NCBI RefSeq assembly: GCF_029542785.1 | Contig: NC_083372.1 | Location: forward strand, 62,001-126,000 | Origin: Malassezia japonica | Lineage: Eukaryota > Basidiomycota > Malasseziomycetes > Malasseziales > Malasseziaceae | Reading direction: 5' to 3' | Length of the DNA: 64,000 nucleotides | Shown here: piece by piece, positions 1 through 64,000 of the stretch | Layout of the letters: the number at the start of each line of letters is the position of its first letter | How positions within the stretch are numbered: position 1 is the stretch's first letter | Position numbers and translations under genes: made by a program | Notes under the pieces: generated by a model | What the model was told of the DNA's origin: nothing | Seen by the model: only the letters and a program-made list of their open reading frames with translations | The model's database searches: none

Positions 1-1381
1 GGCAGCGCGCCTCGGCGAGCGGCTTCCCGGCCAGACCAGCCGCTCGCCTGCACCCGAGGATCCAGGCCGACTGATATTCCAGCGCAATGCCATCCGTCCT
101 GCGCCACCGAACGCCTCCTTGCTGAGCTCCAAGTTTGGGTTGAACGATACGAGTCAGTCGCAGGCGCAAATCCACCTCGCGCGGTACGGTCGCGCGGGTG
201 CAGGCGAAAGCGACGCGAATGGCATCACTATCTCGCTCTACTTCCCAAACCAGACGAGTGTCGAGGCTACGTCGCCGCTCCCTGTGCGCATTCGGAAGGA
301 CGCCACGATGGAGGAGCTTATCGGCTACGGCCTCTTTTGCTATGTGGAAAGGCACGGCGAGCCGCCGCAACACCCCGATGCCGACGAGGAGGAGCTCGAC
401 ATCTATCTCGAGACCACCGCATGGTCCCTGCACATGGTCGAGGACGGCGAGGTGGACGAGGACTACCCAGCCATTGACCGCTCCCTGGTCGTCGGCCGCT
501 TTGGCGAAACGGAATTTGCGATTTGCCCAACGTCGCAGCCCCGACGTACGTATTTAATGCTCACCACAGATGCATGGCGGCGACCGGAAGAGCCGACATC
601 GGCGGCCGATGTCCCCAACACGTTTGCCATGCAACCCTCACGCGACCGGCCTAGCGAGTCGGAACCTGATACCCTGTCGCTGCAGATCATGGTCGTCCCT
701 ACGGCCATGGGTATGACGACCATCCGAGTCCCTCCCCGTGCGACTGCAGCCCAAGTACTTGCGATTGCATGCCGTCACTGCCTTTTGAGCGATCCCAGTG
801 GCTATGCGCTGCTTTACCGCGATGTCGACGAGGTGATTCCTTTGGACAGGTCCGTGCGTGACTTTTACGGCCGTACGGACCTGGTGCTCGTGGAGCGGAC
901 CACGCTCCCCCGTGCTGCGGAGGCGCCGGTGCCCTCTGCGCGACCCGCGTCGAGCATGCCCGAGCAGCCTAAGTACAAGACGGCGATGGACTTGATTTCT
1001 AACTACAAGGTACGTCATCTTACTGACGCAGGCCTATTCGGTCAGCCGGCGCCACCCCATCTCGGTTGGCCGCCATGAGCGTGTACTGACGATTGATGGC
1101 GACTGGATCCACATTATGTATGTTGCGCTGCTCATGACAGTCGTCCTGCCGAGAAGCGCATGTTCCACGCACGGTCCACGTCCTACCCCATTTCGGCCGT
1201 GCTGCAGTGCGAGCAGTATGTCCGGATGCCGAACCTATTCAAGATTGTTGCCTATCGTGAAAAAAACGCGCGATACGAAGCGCTACGACTTTGAGGCGGA
1301 CAACCGCCAGAAAGCAGGTGCGTCGCTCGACTAACCACAGAGGAAATTGTGGCCGAGATCAATCAGCTGCGGCGTCCCTAG
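1..1381 (+). CDS. AVO1: SIN1/AVO1-like TORC2 subunit (5' end outside window; frame break at A7)
   Basis: This is the C-terminal part of the stress-pathway/TORC2 scaffold Sin1 (Avo1), which links TORC2 to Ras and membrane lipids. The frame is open from base 2, so the start lies upstream of the window. Domains in order: a CRIM domain (about bases 200-540, 'ITISLYFP' to 'FAICPTSQ'), a Ras-binding-like domain (about 680-905) and a C-terminal PH domain. Joining the PH domain needs introns at 1010-1031, 1118-1140 and 1318-1340. Exon 3 reads FKIVAYREK in one frame, but the conserved KRYDFEADN that should follow is one frame away; the switch falls at a run of seven A at 1260-1266. Read literally, the protein stops early at 1292-1294. 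With one A fewer it ends EEIVAEINQLRRP at 1379-1381. Family assignment is secure. Whether the break is real, a sequencing error or recoded cannot be told here. Confidence 0.85.
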
Positions 1382-1476
1382 ATCGTGAGAGTTGTATTTC
1401 TACATATCAGCTAGCCATCGGCCTGCATGCCAGCGGGAAGATATACAGACTGGCGGCGTATCGTAGAAAGGGGCAT

Positions 1477-2140
1477 TTACTCGGCGTTGGCCTCCTCGGC
1501 CTCCTCCTCGCCTTCGTCGCCTTCGTCACCCTCACCCTGGAGAGCGCTCAAGTCCGGCATGCCACCGCCCATGCCACCGCCGCCCATCTGGGCCATGAGC
1601 TGCTGCATGTCGAGGCCGCCCATGCCACCGCCGCCCATGCCGCCGCCCATGCCGCCCATGTCCGGCATGCCGCCCATGCCGCCCATGTCCAGGTCGGGCT
1701 TCTCATCCTGCTCGTCCTGGTCGACCCACTTGTCAAAGTCGGTCTTGACGTTGTGCAGACGGACCTTGTCCTTGGTCAGACGAGGCCAGTACTCCTCATC
1801 GACCTTGGCCTTGCGCAGGACAAGGTAAATGCCCTTGGCCGTGTGCGACTTTTTGGTGTGCGCGGGCTCAATGTCCTCGAAAAAGTCGAGGTCAAAGAGG
1901 TACTTTTGGCCCTTGATACCCTTCGAGGCGTCGTCCTCGACGTCCGCCGAAAAGTGCAGGTGGCCCGGGTTAATTTCGAGCTTGGTCTTGTCACCCTCCT
2001 CGAGGTTGGGGACATTGATGGTCAACAGAACAACGTTCTGAGGTGTAAGCACATACTTCCAGCATTATACGTACCTTCTCAGCCTCAGTGGCAGAGCTGC
2101 GCTGCGCCCACCGGATTTCAGGAGCAGTAGGAGTCGACAT
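1477..2140 (-). CDS. SBA1: p23/Sba1-type Hsp90 co-chaperone
   Basis: This is a small CS-domain co-chaperone that binds the ATP-bound Hsp90 dimer and slows ATP turnover in the cytosol and nucleus. Two exons, 2140-2075 and 2037-1477, flank a 37-nt intron (2038-2074, gtacgt...ctcag) and give 208 aa. The first exon encodes MSTPTAPEIRWAQRSS, the usual start of the CS fold. It continues with the beta-sandwich (LLTINVPNL, LHFSADV, KGQKYLFDLDFF) and the WPRL-K-D core. The C-terminal tail is a Gly/Met-rich repeat (GGMGGMPDMGG and variants, about 1550-1690) followed by an acidic end; such tails are typical of p23 and are thought to carry intrinsic chaperone activity. It shares a 182-bp spacer with divergent NOP15, which contains two CACGTG hexamers. 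Confidence 0.95.
1545..1692 (-). repeat. GGM-rich coding repeat in p23 tail
   Basis: A degenerate short repeat of Gly-Gly-Met/Gly-Met-Pro codons encodes the low-complexity C-terminal tail of the p23 co-chaperone. It reads as imperfect copies of (gcc/g)ccgcccatg on the + strand. It is in frame with the CS domain, so it is coding sequence and not an intergenic microsatellite. Copy number could vary between strains. Confidence 0.75.
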
Positions 2141-2246
2141 GGTTGGAAATGAAGAGTGTCGGTTCTTGGGCCACGTCGGCTTAAAGAGGCCCCCGCACGC
2201 GCAGATCGAAGACTGTGGAACATGCGAGGATAGATCGCCTTAATTC

Positions 2247-2273
2247 CACGTGGGCCCATGCACCCACCACGTG
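2247..2273. promoter_or_regulatory. Two CACGTG hexamers in SBA1/NOP15 divergent promoter
   Basis: CACGTG occurs at 2247-2252 and 2268-2273 in the 182-bp spacer between the divergent p23 and NOP15 starts. This is the canonical E-box bound by Cbf1-type bHLH factors in fungi. The same hexamer recurs in several other short promoters of the window. Binding is inferred only. Confidence 0.45.
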
Positions 2274-2322
2274 CCGAGGAAATTTTCTGCCGCGTGCTGC
2301 AGCGTGCGGCTGAGTCTCCGCT

Positions 2323-3483
2323 ATGGTGCGCGACGCAAGCATGAAGCGCAAGGCGACCCCTGCCGCTGCTACCCCGCCTGCGACTGCAACGGGAAAGAAG
2401 GTGCGTGTGGCCGCGCCTGTCAAGAAGGTCGTCAAGGCCGAAAAAGCGCCCGTCGCCGACAAGCCCAAGGCGGCCAAGGAGGCGCCGGCCAAGGCCAAGG
2501 AGGCGCCGGCCAAGGCCAAGGTCGCCAAGGCGCCTGCCACGACCAAGACCCCGATCAAGGCGCCGGTGAAGAAAGTGAAGGAGGTCGTCAAAGCTCCGAA
2601 GGCCGTTCCTGCGACCAAGTCGGCCAAGGCGACCCAGGCCGCGCAGCCCAAGGCCACCGAGGCCACGCAGCCCAAGGCTGCCACGGCCGCGCCCAAGCTC
2701 AAGAGCGCGCTGGCCAAGGGCGGTGCCAAGCCCAGCAAGGTACTGCGTATCCACGAGGTGCCCGCCTCGACGGACGCCGACATTGCCAAAAAGATGCGTG
2801 CGACCGCTGCCGACGAGGACGAGGACGAGGACGAGACGCTCGAGGGCTTCCCCGATGAGGACGACGAGATCGACTCAGAGGAGGAGGACGAGGAGGACGA
2901 TGCTTTGGCGACGCGTGCGCTGCCCACGTCCGGTGAGGTGATGCGCCTCCCCAGCAGCCGTGATGATGCGGTGGTGCGCCAGCGCCTCGAGCAGGCCAAG
3001 CGCCGCCACGCGCAGAGCGCCGAGAAAGAGGACACCGGCATTGTGTACGTCGGCCGTCTCCCCCACGGCTTCTTTGAAGACCAGCTCAAGGCGTACTTTT
3101 CGCAGTTTGGCGATATCCGCCGCCTGCGTCTGTCGCGCAACAAAAAGACGGGCCACTCGAAGCACTATGGCTTTGTCGAGTTCCTGAGCAAGGAGGTTGC
3201 CGAGATTGTCGTCGAGACGATGAACAACTACTTGCTGGACGGCCACCTGCTGCAGATGGCCCTGATCCCCAACGACCAGGTCGACCCCAACCTGTGGATC
3301 GGCGCCAACCGCAAGTTCCGCAAGGTGCCGACGGACCGCGTGGAGCGTGTGCGCCGCTCGCGCCCCCGCACCGAGGAGGAGCGCCAGCGCGTGAATAGCA
3401 AGCTGCTCCAACGCCAGACCAAGCGGCGTGCACAGCTAAAGAGTGCGGGGATCGACTACGACTTCCCAGGATACCAAGCGTGA
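2323..3483 (+). CDS. NOP15: Nop15-like nucleolar RRM protein (60S biogenesis)
   Basis: This intron-less gene encodes 386 aa from the first ATG; a second in-frame ATG lies at 2341. Residues about 1-130 are Lys/Ala/Pro-rich with a perfect duplication of the EAPAKAK unit. An acidic stretch (DEDEDEDE...) follows. A single RRM lies at about 238-316, with RNP motifs IVYVGRLP and KHYGFVEF. After the RRM, the helix 'NLWIGANRKFRKVP' is the hallmark of Nop15/NIFK proteins, which bind pre-27S rRNA near ITS2 and are needed for 60S subunit maturation in the nucleolus. The basic end (KLLQRQTKRRAQLKSAG) fits nucleolar retention. It converges on PRMT5 with 20 bp between the stops. The N-terminal basic extension is longer than in budding yeast Nop15. 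Confidence 0.9.
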   Translation: MVRDASMKRKATPAAATPPATATGKKVRVAAPVKKVVKAEKAPVADKPKAAKEAPAKAKEAPAKAKVAKAPATTKTPIKAPVKKVKEVVKAPKAVPATKSAKATQAAQPKATEATQPKAATAAPKLKSALAKGGAKPSKVLRIHEVPASTDADIAKKMRATAADEDEDEDETLEGFPDEDDEIDSEEEDEEDDALATRALPTSGEVMRLPSSRDDAVVRQRLEQAKRRHAQSAEKEDTGIVYVGRLPHGFFEDQLKAYFSQFGDIRRLRLSRNKKTGHSKHYGFVEFLSKEVAEIVVETMNNYLLDGHLLQMALIPNDQVDPNLWIGANRKFRKVPTDRVERVRRSRPRTEEERQRVNSKLLQRQTKRRAQLKSAGIDYDFPGYQA

Positions 3484-3503
3484 CCGTAGATCCGGAAATG
3501 CGA

Positions 3504-6077
3504 CTATGTACTGATGAGCAAGGAGGACCCCACCGCGCCCGAGTTCATCAGGGCCGACTGGCCCGTCTTGATGCGCGTGCGCGGCGGCAGCTCGGTATCG
3601 TGGGGCACGAACGACGTGTCCGGCTCGGACGACATACCGGTGTGCAGGCCGAGGCCCGAGGCGCTCTGGTCCGGCGGCGCGAGGAACGTCGAGCCAGAAG
3701 GCATCATGGGCGTGTGTGCGGCGTTGCTAAACGCCGCGCCCTGCATCACCGGCGCAGGCGCCAGCGACACGTCCGGCGCAGGCGACCGCTCCTTTGCGTC
3801 GAGGACCAAGAACGTCTCGGCGCTCCATTCGTACCACACGCGGCGCTCGTCCGTGAGGCGCCACAGGTGCACCTCGAGCTCGCTGTTTGCCGGGAGGTAG
3901 AGCGGCTCGCGGAACGGAAAGTACATCGGGAACCAGCTCACCATATCCGTGCTTGCGCGCTCCGGATCGGGGTAGATGCTCAGGACGACGTTTCCAAAGA
4001 GGTGCGCCTCAAAGTAGCCTGCGAGGCCGTGGCACACGCCGGCGTGGGGGACCGTAAAGGTGTGCACAGACGTGCGCATGTTGTGGTTGTTGGTCTCGGG
4101 CAGGCCGCTTGGCGTGAGGACGAGGCCACTGGCGCTCATCGGGCCGTGTTCAAAGCGCCAGCACGGCTGGATCTTTTTCTCCGAGCCGTCCTGGGCCAGC
4201 ATGTTGATCGACTGCAGATGCACGACGTACGGCGAGTCAAACGTCGGCGCCGCGACGCTCGTGCCCATACCGATGCCAGAAGGAGAGTGTGCTTGGGCCA
4301 GCTGCGCACTTGCGATCGTCGCATGCAGCTTGGCCGCGGCGATCGGCGTAATGTACGGGACATAGGCGCTGGGAATCGAGATGCCGTTGGCTGTGTTAGC
4401 AAAAAAAGACGTACGTTTCAAAAAGCGCATCGCACCGTCGAGGCATTCCGGAGCGAGCTCATTATCGGCAAAGCTGCCCAGCAGCTCGCTCACGACGATA
4501 TCCACACGCTCTGCCTCGCTGTCTGGCACCGGAAGCGTGCGCATGTCGCCCTGGACGACCGCAACACGGTCCGTGCCCCACTCGTTCAGCTGGCGGTCGC
4601 ACAGCGAGATGCACGCGCCGGGGTTCTTTTCCAGCGCCGTGACGTGCACCGAGCGCGACGCCCGCTCGGCGGCAGCGAACGTGCGGCCGACCAGCGCGCC
4701 TTGGCCCGCGCCGACGACCCACACGCGCGTCACGGCGCCGGGCGCGCCGTGCTGCACGAGCGCCTGGAAGAGCGCCTCTTCGTACAGGGCATACTTGACC
4801 GGGTCACTCTCGAACACGTCATACGTCGACGCGCCGAGATCGTCGGCCATCGGCTGCAGCGGCGCCTGGAGATGGTCGCCGTAGCCGCGCGCGTAGCGCT
4901 CCATTGCATTCGGCGGCGGCGACGTGCGGACGAGGTGCCGGATGTACTGCAGATACGCCCCTGGCCCGCCGTTGGTGTGCTGCGGCGGGGGTGTGTGCGT
5001 CTCGCTGAGGACCACGAGCGGCGTGCGTGGCAGCAGCTGGCGCACAAGCCGCTGCGCCGACTTGGACAGCACTGGATAGCCTTTGGCATTCGCAAGGAAC
5101 GACGTCGAAGGGAGCCACATGAGCGACACCGGCTCGGCGCTCCAGCGCACCATGGAAGTCGTCGGGGGCAGCGGCATCGACAGATCAAGCGCGACGTGCA
5201 GCCGGGGGTGGTACTGGCAGAGCGTCTGGATCGTCTCCCACGTCTCCCATGCCCAGTTGTCGTTGGTGCGCAGATAGGCCGCGGCGGGCATCGCCGGCGC
5301 GCCGCTCGGCGTGCGTGTCGCCTGGCGCATGAGCATCGTCGTGAGGATGTGCGGCGAGCTCACCGGGAGGCGCACCGACACGCGCATCGTCGCGCCGGCC
5401 GCCGGAACGTCGCCGGCAATGCCGCTCAAGCAGGTGCGGATCGCCCGCGCATAGTCGGCAAGGTACTTGCGGCGGGCCGGATCGCTGCTCGGCGCAGGGA
5501 CCACGACGTGCGCTACACCGAGGTACGCCGCGTACGCCATCTCCTGGCGCAGCGCAAGCTCCGCATCGAGGCGCACGCCTTCGTCGGAGGAGTCGAGTTC
5601 GAGCCACTGGCTCAGGACCACGGTGAGGTCCTTGGTCTCGCTCGCCCTTGTCACGTTCAGCTCTGCACGCTGAAAGTGCGGGTGCGCGCGCCACTGGTCC
5701 GCCTCGCACCGCACGCGCGACTCGCTGCGCCGCAGCGCGGCTGGCGCGAGCGTCGCGCGGCTCGAGCTGCGGGGGAGCGTGTCTGTTGACGTGTCGGCGT
5801 CCTGCGGAATCAGGCACAGTCGGTCCCAGCGCTCGTGCCATTGCGCGTTGGCGAGCTCCATTACAATCCCGTCGTACCCGTCGCCAAGGGCCTGGGCACG
5901 GCACTTTTCCACCGGCGTGGACCGCGTCGTAGGCGGAGCTTCCTCTTCCTCTTCCTGGACCGTAGCTAGGGCCGGCGCAGGTACAGCCGGGCGCTGCAAG
6001 GCGCCTGTCGCAACAAACAACGCGACAGGGACGTGCGGCACATCAGCCGCGTCCGGCGCTCGCGCTTCGCTCGGCAT
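3504..6077 (-). CDS. HSL7: PRMT5/Hsl7/Skb1 type II protein arginine methyltransferase
   Basis: The gene encodes 849 aa after removal of one 24-nt intron (4391-4414). The enzyme makes symmetric dimethylarginine on histones and Sm/RNA-processing proteins; fungal homologues also act on Wee1-type kinases. Visible parts are an N-terminal TIM-barrel region, the SAM loop VVGAGQGALVG (about residues 449-460), the double-E loop SELLGSFADNE (about 528-538) and a C-terminal beta-barrel (LWRLTDERRVWYEWS). Splicing turns FLK-RTSFFANTAN-GIS into FLKPNGISIPS, the family consensus, which supports the intron. The open frame runs on to 6734, but residues upstream of MPSEARAP resemble no PRMT5 and overlap SPT2 antisense, so I start at 6077. 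A Ser/Pro-rich insertion in the N-terminal part makes it longer than fission yeast Skb1. Confidence 0.93.
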   Translation of the reverse strand: MPSEARAPDAADVPHVPVALFVATGALQRPAVPAPALATVQEEEEEAPPTTRSTPVEKCRAQALGDGYDGIVMELANAQWHERWDRLCLIPQDADTSTDTLPRSSSRATLAPAALRRSESRVRCEADQWRAHPHFQRAELNVTRASETKDLTVVLSQWLELDSSDEGVRLDAELALRQEMAYAAYLGVAHVVVPAPSSDPARRKYLADYARAIRTCLSGIAGDVPAAGATMRVSVRLPVSSPHILTTMLMRQATRTPSGAPAMPAAAYLRTNDNWAWETWETIQTLCQYHPRLHVALDLSMPLPPTTSMVRWSAEPVSLMWLPSTSFLANAKGYPVLSKSAQRLVRQLLPRTPLVVLSETHTPPPQHTNGGPGAYLQYIRHLVRTSPPPNAMERYARGYGDHLQAPLQPMADDLGASTYDVFESDPVKYALYEEALFQALVQHGAPGAVTRVWVVGAGQGALVGRTFAAAERASRSVHVTALEKNPGACISLCDRQLNEWGTDRVAVVQGDMRTLPVPDSEAERVDIVVSELLGSFADNELAPECLDGAMRFLKRTSFFANTANGISIPSAYVPYITPIAAAKLHATIASAQLAQAHSPSGIGMGTSVAAPTFDSPYVVHLQSINMLAQDGSEKKIQPCWRFEHGPMSASGLVLTPSGLPETNNHNMRTSVHTFTVPHAGVCHGLAGYFEAHLFGNVVLSIYPDPERASTDMVSWFPMYFPFREPLYLPANSELEVHLWRLTDERRVWYEWSAETFLVLDAKERSPAPDVSLAPAPVMQGAAFSNAAHTPMMPSGSTFLAPPDQSASGLGLHTGMSSEPDTSFVPHDTELPPRTRIKTGQSALMNSGAVGSSLLIST

Positions 6078-6147
6078 GGAGAATGCAAACACGACGCGTG
6101 TATGTTGGCGGCAAGGCAACAGCCCCTCATAGGCCAACTCCACAACC

Positions 6148-6981
6148 ATGAACCTGGATGAGCTGAAGCGCGCTGCGCAGGAGCGTGCGGCGGCGCAGCG
6201 CGAGGAGCTTGCGCGCAAGATGAAAGAGCGCGCTGACGAGCGCAGTGCTGCCGAGGCCGAGGCGCAGCGGCGGCAAAAAGAGCGGGCCGAGTGGCTCGCG
6301 CGCGAGCGTGCCAAGACGCAGGACAAGGCGGCCCAGGTGCGGAAGGATGCCGAGGCGCAGCGCCACGCCAAGCGTGCGGCCGCGGCGGCCGCGGCGCAAA
6401 AAGCGGCGGTTGACAAGGCAAAAGGGCGCGAGCAGCGGCCACGTACGCCGGCCTTTGAGAAAGCCAAGGCCGACGCGGCGCTCAAGCGCGCGCAGCTCGC
6501 GCGCCCTTCCGGCGATGCGGCGCTCACGCGCGAAGAAAAGCGGCAAAAGCGTCTCGCAAAAGAGCTCGGTGTGCCGTTCAAGCGGCAGAGCACTCCCAAG
6601 GCCGCGCCGAGCGCGTCTCGGGCGCCGAGCGCCGGCCCCAGCGAGCCGCCGCGCCGCAAGACGGCGCGTGAGGCGTTCCTCGAGCAAGAGGCGCGGCGCA
6701 AGCGCGCTGCGCCGAGCGACGACGAGTACGACACGGCGTCGGACGAGGAGAGCGACCAAGATACCTATTCCGCGATGCGGGACGAGATATGGACCCTCTT
6801 TGGCAAAAAGCGGCAGCAGTACCTGTCGCGTGATGTGGACAGCGACGACGATATGGAAGCTGGCGCATCGGACGTGCTCAACGAGGAACAGCGCAGCGCG
6901 CTGTACGCGCGCCGTGAGGACGAACGCGAAGAGCAGGCGCTGCTCGAGGCAAAGCGCCGCAAGTTGCAGAAGCAGCCTTAG
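6148..6981 (+). CDS. SPT2: SPT2-type chromatin/histone H3-H4 chaperone
   Basis: The single exon encodes 277 aa. The N-terminal two thirds is highly charged and predicted coiled coil (AAQEREELARKMKERADERSA-like Glu/Arg/Ala heptads). The C-terminal SPT2 domain starts near residue 185: acidic DEYDTASDEES, then IWTLFGKKRQQYLSRD, DDDMEAGASDVLNEEQRS and a closing basic helix ALLEAKRRKLQKQP. Spt2 binds H3-H4 tetramers and DNA and helps reassemble nucleosomes behind RNA polymerase II. It sits head-to-head with PRMT5 across 70 bp and converges on NAA50 with 9 bp between the stop codons. Confidence 0.92.
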   Translation: MNLDELKRAAQERAAAQREELARKMKERADERSAAEAEAQRRQKERAEWLARERAKTQDKAAQVRKDAEAQRHAKRAAAAAAAQKAAVDKAKGREQRPRTPAFEKAKADAALKRAQLARPSGDAALTREEKRQKRLAKELGVPFKRQSTPKAAPSASRAPSAGPSEPPRRKTAREAFLEQEARRKRAAPSDDEYDTASDEESDQDTYSAMRDEIWTLFGKKRQQYLSRDVDSDDDMEAGASDVLNEEQRSALYARREDEREEQALLEAKRRKLQKQP

Positions 6982-6990
6982 CACTATGTA

Positions 6991-7563
6991 CTATTCCTTC
7001 TTTTCGAGCACCCACGCGCTCGACTGCTCGAGCTTGTGGTAGTAGTTTTCTACCGTGCCGACCACGGCAAAGCCTGCCTTTTCGTAGAACGCGCGCGCGC
7101 TCTCATTGCCGACCTGCACATGCAGGTAGACGGCCTCGACGCGGCGCCCCGCAAACTGCATGCCCGGCGCGGCATGGTCGAGCACCTGCTGGAGGAGCGC
7201 CGAGGCGACGCCCAGGCGGCGGTACGGCGCGAGGACGCCAAGTGTCATGATGTACACCTTGCAGTGCGCGCTGTCCCTGCCGTCTTCTACACGGCAGCAC
7301 ACGTTGCCCACCGGGATATCGTTAAAGAGGCCGAGCTTGCACACCGGGCGCATGTCCTCCTCGAGCACCTGCTCGTAGACCTGGTTCGAGTAGGGAATTG
7401 GAAAGAGTTTTGTGTTGAGCATGCGCAGCTGCCCCACGTTGTTCGGCGTGAGGTCCGCCATAGCAATTGCGCTGCGCGACGCCACGGCGCGGCGCACAGG
7501 CGCTACGTCCGCGGGCTTCGCGCGCTCGGCGTACGCCGCCGGAGGAAGGGGATGGTCTGGCAT
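6991..7563 (-). CDS. NAA50: NAA50-like N-terminal acetyltransferase (GNAT fold)
   Basis: The single exon encodes 190 aa from the ATG at 7563; an internal Met at the start of MADLTPNNVGQL could be an alternative start. The GNAT core is clear: substrate loop LNTKLFPIPYS, central strands CKVYIMTLGVLAPYR, the acetyl-CoA pyrophosphate loop RRLGVASALL, and the C-terminal VQVGNESARAFYEKAGF helix. The FPI-Y loop separates Naa50/San from the Naa10 and Naa20 catalytic subunits. Naa50 acetylates nascent Met-Xxx N-termini at the ribosome, usually within the NatA complex, and affects cohesion in animals. Its promoter is shared with ARP3 and carries a perfect 26-bp palindrome. Confidence 0.93.
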   Translation of the reverse strand: MPDHPLPPAAYAERAKPADVAPVRRAVASRSAIAMADLTPNNVGQLRMLNTKLFPIPYSNQVYEQVLEEDMRPVCKLGLFNDIPVGNVCCRVEDGRDSAHCKVYIMTLGVLAPYRRLGVASALLQQVLDHAAPGMQFAGRRVEAVYLHVQVGNESARAFYEKAGFAVVGTVENYYHKLEQSSAWVLEKKE

Positions 7564-7575
7564 CGTGATGGTCGC

Positions 7576-7601
7576 GCCCGATTCGCACGTGCGAATCGGG
7601 C
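7576..7601. promoter_or_regulatory. Perfect 26-bp palindrome centred on CACGTG
   Basis: The left half gcccgattcgcac is followed at once by its exact reverse complement, with no spacer, giving a 26-bp dyad with CACGTG at its centre (7586-7591). It fills a third of the 75-bp spacer between the divergent NAA50 and ARP3 start codons. It could be an extended dimer site for a bHLH or other dimeric factor acting on both genes, or a cruciform-prone element. Function is inference; the symmetry is seen directly. Confidence 0.8.
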
Positions 7602-7638
7602 CCGCCGTGGCCCGCTGGTTGCGACCATCTGTGGGGCA

Positions 7639-8962
7639 ATGTCGCGCTCGAACGTGATTGTGCTGTACGTCTCCGTGCTGACCCAGTGACAATGGCACAG
7701 GATACACCAAGATGGGCTTTGCCGGTAACTCGGAGCCGTCGTTCGTATTTCCGACGGCGATCGCTACGCCTTCGTCGAGCGGAAAGAGCACCGGCGCACG
7801 TCCGGCGGTGCCGACCAAGCCCGGCGGCCTAACGAACTCGTCGCTGGCCTCGAAGCGCGGCATCGAGGATCTCGACTTCCACATCGGCTACGAAGCGTAT
7901 GCCAACAGCAAGACGTACCAGGTCGACCAGCCGATCCGGCACGGCATCGTCGAGAACTGGGACCACATGGAGCGCTTCTGGGAGCAGTGCATCTTCAAGT
8001 ACCTGCGCGCTGAGCCGGAGGACAACTACTTTATGCTCACTGAGCCCCCGCTGAATCCCCCGGAGAACCGTGAGGCGACGGCCGAGATCATGTTTGAGTC
8101 GTTCAACATCAAGGGTCTGTACATTGCGGTGCAGGCCGTGCTCGCCCTCGCCGCGAGCTGGACCAGCAACAAGGTGAACGATCGCACGCTCACAGGTACG
8201 GTGATCGACAGCGGTGATGGTGTCACACACGTCATTCCCGTGGCCGAAGGATACGTGATTGGCAGTGCGATCAAGCACATTCCTCTCGCCGGCCGCGACA
8301 TCACCTACTTTGTGCAGCAGCTCCTGCGTGAGCGCGGCGAGTCGGCCAACATTCCGGCCGAGGACAGCCGCCGTGTCGCGGAAAAGATCAAGGAGGACTA
8401 CAGCTACGTGTGCCAAGACATTGTGCGCGAGTTCCGCCGCTTTGACGAGGACCCGTACAAGTACTTTGCACGGTACGACGGCGAGCACTCGGTCACCGGC
8501 CGCAACTACTCGGTGGACATCGGCTACGAGCGCTTCCTCGCGCCAGAGATCTTTTTCAACCCGGAAATTGCCTCGTCGGACTTCCTCACGCCGCTCCCCG
8601 AAGTGGTCGACACGGTGATCCAACAGAGCCCGATCGATGTGCGCCGTGGGCTGTACAAAAACATTGTCCTGTCGGGTGGCTCGACCATGTTCCAGCACTT
8701 TGGCCAGCGCCTCAAAAAGGACCTCAACTCGATCGTGCAGGAGCGCCTGCACGCCTCGGAGGCGGCCGGCGGCAACCTCGCGCGCTCGTCGGGCCTCGAT
8801 GTGAATGTCATCTCGCACAAGATGCAGCGCTATGCCGTCTGGTACGGTGGCTCGCTCCTCGGGTCGCTGCCCGACTTTTACTCGTTCTGCTATGACAAGA
8901 AGGATTACGAGGAGCATGGGCCGAGCATCGTTCGCAAGTTTAGCGTGTTTGGCGGCGTGTAG
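7639..8962 (+). CDS. ARP3: Actin-related protein 3 (Arp2/3 complex)
   Basis: Two exons (7639-7664, 7687-8962) joined across a 22-nt intron give 433 aa. The tiny first exon restores the actin-fold N-terminus: MSRSNVIVL then [14 protein letters not shown], the phosphate-1 loop. Arp3-specific landmarks include [42 protein letters not shown], the phosphate-2 region [14 protein letters not shown], and the C-terminal [21 protein letters not shown]. Arp3 pairs with Arp2 as the template for branched actin filaments at endocytic patches. Length and motifs match the family throughout. It converges on VPS15 with 8 bp between the stops. Confidence 0.97.
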
Positions 8963-8970
8963 ATACATAG

Positions 8971-11900
8971 CTATTCCCACACACGGATCGTTCCTGTGCG
9001 GTCGCCGGCGATAATGCACCGGAAGGGGTGCTCGATCAAAATCAGCGCGGTCACGGCGTCTTTGTGCGCTTTGACAAACGCGCTCAGTGCTTTCGTCGAG
9101 TGCAGCGCATGTAGGGGGGTACGGCTCGCCAGCGGCTTGTCCCGGGGGGACGGACGGCGGTGGCTGTACTCGCTGGGGGCGTTGGGCGTGTCCCCGACAC
9201 TCACAAACTCGCCTTGGGCTTGCAGGCCGATCGCGACGCTCTTTTCGACGCGGCCCAGGTCCAAGTACCACACGATCGCATCGCTGCCGGCACACACGAC
9301 GTACCCCGGCCGCGCACCCGATGACACGTATCCGTCTGCACCGGCGCACAGCGCATACACTGGCGGAGGCACGGGGGGGCGCGCACGGTGCGCCACGAGC
9401 GCAGCCAGCGCCGCGGAGGGACGCTGGGCGTCGGGATGGAGCACGCGATAGTGCTTGCGCGACTCGCTCTGCGTCGCCGCATCGCTCTGCGTCGCCGTGT
9501 ACATGGCCAGCACACGATTCGCCTCCAGATCGAATACGTCAAAGAGCGGTGCAACGTCGCCAGACGTATACGCAACAAAGACGCACCGCGGCTGGGTGGG
9601 GTGCACGGCCAGTGCATAGACGTGCCCGGGCGTCACCTGGTCCGCATCGCCAACGGCCCAGCTGCGCAGCAGCAGCGCAAAGCGCAGGTCCCACAGCGAC
9701 AACACGCCATTCGCACTGCCGGTGCACAGCCAGTGGCGCGCAGGATCCAGCGCAAGGCACTGCACTGCGCCGTGGGACACGGGGGTGGTCATGGCATGTA
9801 TACACTGCATGCACCGCACGTCCCAAAAGAGCACACGCCCGTGGCTCGTGCCGAGCACCAAGGTCGGCGCGGCGCCGCCGGCGAGCTGCGCCATGCACAC
9901 GACGTGCTCGCCATTCGGCAGCGTCTTGCGGCCGAGGGGGTGGGGGCGGCCGTACTTGGGTAGCGACGCGCCCCCCGACGCCGCGACGCCGTATGCATGC
10001 AGCGACCCGTCGCTCGCGGCACTGACAATGCAGTGGGTATTGTGCAGCACGAGAAGAGCCGTGATCGGCGCACTGTGCGCCGTATACGTCAGGCGCGAGC
10101 GTGCCGTGACATTCTTCTCGAGGCGCGACGTATCCCACACCTTGACCAGTCCGTCCTGTGCGCCACTCACGAAAAAGAGCTGGTCGCTTGCGAGGTCAAG
10201 TGCAGTGATCGGACCGCTGTGCTCGGTAAAGTATGCAATCAGTGTGCCTTCAGGCCGCACATTGCTGCTCACGCCCGGGACCTTGGCACGCGACCGCATA
10301 TGCGGCGCAGGCCATGCGCGTGGCGTCTCGCTGGGGACGCTCGGCACGCCCAATGCACTGCGGCCATGCGCCATGCGGTCGTACACGGCCTCGAGATGCG
10401 CGTGGATAAAGGGATCGCTGCCGTCGTACGTCGACGTGTACGACGTTGCCTCGGCAGGCGGCGCCGAGCCGCTCTCTTGCAGCAATTGCAGCGACTCGTC
10501 GGCCTGCGTCTGGGCCGAAGGCGTGCGGGCACGCTGGGCGTGCGCGTGCACGACCGACGTCGAGGCCTCGGCCTTGGCTGGCGCTGTGACGAGCGGCTGC
10601 CGGGGCTTTTCAGGCGTGCTCGGCGGGTCCTTCTTGCGGAGCGGCGGTGGCTCGGCGTGCTGCGCGACCTGTGTGTCGAGCACGTCGTCGACACTCGCCT
10701 TGCGCTGGTTCACACGCTGGATGCGCTTCTTGGCAGTGCGAATGGCGGCCTCGGACGGAGGTGCTTGCGGCGAGGTGTGCGGCGTAAAAAATATGGTATG
10801 GGGCGGCGCGCCATCGAGCGAGGTGCTCGGCGGGCCTGCCTTGGCGCGTTTGCCATGCGATTGCGCGAGGCGTACAATGTACCACCAGAGCCCAATGAGC
10901 TTGGGGGTATCGTGCTTCCAGTCAAAGCCGAGCGCCGCGAGACGCGCCAGCATCGCCTTCTCGTCCGCGTTTGTCGGATGCATCGAGTCGGTATGCGACG
11001 CAAAGGAGGACGGGCGAACGATCTGGTCGATGCTCGCGCGCACCTGTGCATCGGCGTCGGCCGCATCTTTCCATGCTTTCTCCGCCCGCACCTTCCAGTA
11101 AGCAAGGAACACCTCGTTCTTCTTTGCCACGGCGTTGGTTGCTGCCGAAAGGACAGGGCGGGGCAGCGGCGGTGCGAGGTTTGCGTAGAGTGCTTCCGCC
11201 GTGAGGCTCGCAATGTCACAGCGCAAGCGGGGACGCAGCAGCACATAAAGCTTGGTCCACGCCTCGGCGGCCGTGCACTCGGATGCGGCCTGCGCAAAGA
11301 GGCCGACCGCTGCCTCGCGGATCCACAAGTTGGGATGGCACAGGAGCCCTGCGGCGTGGCGCAAAAGCTCGTAGCGCGTCGCAGGGCCAAACAGCCCCTC
11401 GGCAAGGAGGCGCCGGAAGCTGCGCAGGGCTTCGACGACGACCATTTCCTCCTCGTCGCCAAGTGCTTGGACGAGCAGTGGGTGGACGTACCGCCCCAGC
11501 GCCTTGGGCCCAAGCACCGGCACAAGCGCCTCGATTGCGTGGAAGAACGCGGCACGGAGCTCCCAGTCGGGATCATTAAAGTAGGTGAGCAAGTGGCTCA
11601 GCACCGAGTTCTCGAGACGTTCCGCGCCAAGGAGCGTGCACAGCAGCCCAAAGTCGCCCAGCAGCGCACGACGCACGCACGACGCAGGGTCTGTGAGGAG
11701 CAGGAGCGTTTGTTCCTGCGCCATGAGCCGCAGGTTTTCCATCTGCTCGTCGTAGCCACGCACGGATGCCGTGGCGTCGCTCGCGCTCGGCGCCTGCTCC
11801 ATTTGCAGGAACCGGATCGCAGACTCAAAGAGACGCGTCAGGTGCGCGGCATAGACGGTGCGCACGCTGGCATTGGAGTCTTGCGTCATGCGGCGCAGGT

Positions 11901-13539
11901 GCGGCAGGATGTACTCGCTAAAGAGGCCGGTATTCCCTGGCGTCGTCGACTGCACGCACTCGAGCGTCGTAACGAGGTACCGCATCGCCAGCGCGCGGCA
12001 CACTGCGCTGCGGTCGCTCAGGAGTGCGACAAAGTACGGGAGCACACGATCGAGGCACGCCTCGTCCGAAAGCCAGCCGTACACGAGGTGCATCATGATC
12101 TCCATGGCATGGCACCGCGCCGAGGCACGCTGGCAGTTGCGCACATTGGCAAGTACCACGGAGAGCACAAGCAGTGCTTCGCCGTCCTTCTCTGCGCGTG
12201 CGCGGCGGGGCGCAGGGTCAGGTACTGGGACGTGTGGAAGGCATACACCGAGCGGCAGCTCGCCCTCGTCACGCAGCCTCGCGCCGGGCTCGCCGAGGAA
12301 CGGGAGCAGCGTCGCCCAGTCCTCGTACAAGCGCTCGATACGTTCGTCTGGCTCGACCATGCGCGCAAGGTGCGTCCTGCGAGTCTGCGCCTCGGCTTCG
12401 CTTTGGTCGGGGTGTGTCGGCGCGCCCTGGGCCGGCCGCTGCAGCTCGACGAGGTACAGGTGCAGGAAGCGCGAGAATGACAGAGGAAAGACGTGCTCGG
12501 ACGACTCGGAGAGCAGCGTAGCAAACGTGGGCCGATGCTCGTGGTCGACATGGACCATGCGGCGCACCAAATCGCGGATGCCGTCGTGCGGAATCTCGGC
12601 GAGCATCGCCTCGACATCGAACTCTCCCTCGCGGTACCGAAAGAGCTGCGAGAGGGTAAAGAGTGGCGCACCGTCGCGCCAGAGCTCTGCGAGGACGCAC
12701 CCCAAGGAAAACACGTCCATCGCCTCGGTGACGCTCCCCGACGGGCGCCCGAGGCCCAGGAGCTCAAGGTAGGGCTCGTGTGTCAAGAGATCCGACACGT
12801 TTTCGACGTCGGTCGCACTGCGGCTGTGCCCGCCCTCGCGCTCGACGCGCGTCGTGAGCTCGGCAAGCGAGTCGTAGAAGCGTTCCGGGGCAACGTAGCA
12901 TGTCCGCCGGCGGGCCGTATCAAAAAACAGCGAAAAGTCTGCTGGATCGTCCAGCGGAAGGTAGGTCGGCTTGAACGACGAGGCAAAGTCGGTAATGTAC
13001 ACAGACAGCGATCCGCTCACGAGCACATTTTCGCACTTGAGGTCGCCGTGGCGCACGTTGCGCTGCGACGACGCTTGCATCGCGTACAGAAGCTGGTAAC
13101 TCACCCACAGCTTCTCGATTTGCGTGAGGAATGGGCGCGTGCTGCGTCAGGTGCGCTACCTACCTGATCCGGTCGTAGAGGCTGCACATGAGCCACTGGC
13201 GCACGAGGTAGCCGGCCTCTTCGGTCTCGATCACCTCTTGGTAGGTCAGGACGTTTGGCACATCCTCCAGAGCCTCGCGTTCCACTGTATAAGCCATCAC
13301 ACGTACACCGCAAGCGCCGCACAAGGCCCCGGAGCCGCATCGAGGGGTCGGGCTTGATAAACGCCTTGACGACCAGCGGGCCGAGCGCGTGCTTCACCCG
13401 CGTCGCACGCAGGAAGCGTGACGAGCCAAGACTACATTAGTCGCACCACCCACCTGCACTCGTACTGCAGCTGGCTATCGAGCACCAGCTCGCCGGCGCC
13501 CGGCAGCCGGTGGCTCGAGCCGGACAGCGCATTCCCCAT
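8971..13539 (-). CDS. VPS15: Vps15-like regulatory kinase subunit of PI3K Vps34
   Basis: Four exons (13539-13454, 13431-13307, 13284-13164, 13141-8971) separated by three 22-nt introns encode 1500 aa. The protein starts MGNALSG, a canonical N-myristoylation signal expected in Vps15. The kinase-like domain follows, with RFLRATRVKHALGPLVVKAF, the HGDLKCENVL catalytic loop and DFAS in place of DFG. A HEAT-repeat solenoid spans about residues 380-800, then a disordered Ser/Pro linker, then a seven-blade WD40 propeller ending GTIRVWE. Vps15 anchors Vps34 to endosomes and pre-autophagosomal membranes and sets PI3P output. Exon joins are supported by continuous Vps15-like sequence (EREALEDVPNVL, SLYDRISTRPFLTQIEKLWVSYQLL). 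Confidence 0.95.
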
Positions 13540-13598
13540 CCTCGACGGTCGCAGGTGGAGGCCCGCACGGCCATCCTCCACACTATGGTACAAGCCTA

Positions 13599-14343
13599 CT
13601 ACTCAATGCGTACGTTGTCGATGCCGCCTGCCTTGCGGAGTCTGGGTGAGTGCTAGGGACGTACGCGCGCCGGATTTCGCCTGCCGTCTTTTGCCAGATA
13701 TTGAGGTGGCGGTCGCGCACCATGGCGTCGATATCGTCGCCGTGCTTATGCACGAGCTCGGCGAGCCACGCAAATTCGTTCGACGACGAGAAGCGCGACA
13801 CGGGCCGGTCCTCCTCTGCGAGCTTGGCGAGGGCTGTGTGAGAAAGAAGACGTACCTTCGACCGACTCGCCGTCCTTTGCGTGGAGGCGCGGGGGGAGCA
13901 TGACGAGGTTGGCGGGCTCGTCCTCATCCGCATTCATCGCGCTGCCCCACGGAGTCGCGTCCTCGTCCTTCTCGCCGTCCTCTTCGATAATATCCACGAC
14001 CTCGCCTTGCTCGTTGCGCACGATCCGCGCCATACCCTTGCGCGCCTTCGGGGCGGCGGCTTGCGGCTCCGCGCGCTTCACATTCGCATAGGGATCCTTG
14101 CGGTCGAGACCGCCGGACTGGGGGACCAGCGACGGGGCCAGGCCGAGCTTGGCATAGCTGCGTTAGTCACGCAACGTACTTTTGGCGGGGGGTTAGCGAC
14201 TTGTCCCACTGCTCGCGCATCACCTCGGGGCCCATGACGCTGGGGCCGCGGTGAATCCGTTTATTCTGTGCGCGCTTGGCGCTCTTGGTCGCGCCCGAGT
14301 ACTTCGACGAGCGCGACTTGCGCCTCTGCCTCGGATTCGCCAT
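13599..14343 (-). CDS. NOP16: Nop16-like 60S ribosome biogenesis protein
   Basis: Four exons (14343-14180, 14157-13856, 13833-13665, 13641-13599) and three introns of 22, 22 and 23 nt give 225 aa. The start MANPRQRRKSRSSKYSGATK is the family signature. It continues with DKSLTPRQNYAKLGLAPSL, an acidic middle, FAWLAELVHKHGDDIDAMVRDRHLNIWQKTAGEIRR, and the C-terminus ALRKAGGIDNVRIE, which appears only after removing the last intron. Nop16 associates with 66S pre-ribosomes in the nucleolus. A CACGTG lies 34 bp upstream of the start, inside the neighbour's stop region. NOP16, VPS15 and the coilin-like gene lie in tandem on this strand. Confidence 0.94.
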
Positions 14344-14375
14344 CGCCGTTTGTGGTACCCTACGAACTTTTTTTA

Positions 14376-16290
14376 TCACGTGCTGCCAAAAACCGCCGCC
14401 TGCAAGGAACGGAGGCGGCGCAGCACCGAGCCGTTGGCTGTGGAGGCGGGCGGAGGGGGAAGCGGCTCAGGCGCGCCATAGTCCAGCTCGGCGGGGGGGT
14501 CGTCCGACGCAGGGGCGGAAGGAATGGACTGCCGCTGAAGGTCTTGGTCGACGGCTTGCTCGGCCGGCCGGCCAAACGAGAGGGGGAGCGCGGCGCGCAG
14601 GGGGTCGAGCGTATCGTCGCCGACCGCCATACTCTCGTCGGCCTCGGCTTCACGCCGCTTTTCTTGCTCCAGCGCATGGCGCACCTGGCGCTGCATCTCG
14701 CTGTAGGCTTGCGTAGCTTCGTCGGTCTCGACGGATTCGCTTTCGTCCCATTGCGCATTGTACCACGCCTTGCAGTCGGTGCTGCTGATGGTCATTCCAG
14801 GAGGAATTTCGTGCTGGGGACGCATCGAAGGCGGGGGGACACGCCGCGTCGTGGAAGTCGTCTGCGCAACAGCAGTTGGAGCTGCAGCGGGCTGCACAAG
14901 TGCAGGGGCCGCCGTAGACTGGTTCCGGCGCTTGCGGTGACCGACGGTCGTGCGCGCCAGCATGCGCTCGGCAATCTGCTCGAGCTTTGCGTCCTGCGGC
15001 TCCGATGCAATAGGGTCGGGGATCGGAACAGGCTCGGGCGCAGGGAGAATGTCGAGCGCGCCCCCGCCGGGTGGAAGCGTAACTTCTTGCGTATAGGGAA
15101 GGTCGTGCGGAGGCGGAAGGAGTTGGTCGGCTCCTGCACGTTCGCGCTCACGCCGCTTTTGGTTCTTGCGCTTTGTGCGTGCCTTGCCTTGGCCAGGAGG
15201 TACGTATTGGGGAGAAGAAGGGCGGGGCGATGCAAGAATCGCGTGCACTTCTTCGACGCTCGGGGCGTCGGAGTCGTCCGACGCATCCTGGTCTTTGAAG
15301 TAGGTATGTGCGTCAGGAGAGTGCGCATCCGAGTCTGAGTCCGAGTCGGAGCTGGAGGAAGATTCAGAGCTCGCACTAGAGCCAGAGCCAGAGCCAGAGC
15401 CAGAGTCCGAGTCCGAGTCCGAGTCCGAGTCGGAATCGGAATCGGAACTGGAGCTCGCACTGGAGTCCGAGTCCGAGTCCGAATTGGAGTCCGAGTTAGA
15501 GCTAGAGTCCGAGTCCGAATTCGAACTAGAATCCGAGCTAGAGACTGCGTCCGAGTCAGAGCCCGAATTGTCTTTTCCATCGTCCTCGTCGCTGTCCTCG
15601 TCGTTGTCTTTTTCCTCTTCGTCGTCGTCCTCTCCGTCGCCGTTCTCTTCCTCTCTGCCATCAACCTCATCCTTTTCGTCGTCGTCCTCTTCGTCATCAT
15701 CTTCATCTTCCTCGTCCTTATCGTCCTCATCTCCCAGCCCCACCGGCTGCCCAAACCAGCCCCCATCTGCTCCATCCATTTCCATCTCTCGCTTCTTCTC
15801 TTCAAAGGCACCCATAGCAGCCGCTATGCGGCCACTAGGCATCATTGGGAATGGAATATCAGGCACCACTCTCTCTTTCTTGCTTTCCTTCTTGCCTGGC
15901 GCACACTCTGTGCGGATGGCCAGCGCAATACGATTCGCCTCGGCCATGACATCATCCGACTCACGGCGCTGCCGCTTGCTCGGCCGCGTATCCTCGTCCG
16001 TGCGATAGGCAACTCTACATTAGCCATAATACGTACCTCACGGCCTCGCCGTCCTTGAGCAGCTCCGTGCCAAACTCGTCGAGCAGCTCGTACCCATCCA
16101 GATAGAGTGCCAAGCCGCTTTTTTCCACGTCGTCGAGCACCGGCGCCGGATAGTGGCGGCGTAGCGACGCTAGGATACGCCCCCGCACATCCTCGAGCGA
16201 CTCGTCGCCCGCGCTCACCGGCACGACAAACTGCGCAGCCGGCAATGGCGCCTGCGTGCTCACGCGCACACGCACGGTACTCCGCACCAT
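14376..16290 (-). CDS. Coilin-like acidic Ser/Asp-repeat nuclear protein
   Basis: Two exons (16290-16037, 16014-14376; 22-nt intron) encode 630 aa. Residues 1-90 resemble the coilin N-terminal ubiquitin-like domain: MVRSTVRVRV, then LALYLDGYELLDEFGTELLKDGEAVRV, matching coilin's GLYLEG...LVRDNDCLRVK pattern. The basic KRQRRE patch could be a nuclear signal. A long Asp/Glu then (Ser-Asp)n tract follows (about 15310-15760). Next come a basic RTKRKNQKRRERER block and a C-terminal region with DCKAWYNAQWDESESVETDE. Coilin scaffolds Cajal bodies and snRNP maturation. The N-terminal match and the SD-to-basic order argue for coilin, but I cannot see a clear C-terminal Tudor-like domain; a Nopp140-like or unrelated acidic protein is the alternative. 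Confidence 0.6.
15310..15580 (-). repeat. Ser-Asp/Ser-Asn/Ser-Gly coding repeat tract
   Basis: Near-perfect runs of gag-tcc / gag-tcg hexamers on the + strand read as (Ser-Asp)n, with Asn and Gly variants, in the coilin-like gene. The tract keeps the reading frame and is flanked by conserved-looking blocks. It is prone to length change and is a likely casein-kinase-2 target region (inference from composition). Confidence 0.8.
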
Positions 16291-16352
16291 CGCTGTGACA
16301 AGTGGAGGGATCGGCCGAAGACCACTCACTCTTCTGGCCAGGGACCTTGAGC

Positions 16353-17254
16353 ATGGCACGGGAGCCATCGGAGGCATGGATCTCCTCAATCGACGCGACG
16401 TATCGGCTGATTGAGGATGCTGATGTGCGCCGCAGCTACCCCCAGCTCGCAGCCAAGGTCGAGTCCGCGATCCGCGCGTGCGAATCGGCGCTCGACGACT
16501 ACGGGTACGTGGACGAGCTGACGCAGCCTCGAGCGATGTGCGCTCAGCTTCAATGGCGGCAAGGACTGTAGGTCGCGCGACTAACCCAGGCACGGTTCTT
16601 GCGCATATACTCGCAGCAGTAATGCGGCGGCGCACAAAGCACGCCGGCCTACCCCGCATGGCGGCACTGTACGTCGCTTGCGCGTCGCCCTTCCGCGAGG
16701 TCGACGAGTTTATTGCGTACGCAGCCAGCCCTACCACTGGCTATCATATGGACCTGTATTCGGTGCATGCACCGATGAAAGAGGCGCTCGCACGCTATCT
16801 GTCCGGGGCGCCAAGCGAGGCGCTCGGGAGCGGCAGCGGCGACGCGATGTCGCCCGTATCCGACCCGCCGGCGCAGCGTGACGTGCAAGCCATGTTCATT
16901 GGCGTGCGCGAGTCGGACCCGCACGGCTCGAAGATCGGCGTGCGCTCGCCATGCGACCCGGGATGGCCACCGATTATGCGTGTGCACCCAATCCTCGACT
17001 GGGACTATGCAGAGGTGTGGGCGTTTTTGCGGTGCCCGGTGCTCGGTACGCCCGCGGCGGCACTGCCCCAGTTTGTCGGCGGCGGCGGCGCGGACGGTGT
17101 GCCGTACTGCTCGTTGTACGATCTCGGTTATACCTCGCTGGGAAGCACGCACAATACGCACCCCAACCCATACCTCCGAGTGCAGGGGACCGCGACGTAT
17201 CGCCCTGCCTACTACCTCGAGGATGGCTCGTCGGAGCGCGCAGGTAGAGGGTGA
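16353..17254 (+). CDS. FAD1: FAD synthetase (FMN adenylyltransferase)
   Basis: Three exons (16353-16504, 16527-16567, 16590-17254) with two 22-nt introns encode 285 aa. Splicing creates LSFNGGKDCTVLAHILAAVM, the PAPS-reductase-fold PP-loop (SFNGGKD) that defines eukaryotic Fad1. Later landmarks are MKEALARYL, MFIGVRESDPHG, HPILDWDYAEVWAFLR, GVPYCSLYDLGYTSLGS, and the C-terminal FRPAY-type segment ending SERAGRG. The enzyme transfers AMP from ATP to FMN to make FAD. The middle exon is only 41 nt. The start codon is 62 bp from that of the divergent coilin-like gene. Convergent with XRN1 across 70 bp. Confidence 0.95.
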
Positions 17255-17324
17255 TTAGACGTACATAACCGCTGTTTTTTGCACTGTAGCACGTTTGCGC
17301 CCGCTGAACCTTGCCGCTAAACCT

Positions 17325-20300
17325 CTATGAAGACGCATTCGGCTTCGGCTTGCCCTGCCACGCCTGCTTGCGCGGCGCCTGTGGCTTGCCGAGCGAGAGC
17401 GTCTGCAGGTGCGCAGCGGCCGCATCAGCTTGCGATGTCGGCGCTTTGCCGTGTGCGCCCTTTGCCGGTCCCTTGAACATGGCCTGCTTCGTTCCCTTGG
17501 CGCTCGGCGCCTTCGGAGGAGCCGCATGGAAGAAGTTCTTGGGCATGTTGCCCTTTTGCGTGGGCTGGGCCGACTTCTTCGCGTCGCGCGCAAGGAGCGT
17601 GCGTGTCAGCGCGCTAGTCTCGTCGGTGAGCTCCGCCTCGACGCCCCACTTGGTCGCCATCTGCGGCGTGGACAGGTTGAGGACGTCGGCCAGGCCGACA
17701 ATCGCGCCGCGGTAGTTAGTGCACAGTCCGTTGAGTGACGTGCCGCCGAGGAAGGGCACGTCAAACACAACGTCGATGCTGTTGGTCCCGAGACCGACCA
17801 CCGTGCCCTTGGCGGCGGGCGGAACCGAGCCAAAGTCGAGCACGTTCACGACGCGGTCGCCGAGCTGGTACTGCTGCACCGGCACACGCATGCGCGCCTG
17901 GTCGGGTTTGAGCAGCGCGTAGCGCGGCAGGCTACGCAGAATCTGGCGCTTGATGCCCATCGAGCCCGATTCGGCACGCTTGCGCGCCATGATGCGCGTC
18001 GCAGCCTCGAGCGTAGCAATCACCGGCTGCTCGAGACGGTCGACGTACACCGGCACGTCCTCGAGCTCGCGCAGCTTGTGCTCCTTCTCAAATGCACGCA
18101 GCGCGGCGATGCGTTCGTCGGTGCGTTGCGGGAAGAGGTCCGTGTCCGAGTAAAAGTCTCCCTGCGGCGGGCGGCGCGCCACGTTCTTGATCAGCTCGGG
18201 GAAGGCCTTGGCAAAGGCAGCGATCAGCGCAATCGCCTTCTCGCTGTACTCCCAGCCGAGCGACGTGCGGCGCGTGTAGCCGAGGACCTTGCGGCTCTTG
18301 GCCTCAAACTTGAGGTTCAGACCGAGGTTCATCTTCTTCTTGCCGACGTGCACGAGCATCGAGCTGGTGATGCGCGACAGGACGATCGACGAGATCTTGA
18401 GGCGCTGCGACACCTGTGCCAGAGGGAAATAGGTTTCGGACGCACGCTCCTTGACGAGCTTGCGCATGAGCATGTTCTCCTGCGCAAGGTCCGCGAGGAA
18501 CGCAAGCTCGATCGCGACCGTCGACGAGGTCGTGCCGATCACGCGGCCGGGGCACCCGAACCCTTTGTCGCCGAGGTAGAACACTTTGGTGCCGTCGGGG
18601 TACTCTTCGCTCACCGTCATGCCGGGACGCTCGAGGAAGCGGCTGTCTTCGTGCTTCACTGAGTTCACCATGAGCTGCAGCGGATACTCGATCTCGCCCT
18701 GGGCCGACGGCGCGTACTCCTTGGCGAGCGCCGCGTTGGACAGGTGGTGCAGACCTTGCAGCGGACGCACATGCAGGAGCATCGGCGTCTCGCCAATCAC
18801 GACACCGTATCGTGTCGCATACTTGGTGCGGATCTTGTTTGCACGCTCGTACAGGCTGCTCGTCGAGTACTTGCTGAGCTGCACCTGGCCATTCTCGAGC
18901 TGCGCCTGGATCTCCTGCGTACGGTCCGAGACGCCCACCACAAGGCCCTCAAAGAGGAAGGGCCAGCCGGTAAAGGTACGCTGCCCAATGACGCTCTGCG
19001 ATAGCGTCGCAAGGTCGGGCACCTCGGCAAGGGGGTTGATCGTCAAAATCATGGACGACTGGCTGCTCGCCGTGCCGTGCACATTGACACCCGCCTTGCG
19101 GAGCTGGTGCGTAAAAGGCAGCGTCTTGATGCTGGGGAAGCCGGGCATGGCGTCCACACCGAGCATCACGCCTTGCGGGAGCGTCTTGATGTACTCGCGG
19201 CCGTCCATCGACGGCAGCACGTACGACTCGACACGCACCTGCACATTTTGCATGTCGGGGAAAAAGCCAGGCAGGCTCGAGGGATAGGTGTAGTCCAGCG
19301 ACGGGTCGAAGCGGAACGACTTGGGCGGCCCGTGCCGGTTGCGCACGCGCTCCTCCTGCGTGAGGCCATTCTCGCGCAGCTCCATCGCACTCAGCAGGCG
19401 CTTCTCGTCGATAAACGGAATCTTGACGACCGCCTCCCAGCTGTTCTTTTTGCCGTTCATGTCCGACTCAAAGTCGGCAGGGTAAAAGTCGAGGATCGGC
19501 GACGTGGGCTCGGTCATGAGCTCCTGCAGCGCCGGAGGAATGAGCTGCTTGCTCAGCGGCGGCAACACACCCATCAGCTGCTCAAACGGCAGGAAGGGTT
19601 TGCCGAGGTTAAAGTCAAACTTGTACTCGCCGATGTTGTTCAGGTCCGACACCTGCGGGGCGTAGTGGTACTTGTAGAACCAGCCCCACGACGCATTGCC
19701 TTCGTAGTAGTAGTGCAGCACCCACTGCATGCCTTCAATGTAGTTGTACGTCAGCTCGTGAATGGACTCGGGCGTGTAGTCCATGTTGAGCTTGGAGCGG
19801 TAATAGTGCACCTTCCACTGACGCAGGCGGTCGTCGATCTCGCGATTCTGCTGGGCGATCGCCGCCTGCTCCTCGGCGGCCGCGTCGCGCGGCTCGTCCT
19901 CCGGCGGCGGCGCCTCACCGTCGACACGCGCGTCGACATATGGCGTGAGCGCACGCTGTACGGCGAGCGCGTGCTCCTCCGGGAAGGCCTCGTCGGTGGC
20001 CTTGTCGGCGCGGTACTGCTCGACCTTGCTCTTGGGGATCGAAATGACGGTCGCGGTCGTGTCCTGCACCGGGTCGTACTCGTTCAGGGCAATGTGCAGT
20101 CCGAGGCGCTGCGAGAGTTTTGTCAAAAAGTCATTGTCGCTGCCCGGGCGCTTCGCCGGGAAGTACGTCTCGGTAGGCGCCGTGTCCGGGTGGGCGTCAA
20201 AGGCCATCACGAACTGGTGCAGCTGGGTCACCCAGTCGCGCTGCGTCGGCGTAATGACCATCTGGCCGCTCGGCGCGCTGCCCTTTTTCTTTTTCAGGAT

Positions 20301-21486
20301 GGGCTTGTTGCGCGTCAGTTCCGGGTGTTCCTTGATAAAGTTGTTGCGCTCAAGAGAAAAGAGCTCGTTGATAATGAGCTGCAGACGCTCCGGGCGCAGC
20401 GTGCCCTGCTCGTTGAGGTAGCCGCCCGCATTCGGCAGGACCTTTTCGTAGATACGGAAAAGGAGCTCGATTGCGCCCTCGTTGATGTGCAGGCCGGGCA
20501 GGTGCGGCAGGAAATCGTTGCCGACAAAGAGGTGCAAAAGGATGTAGTCGTCAATGATCCGTTCCAGGTCGAATTGGAACGGGAGACAGTCGCGCAAGCC
20601 GTCAAACTCGAGCTCGAGGTACTCGCGCAGGAGCGAGAGGTGCAAAAGGTAAAAGGTCTGCGTCTCGAGCGTCGCCGTCTTTTTCCCGCGCTGGGGGCCG
20701 AAGACGACCTCTTCACGCAGTAGCGCAAAGTGCGGGTCGTGGCTGAGCAGGCCCAGCATGATCAGATCGGCGTCCAGACCGTAGAGGCAGTGGCGAGTGT
20801 TGGGGTTGTAGTCCGGCTGCGCCTTGAGCGTGCGGATAAACTCCATGATCTTGTGCTCGCCCTCGCCGACTGCGTCGTGGCCCGAGAGAATGACCTGCAC
20901 CTTGCGCCAGTTGGAGTCCTCGGCGACCTTCTTTGCGATAAAGTACTCGAGCTGCAGCTGCAGCTTCTGCATAAAGATAGTGCCCGGCGTGATACAGTTC
21001 GAGTCGAACGGCGCCGAGTCGGGGATGTCCTCGCCACGCTGGCGCGCCTTGGCGACGTTTTCCTTCGCCTCTTGCGCCGTGCGGAAACGACGGCTGCGCT
21101 GCTGGTTCATTTTGGCACGCGGCGCCACACCGTCGATCGCCAGGAAGAAGACCTTCTGTGGCCGGATCTTGGAGAAGAGGTGCTCAATGTACGAAAATAT
21201 CCCCAAAAAGATGTCCTCCTCGGAAATACGGAAGGTTGCTTCATCGTCGCGCGGATGCGAGCTGCGTCAGTGTGCACGCGTACCAGTTGTGGACAATGCC
21301 ATTCATGTCTGCGTTAACCAAGCGACGTACCAAGGTATAGATTGTCAAACTCGGGTATCCTGTTCTCTTCCACGAGCTGCATGATCACTGGATTAGCCAT
21401 ACCACCTACTTGGGTACCGCTCGGAGAGCCATCTGAAATATTTGGGCACTCCTAAAAGAGTCAGTCGCGCTCTGCCACCTACCCAT
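17325..21486 (-). CDS. XRN1: 5'-3' exoribonuclease Xrn1/Kem1
   Basis: Five exons (21486-21483, 21451-21410, 21387-21331, 21308-21284, 21261-17325) with introns of 31, 22, 22 and 22 nt encode 1354 aa. The first exon is only ATG plus one base. Once joined, the N-terminus reads MGVPKYFRWLSERYPMIMQ, EFDNLYLDMNGIVHNCSHP and then the intact nuclease core: DGVAPRAKMNQQRSRRFRTA, GEGEHKIME and GLDADLIMLGL with its metal-binding Asp/Glu residues. The D1-D4 and winged-helix regions follow. The Gly/Pro-rich C-terminal tail is shorter than in budding yeast (1528 aa). Xrn1 degrades decapped mRNA in the cytoplasm. Four introns crowd the first 130 coding bases, whereas the remaining 3.9 kb has none, a strong 5' bias. 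Confidence 0.96.
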
Positions 21487-21590
21487 CGCGCTTGGTGGAA
21501 GCGGTGTGGCACCGCGCGCGGCTTTTCTTCGGTCGCGTGGCGCCACGTGGTCGATTGGACGTGCACGGGCGCAACCCCACAAGTCCCAGC

Positions 21591-24071
21591 ATGGTCCCGG
21601 ACAAGGGTGCGCTGCTGCGCGAGGATTTTGTGAACCCCGACGACGTTAAAGCATTTGCGCATGCTCTGCTGAGTGAGGGGGATGTTGGGCACGTTCTGCC
21701 GACCGGTGACCCCTCTTCAGCGCCTCCAATGCGCATTTCAGCCGCATCCGACTTTGCGCCGATCCACGAGAAAGTCAAGAAGCGTCCAGTGGACGAGGAT
21801 GTGAAGCTTCGCTCGGTCGACCGTGGTGTCCCTGAGGGTTTCATGTACTCGGCGCTGCGCTGGCCTCTGCTGTGGCTCGTGGGCACCTTCATCGTGATCG
21901 ACTTTTTATTGTACGTCTTTATCCGCCAGGTGGTGAATATGATCGAGACGCTCGTGGCGTGGCACGGCAAGAGCCGCGAACTTCGCCGCCGGATGCGCTC
22001 GGCGACCTCATACCCGGAGTGGAAGCGCGCGGCACTCGACCTTGACCGCCTGCGCGACTACGAGTCGTGGAAGGGACAGGATGCCAGTGCGTTTTACGAC
22101 TGGCGCATTATCCAGCGAGTGATTGCGGCGCTGAAGGGTACGTCGTATAACTAATACAGTGACGCGCGAGCAGGAGGACACGAATGCGCTGATGGGTGTG
22201 CTGAATCTCTGCCTCAAGAACAACTTTGCCGGCGTCGAGAACTTTTCGCTGTACTCGCAGTCGTTCTACGGCACGAAGCACCTCATCGAGCAGTACTACC
22301 ACGAGCTCGAGCGCGCGCTGCACTACCTCGAGGACTCGGCGCTGGACCCCAAGGTGAAGCGCACCTTTTACCGTGTCGCCTCCAAGAACTTTGGCAAGAC
22401 GGCATTGTGCCTGAGCGGTGGCGCGAGCTTTGCCTACTACCACTTTGGCGTGGTCAAGGCACTGCTCGACGCCAATCTCCTGCCGAACATTGTGAGCGGT
22501 ACGTCGGCCGGCGGTTTGGTCGCCGCGCTCGTGTGTACGCGCACCAACGAGGAGCTCAAGGCGCTACTTGTGCCTGAGCTTGCATCGCGCATCACTGGCT
22601 GTGACGAGCCGCTGTACGTGTGGATCATGCGCATGTACCGCACCGGCGCGCGCTTCGACGCGGTGCGCTGGGCGACCAAGGCCATGTTCTTTACGCGTGG
22701 CTCGCTCACGTTCCGCGAGGCGTTTGAGCGTACCGGCAAGACGCTCAACATTAGTGTCGTGCCGTTTGACCAGCACTCACCCGCGCAACTGCTGAACCAC
22801 ATTACCGCGCCCGACTGTCTTATCTGGAGCGCGCTGATTGCATCGGCGGCGGTGCCGGGCATTCTGAACCCCGTCTTTTTGATGCAAAAGCTCCCGGACG
22901 GCTCGCTGCACCCCTGGAGCTGGGGCTACAAGTACGTTTCTCCGCCTAACCCAGATTCCGCGACGGCAGTCTCCGTGTGGATATTCCGCTGCAGCAGCTG
23001 CACTCGCTGTTTAATGTGACCTATCCGATTGTTTCGCAAGTGAACCCCCATGTGCATCTCTTCCACTATGGCTCGAAAGGCGCGCCTGGGCGCCCGACGG
23101 CCTTCCGCAAAGGCAAGGGCTGGCGCGGCGGTTTTGTGCTGTCCGCTGCAGAGCACATTGTACGTCGACCTACTCACGCAGCTCAAGCTCAACCTGACGA
23201 CCAACTTTAGTAGGTGCGCGAGCTAACGCAGAAATCCTCCGTGATCTCAACTTGCTGCCCAAGATGCTCGGTCAGGACTGGTCGTCGGTCTTTTTGCAGC
23301 CCTTCCACGGTGCAGCGACGATCTGGCCCAAGAGCCAGTTCTGGGACTGGCCGCGTCTGCTGACGGACCCCGACGCAAAGGAGCTGAGCCGCATGCTCTT
23401 TGTCGGCCAGAATGTCACCTTCCCCAAGATGGTACGTTCTCCGTCTCACGCAGCACATGATCAGCAACCGCATCCACATCGAGCGTGCCATTGCGCGTGG
23501 CCGCGAACTTGTGCGCAAAGAGACCGAGGAGCTCGGCGGCCCGTCGCGCACGCTGACCTATGCCTCGGACGACACGCAGCAGTACTCCCCTGCCGAGATC
23601 GAGCCCAGCGAGGCGAGCGAGACGGAGCCGACGGTCCCTTCGATCCCGATCCCGTCGGCAAACGGCCCGCCTCGCCCCAAGCGCAAGTTGCGCAGCAGCT
23701 CGCAGGAACTCCGCAAAGGCCTCGCACGCAGCCAGAGCAGTGTGCTCGAGACCTACTCCCCCGAGTGGTTCCGCTTCCTGCACGGCGTCGACTCGCCCGC
23801 AACCGGCGGCACGCCCGACGACTCGGGCGCCGAAGACGGCCCTGTCTCGAGCCACAGCACGCCCAAACGCGGCATTGTGCAGCGCTACCCCGTCGACGGG
23901 TCGAGCAACGGCTGGCGCCGCCGCGGCTCGATGGTTGCCGACGGCACGCTCTCGACCATGCCCGCCGACGATGCGTGGGCCGATCAGTCTATTTCCTTGA
24001 CCGACGGCGACGAGACGCTCGCCGATACCACCGACGATCGCTCCGCGCACGAGCCTCGTCTTGCTGCATAG
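21591..24071 (+). CDS. Patatin-like triacylglycerol lipase (Tgl3/4/5, SDP1 type)
   Basis: Six exons (21591-22137, 22160-22931, 22955-23159, 23182-23209, 23232-23431, 23454-24071) with five introns of 22-23 nt encode 789 aa. Exon 4 is only 28 nt. A membrane segment ([21 protein letters not shown], about residues 90-110) precedes the DUF3336-like region and the patatin fold. The patatin fold shows the oxyanion loop [14 protein letters not shown], the nucleophile elbow GTSAGG (about residue 296) and the catalytic-dyad Asp in FRDGSLRVD, which is created by splicing. The C-terminal 200 residues are Ser/Pro-rich and probably disordered. Fungal members are lipid-droplet TAG lipases, some with acyltransferase activity. 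I cannot assign it to Tgl3, Tgl4 or Tgl5. The relevance to a lipid-dependent lifestyle is inference. Confidence 0.92.
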
Positions 24072-24154
24072 ATTCGATTGGTTCTCCTGCACGCTTACCA
24101 AGCCAGGCACTGTCGCCGGCCGTGCGACGCCCTTGACCCCGTCGCGTAGCGTGG

Positions 24155-27001
24155 ATGGAATCTGGACGGCAGGAGTATGCAGCGGGTGGGGCCGTGCCGC
24201 CTTACGGTGTAGACGGCCCTGGCCCTGCACGGAGTGCATCAGGAAGTAGTGCACGCAGTGATCCCCGCTCAATTGTCTCGCCGCCGCCCGGCGAGCGGCG
24301 CCGGAGTGCCCAGGCGCCGGGCGGCCCCTCGGCGAGCACCGTGAACCATATGGAGTCGTCGGTGACGCGCTTGCTCGTCGCGACCAAGATGCTGCTCGAG
24401 TCATTGACGCACTGGTCGCTTGGGCAGCAGACCGAGAGCCAGGTATCGGAGATTTACGTCCGCCTCGGCAACGACTTTAACGCGGCGCTCGCGGCGTTTG
24501 CAGGCTACGGAATCGACATGAGCGACATGTTCTCGGTGCCGTCGGACCTGCGCAGCTGCCTTGAGACGTGCCTATCCGAGCCCGCATCGCCCGCGGCGCT
24601 CGAGCAGCACCTGCCGCGCATCCGCGAGATCATCATCCGCCTCTTGCAAGGCCTCAAGGCGAAACAGGCGAGCTACAAACAGCTCCTCCTCGAACAGCGC
24701 TCGCACCCGGTGCAGGGCGTGACGGGGCCGCGCGCGCCTGCGCCGCGCCAGGAGAGCCGCGTCGAGGCAGTCCGCTCCCCGCCGGACGCGTCACGCATTG
24801 GGCCGCGGCCGATTGGCGCGCCGCTGCCGTTCCTCGGCAAGCGCGCCGCGCCGCAGGAGGCAGCGCAGTCGATGCGCGCACCGTCGCGCGACGTCCACGC
24901 CTCGGTTCCCCCGAGCTATGCTACAGAGCCCGAGCCGTACGTCCCTGCAGAAAAGACTGCCGCCCCCGAGCCCGTCGCCGCGGCGGAGCCCGAGGTGCTG
25001 CCCAAGCCGGCGGCCGACGCGCCGACTGCGCTTGCTGTACCCCCTGTTGCGTCCGACGCGCCCGACGCGCCGCCGATCGAAGCGCCGCAGTTTGCCTCGG
25101 CGCCGCTGCCCCGCGCCGACACCGGCGATCCGGACGACGTGAATTTGCGTGCGCTGCGGAGCCGCGATGCGCTCGAGCGCCGCGCGAGCAAGCGCTTTAG
25201 CGCCTACACCTTCAACAAGATGGGCGTCAGTTCCGGCCTGCTTTCTGGCGCCGGAACACAGCTGGGCTCGAGCCCACGCTCCTCGCTCGAGAACCGCACG
25301 TCGTTTGTACGCCACACGCCGCACGGTTCGCTATCGAATGCGAACGAGCTGCGGCCCGCGTCGATGATCTCGGACACGCCCGACGACTCGATCGCGTCAG
25401 CAGCCTCGGGGCCGCCGGAAGCCCTAGAGGCGCCCGCTGTACCCGTGCCCGTGCCCGAGCGCGCGCCTGCGCGTGCGCTGCCGACGATCGCCGCGAGTCC
25501 GCAAGAGCCCGTTTCGCCGGATTGGGGGCGCGTCGCCGATGCGCTGCCCGAAGGCGAGGCACCTGCGCCCCAAGAGACGAGTCTCGACCTCTTTTTGCAG
25601 CTCGGCCGCCAGACGCGCAAGGTGACGGTCGCCGTCGACCTCGGCGCGCCATCGCGTGGCCTGACGGTGGCGCGACTGCGTATGCTCTTTGTGGACCAGT
25701 TTGCGTACTCGCCCGGAATGGATGATTTCCCCGAGATCTACATCAAGGACCCCCAGAGCGGTGTGCAGTACCAGCTTGAGGACCTCGATGACGTCCAAGC
25801 GCGGAGCCTGCTCACGCTGAATATTGAGCCACTTGACCAGGTCAAGCAGCACCTCGACCTGTCCATGACGAGTGTCACGCGCGAGCTGCGCGAGCTGAAG
25901 CAGCTCCTGCGCGAGCAGCACGAGACGCAGGCGGAGGCCCCCCGTGCCGAGCACAAAGGCACGCCGATCGCCGATGCCGCCTTTCGTGCAGCCGGCCAGC
26001 GCATGTCAAGCTACGTCGCGACGCCGCACGCAGATACAGGGTCTTTCCCCGCGCGCGACGCGTCGAGTGCCGGCCAGCACTTTTCGGAGGAGCTCAAGAC
26101 GCAGTACGAGGCGCTGCAGAAGCTGCGCGGCGACTTTGCAATCCTGCGCCAGGTCCACGGCGATGCCGAGCAGGACATGCGCACGCTTTTTGCCGACATC
26201 CGCGGCCAGGTCAAGGAGATGGAGCAGGTGACCTCCCTTGGCCCCTCGGCCGGCCGCAATTTGATCGAGTCGGGCAAGACCAAACTCGATGGGCACTCGC
26301 AAGAGGTCCTGACGACCGTGGAGGATTTGCAGGACCTCATCGAGGACCTCAAGCTCGACGTGAGCCACCGCGGCGTCAAGCCCAAGACCGGCGAGATGAA
26401 CCGCCTCACGACCGAGATTGCCAATGCCACACAGAAGCTGGACGGGCTCGAGCAGTACATCCAGAGCGTCAAGCCCAGTTGGAAGAAGACCTGGGAGACC
26501 GAGCTGCAAAACATTGTCGACGAGCAAGAGTTTTTGAACTACCAGGAAGGGCTGCTGGTCGACTTGAAGCAGGACCACAAGGCGCTGCAGGACGTCTTTG
26601 CCAACATCCAGCAAGTCGTCAAGCTGCGCGACGTCGGCGGCGCCGACACGTCGGACCACAGCGTGCGCCTGCAGCGCTACGTCCCGCCGCCGCCGGACGA
26701 GGAGCACGAGGGGATCGGCACCGTGATGATCGAAGTGCGCGGCCAGACGATCGACCACGAGCGCCGCCTGCGCGCGGTGCAGGCCGCGGAGCGCTCGCGC
26801 AAGGCCAAGGCGGGACAGAAGGACGAGTTCGCCTCGGAGCTCGCAGGATTCGTCGACGGCAAGGCGCTGCGCAAGACCGGAGGACATCGCGAGGTCGAGC
26901 GCATTCGTCAGAAGCGCGACCAGACTACGCTGCGCACCATGCTCTCCAACACCAACCTCGTCGAGACAGAGGCGCAACCGGCCGAGCCCAATGCATCATA
27001 G
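24155..27001 (+). CDS. BUD6: Bud6/Aip3 formin-activating polarity factor
   Basis: The single exon encodes 948 aa. Residues about 60-170 form the conserved N-terminal AIP3 helical region (SSVTRLLVATKMLLESLTHWS, YVRLGNDFNAALAAFAGYGID, LPRIREIIIRLLQGL). A long Pro/Ala-rich disordered linker follows. The C-terminal half carries the Bud6 core: LDLFLQLGRQTRKVTVAVD, PGMDDFPEIYIKDPQSGVQYQLEDLDD and coiled coils to the end, including ITHERRLRAVQAAERS-like heptads. Bud6 binds actin monomers and the formin tail and stimulates cable assembly at bud tip and neck. Its stop codon (26999-27001) abuts the stop of the convergent dynactin gene with no base between. The first ATG gives the family-like start and is preceded by an 83-bp spacer. 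Confidence 0.93.
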   Translation: MESGRQEYAAGGAVPPYGVDGPGPARSASGSSARSDPRSIVSPPPGERRRSAQAPGGPSASTVNHMESSVTRLLVATKMLLESLTHWSLGQQTESQVSEIYVRLGNDFNAALAAFAGYGIDMSDMFSVPSDLRSCLETCLSEPASPAALEQHLPRIREIIIRLLQGLKAKQASYKQLLLEQRSHPVQGVTGPRAPAPRQESRVEAVRSPPDASRIGPRPIGAPLPFLGKRAAPQEAAQSMRAPSRDVHASVPPSYATEPEPYVPAEKTAAPEPVAAAEPEVLPKPAADAPTALAVPPVASDAPDAPPIEAPQFASAPLPRADTGDPDDVNLRALRSRDALERRASKRFSAYTFNKMGVSSGLLSGAGTQLGSSPRSSLENRTSFVRHTPHGSLSNANELRPASMISDTPDDSIASAASGPPEALEAPAVPVPVPERAPARALPTIAASPQEPVSPDWGRVADALPEGEAPAPQETSLDLFLQLGRQTRKVTVAVDLGAPSRGLTVARLRMLFVDQFAYSPGMDDFPEIYIKDPQSGVQYQLEDLDDVQARSLLTLNIEPLDQVKQHLDLSMTSVTRELRELKQLLREQHETQAEAPRAEHKGTPIADAAFRAAGQRMSSYVATPHADTGSFPARDASSAGQHFSEELKTQYEALQKLRGDFAILRQVHGDAEQDMRTLFADIRGQVKEMEQVTSLGPSAGRNLIESGKTKLDGHSQEVLTTVEDLQDLIEDLKLDVSHRGVKPKTGEMNRLTTEIANATQKLDGLEQYIQSVKPSWKKTWETELQNIVDEQEFLNYQEGLLVDLKQDHKALQDVFANIQQVVKLRDVGGADTSDHSVRLQRYVPPPPDEEHEGIGTVMIEVRGQTIDHERRLRAVQAAERSRKAKAGQKDEFASELAGFVDGKALRKTGGHREVERIRQKRDQTTLRTMLSNTNLVETEAQPAEPNAS

Positions 27002-28292
27002 CTACGAGACAGGAAGCATCGCCCAGAATGTATGTGTACGCTCGGAAACCGTCCACGCGACACGCACAGACGCCATGGGCCGGGTCGTACGCACGCCAAA
27101 CACGGCAGTGTGCTGCGACACAACGACGCCTGCCGCAAAGAGGTCGGTATCGGCAGCAGGCGTCGCAGCCGGCTCCACGTCGTACGCCTCCGATCCGCCG
27201 GGGAGCGTGAGCGACGTGGCAGAGAGCGCCGCATCCGGCGCGTAGAGCTCGATGCGCATCGCGTCCATGAGGGGATTCGCGAGCGTGACATGCGTCACGC
27301 CGTCCACGGCACGTACGACACGCAGCGTCGGGAGAAACTCTTTGGCAAGCAGGCGCAGCTTGTAGTTGCTGGAGCTCGTGCGCAGATCTGGTCGCACGAG
27401 AATGTGCCGGCACTCGCGGCAGCGCTTGCACAGCTTGGCGAGCAGACGCACACGCTGGGGGCGCAGCGCACTTGCCTCATACGGCTGCTCGAGCGGCATC
27501 GCGTACCGCTGCGCCTCGTCGGTCAGACCCTGTATCCCATCGAGCGACGTGCACCCGGCGACAAACGCGGCACGCTGCGCCTCGCGAGCCGCCTGCCGCG
27601 CCTGTGCGCCGGCCGCGTCGACGGGCGGCGCAGGAAGCACGTCCGACTCGGGCGGCGGCGGCGCGACGTTTTTTCCTTGCCAGTACCGCGGCGGAAGCGC
27701 GAGGTCGGCGAGCGCTTTGGGCGGCGCAGCGCTTGGCTTGGGCGCACGCTGGAAGAGCGGCGCGAGGTGTGCGCGGACCTGGTCAAGCGCTGTCTGCTCA
27801 GGACCCGGCGCGTCTGCCGGTGGCATCGTGGCTGCGTAAGAAGATCGACGTACCGCTCAGTGTGCTTGCCTTTTCCGCTACGAGTCCTGCTCGTTTCGAG
27901 TCCCAGCGGCAGGCGGCGCACGAGAAAAAGTACGGCGGCACGCTCTGACTCGCCTCGGCGCTCGTCAGCGCCGCGTCGCGCGGCGGATCCGAGCCGTGGA
28001 TAGAGAGAACGTGTGTGCACACGGGGCACGCAAAGCAGCTGCGCGCGCACTGTCCTTTTTGCGCCTGTACCGAAGTGCTCGGCACCTCGAACAAGCAGTG
28101 TGGGCAATAGCAGCTGCTGAGTTCCCATGCAATGCAGTCGTTGCAGCGCAGTTCGTAGCACTCCTCGCAAAAGTAGAGGCCGTCGAGCGATATTCCAGGC
28201 TGCGTCACCGCCGGCAACACGCTGGGGACGTGGCCGCGCGTGCGTGCGGTGCGCAGCTCGTCGTACGCACACGCGCACTGGTACGTGGTCAT
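27002..28292 (-). CDS. Dynactin p62 subunit (DCTN4-like)
   Basis: Two exons (28292-27854, 27831-27002; 22-nt intron) encode 422 aa. The N-terminal half holds the p62-type zinc/RING-like cysteine array: [34 protein letters not shown] and [10 protein letters not shown]. The second half contains another pair in [14 protein letters not shown] followed by FLPTLRVV and a beta-rich C-terminus. p62 sits at the pointed-end complex of dynactin and helps target dynein to cargo or the cortex. It is shorter than animal DCTN4 but has the same order of parts. Divergent from XPB with 63 bp between starts. Confidence 0.88.
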
Positions 28293-28355
28293 CGCCAGGA
28301 TGGACCGTGCATGTATGGGGAAATACGCCGATTTTGCTTTCTCGCTGCGACGGCG

Positions 28356-30677
28356 ATGTCGGCCAGTGCGGGGGACGATGCCCCCTTGTCGGGCCTGAAT
28401 GCGGTCTCCTCGATCGTGCGCCGCGACTTTTCGCGCATGCCGCTCAAGATTGATCACAATAGCCGCCCCCTGTGGATCTCGCCGGACGATGGGCACATCA
28501 TTCTCGAAGGATTCAATACGCTCGCCGAGCAGGCGCAAGACTTTCTCATTGCGATCGCAGAGCCTGTCAGCCGGTACGTGCCCCGTCTTACGCAGCCCGA
28601 GCTTTGTGCACGAGTACAAATTGACGCCTTACTCGCTCTATGCGGCGGTTTCGGTCGGCTTGGAGCCGAACGACATTATCGAGGTGCTGAACCGCCTGTC
28701 CAAGGTGCCCGTGCCCAAGTCCGTGCTCGATTTTATCCGCGAGTACACGGCGAGCTTTGGCAAGATCAAGCTGGTTTTGCGGCAAAACAAGTACTTTGTT
28801 GAGAGCTCGCACCCCGAGATTCTGCAGATGCTCCTACGCGACGAAGTCATTGCGGAAGCACGCATCAAGCCCGACGCCACCGCGGCGCCGGCACGGCCCG
28901 AAGCAGCGCCGAAAGCGCCAACCGCGACGTCTGCTGCCGCGCCGAGCCAAGGCGAGCAAGAGGGCACAGGCACGCCGGGCGCTCAGCCGGCCGGCGAGCA
29001 GGACCTCTTTAGCGCGGTGATTGGCGTGTACGATGCCGACGAGCTCGACGAGGACGACGCGGTGCACAGTTTCGAGATCCGCGAAGAGTTTATCGAGACG
29101 GTGAAGCGGCGCTGCAATGAGCTCGGTTTTCCTATGCTTGAGGAGTACGACTTCCGCAACGACCGGCTGAATCCCGACCTGGACATTGACCTAAAGCCTA
29201 TCACGCATATCCGGCCGTACCAGGAAAAGAGTCTTGCCAAGATGTTTGGTAACAGTCGCGCACGCAGCGGCATTATTGTGCTGCCGTGTGGCGCCGGCAA
29301 GACCTTGGTCGGGATTACCGCTGCGTGCACGATCAAAAAGTCGTGCCTCGTGCTTTGCACCAGCAGCGTGAGTGTCATGCAATGGCGGCAGCAGTTCCTG
29401 CAGTGGAGCAACGTGCAAGACTCGCAGATCAGCGTATTCACTGCGGACGAGAAGCAAAAGTTCTCGGGTGCGTCGGGTATCGTCGTGTCGACCTACTCCA
29501 TGGTAGCCAACACCGGCAAGCGCTCGCACACCTCGCAAAAAATGATGAACTTTTTGGAGAGCCGCGAATGGGGTTTCATCTTGCTGGACGAGGTGCACGT
29601 CGTGCCCGCTAGCATGTTCCGTCGCGTCCTGACCAAGATCAAGGCGCATGCCAAGCTCGGCCTTACTGCGACGCTCGTGCGTGAGGACGAAAAGATTGAC
29701 GAACTGAATTTCCTGGTCGGTCCCAAGTTGTATGAAGCCAACTGGATGGACCTCGCCGCGAAAGGGCACATTGCGACGGTGCAGTGCGCCGAGGTATGGT
29801 GCTCCATGACCGCTGAGTTCTACCGCGAGTACCTCCGCGAAAAGAGCCGCAAAAAGATGCTACTGTACTGTATGAACCCTACCAAGTTCCAGGCGGCGCA
29901 GTACCTGATCCAGTACCACGAGAACCGGGGCGACAAGATCATTGTGTTTTCTGACAATGTGTACGCTTTGGAGGCGTACGCCATCAAGCTAGGCAAGCCC
30001 TACATCCACGGCGGCACGCCGCAGATTGAGCGCATGCGCATTCTGCAAAACTTCCAGCACAACCCGATCGTCAATACCATCTTCCTGTCCAAGGTCGGCG
30101 ATACGTCGATCGATTTGCCGGAAGCGACGTGCCTCATCCAGATCTCGTCGCACTTTGGCTCGCGTCGTCAAGAGGCGCAGCGTCTCGGCCGCATTCTGCG
30201 TGCCAAGCGCCGCAATGACGAGGGCTTCAACGCTTTCTTTTACAGTCTCGTGAGCAAGGACACGGCCGAGATGTTCTACTCGACAAAGCGGCAGCAGTTC
30301 CTGATCGACCAGGGCTATGCGTTCCGCGTGATTATGAATTTGGTGGGCCAGCAAGAGATGCCAGGCCTCGTCTACTCTACCAAGTCGGAGCAGATTGAAC
30401 TCTTGCAGAGCGTGCTGATCGCTTCGGAGAGCGCCGCCGACTTTGGCTCCGACGTGCACGCGGGCGAAATGGGCCTCGCGCCCGGCAGCGCGCCCAAGGC
30501 CAAGCGGATGACCGGCAGCCTCAACGCATTGAGCGGTGCACAGCACATGTCCTATGTGGTACGTATTTCTACTAACCCCAGGAACGCAACCGCTCCATGA
30601 ACCGCTCTCTGGCCAACGACCAGCCGCGGCACAAGGCGTTCCAAAAGCGCCTCGCTGGCGCCAAGAAGCGTACATAG
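28356..30677 (+). CDS. SSL2: XPB/Ssl2/Rad25 DNA translocase of TFIIH
   Basis: Three exons (28356-28573, 28596-30558, 30582-30677; introns 22 and 23 nt) encode 758 aa. XPB landmarks run in order: [42 protein letters not shown] (restored by splicing), Walker [21 protein letters not shown] (DEVH box), the RED motif in [10 protein letters not shown], helicase motif [19 protein letters not shown], and the C-terminal [20 protein letters not shown] opens promoter and damaged DNA as part of TFIIH. The N-terminus before PLWISP is only about 36 residues, far shorter than budding yeast Ssl2. An ATG at 28311 would add 15 residues, but it is only 18 bp from the dynactin start, so I chose 28356. Confidence 0.95.
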
Positions 30678-30693
30678 CACGTGGCACCACGTG
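30678..30693. promoter_or_regulatory. Paired CACGTG hexamers downstream of XPB, upstream of transposase-derived gene
   Basis: CACGTG occurs at 30678-30683 and 30688-30693, the first touching the XPB stop codon, four bases apart. The pair lies 130-145 bp upstream of the start of the transposase-derived gene and is the most likely promoter element in this tandem spacer (inference). Confidence 0.4.
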
Positions 30694-30822
30694 GTCAGAC
30701 AACCGCCGAATTTTGCTGGGGCAACATTGCAAATTGTATACCATCCCTGGGTCATCGCTCCTGGATTGCAATTTTTTTCCCTCCATACGCGTAGCGCGAC
30801 TTCACGCGACAAGATTAACGTG

Positions 30823-32745
30823 ATGGGCGATCCATCCATTTCATCGGCGATGCTGGACAGCGTCCCCATGGCCGGCGTACGTGATTCCGTGCTTACCCAG
30901 ACTGTCCCGCCTCCGATCGAAACCGTGTCGATCAAGGTGGGGGATCTCTTTCCCAACATGAAGCAGTTCCGCGCAAAGCTCGGCCTGTATGGTATTACGC
31001 ACAAGTGCCCGTACCGTGCGCGCCGCAGTGACAACAGCCGCTTTGTCGGCATCTGCCCCACGGTCATGAACGAGCTGAAAAAGGAGGACCATGGCCAGGA
31101 GTCGCCGGACACAAGCTTTGGGGGCGAGTCGAGCAAGGGCGCGATGCAGCGGGGTACTGGCAAGGCATCCTGCCCATTTAACGTCATCGCGCGGAGACGC
31201 AAGGAGGGTGGCGTCTGCGTGACACGCGCCATTCTCAACCACTCTCCAGACTGTACCGCGCCGGTTACGTTCTCGACCTCGGCGACGTCCGCGTACATGG
31301 CGCAGCTCATGGACGACAATGCGTCGACCATCGCGCCGCGCGAGATTGGAAAGTATGTTCACGAGGCCACGGGTACCAAACTGTCCTACTCGACCCTGTG
31401 GCGTACCTCGCATCTGCTGGCGACCAAAGAGCGCGAGCGACAGGACGCGACCTTTAAGAAGATTGTTCCTTTCTTGAACGCATTCCGCGAGGCGAATCCA
31501 GGGACACTGGCTGTGGTCGAGCAACGACCGGATGCGCGCTTCTACCGCGCGTTCCTTTGCCCCGGCGCGCTGGCGGGCGCGTTTGGCGACTGTCCTTTCT
31601 CGCTGCACGTGGAAGCCATGCCGATTACGTCGTTCCACGGCGGCTCTTTGCTGATTGCCTATGTCAAAGACGGCCTAGGCGCACTTGTCCCTCTTGCGCT
31701 CGGCATTACGCCGCAAGAGGACGAGGAAAATTGGCGCTTCTTTTTTCACCAGTTGCTCACCGCACTGCCGATCATCGGCTGCCCGGGCGTGACGGTGACG
31801 CACGCAAAAGACGCAGCGATTAACGACGCGCAACTCTCTGTGCTGCCGACGTCGCGGAGCAGCACAGCCTTTACCCGGTTAGACTGGACCGCGTCTGGAA
31901 CGTTGCACGAGTACTACACGCAATTGTCGCAGTTGTGCTCGAACAGCTACTTTACCATCATGGTCGGTTGGATTACGCAGGTCGCCGTGCTCGTGTACGC
32001 GCGCTACGTTGAGCTCGAGACGGAGCACAGCGTCTTCCCCGGCGGCATCTTGGGCCGCTTGAATGTCGGCTCGAGCGGTTGGGAAGTGGCGTCGTTCGGC
32101 CCGTCCGACTATCTCGTGGTCAATGCACACGAGAAGCAACAGGTAAACCTCGCGCTACGCACCTGTAGCTGCGGTCAATGGATGGAGCACCCGTTCCCTT
32201 GTATCCACGCGACGCGCTGCTTGCCGCTCGAGCGGTTAGTCGGCCTCGGTCAATTTGTGCACCCCTCCTATTTCACGGAGAGTGTGCGACGATGCTACAG
32301 CCGCCGCATGGCCCTTATTGATGCGAATGCCGTGCCAGCGCAGGACGACCCTTCGATGAGTCGCGCAGAGCACGGGTTCGTGGGCGACGCAGCGACGAAC
32401 CCCGATGCGGTGGTGATCCCGACCGAGATGCCATTGCTCCCGCCTTCTGCGGTTGAGACCGTGAAGCGTGGCCGTGGTCGCCCCCGTGTTGTTCGCTCGA
32501 ACAACGGCGGGCGTGGCGCTGGGCTTGGCGCCATGTACCAGTGCGGCCACTGCCACGGAAAAGGGCACAATTCACGCACCTGCCCTCTGAACAACAAAAA
32601 CGATAATGTGCCAGTGCACAACACCCCCCCGTCGGCAGGCTCGATGAACGCCGCGACGCAGTCACCGGCATCGGCCGTGTTTGGCGACGCTCCTGTCCCT
32701 TTTGCGATTGACGCCGCTCTTACGCATTCTACCGCAACTGTCTAG
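30823..32745 (+). CDS. Domesticated MULE-type transposase with SWIM and CCHC zinc motifs
   Basis: The single exon encodes 640 aa. The order matches Mutator/FAR1-like transposases. First is an N-terminal DNA-binding-like region (FPNMKQFRAKLGLYGI ... SCPFNVIARRR). The RNase-H-like core follows (FSLHVEAMPITSFHGGSLLIAYVKDG ... LALGITPQEDEENWRFFFHQL). A SWIM finger CxC...CxH lies at about residues 448-462 (CSCGQWMEHPFPCIH). Last are an AT-hook-like GRGRPR and a CX2CX4HX4C knuckle (CGHCHGKGHNSRTC, about 574-587). The canonical first catalytic Asp aligns with Glu264 (HVEAM), and the second Asp position reads His327 (VTVTHAKD), so the triad looks lost. I see no terminal inverted repeats or target duplication. 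It is probably a host-adopted nuclear DNA-binding protein. First ATG used. Confidence 0.75.
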   Translation: MGDPSISSAMLDSVPMAGVRDSVLTQTVPPPIETVSIKVGDLFPNMKQFRAKLGLYGITHKCPYRARRSDNSRFVGICPTVMNELKKEDHGQESPDTSFGGESSKGAMQRGTGKASCPFNVIARRRKEGGVCVTRAILNHSPDCTAPVTFSTSATSAYMAQLMDDNASTIAPREIGKYVHEATGTKLSYSTLWRTSHLLATKERERQDATFKKIVPFLNAFREANPGTLAVVEQRPDARFYRAFLCPGALAGAFGDCPFSLHVEAMPITSFHGGSLLIAYVKDGLGALVPLALGITPQEDEENWRFFFHQLLTALPIIGCPGVTVTHAKDAAINDAQLSVLPTSRSSTAFTRLDWTASGTLHEYYTQLSQLCSNSYFTIMVGWITQVAVLVYARYVELETEHSVFPGGILGRLNVGSSGWEVASFGPSDYLVVNAHEKQQVNLALRTCSCGQWMEHPFPCIHATRCLPLERLVGLGQFVHPSYFTESVRRCYSRRMALIDANAVPAQDDPSMSRAEHGFVGDAATNPDAVVIPTEMPLLPPSAVETVKRGRGRPRVVRSNNGGRGAGLGAMYQCGHCHGKGHNSRTCPLNNKNDNVPVHNTPPSAGSMNAATQSPASAVFGDAPVPFAIDAALTHSTATV

Positions 32746-32789
32746 CAGGTATCTGCCCCCTTGTACCATTTCTGTAGATGCTATATTTC

Positions 32790-33461
32790 CTAGCTCCGCT
32801 TCTTCTCGTTGCGCTGCGCCTCGAGCTTGGCAATTTGCTCCAGGCGCACCTTTTCCTCGAGCTTGCGGTCCTGGCGGATGGCGTACCACTCACCGCCCTG
32901 CAGGAGTAGCACACCAAAGAGGAGCGCGGCGATGATCACGTTGGTCGCCGAGATGACCTGCACGAGCGAAATGCGCTCGGTCTGCGTGAGGGCCATGGTC
33001 GTGTTGCCGTCCTGGCGTGCCTTGCTGGCCTCGTACACACCGCGCGCGACGTAGTACTCGTCCTTGGGGTGCGCAAGCGCGCGCAAGTTGGGCAGCGTCA
33101 CCGAGAGATACATGAGCAGCGAACCGAGATAGAGCACTGGGTAAGTAGTTGGGACGTACCAACGCTGCCCATGCCAAAGTAGCGGTCGTTCTCCGTCCAG
33201 CGGTGCAGCTTCGTGACAATACCAATCATGCCAAGACCAAGCACCGCGTGGAAGAACGCCGTGATGGTCAGGGGCGACGCAAACATGGACAGGTAGAACT
33301 CCTCCGCGCGGTCAATCGCGCGCTCCGTCGCGCGACCCTGGAACAGGATCGGGAAGTCAAACGTCGAGGTGACGAACAACACGCCTGTATCAGATACGCA
33401 TGATCTACTTACCGTAAATGAACATGACGCTCCCAATCACAAAACCCGTGCGGAATCCCAT
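32790..33461 (-). CDS. SHR3: Shr3/Psh3-type ER chaperone for amino acid permeases
   Basis: Three exons (33461-33413, 33384-33160, 33136-32790; introns 28 and 23 nt) encode 206 aa. Four membrane segments are visible: FVIGSVMFIYGVLFVTS, TITAFFHAVLGLGMIGIV, VVLYLGSLLMYLSVTL and NVIIAALLFGVLLLQ. Family motifs include the N-terminal FDFPILF and the HRWTENDRYFGMGS loop. Shr3 keeps polytopic amino acid permeases from aggregating in the ER membrane and couples them to COPII. The protein ends ...EKKRS, a textbook KKXX COPI retrieval signal consistent with ER residence. The upstream spacer holds TGCCACGTGGCA, a 12-bp palindrome containing CACGTG. Confidence 0.9.
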
Positions 33462-33843
33462 CTTGGTAGCGATACGAAGAGACGCGAACGTGGATTGTCG
33501 GTGTTATCTGCCACGTGGCACTGCACTGGGGTGGCCCATGCTTTGTGCGGAGCGGGCGTCTGCTCTCTAAGAACTAGCTATTTCTCGAACGGATCAACAG
33601 CTGCTATGCAGGTCCGCTCCACCAGAGCCGTGCGCTCGCGGCATGCGTGCTCCGCACTGGTGCCTACGGTGATGCTTACGTTATCGCACCTAATATGGTG
33701 TCACCGCGCGCCTGCGCTCTGGCGAAGGAACAACCACGGAATTCGATCGAACGGCACACCTTCCCGCACGGACGCGCTTCTCGATCGGCACCGTGCAGTA
33801 TTTAAATCCGCTTCCGGCCCCGGTCCTTTCGCATCCCACCAAC
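33462..33843. other. 382-bp divergent promoter region SHR3 / aldo-keto reductase 1
   Basis: This spacer has no gene. A perfect 12-bp palindrome TGCCACGTGGCA (CACGTG at 33512-33517) lies about 50 bp upstream of SHR3. A TATA-like element lies close to the reductase start and is listed separately. The length, well above the local norm, suggests more elaborate regulation of the first reductase. Confidence 0.5.
33799..33806 (+). promoter_or_regulatory. TATA-like box TATTTAAA of aldo-keto reductase 1
   Basis: TATTTAAA lies 38 bp upstream of the ATG in otherwise GC-rich sequence, followed by a C/T-rich initiator-like stretch. Strong TATA elements are rare in the short spacers of this window, so the gene may be highly or inducibly expressed (inference). 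The codon use of the downstream gene, rich in CTC, AAG, GAC and ACC, fits high expression. Confidence 0.5.
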
Positions 33844-34824
33844 ATGTCTCTGAACAAGACGATCACTCTCAACGACGGCAACAAGATCCCCCAGATTGGC
33901 CTGGGCACCTGGCTCTCCGAGCCCGGCCAGGTTGAGGCGGCGGTTGAGCACGCTGTCAAGTCGGGCTACCGTCACCTGGACCTTGCCAAGATCTACCAGA
34001 ACCAGCACGAGGTCGGTGCCGCGCTGAAGAAGGTGATTCCCTCGGTTGTGAAGCGCGAGGAGCTCTTCATCACCTCGAAGCTGTGGAACATCTCGCACAA
34101 GCCCGAGGCCGTTGAGCCTGCGCTGGACGACACGCTCAAGGAGCTCGGTCTCGAGTACCTTGACCTCTACCTGATCCACTGGCCTGTTGCCCTGGACGGT
34201 GGCCCCTCGGGTGAGCTCGTTCCCCAGGAGAATGGCAAAATCAAGCTGGACCTCCAGACTTCGCTGGTCGAGACCTGGAAGGCCGTGGTCGACCTCAAGA
34301 AGACCGGCAAGGTCAAGTCGGTTGGCGTCTCCAACTTTAGCCCCAAGCACATTGATGCCATCACCAAGGCCACGGGTGTGAAGCCGGCGGTGAACCAGAT
34401 CGAGGCGCACCCGCTCCTGCCCCAGGACGACCTCGTGAAGTACCACGCCGACAACGATATCCACATCACTGCCTACTCGCCCCTCGGCAACAACCTCGCG
34501 GGCAAGACCAAGATTGTCGACTACCCCGAGGTGGCCGAGGTGGCAAAGAAGCGCAACGCCGACCCCGCGCAGGTGCTCGTCGCCTGGGGTGTGCACCGTG
34601 GCTACTCGGTCATTCCCAAGAGTGTCACTGCCACACGCATTGTGAGCAACTTTAACCAGATTGAGCTCTCGGACGACGACTACAAGGCGGTCTCGCACAT
34701 TATCAAGACCGCCGGCGGTCACCAACGCTTCAACACCCCCATCACCTACACACCCACGTGGGACATCAACGTCTTTGACGAGGAGGTCGAGAAGAAGGCC
34801 ACGCACCAGATTAAGATCGAGTAA
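33844..34824 (+). CDS. Aldo-keto reductase, tandem copy 1
   Basis: The single exon encodes 326 aa of a cytosolic NADPH-dependent aldo-keto reductase (TIM barrel). The catalytic tetrad is present: Asp and Tyr in [13 protein letters not shown], Lys in ITSKLW and His in LIHWPVALD. The cofactor loop IPKSVTATRIVSNF is typical of NADPH binding. The start NDGNKIPQIGLGTW is standard for fungal carbonyl/sugar-alcohol reductases. Substrate cannot be read from sequence; short-chain aldehydes, xylose or glycerol-type substrates are all possible. It has a strong TATA-like box and an intron-free frame, unlike its tandem partner 162 bp downstream, whose C-terminal THQIKIE it shares exactly. Confidence 0.93.
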   Translation: MSLNKTITLNDGNKIPQIGLGTWLSEPGQVEAAVEHAVKSGYRHLDLAKIYQNQHEVGAALKKVIPSVVKREELFITSKLWNISHKPEAVEPALDDTLKELGLEYLDLYLIHWPVALDGGPSGELVPQENGKIKLDLQTSLVETWKAVVDLKKTGKVKSVGVSNFSPKHIDAITKATGVKPAVNQIEAHPLLPQDDLVKYHADNDIHITAYSPLGNNLAGKTKIVDYPEVAEVAKKRNADPAQVLVAWGVHRGYSVIPKSVTATRIVSNFNQIELSDDDYKAVSHIIKTAGGHQRFNTPITYTPTWDINVFDEEVEKKATHQIKIE

Positions 34825-34986
34825 TCACATAGTAATGTAGCAGTACGATGGTGCTAGTACAGTACACGATGATCCCTCGAGAGTTTATCCGGTGAAGATC
34901 TCGTCACGTAATTGGGCGGCGGTGACCTAATCGGGTCGCACAGACGCAAGCTACAATCGGCCCCGCACGGCCTCCCAACTTCCTCC

Positions 34987-35992
34987 ATGTCTTTCCAAAA
35001 GGTAAGTCTTCTTGCGCTCATAGCAGTACGCTACGCTGAATGACGGCAACAAAATTCCCCTCATTGGCCTGGGCACCTGGCAGTCCCAGCCGGGTGAGGT
35101 CGAGGCGGCTGTGAAGTACGCCGTCAAGATCGGCTACCGTCACTTGGACCTCGCCAAGGTCTATGGCAACCAGCACGAGGTCGGTGCTGCTCTTCAGCAA
35201 CTCGTTCCGTCGGTTGTGAAGCGCGAGGATCTCTTCATTACCTCGAAGCTGTGGAACAATGCGCACAGGCCAGAGGACGTGGAGCCGACGCTGGACAATA
35301 CGCTCATTGAGCTCGGCGTGGAGTACCTCGACCTCTACTTGATGCACTGGCCGGTGGGCTTTGACGCTCCTCCTGGCCAATTGCGCGCAGCCAAAGACGG
35401 CAGGGTCCAGCTCAACCTCGAGACTTCGGTGGTCGACACCTGGAAGGCGCTCATTGCGCTCAAGAAGACAGGCAAGGTCAAGTCGATCGGTGTCTCCAAC
35501 TTCCGGACCGACGTCGTCGACGCGATCATCAAGGCGACAGGTGTCGCTCCTGCCGTGAACCAGATTGAGGCGCACCCTCTCCTTCCTCAGGACGATCTCG
35601 TGAAGCACCACAAGGAGCACAACATCCACATTACGGCCTACGCGCCGCTTGGCAACAACCCCAGCGGAAAGACCAAGGTTGTGGACTACCCCCAGGTGAC
35701 CGAGATCGCAAAGAAGCGCAGTGCCGACCCCGGCCAGGTGCTTCTTGCCTGGGGCGTGCACCGCGGCTACTCGGTAATCCCCAAGAGCGTGACGCCTGTG
35801 CGCATCGAGAGCAACTTTAAGCAGATTGAGCTTACGGACGAAGAGTACAAGGCCATCTCTGACATCATTCAGTCGAGCGGTGGCCATGTGCGCTTTTTTA
35901 CGCCGTACGGCACCTTCAACCCCCTGTGGGACATTAATGTCTTTAACGAGGAGGCGGAGAAGGCGGCTACGCACCAAATCAAGATTGAGTAG
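34987..35992 (+). CDS. Aldo-keto reductase, tandem copy 2
   Basis: A 15-nt first exon (34987-35001, MSFQK) and exon 35027-35992 flank a 25-nt intron with a gtaagt donor and give 326 aa. All catalytic residues are kept ([43 protein letters not shown]). The protein aligns end to end with copy 1, with compensating one-residue indels after HWPV and near the C-terminus. The substrate-binding loop [17 protein letters not shown] differs from copy 1 (PVALDGGPSGELVPQENG), so substrate range may have diverged. It converges on the NDP kinase with 30 bp between the stop codons. Confidence 0.93.
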
Positions 35993-36022
35993 ATAGAATG
36001 GTAGCGTGCGAGCTCTACATCG

Positions 36023-36568
36023 CTACATGCGTGCCTTTTCGAGCCAGCCATGTGCGTCCCATTCAGGAAAGACAAGCCCCAGCTCGCGGAGGGCGGACTC
36101 GTCCGAGTCCGAGCCATGGAATCCATTCCGGGTATCTCCCATACCGAGCTCTGCACGCAAGCACGAAGGCGCCTCCCATGCGGAGCGGTATGCTTTCGTC
36201 GGCCCAATTAACTTGCGCCACTCGGTAATGGCGCCGGGCCCGCTCAAGGCCAGGCCGATCGCACGGCCAGCCGTCATGCCGAGAATAAGGCGGTCGTAGT
36301 AAAACTTGCCTAGGTGCTCCGCGTAGAACTGCGCCGCATCCTCCTCCTCCCACGCGAACGACTTGGCGCGGAGGATTTGCAGGCTGGGATGCTCTCGCAG
36401 ACGCCGAAGGGCATGGAGGATATTGGGCTCATATACACATACGGTCGGCTTGATGATGGCCAATGTAACATCCGGCACTTGCCTTGCGCTCGACGTCCAG
36501 CGCCGCTGGGGCCGGGCGAGGCTCGCTTGAGCGACCTGGCGTGCGGCGCCGACACGTGGTCCTAGCAT
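36023..36568 (-). CDS. NME6-like nucleoside diphosphate kinase, possibly mitochondrial
   Basis: The single exon encodes 181 aa. The NDK fold is seen from VTLAIIKPTVCVYEPNILHAL onward. The catalytic His lies in RNGFHGSDSDESA, matching the group II (NME6) version of the NXXHGSDS motif; an NME6-style stretch AWRKLIGPTKAYRSAWEAPSCLRAELG precedes it. The first 35 residues (MLGPRVGAARQVAQASLARPQRRWTS) are Arg/Ala/Ser-rich with no acidic residue, as in a mitochondrial presequence. The enzyme would move gamma-phosphates between NTPs and NDPs. The next upstream in-frame Met-like codons are not ATG, so 36568 is the start. Confidence 0.88.
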   Translation of the reverse strand: MLGPRVGAARQVAQASLARPQRRWTSSARQVPDVTLAIIKPTVCVYEPNILHALRRLREHPSLQILRAKSFAWEEEDAAQFYAEHLGKFYYDRLILGMTAGRAIGLALSGPGAITEWRKLIGPTKAYRSAWEAPSCLRAELGMGDTRNGFHGSDSDESALRELGLVFPEWDAHGWLEKARM

Positions 36569-36820
36569 GGCGGACGGCGTGTTGGGAGGTGGAGGTACCT
36601 TGATAGTGACTAAGCAATTTAAGCTTTTCTGCTCGGCAGGGGCAGTGACAAACAAGTAGCCCAGTGGTACCGAGTCGCTGCGAAAAAAAGGTACCGGTGC
36701 ACAGGTCCGTAGTCTTGTTCCAATGGTCACCAATAACAAGCGCGCTAAGCAATACAGAATCAGGTCTTTTTCATCCTATAATAATACGATCAACGTCGGT
36801 CATACAAAGGGCATGAGAAG

Positions 36821-36841
36821 CTAGGACGATCGTGGTCCTAG
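36821..36841. repeat. Inverted repeat, 7-bp arms, 7-bp loop
   Basis: CTAGGAC and GTCCTAG flank a 7-bp loop (gatcgtg). It lies in the NDP-kinase upstream region. It could form a hairpin in RNA or bind a dimeric factor. Chance occurrence is possible for arms this short. Confidence 0.4.
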
Positions 36842-36909
36842 GCAGCGCAGCTGCATTTGGCGTTTAATTGTCTTAGTTGAAACCAGCAACTATAACACGT
36901 GTTTCCTCA

Positions 36910-36936
36910 CCAGGACCTATCCATAACTGGTCCTGG
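36910..36936. repeat. Inverted repeat, 8-bp arms, 11-bp loop
   Basis: CCAGGACC and GGTCCTGG flank an 11-bp loop. The arms share AGGAC/GTCCT with the inverted repeat 70 bp to the left, so the two may be copies of one element. It lies 3' of the 52-aa gene's stop codon and could act in its transcript end or as an operator. Confidence 0.45.
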
Positions 36937-37020
36937 GTTTATAAGGTTTTCGGTTCATTCGTTCATGTCGTCATGGGTATTTCCTTGGATCGGTGTTGCG
37001 GGAACTTGTCCTTCCTCTGT

Positions 37021-37224
37021 TTAGAGGCCGCCACCACTGCGCTCCACGCTGACCGAGCGGTTACCGGCAGTGAAAGCGTGCAGCTGCGAATTGCGGCGGG
37101 AGTTGCCGGCACACGTAGCGGCGACAAAGGCGGCGGAGCTGTTGGTTAGTACTTGCTCTTCGAGAGGTGAGAAAAAAACGTACCCGACAAGAAGAGTGCT
37201 AGGACGAGAGAAGAAAGAGATCAT
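37021..37224 (-). CDS. 52-residue spliced micro-gene with one membrane segment
   Basis: Exons 37224-37184 and 37138-37021 flank a 45-nt intron (37139-37183) with a gtacgt donor, an internal tactaacca branch site and an aacag acceptor, the best branch site in this part of the window. The product starts MISFFSRPSTLLVGSAAFVA, a Ser/Arg N-terminus then a hydrophobic stretch (TLLVGSAAFVAATCAG), and ends with a polar tail closing in SVSVERSGGGL. It could be a mitochondrial inner-membrane or signal-anchored peptide. The ATG context (acaaacATGa) is good. Without splicing the frame stays open and inserts 15 residues. I do not recognise the family. Function unknown. Confidence 0.5.
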   Translation of the reverse strand: MISFFSRPSTLLVGYVFFSPLEEQVLTNSSAAFVAATCAGNSRRNSQLHAFTAGNRSVSVERSGGGL

Positions 37225-37592
37225 GTTTGTACTGGTAGTCCGAGTGGGAGGAGATAGAGGTGGTACGCTCTTTTCCGTTCCATATGTACTCTCACTAAAT
37301 CCGCCACTACCCAAAATTTATCAGCAGACTGACATCGTAAGGAACCAGATCGAGATCATACAGCCAATCATGTGTGGGCTTGTGCATGAGGTGATCTTGC
37401 CTCTGGTCAATTTTCTGCAGCGTGGCCAAGCCGCATGTCCTAGTTTGTTCTATCGGCCGAAAGAGCTACTGCGGCGCGCCGCGCCAGCCATCGATTGGGA
37501 GGATTATCGGTGTTTGTCACCCGGGCGACCGACGGTGCGTGTCGGTGCACCGCATACCTACAGTTGGGAGAGAACAAGCCAATACGGATCGA
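37225..37592. other. 368-bp divergent spacer, micro-gene / SUN-domain gene
   Basis: It contains open frames on both strands but none with a conserved domain or an ATG-started protein that joins the SUN gene. I treat it as the shared 5' region. No TATA-like or repeat element stands out. Confidence 0.4.
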
Positions 37593-40082
37593 ATGCCCAG
37601 TGTGGTCGGTGATACGAGTGCAAGGAGCTGGGGACAAGATACGCCCAGCTCGCTTCGCCGCTCGGCGCGGCTGAGCAGTTCGTCTCCACACCAAGGACGC
37701 ACGGATCGCGTGCGCACACCGCGTTCCGAGACCATTTCGCGCGTGCGTTTGCAGGACAAAGGCAGGGCGAGCACCGGCGCGCCCGACGCGTCAGCATGGG
37801 GCTCGTCTTTGTACTCGGCGCAAACATCACGCGACGCATCGCTGGTGAGCAGCTACTACCTGCGCTCGCAGCCCGAGGCGCCTCTCGATGAAAGCACGTC
37901 GTTCGCCGACGAGTCCAACACGTCGGACGCGTGGAATGGCCTTGGGTCCCTTTTGCGGGGCTCGCAGCGTCCGCCGCAGACACCCAAGTCGTACGTGCGG
38001 AATGCCTCGATCTTGTCTGGGGAAGCGGACGACTATACCCAAGAGGACCAGTTTATGGCGCAGGTGGAAAACCAATGGCAGGATAACAACGCCGAGGCGG
38101 ACGACCACCCGTTCGCATGCCAAGGACGCAATGGCATCCCGGCTACACCAGGGATGCCGACGCCGCATGTCCCTGGCGTCTTTCGCTCCGCACGGCGCGC
38201 ACGACGCGTCGACCCGAACGAGTCGCAGGCGACCGAAGAGCCCTCGTTCCGCGCCGAGCCCGAGACAAAGCCGTCACGGGCCTCGATGTTTGAGAAGCCG
38301 CAGGAACCCGAGACAAAAGCACACGCCTCTCTTGGCGCGATACCCAAAGTGCTTTTGGCTCTGGGCATTCTTGCCATGGTGTACTATATTTTAATGGCGT
38401 CCCTGTCGGGTGTGTCAGTGCCCTGGCCGTCCAAGGAGACCACTGCGCCGCTCGTCGAAAAGCCGTGGCCCTCATCGTCAACGTCCGTGGACGAGCTCCG
38501 GAAACGGGTCGACACGCTGGAAAACGCAGTAAACAAAGTGTGGCGCTCGTTTGGCGACGTCGGTGCTGAGATGAAGCAGACGCACCATACCCTCAGCGAG
38601 CGTCTGCGTGCGCTCGAAGGGCGCACGGCCCTCAGCTCCACCGTCCAGGCGCTTGAGTCCGAGATGCGTGCGCTGCGCGCGGCGCACAGCGAAGGCGCGG
38701 CGCTGTGGGCCGAAGAAAAGAAGCAGACCGAGGCGCTTCTTGCGCGCCTCGCGGTCGTCGAGCAGCGTGGCGGCAGCGCATCCGGCACGCTTTCGAACGA
38801 TGCAGCCGAGTCGATCCGTGCCAAGCTCGGCGAGCTCGAAGTGCGCATCGCTCGTGCGGCGCGCCAGGCGCAGCAGGCCGACCATGCCGCGAGCGAGGCC
38901 AAGAGTGCGGTCGATATGCTGCGTGCCGTCGTTCCCGAGCAGATGCCGGTCCGCTACGACCCCCAAACGAAGCAGCTCCGCGTGGACCCTGCGCTGTACC
39001 ATGAGCTGCGCAAGGTGCTGGGCAGCGATGCACCCCGCACCTCGGCCAAGCCCGGCAGCTGGTCGTCGTTCCTTGAGGCGAACCGTGCCGAGCTCGAGAC
39101 GCTCTTTGCAAGCACTGTCAAGGAGCACCTGAACGCACGCACCTCGTCCGGGGCGTTGTTGGACCGCGACGCGTTCCTCGCCCTGCTGCAAACCGAGCTC
39201 GCCCGCGCCAAGACGGAGCTCAGCACACGCTTTAACGAGAATGTGCACAGTCTCCAGAGCGAGATCCTCGGCAAGGTGCGGCAGCAGCAGGAGATGTACG
39301 AGCGCTCCGGCTCGTGGGAGGCGCCGTCGTTCCTGCACGAGTCCGTCCGTGCTAATAGCGAGGTCTCGTCGATGATCCACGCGGCGCTCGCGACGTTTGC
39401 CGCCGACCAGATCGCGCAGGCCGACTATGCGCAGTACTCGGCAGGCGGTCGCGTGATCCCTGCGCTGACCAGCCCGACGCACGAGCTGCGTCTCGGCGGC
39501 GAGAATGTGCAGAGCGTCCTGTCGATGCTCCAGTCGCTCTTGCCGATCCCCGCGTGGCCCGGCCAAAAGAGCGGCTCGTACGCGGTGCGTGGGCGTATGC
39601 CGGTCGTCGCTCTGCACCACGACAACTCGCCCGGAATGTGCTGGCCTTTCTCCGGCACGCATGGCCAGCTCGGCATCCAGCTTGTGCGCAAGGTGCGCGT
39701 CTCGTCGATCACCATCGACCACCTGCCTGCCGTGCTTGCGCTGGACGGCCTCACCTCTGCGCCGCGCGACATGGAGGCTTGGGGCATCCTCGAGACCGAC
39801 GCCGAGCGCCGGCAGCTCGCGCAGTGGCGCGCGAAGCGTGCAAGGATGCACGCCGACGACGTCGAGCCCGCGCCCGTGCCCCCCTCGCCGTCACACGTGT
39901 ACCTCGGTTCCTTCTCGTACGACCTGCAAGGCGCTGCGATCCAGACCTTCCCTGTATCGGCAGAAGGCGCCGCGCTTGATCTGCCTTTTCGCGTGGTGCA
40001 GCTGAGTGTGCTGAGCAACCACGGCCTGCGCGACTTTACGTGTTTGTACCGGGTGCGTGTGCATGGCGAGCCCGCCGAGTAG
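37593..40082 (+). CDS. SUN-domain nuclear envelope protein (Sad1-like)
   Basis: The single exon encodes 829 aa. The N-terminal 250 residues are Ser/Arg-rich and nucleoplasmic by topology. One membrane segment lies at about 251-270 (VLLALGILAMVYYILMASLSG). Long coiled coils follow (about 295-470; VDELRKRVDTLENAVNKV..., SEGAALWAEEKKQTEALL...). The C-terminal SUN domain starts near 615 with GGRVIPALTSPTHEL and includes ALHHDNSPGMCWPFSGTHGQLGIQL, VSSITIDHLP, MEAWGILE, YLGSFSYDLQGAAIQTFPV and FRVVQLSVLSNHG. SUN proteins pair with KASH proteins to bridge the nuclear envelope and anchor the spindle pole body and telomeres. The SUN domain carries a basic/Pro insert (KRARMHADDVEPAPVPPSP). The first ATG is 37593. 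Confidence 0.93.
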   Translation: MPSVVGDTSARSWGQDTPSSLRRSARLSSSSPHQGRTDRVRTPRSETISRVRLQDKGRASTGAPDASAWGSSLYSAQTSRDASLVSSYYLRSQPEAPLDESTSFADESNTSDAWNGLGSLLRGSQRPPQTPKSYVRNASILSGEADDYTQEDQFMAQVENQWQDNNAEADDHPFACQGRNGIPATPGMPTPHVPGVFRSARRARRVDPNESQATEEPSFRAEPETKPSRASMFEKPQEPETKAHASLGAIPKVLLALGILAMVYYILMASLSGVSVPWPSKETTAPLVEKPWPSSSTSVDELRKRVDTLENAVNKVWRSFGDVGAEMKQTHHTLSERLRALEGRTALSSTVQALESEMRALRAAHSEGAALWAEEKKQTEALLARLAVVEQRGGSASGTLSNDAAESIRAKLGELEVRIARAARQAQQADHAASEAKSAVDMLRAVVPEQMPVRYDPQTKQLRVDPALYHELRKVLGSDAPRTSAKPGSWSSFLEANRAELETLFASTVKEHLNARTSSGALLDRDAFLALLQTELARAKTELSTRFNENVHSLQSEILGKVRQQQEMYERSGSWEAPSFLHESVRANSEVSSMIHAALATFAADQIAQADYAQYSAGGRVIPALTSPTHELRLGGENVQSVLSMLQSLLPIPAWPGQKSGSYAVRGRMPVVALHHDNSPGMCWPFSGTHGQLGIQLVRKVRVSSITIDHLPAVLALDGLTSAPRDMEAWGILETDAERRQLAQWRAKRARMHADDVEPAPVPPSPSHVYLGSFSYDLQGAAIQTFPVSAEGAALDLPFRVVQLSVLSNHGLRDFTCLYRVRVHGEPAE

Positions 40083-40108
40083 CTATAGTATCTACAGTAC
40101 ATGACGCA

Positions 40109-41503
40109 TTAGTACCCCTCGAGGTCCAGTGCATCGAGGACCTGGCTGGGATCGTCGTCGTCATCCTCGTCGTCGTCATCCTCGTCGTCATCCTCGTCGT
40201 CCTCGTCGTCCTCGTCGTCCTCGTCTTCGCCTCCGTCTTGGTCGTGCTCCATCTCGTCGCCCTCTTCGCGGTCAATATCGAAAGGGGGGATCGACTCCTC
40301 GTTCGCGTCCTGCACGTCAAGAGAGCGCTCGCGCATCTGGTCCTTGGCCACCACGAGCGGCGTCCGCTCCGTGTCGGCCAGGTAACTCGTCGGCGGCAGC
40401 ACGGCAGGGTCGGAATGCCCACTCGCCCTGATCCGGCCGTGCTCACTTGGGGTCAGCGGCGGAATTTCGTCCACGTCCATCACGGGCCGTGCACGGGGCG
40501 TACGGAGGTCCTGCTCGTCGCTCGGCGGCCTCCGCACCGCGGGTTTGTCCGCGATCGGCAGCAGCTCGGTGTCGTCGTGCGATGCGGCCCCCGACTCGGA
40601 GGTGTGGCGCAGGGTTGACGTGTGCGATGGGCGCCGCGATGAGCTGCGTTCGTCGCTCGACTCGTACGGCGGCGCCTCGGATATATCCGACATGGACAGG
40701 CTCGATGGCGTGCGCGAGCGCGGCCATGCAAACGCAGCCCATACCGCACCGAACCGCGCACGCTGCGACGCAATATAGTGCTCGCTGCGCTCAAAGTGGA
40801 TGCGCAGCGAGGGGTGCTGCACCGTAGCGCTTTCGCTGAGCCACGCATCTTGGAGCGGTGGCCCCGAGCTCGGCCAGAGCCACGCAGGAATGCGGTCGCG
40901 CTGAGGGAGCAGCACGCCGTCCGGCTCGCCATAGTGGTCGACAAAGTGCGCGAGGTGCTTGGGCACCTCGGCCGGTGCGCCGGACAGGCGCTTGGCCGCG
41001 AGGTGCGAGCCACGGGCGAGCTCGTCGCGGATGCTCGCGTCGGTCCACCCCTGGATCTTGCGCAGGCATGCCACGAGCGTCGATGTCGCCTCGACGCCGT
41101 CCAGGCAATGTACATACAAAGGAAGGTTCTCGCGGTTGAGCAGCTCAAGAATAGCACGGGCCGCGCCTTCGCGCGTCAGTCCGCCGGTCTCTTCCTGTGG
41201 CTTCTCGGTGCGTACGTGCACGAGGCGCACGCCAGTACCACCATTCTGCTGCTGCGCCCACGCCGCAATCGCCTCGTCACTGTCGATGGGCTTGGGCGTG
41301 AGCGAGACGATCGTGCGCAGGTGCAGCGTCTCGAGGTAGGGCAGGTTGCGCTGCTTGGGGTATGCGCCTCGATACAGACACTCGGAAAATGTAGTGACGC
41401 GCGCAGGCTCGCCTGAGCTCGTCTCGGACTCTGTGTCATAGCCCAGCGGCGGGAAGGCCACCGTTCCAAAGCGGATCGGCGGCGCGAGCGGCACACGGCC
41501 CAT
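40109..41503 (-). CDS. Oca6-like atypical dual-specificity (pseudo)phosphatase
   Basis: The single exon encodes 464 aa. Residues about 10-190 match the plant/fungal atypical DSP family: FSECLYRGAYPKQRNLPYLETLHLRTIVSLTPKPI, then HVRTEKPQEE and the P-loop region LYVHCLDGVEATSTLVACLRKIQGW. The CX5R signature is broken: after the Cys, LDGVEA ends in Ala where Arg should bind phosphate. Oca6-type proteins are the closest fit; OCA proteins work together in inositol-pyrophosphate and oxidant signalling. The rest is disordered, with a Ser/Arg patch and an Asp/Glu-rich tail (a run of about 25 acidic residues near 40140-40240). It likely acts as a scaffold rather than an enzyme (inference). Confidence 0.8.
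   Translation of the reverse strand: MGRVPLAPPIRFGTVAFPPLGYDTESETSSGEPARVTTFSECLYRGAYPKQRNLPYLETLHLRTIVSLTPKPIDSDEAIAAWAQQQNGGTGVRLVHVRTEKPQEETGGLTREGAARAILELLNRENLPLYVHCLDGVEATSTLVACLRKIQGWTDASIRDELARGSHLAAKRLSGAPAEVPKHLAHFVDHYGEPDGVLLPQRDRIPAWLWPSSGPPLQDAWLSESATVQHPSLRIHFERSEHYIASQRARFGAVWAAFAWPRSRTPSSLSMSDISEAPPYESSDERSSSRRPSHTSTLRHTSESGAASHDDTELLPIADKPAVRRPPSDEQDLRTPRARPVMDVDEIPPLTPSEHGRIRASGHSDPAVLPPTSYLADTERTPLVVAKDQMRERSLDVQDANEESIPPFDIDREEGDEMEHDQDGGEDEDDEDDEDDEDDDEDDDDEDDDDDPSQVLDALDLEGY
40140..40250 (-). repeat. Acidic Asp/Glu coding repeat
   Basis: Runs of gtc/atc/ctc triplets on the + strand encode an almost unbroken Asp/Glu tract in the Oca6-like protein tail. It is in frame with the upstream domain and therefore coding. 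Confidence 0.75.
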
Positions 41504-41520
41504 CGTGGACGCTCTCAAGT

Positions 41521-41526
41521 CACGTG
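41521..41526. promoter_or_regulatory. CACGTG in OCA6-like/BRR6 divergent promoter
   Basis: A single CACGTG occupies the middle of a 43-bp spacer between two divergent start codons (41503 on - and 41547 on +), leaving little room for anything else. It is the same hexamer found in several other short promoters here. Confidence 0.4.
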
Positions 41527-41546
41527 TGTGTTGTTGCTTTCCTACG

Positions 41547-42603
41547 ATGGCCTACGTGCGGGGCACACAGGCGCCGATGGACGTGGAGCCCAATCGGCGT
41601 ACGTAGCGCGGGCTAACGCAGCGTCGATCTTTGATAGCCCCGTGCAAGATGTGGGCGACGTCTCGCTGATGGATGTCGAAGAGAGCGCGCCAGCGACGCA
41701 GGCGCCCTCGTTTACCGAGCTGCGTCTCGAGGCGCAAGGGGCGGTGCCAGGCATGCGCCTTCCGCCGCGTGAAGAGAAAAAGCTGGAAGAAGTCCCGAAA
41801 GAGGTGCCGTCGCCGAAGGTCGAGGAGCCCGAGGCGCCCGAGGAGGCACCGGAAGAGCCGGAGGAGGAAAGCACGCTCGTGCTGCGCAAACAGCCTACGC
41901 TCCCGAGCTCGCGCAAGGCGTTGCAGCATCGCTCGTTCAGCGCGCGTGCGCGCGACTACCTGCAAGGACGGCGCGTCGACGGCGAGCCGCGGCCCAAGCT
42001 GCTCGAGCGCCCCGAGGTCCTCTTGACCTACGCGCAAGTGATCTTTAACGCAAGCATCCTCGTCGTTTTCCTCTACCTCTTGTTTTGCATGGTGTACACG
42101 ATCCAGCGCGACGTGTCGCAAAAGGTGCACGAGTACGAAATTGGTACGTGGCCGCTCTTACGCAGAATATCTCGGCGAGATTGCCGCATGCAATGCAGCC
42201 TACCAGGCGAACCGCTGCGGGACAGACATGCAGGCCCCGGCCCTGACCGAGGCGTGCGCGACGTGGCAGCGGTGTGCGGCGCGCGACCCGACCGTCGTGG
42301 GGCGCGCGCGTGTCACGGCAGAGACCTTTGCCGAGATCCTGAATGGATTCGTGGATGCTGTGAGCTGGAAGACTATGGTAGGTCGCTTTTCTTACGCAGC
42401 TCTTTTCGCTGCTTACCTTGTCGATTGTTGTCGGAGCGACCAACTCGACGCTGTCCTTCTTCCGCGGCTCGGCGACAAAGAGCGAGCCCACGTACGCGCC
42501 AAACTACTCCGCGCCGTACTATGCACAATACGCGCTGCCGCCGGACTGGGAGGGCGGATCGCATGCTCCCCGTCTGCGGCCGCGGCGCGCAGACGATGAA
42601 TGA
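41547..42603 (+). CDS. Brr6/Brl1-type nuclear envelope protein
   Basis: Four exons (41547-41598, 41622-42143, 42166-42377, 42400-42603; introns 23, 22 and 22 nt) encode 329 aa. An acidic N-terminal half (residues about 20-120) precedes the conserved region: a first membrane segment VIFNASILVVFLYLLFCMVYTI, a luminal stretch with four cysteines (CNAAYQANRC ... EACATWQRC), an amphipathic part VTAETFAEILNGFVDAVSWKTM, and a second membrane segment LFSLLTLSIVVGATNSTLSFF formed only after the last splice. These four Cys make the disulfides that name the family. Brr6/Brl1 control membrane lipid state and fusion during nuclear pore insertion. Only one Brr6/Brl1 member is visible here, as expected outside budding yeasts. 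Confidence 0.92.
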
Positions 42604-42679
42604 TACCCTTTACGGTCCGTAGCTCGACTTCTTGGCCTCCACATGGCTGGAACCCCTCGTCGAGGTCTGTGCGACGGCG

Positions 42680-43639
42680 ATGTCGGTCCACGTTGATGTC
42701 CTGCAAACGGGAACGGTGCGCATCCACCCGTCGCACCGGACACAGTCTGCAACACGGAGTGTTCTTCTCCGGCGTTTCTTGTTCCTCACAGACAGGACAT
42801 GGACGGAAAAGCTGCCGATTAACACGTACTTGATCTCGCATCCCGAGGGCTACATCCTCTTTGACACGGGCGAGTCGCCTAGGTGCAAAGAGCCTGGCTT
42901 TTTCCCGTGGTGGAATCCCGTATTTCACATCTCGGTGGATCTGGATGTACCCCAAGATGTCGGCATTGTAAGCCTACTTAAGCAGCGCAACCTCGAGCCG
43001 GCGGACGTCAAGACCGTGGTCCTCTCGCATCTGCACCACGATCACGCAGACGGCATCTCTGACCTCCCGCACTCGAACTTCTTTGTGAGCCCAGATCACT
43101 GGAACGCGTTCAAAAATCCGCTCCTGGCGACGCTGGAAGGCGCGCTGCCAAAGCAATGGCCCAAAGGATGGAAACCGAAACTGCTCTCCCAGACAGACAA
43201 GCCCGTCGGCCCGTGGAAAACTAGCTACCCCATCACTAGTGACGGACGTGTGGTGGCAGTCGATACGCCAGGACACGTTCCCGGCCATGTTTGCTTGGTC
43301 GTCTATGGCGACAATGCAACCTACGTGCTGGGCGGCGACGTCGCCATCGACCAAGAACTGCTAGATCGGGAATGGACGGACGGCATCAATGCAAACCCCC
43401 TGCAGGCCGCCGCATCGCTCCAAAAAATCAAGGCCTTTGCACACGAACAGCCCATTGTGCTCTTGCCTGCCCACGACCCCGACTCGGCCGCGCGCCTCGC
43501 CGGCAATGTGGTCTACACGCCTGGCTATAGCAGTGACATTACGCCCAAGGTGTATCCCGATGGGCACGCATGGCTGATCATGGTTTTTCTGGGACTCCTC
43601 GCCGTGCTCCTGTACCACCGCCGCCGGTCTGTTGCATAG
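42680..43639 (+). CDS. Metallo-beta-lactamase-fold lactonase-like hydrolase with C-terminal anchor
   Basis: The single exon encodes 319 aa from the first ATG in frame. The MBL motif HLHHDHADG (about residues 117-125), the later metal His in DTPGHVPGHVCLV and Asp in LGGDVAID are all in place. The sequence INTYLISHPEGYILFDTGESP and the spacing resemble N-acyl-homoserine-lactonase (AiiA-like) proteins more than glyoxalase II. The last 20 residues form a hydrophobic segment (AWLIMVFLGLLAVLLYHRRR) followed by basic residues, suggesting a tail-anchored membrane enzyme. Substrate is unknown. AiiA-like genes in fungi are often suspected of bacterial origin, but the codon use and GC here look native by eye. 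It lies 76 bp downstream of BRR6. Confidence 0.8.
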   Translation: MSVHVDVLQTGTVRIHPSHRTQSATRSVLLRRFLFLTDRTWTEKLPINTYLISHPEGYILFDTGESPRCKEPGFFPWWNPVFHISVDLDVPQDVGIVSLLKQRNLEPADVKTVVLSHLHHDHADGISDLPHSNFFVSPDHWNAFKNPLLATLEGALPKQWPKGWKPKLLSQTDKPVGPWKTSYPITSDGRVVAVDTPGHVPGHVCLVVYGDNATYVLGGDVAIDQELLDREWTDGINANPLQAAASLQKIKAFAHEQPIVLLPAHDPDSAARLAGNVVYTPGYSSDITPKVYPDGHAWLIMVFLGLLAVLLYHRRRSVA

Positions 43640-43674
43640 TGTTCGTTACAGAAATAGTACACGGGAATCGCAGA

Positions 43675-46600
43675 CTACTTGTCCGGCACGGGCTGCCGTG
43701 TCCTTGCGCTATTCTGCACACGCTTCGCGTGCTTTGCTGCTTTAGCACGGCGCAGCGTCTCGCGGTCAAATACCATACGCGCACGAGCATACTCGCGCTG
43801 AAACTGCGCTTGCATATCACGCTCGGCGTCCACAAGTGGCGCAGTCCATTCACCAGCGTTTCCAACAGGCTCGTGCCCACCGAGGGAAGCACATTCGTCC
43901 TTGGCAAGCTGCGCCATTTCCTGGACATTGCTCCACTGTTGCATGCGACGCTCGCGTCTCCTGCGCCGGTCACGAATCATCATTGTCATTGACTCGGGCT
44001 GGTCAGGCTTGTACCGCAGCATCGGCGGATTAAAGAGCGTAGGAGGCAGCAGCGCTCCAGTCAGGTGGTACTGCTTTGGCGCAGGCGCGGGAGGACGGCG
44101 CGATGCAAGGCGGTCTGCCAGCGCTTGCATCTTTTCCATACTGGCCTCAATAGCACGCTGCGAGGCAGGGTCCGCGCACGTCTGCAAATGCTCGAGCAAC
44201 ATCTTGCCACTGGCACACCAATGCCAAATCTGCGCACGCGACGTGATCCGCTTATTATGTCGCATTTGCGTACGGAGGAGCGGGAACAGCGACTCACGCA
44301 CAGCAGGCTGGAGGCGGTACACGGCCCGAAGTAGTTTGCGGTACAAGTGCAAGACATAAGCGCGGTATTCGGGGTGTTTGTACATCGGCTGCCGAATGCG
44401 CACCGGACGAGGCGGCAGCATCGCGTAGTAGTCTGAGAAACGGGAGCAAGGCTTGGCAGAGGTATGCATACTTCGGCGTCCTTTCCGGGTCGGCCGGTTG
44501 GCCTGGTGCGCATGGAACGCCTCAGCGAGAGAGCCGGACAGCTTGGACGCATTCGGGCTCGTACGGCGAGCCAGTGCGCGCACCTCGTTAATGTCAGAGG
44601 CAGCCTGGGCTTGCAAAAACAAGAGACCATCACGACCATCACAGCGGTGTTGTTGGTCGGATGGGACGTATACAGGAACTCCCGGGTCCTCGGTGGCAAA
44701 CATACCAGGTACAAGTCCGTCCTTTGGCATAGGACCTTGGTCTTTCAGAAGCGAGCCATTGTGGGTATGTTGCAAGATGTCTTGAATGGATAATGACTCG
44801 CCTGGAGCAATAGGCATGGGTTGGGACGGCGTGACGCAAGGATCACTGACCTCTTTCCGCAGAACATGGTCAATGTCCACCTCCGCAAACCACGCACAGG
44901 TTTCCGGAAGATCGCTCATGTTCAGCTTGTAGGCAAACATGGCACGCGTCCAGAGGTTGGCAATTTGTAATGCGAGTGCCGTACGGTGCTTGTCCTCCTC
45001 TTTAGCAAGGTATCGCACTTCATCATGGACGCTTAGCATAAACCGAGCACTGATCTGGTAGGTCGTGCACAGGTGATCCATGGCCGCGACAAGCATGTGT
45101 AGATAGTCGACGCCACTCGACTGGACGACCCAGTTGATACGACTCGGCATGTAGTCTTGATTCCCTCCGGCGGCATCCGGGAGATGCTTCTTGGACAACG
45201 CGGCTGTAATGCCACAGTCTAACGCCGGCGTGCGGGGCGTATCGCTCGTCGCAATCTCTTCGAGCTTGTTGAAAACGAATGACTCGGTACCACCGTACCA
45301 AAAACGGCGCCCAAAGAGGTTGGTCGACCGGACCGTGTTACCTTTGGTGGCCGCATACAACTGCTTGGCGCGATGAGTTGCTTCAGCAAGCGGCATACTG
45401 GGGTTTGCTTTGAGCAGTAGCTGCGTCGCATGCTTGATCCCTGCGCCGTAAATACGACTGTAGTTGAAGACTTTGGCTTGGTTGCGACTCGTACCGAGAA
45501 TGCTCGCCGTCTTGCTGTGCAGATCCGTGCCCTGTGACTTGGATCCTTCAAGCGTCATCCAACCAATAGCTGTCGCGCCATGCACACCAAACTGTGCATC
45601 ACCCATTACGCTGCAAATCCACAACTCTTCGCTGTCGACATCAGCGCCGACAATGCACCAGCCAGGCGGGGCACGGACCATGGCTTTAAGCTCCGAGCCA
45701 ATGCGATTCGGCTTGGCATTGGAAGCCGTGAGCCATGTCTTTTCAATTGCACGACGTGTGACTGTGCCCATGGAAATAACATGAGGAAGAATCAGGCCGC
45801 GCTGGGTATCCGAGTCAAAGCCCATCGACGTCTTTGCCTTGCCGTCCCAAACAACCATCTGCTTCTCCACGCGGTCACGCACACTGATCCAGTAGGAGCA
45901 CATGGCATTCATTTCCACTGCACCTTTCGCCGCTTGTTCACCAGATTCATTGGGGTGCAGACTCTTGAGGCGATTGCTCTCAAAGTAGGGTAAAAAGCTC
46001 TTACTGAAGGGGTTGCCGACATTGCTCCCATCTCCATTGGCGTGAGGAAGTTTGTGGAAAGCGTACATTGAATTCTGGCGCTCCACCTCGCATATGTGCG
46101 GATCACTCTCCTCCGTAAAGGTCAAGGGAATGCGTCCTTGTTCAGTGTCAGAGTGCCTAGTCTCGGTGCGGTAAACCCAGCCATGCTGTCGAGAGCGATA
46201 CAGCGGACACTCGTCCCAGGCAAGCTTGAGGAGGAGAGGGGCAATCTTGGCACGGATTGAAACAGCGACATCCTGGTCTTTTGCAACGTACAGATCCCAG
46301 AACCATTTTGGCCACCAAACCGAGTCCTGGGAATCAGATGGAGCTGCAGGTGGTACCATAGTCCAATCAAGGGAAGCAAGCTGCTCGTCCTCGAGTGCCG
46401 CATTAGGGCCAGCACGGATGGCTTCCTCACCCACTTGGCGAAGTAGTGCATCAATCGTGTCTGCATCTTTTTTACCTTGAATCGCAACAAGGGCCGCCTC
46501 GCCAGACGGTCCTGCCCCGGAGGTAACGTTCCGCTTCAAAAGAACTGCCTGTGAGAGCGGCGACGAAGAAAGAGCCTCGGTCGTCCCGTCCGCGCGACGT

Positions 46601-48660
46601 ACGACCCAACGGCGGTCATCCCGAAGTACAATGTCGCCGTCCACGCGTAGGCGGAGTAGAGGGATTACCATAGCGATGCGGCTGTTCAGCTTGGTCTTGG
46701 GGTCCTCATACTTTCCGCGCGTCCACTTTGGGACAAGTTGATCGACAGGCAGCGCCCCTTTTTTCGGCCGCTTCGGCGTCCAGTCCAACTGGGCATACCA
46801 AGGGTCAGTTTTCCACCACGGTTGTACGCGCTCTGGGTTCCCATTATAGGCATCGATATCGCATACGCCACTGTCCTTGAGCACATACGTAAGATTCTTT
46901 AGTGCGGCAACGACTGCCACGTTCATCTCATCAAACTTGGCATTCGCCTTAGCTTGGTAGTCTAGCCATGCCTCATCGACCGGCAAAAATGTGCTTCCGA
47001 GCGCCAACACACCTGCAATGGTAGCTGGGTGGGGACAGCGCTCGACGAATGCAGGCCACACCTTGCAAAAAACAGAGTGCGTTGTCGCAACGTCGTTGGC
47101 GCAATAAGCCAAGAGTGCCGCGCACTCCTCGCGGATCTGCTCACGCGGTGTACCATCGATGAACTTGTTGCGCGCTTCTTTGTCCATTTCGATGTTGCAA
47201 TGCAATGCGGCGACTTCAGCCAGCGAGTTCCGCGAGGTGACATCCTGCCAAAGGACAGAGCTCTTCTCTTCGACTGAGTCCGAGGCAAGGCTGCTTTCGT
47301 CATGGACATCCAGCGAAGCTTCCATAAGTGCAAGATGGTCCTCCATGCTGCTCTTTACCTCATCCGCCCAGCCGTCCAGCTTATGTACGTCAAGGCGGGC
47401 CAGTGCATCCGCATCGAGCTCACCGTCATTAAGCAACGCGCGGATAAGCTCTTTTGCGTCGTCCTCGACCATCTCAGCAGCCAACAGCTTCTTGAGTTTT
47501 CGCTCTGCGCGTTTTCGCGAATGCATGACCCACTCGGCGCGCTGGGGAGACGAAATGCCACTCGTGGCGACGTGCAGGCTCATGGTGTCCAGCCAGCGGA
47601 TGCTGGATGAGTGCAGCGTATACTCATCGAGCACAGCAGCTCGGTCAAAGCCAGCATTGTGGCTGATAATTAAGCGAGGGGGCGCACTGCCGTTGCGGGG
47701 CCCCATCGGGATCAAGTGCTCTGCCGTCTCGCTCCTCTCGCCTGTACCCGCAAGCCATGGCGAGACCCAGCTATACCATGCCTCACTGCTTACAGCAGTT
47801 GCCATCACGGGAAACTGGCTCTCGGTCATGAGTACCTCGACGTCGAATACGAGAGCAGATTCTTTCACGTCAGGGTACGGAACCGACTCGGGGTCGCCAA
47901 GCCCTGCAACATCGCCTTCAAGAGTACGTAGGAAGGGATACCGAGTCCACCCTGGTGCCGTAGAAAAGGCCGTCGGCTGCAAAGGCACTCCGGCACGTAA
48001 TGAAGGATCCAGGTCGAGCCAGTTCTTGGCACTCCACCACACCGAGTCGTCGCCGAGGTCCTCGACGCGCGGGACAGGCGGGGAAGGCAGGCGCTTCGTT
48101 GCAAACGTCTCGGCGTATCCTAACCATGGCTGTGCGGCGCGGCGTCCAATGGTCCAAAAGTGCTCGCCAAGATCCTTCCCTTGGAGTGGCGGCAGCTGAA
48201 AGGCTGTCGAAGTTGGCTTTGACGCTTGTGAAGCCTGCAGTTCATGTTTGTCTAAGTGAGCAGAGCATATATCGAGGGCCATAGGATCGACTTTCGGCAT
48301 CTCATCCGCATTGGGGAAAAGTTGTCTGTGTAGTGACCGCTCAAGCAATTGCACGCCGACAGGATTGCATGGCGCAACATCATCCTGTGTATGTGCTGAC
48401 TGTGTCTCAACCTCGAGTGGTCGTTCCTGTGCACCGATGGTATGCGCACCAAGTGTGGGATATAGGTCGTGAAAAGAGCGCGCATACTCGCCTTGCTTTG
48501 AGGGACTAGCAAGCGGCCCTGTGCGACTCCGCGCGTCACTGCGTTTCTCTCCATATTGTATGTAGGTTTTGCTTAAGCTCCGGTTCCCTAAGGAGCGTAA
48601 CCGCACGCTAGTCACGCGCTGCGCAGCACGGCACAACGACCGGCTCGCTGCGACGTGCAT
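43675..48660 (-). CDS. MIP1: Mitochondrial DNA polymerase gamma (Mip1)
   Basis: The single exon encodes 1661 aa. The N-terminus MHVAASRSLCRAAQRVTSVRLRS lacks acidic residues and looks like a mitochondrial presequence. The 3'-5' exonuclease has ExoI FDVEVL (about residue 272) and NAGFDRAAV. The family A polymerase motifs are A: VGADVDSEELW (about 1006), B: RNQAKVFNYSRIYGAG (about 1060), and C: SVHDEVRYL (about 1212). It replicates and repairs mtDNA. About 440 residues follow motif C, a longer C-terminal extension than the roughly 280 residues of budding yeast Mip1; it is rich in Arg/Gln/Ala and ends in a charged coil (REYARARMVFDRETLRRAK). The frame is uninterrupted despite the many introns in neighbouring genes. 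Confidence 0.96.
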   Translation of the reverse strand: MHVAASRSLCRAAQRVTSVRLRSLGNRSLSKTYIQYGEKRSDARSRTGPLASPSKQGEYARSFHDLYPTLGAHTIGAQERPLEVETQSAHTQDDVAPCNPVGVQLLERSLHRQLFPNADEMPKVDPMALDICSAHLDKHELQASQASKPTSTAFQLPPLQGKDLGEHFWTIGRRAAQPWLGYAETFATKRLPSPPVPRVEDLGDDSVWWSAKNWLDLDPSLRAGVPLQPTAFSTAPGWTRYPFLRTLEGDVAGLGDPESVPYPDVKESALVFDVEVLMTESQFPVMATAVSSEAWYSWVSPWLAGTGERSETAEHLIPMGPRNGSAPPRLIISHNAGFDRAAVLDEYTLHSSSIRWLDTMSLHVATSGISSPQRAEWVMHSRKRAERKLKKLLAAEMVEDDAKELIRALLNDGELDADALARLDVHKLDGWADEVKSSMEDHLALMEASLDVHDESSLASDSVEEKSSVLWQDVTSRNSLAEVAALHCNIEMDKEARNKFIDGTPREQIREECAALLAYCANDVATTHSVFCKVWPAFVERCPHPATIAGVLALGSTFLPVDEAWLDYQAKANAKFDEMNVAVVAALKNLTYVLKDSGVCDIDAYNGNPERVQPWWKTDPWYAQLDWTPKRPKKGALPVDQLVPKWTRGKYEDPKTKLNSRIAMVIPLLRLRVDGDIVLRDDRRWVVRRADGTTEALSSSPLSQAVLLKRNVTSGAGPSGEAALVAIQGKKDADTIDALLRQVGEEAIRAGPNAALEDEQLASLDWTMVPPAAPSDSQDSVWWPKWFWDLYVAKDQDVAVSIRAKIAPLLLKLAWDECPLYRSRQHGWVYRTETRHSDTEQGRIPLTFTEESDPHICEVERQNSMYAFHKLPHANGDGSNVGNPFSKSFLPYFESNRLKSLHPNESGEQAAKGAVEMNAMCSYWISVRDRVEKQMVVWDGKAKTSMGFDSDTQRGLILPHVISMGTVTRRAIEKTWLTASNAKPNRIGSELKAMVRAPPGWCIVGADVDSEELWICSVMGDAQFGVHGATAIGWMTLEGSKSQGTDLHSKTASILGTSRNQAKVFNYSRIYGAGIKHATQLLLKANPSMPLAEATHRAKQLYAATKGNTVRSTNLFGRRFWYGGTESFVFNKLEEIATSDTPRTPALDCGITAALSKKHLPDAAGGNQDYMPSRINWVVQSSGVDYLHMLVAAMDHLCTTYQISARFMLSVHDEVRYLAKEEDKHRTALALQIANLWTRAMFAYKLNMSDLPETCAWFAEVDIDHVLRKEVSDPCVTPSQPMPIAPGESLSIQDILQHTHNGSLLKDQGPMPKDGLVPGMFATEDPGVPVYVPSDQQHRCDGRDGLLFLQAQAASDINEVRALARRTSPNASKLSGSLAEAFHAHQANRPTRKGRRSMHTSAKPCSRFSDYYAMLPPRPVRIRQPMYKHPEYRAYVLHLYRKLLRAVYRLQPAVRESLFPLLRTQMRHNKRITSRAQIWHWCASGKMLLEHLQTCADPASQRAIEASMEKMQALADRLASRRPPAPAPKQYHLTGALLPPTLFNPPMLRYKPDQPESMTMMIRDRRRRRERRMQQWSNVQEMAQLAKDECASLGGHEPVGNAGEWTAPLVDAERDMQAQFQREYARARMVFDRETLRRAKAAKHAKRVQNSARTRQPVPDK

Positions 48661-48717
48661 GTCACGATCTGGGGAAAAATGAAGCCCGATCGGATCGGGC
48701 TAAGGGTATCATTCTGG

Positions 48718-50492
48718 CTACATATGGCCGCGGGTGCGCTCGCGAGCGGCGAGCAGGCTGCCCTTTTGGAAGCGTACAGATAGCGAGTCGCTGGGTATCA
48801 GCGGTGCGCCAACTGGCGCATTAGACGTTTGCGCATGCTGTAAGTGCCGGTTAGAACGCACTCGCCGCGGCTGTGGTGGAGGCTCGTTGGGGGTGTGTCG
48901 ACGCGCAGGCGGCGAAGGATCACGCGGAGGATGGAACGAGACAGGGGGAATAGCACGAATACCAACAAACAGATCTGGCGACTCTTGGCGCAAAATGTAG
49001 GTGTGTGCACCAACAATCGCCTTGACCCAATCGCGGTGTGCGGCCGCATCGGGTTGTGTAACATACGCAACGGTGCGATCCGTGTCCAGGCTAGTCCCCT
49101 GGCGGCGCAAGGCAAACCCATAGGGCTTGGAAATCGCAGATCGGGCATGGTCAACGAGGTAGAGATCGACGTCAACCATGGAACATAAGTGTGTGTCATG
49201 TTTTCCCTGCGTTAGCAAGGTCACGTACCGATTCAGAGCTCGCGGTGAACAGGGCGTGTTCACGCAGCTCGAGCCATTTTTTGGTCCATTTCCGTGGTTC
49301 GCTCTGAATAGAGACCCATCCCCCCAGTGTAGCCGAGTAGGATGGTGTGTGCTCGGGGCGCAAGAGGGTGGGCCACTCGGTCGTCTTGACCAGGAAAAAG
49401 CCTGCGTCATGGCCACGCGAGCTGATCACATCACGGACACGTTCATACTCACGGACAGGCCGTTCTGCGTTAAAAAAGAGACGTACCAATTCCCAGGTCA
49501 GGAAGCACATCAAATACGGCCCAGCCATTCACACGGTCTGCACACGGCGCAAGGTGCATCTGAGACACGGTCGCTTGCAGCATCTGGCGGATCATGGCCT
49601 CTTCTGGGAGACTCACGACTGTGTATCGCTGCACATTCAGCACAAACACTCGGTACGACTGAGCTTGGGTGCGAAGACCCATGCGACCCATGGCGTGCGT
49701 AGCATCATGGACACCTTGGTGGCTCGGAGGCAAGCCCATGCCGACGCTCGGACCAGCAGGGTCATGTGCCATGTACGGCGGTGGCTGTGCACGGGGTGCC
49801 GCAGTGGGAGAAACATGGGACCGGTACTCCGCGCCTGTAATGGGCGTAGGATTGTGATGGATCGTGCTCGGCAAAATGGCAGGGATCGTAGAAGGAAGAG
49901 GTTCGGCAGGATGTTTATCGGAACGCGCTCGGTGGTACTTGTTTGTGGCGGAGCGCAACAGCTGCTTGGGCGCCAGCATCACCGTGCCAGAGCGCCTAAG
50001 GGGAAATGATTCAGAGCTGCTGCGTTTGTGTGCACTCATCATTTGCTGTTCGCGCCGTACCGTTTTTTCACGCGCGATCGGAGGAACGCGTGCAGCATTT
50101 GGGGGTTCGGACGCGTCGGCGCGATTCTCTACAGCCATCGATCCGTTTGGGAGTTTTCCTTCCAGAATCAGAAGCGCTCTGTCATTCTGCGCCCGCTTCT
50201 CTGCCTGGATGATGCGTTCGTGAGCAGCCTTGATAGAGAGCGCTTGCGCGCCGAGCGGAGCATCGTCATCGTCTAAACGCGTCTTGTCAGGCGGTGGAGG
50301 GGCCGGCTGAGAGTACGCGTCGTGGCCATAATTGTCCTCTTCTTCACTGGATGGGTCACCGTACGCGTCTTCATCGCGTTCATCATCGCTCCCCGTGTAT
50401 TCCATGTGGCCATGATCAGCTAGGAGGGGGGACGCCTGCACGCCAGCATGACCCTGTGTAGGTGGCACTGGTAATGCAGAGTGGGCATACAT
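48718..50492 (-). CDS. RA-PH tandem-domain adaptor (MRL/Grb7-like)
   Basis: Three exons (50492-49487, 49464-49229, 49206-48718; two 22-nt introns) encode 576 aa. The first 275 residues are disordered with a basic/Ser patch. A Ras-association domain spans about 280-355 (YRVFVLNVQRYTVVSLPEEAMIRQML ... WAVFDVLPDLGIERPVREYERVRDVI), completed across the first intron. A PH domain follows at once (about 362-480: LGGWVSIQSEPRKWTKKWLELREHALFTASSES ... DTHLCSMVDVDLYLVD ... KPYGFALRR ... AAAHRDWVKAI). The tail is Pro/Arg-rich. This RA-PH unit is the core of animal lamellipodin/RIAM and Grb7 proteins, so a Ras- or Rap-type GTPase plus phosphoinositide reader is likely. I know no named budding-yeast orthologue. 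Confidence 0.82.
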
Positions 50493-50725
50493 GGTACCCA
50501 ATAAAAAAGCCTATGCTAACGCCCGTGGTGCCCCAGCGGCAGCTGTCAGAGCTGAATAGGGTTGAAGAGAGAGCAGGGTCGTGGCGCTGATCCTCGAGTT
50601 CCCCCGCAGCCTGGGATAAACACTTTGCGCGCCTTGCCAGGGCTCATTGATTATGTAATTACTCACGCCGCCTCGCGTTTCGGCCGGTATGCAGAGATCG
50701 TGGTATTTGAAACGCCAAGCTGCGT

Positions 50726-52088
50726 CTACAGATGATGCGGGAATTTTGCCTCGATTTCACGGCGTGCGGGGGCGTAAATGATGAACTGGGCCAAGACAAT
50801 GAAGTCGAGGATGATCGTGCCTGAGGTAAGAGCGCACAGACATACCCAAGCTACCCATAATCCAGCTAGCATTTTCAATGAGGTAACCGCGCGAATGGTC
50901 CTTGAGTACGATAGACTGGGTTAGAAAAAATTCACGCACCAGAACGTAAGTGACGTTGCCCCCGACCGCGAAAACGAAGAGCGCGAGACTCAGGCCTGCA
51001 CACTTGGTGTGGCAGTTTTTGAAAATCTGGGGGATGCGCGATGCAATGTACAACAAGGCGCTTAACCAGCCCAGCAGCTGAGCGTCCCAGCGCAGAACAA
51101 CTGGGTTCTCTTCCGGAGACTTTTTCAAGATAAGCGCAGTGTGGTCTGCCAGAATGGAGGACTCGTCCACAGAGTACCACGCAATCACACCCGTAACAAT
51201 GACAAAGCCAAGGGTGATCATATACTTGAACATAGCAAACTGGAGGGGGGTGAACTGGTCGAAGAAAACAGTCACTGACTCGCACACCTGCTCCCACGCC
51301 TTACGCAGGCGGCTCTGAGCAACTTCCACTTGACCGCCAACCAGTGGCGTAGTTTCAGTCGCAGTAGGGGCATCTCCAGTTGCGCCCGGCGAGATAAGAG
51401 CACCGCTTTGGTAGTACTTTCCATAGTACCACCACTGCCAGATAAGGAGTAGGTCGCAGACACAGTAATACGCGGCCAGGTTAATCTGCAGTGTCAGTAT
51501 GCACCGAAATTAAAACAACCTACCATTGTCCAGAGGACTCCCTGCAAGAGACCTCCGACCAGGTTGAATGCATCACCGCCTAACCAAATTAGGATGAACC
51601 AAATGGACAATCCATCGGTGGACTTCAAGACGTAGTTCTCGTGAATTTGACTGAAAACGGGAAGGGCCTGCGTAAAATGAAATGAAGGTCAATAAACGAT
51701 ACAGTGAGTTTAAATGTCACAGCAAAGTCAAGAGAAGGAATCCAAGTGTTAGGAACAGTCGCGGCACAATAGCGTTAGAAGCGGTCCAAAACAGTCTCGG
51801 CGAACAAATCCGCCTGACAACATGGCCCTACTCACGGTGTGTAGACAATTACCCAGCAAGCAATACTTCATGTTACAATCGGTCAGAGGTGACAACCAAT
51901 GGCGCGGTCAGCATCTAACGCAATTCGTCAGGAAATACGTACGAGACCCTAGATGATTAGCACCCGACTCAAATATATATATATATATATATAACGTACC
52001 ATCCCATCACAAAGGAGAGCCGGTCTGTCACCGGAATAGCCGCAAGGGCTGCTGGCGTTTCCGCCAAAAATTCCAGTATAGCAGGCAT
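50726..52088 (-). CDS. PQ-loop vacuolar cationic amino acid exporter (Ypq1/LAAT-like) with 13-nt microexon
   Basis: Five exons: 52088-52000, 51865-51853 (13 nt), 51667-51524, 51485-50846 and 50820-50726, giving 326 aa. Introns are 134, 185, 38 and 25 nt. Without the microexon the first and third exons are out of frame. With it, SFVMG-CIACW-ALPVFSQIHENYVLKSTDGLSIWF reads through, matching the CW and SxDGLS pattern of Ypq1-type proteins. Seven membrane segments are expected: PQ-loop 1 is degenerate (FSQ), PQ-loop 2 is intact (ASRIPQIFKNCHTKCAGLS). Family members export Lys/Arg/His from vacuole or lysosome. The introns are unusually long for this window, and the first holds an (AT)n tract. Confidence 0.85.
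51853..51865 (-). other. 13-nt microexon of PQ-loop gene
   Basis: The minus-strand exon tattgcttgctgg is flanked by an AG acceptor (...catgaag) and a gtaatt donor. It supplies the Cys-Ile-Ala-Cys-Trp bridge and the one-base phase change needed to join exon 1 (phase 2) to exon 3 (phase 0). The flanking introns are 134 and 185 nt, much longer than the window norm. The call rests on frame and on family similarity, not on transcripts. Confidence 0.7.
51973..51993. repeat. (AT)n microsatellite inside intron
   Basis: A run of about ten AT units sits just inside the donor of the first intron of the PQ-loop gene (minus strand). It is the only pure AT microsatellite I noticed in the window. Its position next to a gtacgt donor means length changes could affect splicing. 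Confidence 0.9.
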
Positions 52089-53053
52089 GAAAGTCGAAAC
52101 AGACAGATTTCTCCTGCAGGATCTCTGCGGGAGTGACCTTCGCAAAAAATTTGCGTTATGTGGCTTAGCGATAGGCTATACATTGGTTTATTTTCTTGAC
52201 TACCCTATCTGGTAGGCCATCCCTGTCGTGGCATTTTTGTAATTCGCTGATTTACACAAGATACACTCATCTGACCCGAGCTTGCATAATAACTGCAACG
52301 CCCGCGTGCATTTGACTTGCTGGGGTGCGCGGGTGCCGAACTGCGCTTTGCTATTTCCTTGTGATAGTTCCGCAATATGGGAAACTACAATTTAGTCTTT
52401 CTCTGTCGAACACAGCCATGTTTCTGATTGGCCAAAATTCCTATGGATTCGCTTAGCTGCTACCAGTGCCAAGAAAAGTACGCCAATCGCTCTCTTGAAA
52501 TTATCTGCCCCAAATTGTCTGTCCAGTCATATTAGAGTATTCTATACGCAATGGATGACTGCGATGGCAGGGAACTTGTGTGCCTGTCAGAAACTCCGCG
52601 GATGCCCTCATAGGGACACTGCACCGATGGGCGCTGAAAGCTGCTCGATCATGATTGCATCGACCTCCTGTGATTGGCTGCCCTACAATTTATTGCATGC
52701 GCGAGCATAATCTGGTGCGCAGCGGAAGAGTGTGGTTTGCTTAATCACGGCAGCCCGGAGAATAGTCATATTTGAACCTGAGCCATCAGCTTGGGTTGAA
52801 GCAACCACAGCTTGTTTTATTGTTCAATACACGCTGTTCTCAGGGATTGGGCGAAGTTATACGCTAGGTACTTAGTACCAATCGCTCCCAAGACATTAAA
52901 CATCGGATTTGCTCTGTTGCTATTTAATCCGGCGCACGAGCAATCCAAATCGCCTAAACTGGAACGAAGTACGCCTCTTGATTTTTGAGGCCTTTCCAAA
53001 TCGTGCAAGCGTTCAACCCACGACCTAGAATCGAGGGCCTGTTGGAGGTTGCC
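52089..53053. other. 965-bp divergent intergenic region, PQ-loop gene / GATA factor
   Basis: This is the longest gene-free stretch in the window and more AT-rich than the coding DNA. I see no coding exon. Three HGATAR-type sites occur: CGATAG at 52169-52174, CTATCT (AGATAG reversed) at 52205-52210 and TTATCT (AGATAA reversed) at 52501-52506. A short inverted repeat CGCAAA...TTTGCG lies at 52141-52155. It likely holds complex promoters for both genes. Confidence 0.5.
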
Positions 53054-54496
53054 ATGCATCCTATTCCTTCTAGCATGGCGATCTTGAGCAATACACGGCC
53101 GGGGGCACAGTTGCAGCACTACAGCCCTCCTTCGCGAACTATGCTCCCCCCCCTAGCCAGTCTTACGGATTTGGGCCACCCTACCAAGTCAGCAATGCCT
53201 TTTGATGGCTATGCCAGGGATACGCCTCGCACGAACCCCCTACCCCGCTCTGAGAGCGAGTCTGCACTGACCAATAGCATTGCGCCGAAAGCGAACGGTA
53301 GTGCTGATCACTCTCACCTTGCCTGTGGTGTGCTTCACAAACACCCGACTATGCTTTCAAGGGAGCACGAACTAGGCTCACGCCTTCCCCAAGATGAACT
53401 CCATGATGCCAGCAACCACTCCGTCCACCGTAACCCTCGGCCAGGGTTCCAAAGCATGCCCTACGATCGCTCTATGAGAGTCTCTGATCGCCGAGAGCAG
53501 TCCTATGCAGTGCATGCAGTGCCTCTGCCCCCCAGGGCCAATTCCCGGTACCTGGATTTGGAAAGTTACGACTTGCAAAACTTCGCGTACAGGCCCAAGG
53601 TTCATCTGGGTGAGCCTATTATTCACTCTCGGGGTGATGTCCGCTCCCACTGGATGATGGATACAAGTCCCTACCGCGACTATCCCGCCCCTCTGCCAGA
53701 GTTGCGCTGGCAAGGCATTCGCGAAACAAGAATCTCGCCGTCTGCCGATGGTTACGACCCTGCTTACGCACATGCAAACCACGGCATGGGTTTCCACTCC
53801 AGGGCTCCGGGTGCTGACGCCCGTGCCCCTTCGCCGCGTTATTTGGATTCGAAGTACGGTGAATTCCGGTCTCCTTCGGGGTATGGTCACCATTCGTATC
53901 CTCCATTCCGCCGGTCGGACTACGGCCATGATCCCGTCAATGAATCTCGATCTGCGCCGCCCGCCCATCCTCAGCGCACTGAGCGTATGCAATCCTTGAG
54001 TCCCCAACAAATGTACTCGGACTCGAGTCCTACGGTTGACGCCAAACGTCGTCTTAGTGTCTCAGAATCGCCTGGCTCCCCGGTTCGACCTGCAGCGGTC
54101 AAGTTCACCAAGACGGGTAAGACGGGTGGCCGCTCCAAGCACTCGGGCAACCATGTGTGCCAGGGTTGTCAAGCAACTACCACGCCTGAATGGCGCAAAG
54201 GTCCAACCGGACCGCGCACGCTATGCAACGCCTGTGGTCTCTTGTATGCCAAGATGTGCCGCAAGCGTGAGCAGGATGCTGTGGCTGCTGCTATTGCATG
54301 CAACCGCGACCCCGCTCTTGCCCGGAAGGAAGTGGCGGATGAGTTACTGAAGGAAGACCGTCGCGAAGAGATTCTGGAATCTCTACGCGCAGGTGTCCGT
54401 GTTGTTGCCAGTGTAAAGCAGCATCGTATGGGCGCCAACCTTAGCGCAAAGCACGCCCAGGACATACTCGATCCGACCAAGGCGTCGTCCACCTAA
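53054..54496 (+). CDS. GATA-type zinc finger transcription factor
   Basis: The single exon encodes 480 aa from the first ATG ([11 protein letters not shown]). The first 370 residues are Ser/Pro/Tyr/His-rich and disordered. One GATA finger lies at about 385-410: [27 protein letters not shown], that is CX2CX18CX2C with the [10 protein letters not shown] loop. The 18-residue loop places it in the class IVb group (WC-2-like and related fungal factors), not the 17-residue nitrogen-regulator class. A basic KMCRKREQ segment and a predicted helical Asp/Glu/Arg tail follow. No PAS domain is visible, so it is not a full WC-2. Regulatory target is unknown; GATA motifs in its own upstream region allow autoregulation. 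Confidence 0.88.
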
Positions 54497-54843
54497 GGTA
54501 TTATTGTGATCACTTGAAACAACCGGCTAATCGGCCCTACAACCTGTCTAAATGTTAATTGGTCGTGTTACCCTCCTCCAACCTTTCAAAAAAATAAATC
54601 ACATTGTCATGGATTATGACAGTGTCATTCTCTACCCCGGCATTCCCATCATATGGGCCCCTGTACATTCCGAGTAATCCTATCCGATGTAAAATGCTCT
54701 AAATTTCATCGCATTCTCAAAGTGCATGTCTCTGCCATCCATTCTATCCTTCACCCTGGTTCAAAGCTCATGCAAGCAATGTCTTAATGAAGGAGCTCTG
54801 AGTTTACTACAAATCAAATCAGCGTAAGGCGCTGTGTGTTATC
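54497..54843. other. 347-bp convergent 3' region
   Basis: This AT-rich spacer lies between the stop codons of the GATA factor and the flavin monooxygenase. It has no open frame of note, no repeat and no recognisable RNA gene. It probably holds both 3' UTRs and terminators. Confidence 0.5.
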
Positions 54844-56478
54844 CTATTCCTCCTTCTCCTCCTCCTTCGACTCATTGGCCGCATTCAGCACGAGGTCAGC
54901 ACGTTGCGTGACCAGGCCATGGCGAAGGCGGTAGAAGATGTTGCTGAGCGTGAGGCGGAACTTGGGCTTGTCCGTCTTGGGGTCCTTGACCCAGAATCCA
55001 TAGCCATTCAGAACGTAGAAGACGTACTGAAGACGCTCGAAGCGACTGCACAGGAATAACACGAACCAAAGGCACAGTTCCATGTAGGTGAAGAACTCGA
55101 GCTGGCCACCCGGTGCACTCTCCTTGATGAAGCGAATCACGTCGACCCACAGGCGCATGTCATGAGGCTTGGGGCGTGTCTTCGGGTCGTTCAAAAACAG
55201 ACTAAGAATGCGGGCATATACGCCAATGTGGAAGTGGCCGACGGTGCCAACAGCGTCGTGGAAAGTCGAGTTGGTGCACACAACACTCCAGTCATTGATC
55301 GGGAACACCTGCAGGTACATGTTAGGACGAGAGTAGCCCTCCGGGAAGAGATAGTCGGGCAGGAAGTCAAACGAGGGACGCTCGAAGCCACCAGCCATGA
55401 CAATGATATCAGCCTCGCTGAAACGCATCTCGCCTTCCTCGCCCTTCTTCTGACCACGCTTGCGAGCATTCCACTCGATACCATCGCCTTTGACCTTTAG
55501 CACGTCACCGCGTTCGTAATCAGCCTTGCCTTCGCGCACGAGCGACAGGACCTTGTTGTTGACGATGGGCGTACCAGTGTAGAAGCCCTGGACAGGAGCC
55601 ATCTTCTCCGTAAGTTCGCGGTAGTGGAACGTCTTCAGGAACATTTCAGGGACGAACGACAATGGCATCTCACGGCCAAAGGGCTGGAGAGAAAGCAGAC
55701 AATCAACGACAAAGTTGCGCGGAATAACCCACTTGTCACTGCGAGCCAGGATGGTCGGCTTGTTGGCACCCTTGTTCACAGCCAGCTCCAGAGCCTCGAC
55801 ACCACTAGCACCACCACCAACAATGAGCACGTTCTTGCCCTCAAAGTCGATGTTGTCCAGCTGGCTCGAGTGTACAATCTTGCCCTTGAACTGCTCTTCA
55901 CCCGGAAGCTTGAGCATCTTAGGCTTTCCGCACGTTCCAATCGTCACGACAAGACCATCAAAGATCTCGGACTGATTTCCGTTGATCACCCAGCGCGAAT
56001 GGCCCTCCTCGCCCTCGAGCTTGGTCGAAGAAGAATGACGCTCGACCTTGGTGACACGAGTGTTGAAGCGGGTACGGTTCTTGAGGCCATAAACATTCCA
56101 AATCTTGCGGATGTTCTGGAGCACCTGGTCACGGTGGGGATACCAGTAAGTCCAGTGCACGAGAGGATGGAAGCGGTACAGCATCGAGTTGATCTGAAGA
56201 CCACTCGTCGAATTCACATTAGCCCAGATACCACCCGACTCGGATGCGGCCTCAAAGATTGTAACCTGGAAACCTTGCGCAACCAGTTGAGAAGCGGTGG
56301 AAATGCCCGAAAGACCAGCGCCGATCACGGCCACATGACCAAACTTGTTCTCGGGACGGGGAACAGGGGGGAGGGGACTGAAGAAATACGAGATCAGCAC
56401 CTCAATGCACTCATAAATATAGAGCAAGACCGCATTGAGGAGACCGAAAACGCAGCAGCAGATGCCACAAGCGCCCAT
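54844..56478 (-). CDS. Membrane-associated flavin-containing monooxygenase
   Basis: The single exon encodes 544 aa. A hydrophobic N-terminus (GLLNAVLLYIYECIEVLISYFF) anchors the protein. Then come the FAD Rossmann loop GAGLSGISTASQL (about residue 52), the second dinucleotide loop GGGASGVEALEL for NADPH, and the FMO-like fingerprint FKGKIVHSSQL. ATG-type TIGTCGKPKM and MAGGFERPSF follow, then a C-terminal membrane segment FFTYMELCLWFVLFLCS. The fingerprint ends in Leu where Tyr/Phe (FMO) or Trp (Baeyer-Villiger) is usual, so the class is uncertain. Substrate unknown; N/S-oxygenation or ketone oxidation are options. The tail ends in an acidic KEEEKEE. Expressed away from NAXE. Confidence 0.88.
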   Translation of the reverse strand: MGACGICCCVFGLLNAVLLYIYECIEVLISYFFSPLPPVPRPENKFGHVAVIGAGLSGISTASQLVAQGFQVTIFEAASESGGIWANVNSTSGLQINSMLYRFHPLVHWTYWYPHRDQVLQNIRKIWNVYGLKNRTRFNTRVTKVERHSSSTKLEGEEGHSRWVINGNQSEIFDGLVVTIGTCGKPKMLKLPGEEQFKGKIVHSSQLDNIDFEGKNVLIVGGGASGVEALELAVNKGANKPTILARSDKWVIPRNFVVDCLLSLQPFGREMPLSFVPEMFLKTFHYRELTEKMAPVQGFYTGTPIVNNKVLSLVREGKADYERGDVLKVKGDGIEWNARKRGQKKGEEGEMRFSEADIIVMAGGFERPSFDFLPDYLFPEGYSRPNMYLQVFPINDWSVVCTNSTFHDAVGTVGHFHIGVYARILSLFLNDPKTRPKPHDMRLWVDVIRFIKESAPGGQLEFFTYMELCLWFVLFLCSRFERLQYVFYVLNGYGFWVKDPKTDKPKFRLTLSNIFYRLRHGLVTQRADLVLNAANESKEEEKEE

Positions 56479-56619
56479 CGTGGATAGGAGGTGACGATCT
56501 GAACGCGCCTGTCCCTGCTTGACCAAAGCAACGGGCTCTATGTCCGCATCCAAATCCGGGCATGTATGATTACATAATCGTTGCACAGACCACCTGGACC
56601 CTGCCACCACAACGCCACT

Positions 56620-57389
56620 ATGCTCGCGATGCGGTTTTTGACAAGCGCGGCTGCACAGCAGATTGACCGGGATCTGATGTCGGAAGCCGGAGGGTTTAGC
56701 ATTGATCAGCTCATGGAGCTCGCCGGACTTTCGTGCGCAGAGGCTGTATTCCACAGCTACCCGCCTGCCCAACACAAGCGCATCTTGGTCGCCTGTGGCC
56801 CGGGCAACCAGGGCGGCGATGGTCTTGTAGCGGCGCGCCATCTGCACCACTTTGGGTACAGCCCTACAATCTGGTACCCCAAGGCAAAACAGGCCCCTCT
56901 ATTTGACGTATGTGGCTGAAGCTAATTCAGGGATTGGTTCAACAACTCCGTAATCTCTCTGTCCCATTCATTGACACGAATGCATTTGAGACGCAGGTAA
57001 GCAAGGAGACGGATGTCGTTCTCGACTCGATATTCGGGTTCTCTTTCCATGGTGAGCCGCGCGAGCCGTTCCGCTCTGCACTTGAAGCGATGATTCGCGC
57101 TCAAAAGGCACAGCGCGCTGTGCCGATTGTCTCGGTCGACATTCCATCTTCGTGGAACGTCGATGAAGGCCCATCTACATCCGAGCTGGCCTCTTCGTTC
57201 CAGCCCAATGTCCTTGTGTCACTCACCGCACCCAAAATGGGTGTCGCTTCGTTTGCAGGCGAGAAGCACTGGCTTGGCGGCCGCTTTGTTGACCCTACGG
57301 TATCAGCCAAATATGATTTACAGCTGCCTGCCTATCCTAATACGTCACAAGTAGTAGACATCACCGGAGCAAAACCGCTTGATGTGTAG
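56620..57389 (+). CDS. NNR1: NAD(P)H-hydrate epimerase (YjeF N-terminal domain)
   Basis: Two exons (56620-56907, 56931-57389; 23-nt intron with gtatgt donor and gctaattcag end) encode 248 aa. The single YjeF_N domain has AAAQQIDRDLMSEAGGFSIDQLMELAG, the nucleotide loop GPGNQGGDGLVAARHL, the joined PLFDGLVQQL, LDSIFGFSFHGEPREPF and VSVDIPSSWNVDEG. The enzyme interconverts R- and S-NAD(P)HX so that the dehydratase can repair both; animal NAXE is mitochondrial and cytosolic. A second in-frame ATG (MRFLTS) lies three codons in. Confidence 0.94.
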
Positions 57390-57441
57390 AACCCTTATCA
57401 TTAGAACCATTGTCTCTACAATAGATCGGCAAGTGAGATAT

Positions 57442-60400
57442 TTACTCAGTGTGCCCCGAAGGGGGACGGTACGGCGAGAGAGGGGCTGTGTCGTGCCGAG
57501 CATCCACCTGGGCACCAGTGCCAGCTTCATGGGGCGCAGGGAATGCCTCTGAGTAATTTTGTTCAGGTGAAAGGTTAATCCGCACTGGCGCGTCATCCGC
57601 CAGGTATGGTGTTTCGCTGAGATTGACGAGCGAGGCCCGGCTCTGGTTGTCCTCGTAATAATACGCGATCAAATCGGTCGCACTAGCCGTGGGCGGCAGA
57701 GGTGACACAGTAGGCCGAGACGGGATAAGGGAGCTGGGTATAGCTTGCAAAGCACCTTGTGCCGTAGCGTCCCTTTGACTTGGCATCAAAGGTAGATGCT
57801 GGCTTGAAGACTTGGGCGATGTCGAGTACAAATCAGACGCAAACTGTGGCCCATTGTCCGATCCCTGGCGCACGAATTGTGGCATAGGATACTCATAAGT
57901 GCCTTGGCGTAGGGGAGGGACATCGTCGCTCTTTGCAAGTGCGGAAAAGCCAGAATCATAACTCATCATACTGGAGGGGCGCTTGGCAAAGGGAGCCGGT
58001 GGCTGGAAGTCAAATTCATTGTCAGTATCATTAGGTGTCGTTGCATATTGACGGTGTATCATGGCCTGGTACGGGTCACTAACCATCTCATGATTCGCGT
58101 CACTGGATGGGTTGAACGGCAACGAGATGACAGAATCACGTTTGATGTCACCCAGCATGATATCATTTTCTTTCGAAGTGACACCTTCGCTGTCCAGTTC
58201 AGTTAGCACCGAGCTGCTTTCAACCGGTCCTTCGTAGATGTCTGACAGATTGTTCATCATGCTGGCGTGGACAATAGGAGTCAATAGGGGCTCGTGTAAG
58301 AAAGGGTGACCAAACTGGCGCATCAGCCTCTGCCGGTCGGCGTCGTGCACATGCACCTTAGTCCTGGCCAAGTCCATCGCCGACGGGGTGTACCACATGA
58401 ACTTGGGCTCAAGCTTAAAGTGGCAATAAACACGGAACGCGATTACGAATAGCACAGGCGGGATACAAGACACGGCCTCGACCCAGGATTGGTACAGCCC
58501 GACAACAATCGCAATAATGATTTGCATGCACCCAATCACCACGAGCAGGCGATTGATGACGATACTCCACAACCGACCGCCGGTTTCGCTTTTCGTCCTG
58601 TACACATAGAGGAACTGGTACTTGTATACGACCGATGCCATCCAAAATACAGCCGCAACAAATGCGACGACAAGCGGTGCAAGCGGTGCATAGACAGTGC
58701 CGATGGCGGCAAGGAATAGCAGCTCGGCATAGTACGTCCAGTACAAGAAGAAAGGCGGCCGTGCAATCTCGAAAAGCTCACGCGGCGTACGAAGTGCGGT
58801 GTGTTTGTGAATCCAGACCACAACGAGGCGGTAAATCTGTGCCAGCTCGAAGAGCTGCATATACCCTTTCAGGACAATCCACGTCATCCAGTACCCGGAC
58901 AAGCCCTGGAACCGCTTTGCGATACGTTCAAGCAGTGGCTTCCACAGCTCCGATAGAATTTGGGATGCCGCCTCGTGTCTGCGTACCTTGACGATAAGAA
59001 TCACTGCCACGTCCAAAATCACACTGATTAATGAAAAGATCAAAAAGTGTGTCAGGATAAGAAAGGCAAAATACTGGCCACAGAGCGCTGCATCGCGCGA
59101 CTCACGCGTACGCACGCCGCGGTACATTGCAATCTGCCGCATAATAATGGGCAGGCCCAATGCAAAGAGCATAGAGATAACGGGTGGGAGCAGACCTGAT
59201 ACAGCAGCAAACGACAGCTGGCTCCTAGCTTGCCAGTCGCGAAGGAATGTGAGATTATCGCGAAACGCGTTCATGTTTGCGATCAATGCAACGACAGCGA
59301 GGGGAATAAGGTTGACACAAAATAGAAGGGCGTAGTACACAAGACCCAGTGTTTTGTTCTTCCGGCGTTGCTCCCGCGACATGACAAGGTTCTGCCAAAG
59401 GATGTCGCGTGGAGATGAAGCAAGCTTGATCCGCATGCCTAGCGCCCGCTTTTTGCTTAGTGCCTTGGCCACCGTGTGTGCGTAGGCAATGGCAGCAAAG
59501 GAAGCAAACCCGTACGACATGGGCTCACCCTCGACCTTGTCCGAACGTGCCTCGCTGATATCCCGCTGAATGCTTGTGAGTTCACCTGTGTAGTAGTCGA
59601 TTGCATCCACTTTGGCGCCGCCCATGAGATTCTCCATGTGCCCGCCCACACGAACCAGCGGCCGTTTTGCGTGTTTGTGCCGCAGGACCTTGTTCAGGCA
59701 CGACTCTAGCCTCATGACTGTCTCTTTTTGCTCGTGCATAAGCTCAGGGAGATTGTTCATAGAGCGGCCGATCTGAACTTCCGAGAGAGGATAAGGGATG
59801 TGGGCGCTTGTGAGCGCTTCGCGCAGACCACTGTCACTTTGGTATTGGGGAGGGATATCTGTGATCATCAGGGCACGAGAGTAGTAGCTGCGCTGGTACT
59901 GGACCGAAGTAAAAAAATCTTGGCGCAGCGCAATCACCTTTCTGTAGTACAAAAAGATGAAGGTCAAGGCGATCAGTGTGGCTAGGTAGCTGAGGGTGAC
60001 GTGTGCCCACAAGCGCGGCCCGCTGACCTGGTTCATCGTGACATACAAGAGATAGTCCTGGTCATTTTGTTGGGAGGTTGTATTGCCCTGTGCATCTGGC
60101 TGCGTATTTGTCTTGACATGGGACAGGCTGTATGACAAGTCCACAGGGATCAACACCACACAAGTGAGCGCTGCAATAATAGTGAGCGACCACCGGACCA
60201 TGTGCAAAAAGTATAGGAATACAGTCGCATCAGTCCCGGCCGCCGCCTTAACATCTGGCATGCTCTTGCGCAGCACTGAAGGCAGCCATCGGAAAGTTGT
60301 CTTAGAAAACTCAGACTGCGCATAGCCTCGGCCCGCGTATTTCGTCTTGGGAGCATATAAATTCTGGGTTAGGCGCCCTACATACCTTGTGCCGTGGGCG

Positions 60401-60582
60401 CAAAAAGAAAAAGACACCAAGTGTCACCACGCCAAGTCCAAAGAAGATGGCAATGAACAAACCCACAGCTGAAGAAGAGCCGCGCTTGGACTGGGTCAGG
60501 GAGGGAAACGTACAATGCTATCCGACAGGTTATTGAGGATTGCACTAGACGCATTGGAGTCCTGTGTTTGTGGCGTTGCCAT
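57442..60582 (-). CDS. CSC1/OSCA-type calcium-permeable channel
   Basis: Three exons (60582-60514, 60490-60386, 60363-57442; introns 23 and 22 nt) encode 1031 aa. The first two exons supply the N-terminal membrane segment VGLFIAIFFGLGVVTLGVFLFL and the PRHKNLYAPKTKY join seen in the family. The core has the second TM region, the cytosolic RRM-like loop (MITDIPPQYQSDSGLREAL ... ASPRDILWQNLVMSREQRRKNK), and the channel TM bundle (VPPVISMLFALGLPIIMRQI, YFAFLILTHFLIFSLISVILD, YAELLFLAAIGTVYAPLAPLVV and others). A 280-residue disordered C-terminus follows. Family members are osmo- or mechanosensitive cation channels. Named fungal relatives are Csc1, Rsn1 and Phm7; I cannot choose among them. Confidence 0.93.
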
Positions 60583-61339
60583 CGTCAATTCGACGGCGAC
60601 GCCAGGACGGCGGAAGACAGGCTGCGCCGTGCACACCAGTTCCACGCACTTCCGGCGGCTGTGCCTCCACACAATTAAAATCAGGGCAGTGCTGACTGAT
60701 CGGGTACGCGTTGACCGGGGATCGGCTCCACATTGGTGCCGCAGTCGCGCAGCCGAGAGGCACGCTATTCTGGTGCACTGGTAAGAATCCGTTTGTTCTC
60801 TTGTCGGACTGTCAGTGTCAAAATTAGAACAATGATTTTCGTCCGCTCGATCAAGCAACGTATGAAGTCTCACTATCGTGGTCTTACTACTTATCGCATC
60901 TGAGCTTACAGGCGCTCCTTACTTGCGTAGTTCCCAGTAGAGAATAAGCTCTCCGAACCCTTTGTGCCAGCCCTGCGCCGATGCCTGCCGCTCCACAATG
61001 CCGGCGGCCAGTTAAAACTTAATTTCAAATATACCAAATGCAGGACGGTGGAGAAATGGGAAAATGCGAAAGCGGGACAATTGGCGCAGGGCTGCATCCT
61101 GGTCAGGGCCACATTGTGACGTTCGTGGCGCGTCTGTGAGAGGGACACTTTCTCTTTCCACAACAGCGTACTCAGCCGTTACCAGCTGGTCGTGTACAGT
61201 GGTTTTTGTGACTGTTACTACGTCAGTTGCGAAGCAGCGCACCTCTTGCCACCCGAGTCGAGCGCCTGAGCGCAGCTTGACGCGTCGAGCCTAGTTCCTG
61301 GCAGAGAGGTGTCTGTGTTATAGCCTGACACGGACCCTG
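60583..61339. other. 757-bp divergent intergenic region
   Basis: It lies between the CSC1-like and ROM2-like starts. Short open frames on both strands lack conserved content. I saw no CACGTG, repeat or RNA gene. The length suggests regulated promoters or long 5' UTRs for one or both genes. Confidence 0.45.
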
Positions 61340-64000
61340 ATGCCATACGGTTCACACGAGCCCGCCTCGGCGGACAAGCGCACGGCCGCGTTCGAAGACA
61401 TCTTTGGGCGCCCTTCGCTCAGCTCAAAGTCGAGCTTCTCCGGCACGCCTGCGCAGCCGCCGCGCCGTGCGCAAGGTTCACTACCCCCAAATCAGAACAC
61501 GAATGTGCGTCCCAGCTATATGCAAAATCCGCGCTGGAACTATCCCATGGGCGCACCACCTGCACACCCGGCTCCTCATGGCCCACCTGCTGGTTATGAG
61601 CCGTACCGAGCTCAGTCGCAGCCGTCCCTTCCAGGAGCAGCGCGCGCGCGCGAGGCGATCCGCCATGCGAGCGTTAGCCCGCACGCCCCTCCGGCGCGCC
61701 ATCCTCCGGCGCCACAGACGCCGGCGGTACCGGTGACACGCACGCGGATGTACGGCTCAGTCAGCAACTCGTCGGCGCCTGTGCCACCTCCCATTACACG
61801 CCATGCGAGCGCGGCGGTCGCTTCAGCAGACGCAGGCCTCGCAGCTGAACCGATCCGCTCCGTCTCTGCAGGTATGGGCCTGATGGCGATCCAAGATACC
61901 CCGCCGTCGATTCCCAAGTCGGTCGTTATGCAGCAAGGCCACTTTATGGACTCGGTCTTCCCCGGGATCGGCACGAGCGGTTCGCCTGCTCCATCTATGA
62001 CTGACAGCAGCCGCGGTGGCTCGTCGAGCTCGATGGGCATACAGGCAACATCGTCTACCGCCTCGCTTGTATCGCAGCCCGGCCACACCGACGGCCGTCT
62101 CACCATCCCGGCGAACGCCGAGCCTTCTGCCGACTGGAATTTTGACTTTGGTGCACCAGACGACAGCGCCGCACCGACGACCGAGCTTGGCGATGACACG
62201 CGCTCGCTGAACGGCGGCGAGTTTGCCTCTCTTCCGGTTCGGGTGCGCCCTTCGAGCGATCCCAAGATGCAGGCGCTCTCTAGTGCAGCTCGTACCAACT
62301 ATGCGGCGAATGGCACTGGATTTGACACGCCTGTCGCCCTGTCGCAGCTGCGCGATACAGGTGCAGGTATGGATGCGGTGCTGCGGTCGAACGCGTCGTC
62401 GCCCACGGCGGTGCCGCCGGATGCTACGTCGATCATCTCGCGCAAGAGCTCGCGTGCGTCGCTCGCACCCATTATCGTACCGAGCGGACAGTCGAACCTG
62501 AACAGTGCCACTTCCCCGGTGGCACGCCGCAGCCGGACGGTGGCCAACCCTGCACTCCTGTCCGAGGTGGCGCGTGCATTTGTGCAAAGCATCAATACAG
62601 CCGAACAAACCAAGGATGGGCTGTCGTATTCGGATGCGTTTGACGGTCGCCATGCGGTGGACCGCCTTGCGGCGATTATCCGCACGTCGGATCGCAACCT
62701 TGCGCTGCTGCTGGGCCGTGCTCTCGACGCACAGAAACTCTTCCACGATGTGACGTACGACCACCGATTGCGCGACTCGGCCAAGGAGCTATACCAATTC
62801 CGCTGGCAGCATGGCCAAGGGGGCCACTTTTTGGGCGATGGCAGCGATGCGACTCTGGTTGACTCGCAGGTTCTTTCGTCGCGCTCGTCCATGCGCTCCG
62901 TCACGTCGCGCCGTGACTCGTCACATTCGGCAATGAATGCGAATTTGGCGCCCATGTCAAAGCTCGCCCCTGATGACGAGCACGACATGGACACCACAAT
63001 GACCACCGAGATGGGCGACAGCCGCGTATTTGACGACGAGAGGTTCATGAGTGGCGCCCCGAAGCGCGCGCCGGGTGTACCGACGGGCGTCTTTACGCTA
63101 CTTACGCCGTGCTACAGCCCGACCTGCTCGCGGAACACGCCGTGCTACAGCATTGCATGCCCTCGTCACCTAGACCCCCAGGCGCGCGTGCACATGGTGC
63201 CGCAGCCTGTAGTCGACGCAGGCGAGGTGCAAGAGAGTGCCGTGGACATTTCCAGCCAGCTCTGGGCCGAATCAGTGCCGAAGGAGGTGTATGAGAGTGT
63301 GCCGGAGCGCGAGCGCAAGCGCCAGGAAGTCATCTTTGAGATCATTGCCACTGAGCGTGGCTTTGTGCACGATCTCGAATACCTGCGCGACTTTTGGATT
63401 CAGCCGCTGAGCACGCAGCACATTATCAACCGTGGACAGCGCGCCGCATTTGTCAAGACGCTCTTTTTTAATATCCTGGACATCCTCGCTGTGAATCACC
63501 GCGTGAGCGAACTGCTGACCCGTCGGCAGAAGCAGCGCCCGGTGATCGAGTGCATTGGTGATATCTACCTGGATATGGTCGGCGAGTTTGAGCCGTTTGT
63601 GCAGTACGGTGCGAACCAGATGTACGCGCGGCACAAGCTCGAGACGGAGAAGTCGACGAATCCCTTCTTTGCTCTCTTTGTCGAGGATACCGAGCGCAAG
63701 GCCGAGTCACGCAAGCTCGAGCTGAACGGATACCTGACGAAGCCCACGACGCGTCTGGCGCGCTACCCGCTGCTGTTTGAGCAGATGCTTAAGTATACCA
63801 ACGACGAGAATCCGGACAAGACGCTACTTCCGCTCGTCATTCAAAAGATCAAGGCATTGCTCTCACGTGTTAACCACGAGACGGGTCGCAGCGAGAACCG
63901 CATGCAGCTAACGCAGCTCAGCCAGCAGCTCTTTTTCAAGCCGGGAGAGACAGTGGATTTGCGCCTGGGCGACGATGAGCGTGAGCTGGTGTTTAAAGGC
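61340..64000 (+). CDS. ROM2: Rom1/Rom2-like Rho1 GEF (3' end outside window)
   Basis: The frame is open from the ATG at 61340 to the last base (887 codons), so the gene continues to the right. The first 390 residues are Ser/Pro/Ala-rich. A DEP domain follows at about 405-490 (LLSEVARAFVQSINTAEQTKDGLSYSDAFDGRHAVDRLAAII). Next is a short Cys-rich motif (TPCYSPTCSRNTPCYSIACPRHL), seen in fungal Rom2 proteins. The DH/RhoGEF catalytic domain spans about 663-860 (RQEVIFEIIATERGFVHDLEYLRDFW ... LNGYLTKPTTRLARYPLLFEQMLKYT). The start of a PH domain (KPGETVDLRLGDDERELVFKG) precedes the edge; a CNH domain is expected beyond. It activates Rho1 for cell-wall synthesis and TORC2-dependent polarity, which links it to SIN1/AVO1 at the left edge. 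Confidence 0.93.
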   Translation, partial: MPYGSHEPASADKRTAAFEDIFGRPSLSSKSSFSGTPAQPPRRAQGSLPPNQNTNVRPSYMQNPRWNYPMGAPPAHPAPHGPPAGYEPYRAQSQPSLPGAARAREAIRHASVSPHAPPARHPPAPQTPAVPVTRTRMYGSVSNSSAPVPPPITRHASAAVASADAGLAAEPIRSVSAGMGLMAIQDTPPSIPKSVVMQQGHFMDSVFPGIGTSGSPAPSMTDSSRGGSSSSMGIQATSSTASLVSQPGHTDGRLTIPANAEPSADWNFDFGAPDDSAAPTTELGDDTRSLNGGEFASLPVRVRPSSDPKMQALSSAARTNYAANGTGFDTPVALSQLRDTGAGMDAVLRSNASSPTAVPPDATSIISRKSSRASLAPIIVPSGQSNLNSATSPVARRSRTVANPALLSEVARAFVQSINTAEQTKDGLSYSDAFDGRHAVDRLAAIIRTSDRNLALLLGRALDAQKLFHDVTYDHRLRDSAKELYQFRWQHGQGGHFLGDGSDATLVDSQVLSSRSSMRSVTSRRDSSHSAMNANLAPMSKLAPDDEHDMDTTMTTEMGDSRVFDDERFMSGAPKRAPGVPTGVFTLLTPCYSPTCSRNTPCYSIACPRHLDPQARVHMVPQPVVDAGEVQESAVDISSQLWAESVPKEVYESVPERERKRQEVIFEIIATERGFVHDLEYLRDFWIQPLSTQHIINRGQRAAFVKTLFFNILDILAVNHRVSELLTRRQKQRPVIECIGDIYLDMVGEFEPFVQYGANQMYARHKLETEKSTNPFFALFVEDTERKAESRKLELNGYLTKPTTRLARYPLLFEQMLKYTNDENPDKTLLPLVIQKIKALLSRVNHETGRSENRMQLTQLSQQLFFKPGETVDLRLGDDERELVFKG

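Follow-up and report, generated by a model that had tools for sequence, protein, structure and literature searches.

Sequence evidence for near-minimum spliceosomal introns of 22 to 23 nucleotides in Malassezia japonica

Introduction

The 15- to 16-nt introns of Stentor coeruleus resemble those of Malassezia japonica in their near-uniform length and in the five bases that follow the branch A, and both organisms have canonical U2 GUAGUA and U6 ACAGAGA segments together with U2AF1 and U2AF2 (PMC9505925). The two differ in that the Stentor branch region is U-rich and has no strong consensus, whereas M. japonica has a strong CTNAY, and in that the branch A lies at position 10 of 15 in Stentor but at +17 in M. 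japonica; moreover, the glycine plug of CWC25, which Stentor lacks, keeps all but one glycine in M. japonica (PMC9505925). With a floor of 22 nt rather than 15 to 16 nt and the CWC25 plug kept but for one glycine, the M. japonica introns are not of the Stentor type. They had been placed among the shortest nuclear introns in a first-pass annotation, which is correct as to a near-minimum length, although the extreme belongs to S. coeruleus at 15 to 16 nt (PMC9505925).

Yarrowia lipolytica, Trichomonas, and Giardia are alike in having the branch fixed 2 to 4 nt from the AG without a 3' pyrimidine tract, and the distance from branch motif to AG in M. japonica, usually 2 nt, matches that of Yarrowia; introns of about 269 nt in Yarrowia and 101 nt in Trichomonas (which we take as mean lengths) nevertheless contrast with a whole intron of 22 nt here (PMC2483917). 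The introns of Encephalitozoon cuniculi, of 22 to 76 nt and supported by RNA-seq, share the 22-nt lower limit, the GT-AG ends, and the strict donor and branch motifs, but number 37, compared to about one per gene by extrapolation in M. japonica (PMC3629993). The genus Malassezia is stated to have "very short introns," with a median of 30 nt in M. restricta, for which annotation used minimum intron settings of 20 and 15, and a mean of 76 to 79 nt in M. globosa; a 22-nt mode, a fixed branch frame, and a C at donor position +4 are not described in the available parts of these reports (PMC7426719, PMC9241646, PMC6473144, PMC4634964).

Results

The window is the whole 64,000-nt stretch of M. japonica DNA analyzed here. 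This yeast lives on skin, and its 8.43-Mb genome holds 731 matches to GTACGT-N7-CTNAC-GCAG, compared to none in the reversed control. In a 194-kb sample, the broader pattern GTRNGT...CTNAY-N(0-2)-YAG was counted 52 times at a length of 22 nt and 20 times at 23 nt, with none at either length when the same 194 kb was reversed; two loci in the sample overlap, and removal of the duplicates left 50 and 20 matches in about 187 kb, or 2.2% of the genome. Lengths in the 194-kb motif count begin abruptly at 22 nt, a sharp floor. By extrapolation, the genome may contain about 4,000 introns of this short kind, or about one per gene.

The preference for this length was also seen in gene models built with less prior knowledge. 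A motif-blind model that used only GT, AG, and codon usage on 114 kb (the window plus 50 kb) placed 24 of 60 introns at 22 to 23 nt, and a length-blind but motif-aware model placed 40 of 76 there. The final window model, which used a length bonus and includes several introns of >50 nt that we judged doubtful, contains 49 introns, 32 of them 22 to 23 nt, compared to the approximately 43 introns (33 at 22 to 23 nt) proposed by the first-pass annotation. Introns of >50 nt in the gene models were mostly excluded by judgment rather than by test, the Pmp3 gene excepted. Individual introns are listed in Table 1.

Table 1. Short introns of the window with host gene and support (MB, motif-blind model; LB, length-blind motif-aware model; FM, final window model)
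Position	Strand	Length (nt)	Gene or feature	Support
546..569	+	24	Sin1/AVO1-like (presumed)	motif + frame, FM; absent from MB and LB
1010..1031	+	22		MB, LB, FM
1118..1140	+	23		MB, LB, FM
2038..2074	-	37	p23/Sba1-like (presumed)	motif + frame, FM; LB picked 19-nt alternative
4391..4414	-	24		LB, FM
7665..7686	+	22	ARP3-like actin-related gene (presumably ARP3)	Pfam Actin match (residues 3-426) covers junction at residue 9
13142..13163	-	22	VPS15	junction in locally gapless alignment to PIK3R4/VPS15 structures
13285..13306	-	22	VPS15	PIK3R4/VPS15 structure alignment
13432..13453	-	22	VPS15	PIK3R4/VPS15 structure alignment
13642..13664	-	23	NOP16	spliced protein = deposited M. japonica NOP16
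13834..13855	-	22	NOP16	Pfam domain; identity to deposited NOP16
14158..14179	-	22	NOP16	Pfam domain; identity to deposited NOP16
16015..16036	-	22		LB, FM
16505..16526	+	22	FAD synthase	junction in locally gapless FAD synthase alignment
16568..16589	+	22	FAD synthase	FAD synthase alignment; joins SFNGGKDCTVLAH
21262..21283	-	22	XRN1	gapless alignment to solved Xrn1 (9e70), residues 1 to 319
21309..21330	-	22	XRN1; branch TTAAC	Xrn1 (9e70) alignment
21388..21409	-	22	XRN1	Xrn1 (9e70) alignment
21452..21482	-	31	XRN1; pyrimidines between branch and AG	Xrn1 (9e70) alignment
22138..22159	+	22	TGL5-type patatin gene	Pfam + homologue alignment
22932..22954	+	23	TGL5-type gene	Pfam + homologue alignment
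23160..23181	+	22	TGL5-type gene	homologue alignment; deposited M. furfur protein fits 22-nt read-through here
23210..23231	+	22	TGL5-type gene	homologue alignment
23432..23453	+	22	TGL5-type gene	homologue alignment
27832..27853	-	22		motif + frame, FM
28574..28595	+	22	SSL2/XPB	gapless Rad25 alignment across junction
30559..30581	+	23	SSL2/XPB	Rad25 alignment, weakly conserved C-terminal tail
30877..30900	+	24		LB, FM
33137..33159	-	23	SHR3	Pfam SHR3 domain covers junction
33385..33412	-	28	SHR3	Pfam SHR3 domain
35002..35026	+	25		LB, FM; MB ends 3 nt earlier
41599..41621	+	23	BRR6/BRL1-like (presumed)	MB, LB, FM
42144..42165	+	22		MB, LB, FM
42378..42399	+	22		MB, LB, FM
49207..49228	-	22	weak gene model	FM
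49465..49486	-	22	weak gene model; branch TTAAC	FM
50821..50845	-	25		LB, FM
50916..50939	-	24		FM; missing from LB
51486..51523	-	38		MB, LB, FM
56908..56930	+	23	weak gene model	MB, LB, FM
60364..60385	-	22		FM; LB merges with 60491..60513
60491..60513	-	23		FM; LB merges with 60364..60385

Homology supports the junctions directly. For 22 window introns, 20 of them 22 to 23 nt, the junction is covered by an alignment to a solved structure, a Pfam domain, or a fungal homologue (TGL, 5; XRN1, 4; NOP16, 3; VPS15, 3; SSL2, 2; FAD1, 2; SHR3, 2; ARP3, 1). The second SSL2 junction falls in a weakly conserved tail, and the ARP3 junction is near the domain start; the other window introns are based on motif and frame only. 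NOP16 spliced from the window is identical at every residue to the deposited M. japonica protein, in keeping with the place of the window in the nuclear genome of this species. In POL3, downstream of the window, five of six introns have junctions inside solved-structure alignments, one of them adjoining a two-residue gap. The reading frame gave a consistent result: among candidates whose length is not a multiple of three and whose two flanks both code strongly, all 24 shift the frame as splicing predicts. Among all frame-testable candidates (n = 89), 72 fit splicing, 6 fit retention, and 11 fit neither; weak coding flanks were common to all 17 of the misfits. Removal of the segments thus restores a conserved reading frame by frame test, homology, and NOP16 identity, as is characteristic of U2-type introns, and at the level of sequence the 22- to 23-nt segments are confirmed as real spliceosomal introns.

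Intron anatomy was described in 102 introns, with the branch A placed by motif. Each unit begins with a donor (GTACGT, GTAGGT, or similar), followed by about 7 nt of linker, the CTNAY branch motif, and the acceptor, and units are highly alike except in the linker; GT-AG ends with a donor and branch consensus place them in the U2-type (major) class. The inferred branch A is at +17 in 63 of the 102. It is followed by five bases in 86, close to the distance of about five bases given in the first-pass annotation, whose claim that the majority of lengths cannot be divided by three also held (93/102). Because the search pattern allowed only 0 to 3 nt between branch motif and YAG, the set is biased toward close spacing; the same introns appear in the motif-blind models, which lack this constraint. 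A polypyrimidine tract is absent, the intron middle being merely 57% pyrimidine, and the constant branch-to-AG distance without such a tract is that of an anchored branch-AG arrangement. The consensus is somewhat looser than first described: "nearly all" introns were said to start with gtacgt or gtaggt and to end with ctnac followed by g/c-cag, while among the 32 window introns of 22 to 23 nt the starts hold in 27 and exact CTNAC-[G/C]CAG in 21, the remainder deviating mildly (CTNAT, TTAAC, ACAG, GTAG). The Pmp3 gene has longer introns, with donors that are mostly GTATGT and the motifs TGCTAAC or TACTAAC.

The few splicing components examined in M. japonica appear intact. One genome search per family recovered the U2 and U6 snRNAs, with a canonical branch-binding segment and a canonical ACAGAGA box, respectively. 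Conserved U2AF35, U2AF65, and CWC25 are also present, the CWC25 N-terminal plug differing by one Gly-to-Ala change among its three glycines (MGAGDLN versus MGGGDLN). The changes in U2 and U2AF that had been suspected were not found: U2AF loss was rejected given that both subunits are conserved, as was an altered U2 branch-binding segment given its canonical sequence. A METTL16-family gene is present (142 bits), with one in-frame stop that is presumably an intron and an NPPF motif that we take to be catalytic, so that a missing METTL16 is not supported as the explanation for the unusual donor. At donor position +4, C occurs in 70 of 102 introns and A in 2; despite the METTL16-family gene, these donors do not belong to the +4 A/METTL16 class (PMC10581693). 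Nor is the preference for +4 C over +4 A one of the A-to-U switches that have been reported in Saccharomycotina.

U1 snRNA was sought with Rfam RF00003, with no match at default settings or at E<=10; these searches had no positive control because none of 14 control genomes passed the cutoff. The pattern TACCT-N(10-30)-TCANGAAG occurred at 13 places versus 18 in the control (3 of the 13 Rfam-scanned, none U1), and ACNTAC-N(11-41)-TCANGAAG at 20 versus 23 (19 of the 20 scanned, none U1). The pattern ATACNTACCTG occurred at 17 places versus 4, none with the canonical T and none U1 when all 17 were scanned; several are donors read on the opposite strand. Of the 20 ACNTAC-pattern loci, one, L074, combines an Sm-like string with a TATA upstream.

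Deposited M. furfur and M. cuniculi proteins are compatible with intron read-through. Of seven read-through peptides of relatives compared to a 20- to 28-nt motif intron, four fit, two did not, and one was too short; shuffled tails for the four fit in 4 to 17%. When three of the seven were tested jointly with the conserved downstream protein, all three fit, compared to 0 of 1,000 shuffles each.

Discussion

We consider it very probable that the M. japonica segments are spliceosomal introns of the ordinary U2 type, reduced in length to a shared 22-nt floor, and the ordinary appearance of U2, U6, the U2AF subunits, CWC25, and the METTL16-family gene fits shrinkage better than a reduced spliceosome. 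U2 would pair with the branch and U6 with the donor in the usual manner, and the floor would be the shortest RNA that seats the U6-donor helix (about nt 1 to 6) beside the U2-branch helix (about nt 12 to 18). Assuming canonical pairing, an A at +17 would leave about five linking nucleotides between the two helices, so the earlier claim of almost no room between donor and branch is partly upheld. The acceptor would be whichever AG first follows the branch, and 22-nt introns would then not need U2AF recognition of a tract, while U2AF may be retained for longer introns elsewhere in the same genome.

Chance motifs or sequencing indels are refuted as a source of the segments, given that the zero motif background, the frame test, and homology are all contrary and no point in favor was found. 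The introns could be real but assembled in a nontextbook manner, with U1 released or bypassed before stable U2 binding because U1 and U2 cannot fit together on the 17 nt from donor start to branch A; that two Rfam family runs and three pattern searches missed U1, while one each found U2 and U6, is in keeping with this. Missing a divergent U1 is different from its absence, however, and a U1 carrying the canonical ACUUACCU segment occurs in Stentor, whose introns can be 15 nt (PMC9505925), and we regard this account as unlikely. The +4 C preference is outside what shrinkage to a floor explains. A quite speculative proposal, to which we give little credence, is that Malassezia splices its approximately one 22-nt intron per gene through changed early donor recognition, in which +4 C is chosen and +4 A avoided despite a METTL16-family gene and canonical U6, with U1 either altered at its 5' end to match GUACGU or employed only transiently, 17 nt being too few for U1 and U2 together.

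We also considered that the segments could often be retained, their frame-shifting length providing regulation through decay of unspliced mRNA. Of 48 modeled introns of 21 to 28 nt, 43 would introduce a premature stop on retention, and 24 lie within the initial fifth of their gene, but any intron that is not a multiple of three acts likewise, and constitutive removal is suggested by the strong signals and by how densely the introns occur in housekeeping genes, making such regulation rather improbable. The close similarity of the unit outside its 7-nt linker could instead reflect recent insertion of many introns as ready-made 22-nt units rather than shrinkage from longer ones. Against this, read-through suggests that M. 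furfur, M. cuniculi, and two further sources have introns of 21 to 23 nt at matching positions, which speaks against a recent date for these two positions at least, and we hold insertion to be a doubtful origin.

The minimum length of a spliceosomal intron, and what sets its limit, is an open question. Given that the splicing factors examined are ordinary and that an estimated few thousand introns share one floor, shrinkage in M. japonica would make the minimum donor-to-branch and branch-to-AG distances both readable and testable. The largely kept CWC25 plug argues against very short introns depending on plug loss, as in Stentor, for loops down to 17 nt at least. Finally, since deposited M. 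furfur and M. cuniculi proteins fit intron read-through, gene catalogues of the genus may hold truncated or padded proteins.

Results

The matches to the short-intron motif are not a product of chance. A pattern search of the M. japonica genome (8.43 Mb in nine contigs) for GTACGT-N7-CTNAC-GCAG returned 731 matches genome-wide, compared to 0 in the backward reading. The wider pattern GTRNGT...CTNAY-N(0-2)-YAG was counted in a 194-kb sample consisting of the window, the 50 kb downstream, and loci fetched for reasons other than introns, and it gave 52 matches of 22 nt, 20 of 23 nt, 3 of 21 nt, and 2 of 20 nt; the reversed sample gave 0, 0, 0, and 2, respectively. Two of the sampled loci overlap, and once duplicates were removed, 50, 20, 2, and 2 matches of these lengths remained in ~187 kb. 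Given that the exact pattern occurred 17 times in the sample versus the 16 to 17 expected from the genome count, we take the density of the sample to be representative. Multiplying the count of 102 motif introns (20 to 28 nt) by 731/17 extrapolates to ~4,400 genome-wide, part of them chance matches; ~4,000 genes per Malassezia species have been stated (PMC4634964).

Coordinates of the window and of features discussed in the text (C3, contig of the window)
Feature	Coordinates	Strand	Description
Window	C3:62001-126000		
Low-complexity stretch	window 15300-15730		long, serine/acid-rich, within the gene in the next line
Gene containing this stretch	window 14376-16290	minus	
Third TGL intron	window 23160..23181	plus	one of five introns of the TGL5-type patatin gene (TGL)
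Pmp3 gene	C3:152427-152932		Pfam Pmp3, in genomic locus L043; 62 codons, four longer introns

In 63 of the 102 motif introns, the motif places the putative branch A at +17, counted from the intron start; in 15 it is at +18, and in 4 at +16. It is followed by five bases in 86 and by six in 12, in a set for which the search pattern limited the motif-to-YAG gap to 0 to 3 nt, so that distant-branch introns fall outside it. Added length is mostly in the linker. T makes up 30% and C 27% of the intron middle, which thus holds no pyrimidine tract. The branch motifs were CTAAC (28), CTGAC (23), CTTAC (15), CTCAC (15), and CTNAT (21), and the donors were GTACGT (55), GTAGGT (15), GTATGT (8), GTGCGT (7), GTACGC (6), and others. 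Summed from the donor list, position +4 is C in 70, G in 19, T in 11, and A in 2; a recount using shorter flanks for duplicate removal gave 70, 20, 11, and 2. Of the 48 introns of 21 to 28 nt in a model with a length bonus, 24 fall in the first 20% of the coding sequence, as do 17 of 40 in a length-blind model.

Judged by protein logic, the 22- to 23-nt segments appear to be spliced out. A model knowing only GT, AG, and codon usage placed 24 of its 60 introns at 22 to 23 nt, the remaining 36 being scattered over 16 to 145 nt. For motif candidates of 21 to 28 nt with a length that is not a multiple of three and strong coding on both flanks, the downstream frame was as splicing predicts in 24 of 24. 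When weak flanks were included, the 89 frame-testable candidates divided into 72 agreeing with splicing, 6 with retention, and 11 with neither. Support for window introns outside the tested homologies comes from motif and frame.

Homology extends across many of the junctions. NOP16 spliced across three introns (22, 22, and 23 nt) is identical over 225 residues to the deposited M. japonica protein, so the public entry already has all three removed. XRN1 with four introns removed (31, 22, 22, and 22 nt) aligned to a solved Xrn1 with no gap between residues 1 and 319. Alignments continued through three junctions in VPS15, two in FAD synthase, and two in SSL2, the second of these in a poorly conserved tail, and Pfam matches enclose the introns of NOP16, SHR3, and ARP3. 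The five TGL introns were compared with ten homologues, some of them incomplete. POL3 is located immediately downstream of the window; five of its six introns (21 to 22 nt) lie within the alignment to a solved DNA polymerase delta, one of the five adjoining a two-residue gap.

The putative read-through sites in relatives' proteins, deposited or predicted, are at positions homologous to window introns. The deposited M. furfur protein (P0006) continues beyond ...AEHI at the third TGL position; the peptide that follows is compatible with a 22-nt intron, GTACGT...CTNAC-N-CAG, and then out-of-frame LKLNLTTN, a fit reached by 0 of 1000 shuffles. The M. psittaci TGL protein (P0002) ends four residues beyond this position, too short for a fit, and is perhaps another short-intron read-through. 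At the third NOP16 position, the M. cuniculi protein (P0183) has seven additional residues, equal to 21 nt and compatible with an intron of that length. Two further relatives' proteins, P0180 and P0181, are compatible with retention of introns 22 and 23 nt long at this position, and P0178 and P0187 showed no fit to a read-through short intron in the peptide compatibility test. Based on these fits, the genus as a whole probably has introns of this type, some of which are probably missed by gene callers.

The first-pass annotation had suspected changes in U2 and U2AF, which we did not observe: the GUAGUA segment of U2 is intact, U2AF35 aligned without gaps over 174 residues to the solved U2AF 23-kDa subunit, and the U2AF65 frame matched structures of RRM1-RRM2 and the C-terminal domain, its six-frame match being under the NCBIfam cut-off. 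The ACAGAGA box of U6 is also intact; one family search each sufficed to find U2 and U6. The N terminus of CWC25 reads MGAGDLN (MGGGDLN in the solved homologue), and tryptophans 12 and 24 are retained. The genome also has a METTL16-family gene, matched at 142 bits; despite this, +4 A occurs in only 2 of 102 donors. U1 snRNA was not found genome-wide by two runs of its family, a search without a positive control, or by three patterns, and a search of the 8.43-Mb assembly did not find the exact string ATACTTACCTG. Fungal U1 can be highly divergent, and given this and the uncontrolled family search, we do not conclude that U1 is absent. One pattern-search locus, L074, has both an upstream TATA and an Sm-like string and is an unproven U1 candidate.

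Longer introns occur in the same genome. Those of Pmp3, for which the model gives lengths of 76, 50, 76, and 115 nt, mostly have a GTATGT donor and a TGCTAAC or TACTAAC motif; they are unlike most introns of the region in length and donors. The 31-nt XRN1 intron carries CTGAC-TCTTTTAG. Short and longer introns are presumably handled by the same spliceosome.

Discussion

Ultra-short introns are known from Stentor, Paramecium, and Encephalitozoon, with a median of 24 nt given for P. bursaria (PMC12862383), and anchored branch-AG introns are described in Yarrowia, Trichomonas, and Giardia (PMC2483917). For Malassezia, "very short introns" are attributed to the genus (PMC7426719), and a median of 30 nt is given for M. 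restricta (PMC9241646). We found no description of a Malassezia 22-nt mode, +17 branch frame, or +4 C donor in the literature searched; this did not extend to the 2013 and 2017 genome papers on M. sympodialis, which probably report intron statistics. The +4 C donors are set apart from the pattern reported in Saccharomycotina, where +4 changes are almost only A to U or U to A, and +4 U accompanies METTL16 loss (PMC10581693).

In summary, the introns have a fixed anatomy, a sharp length floor, and a frame logic, and U2, U6, U2AF, and CWC25 are normal-looking. In a 22-nt intron, ~five nucleotides would connect the U6-donor helix to the U2-branch helix, and the acceptor would be the first AG past the branch. 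The branch-to-end distance equals that of Stentor (five bases), whereas the donor-to-branch distance differs, at 17 here versus 10 in Stentor (PMC9505925). With only two lineages compared, our guess is that the 3' spacing may be a shared limit and that the 5' spacing may be set by lineage-specific assembly.
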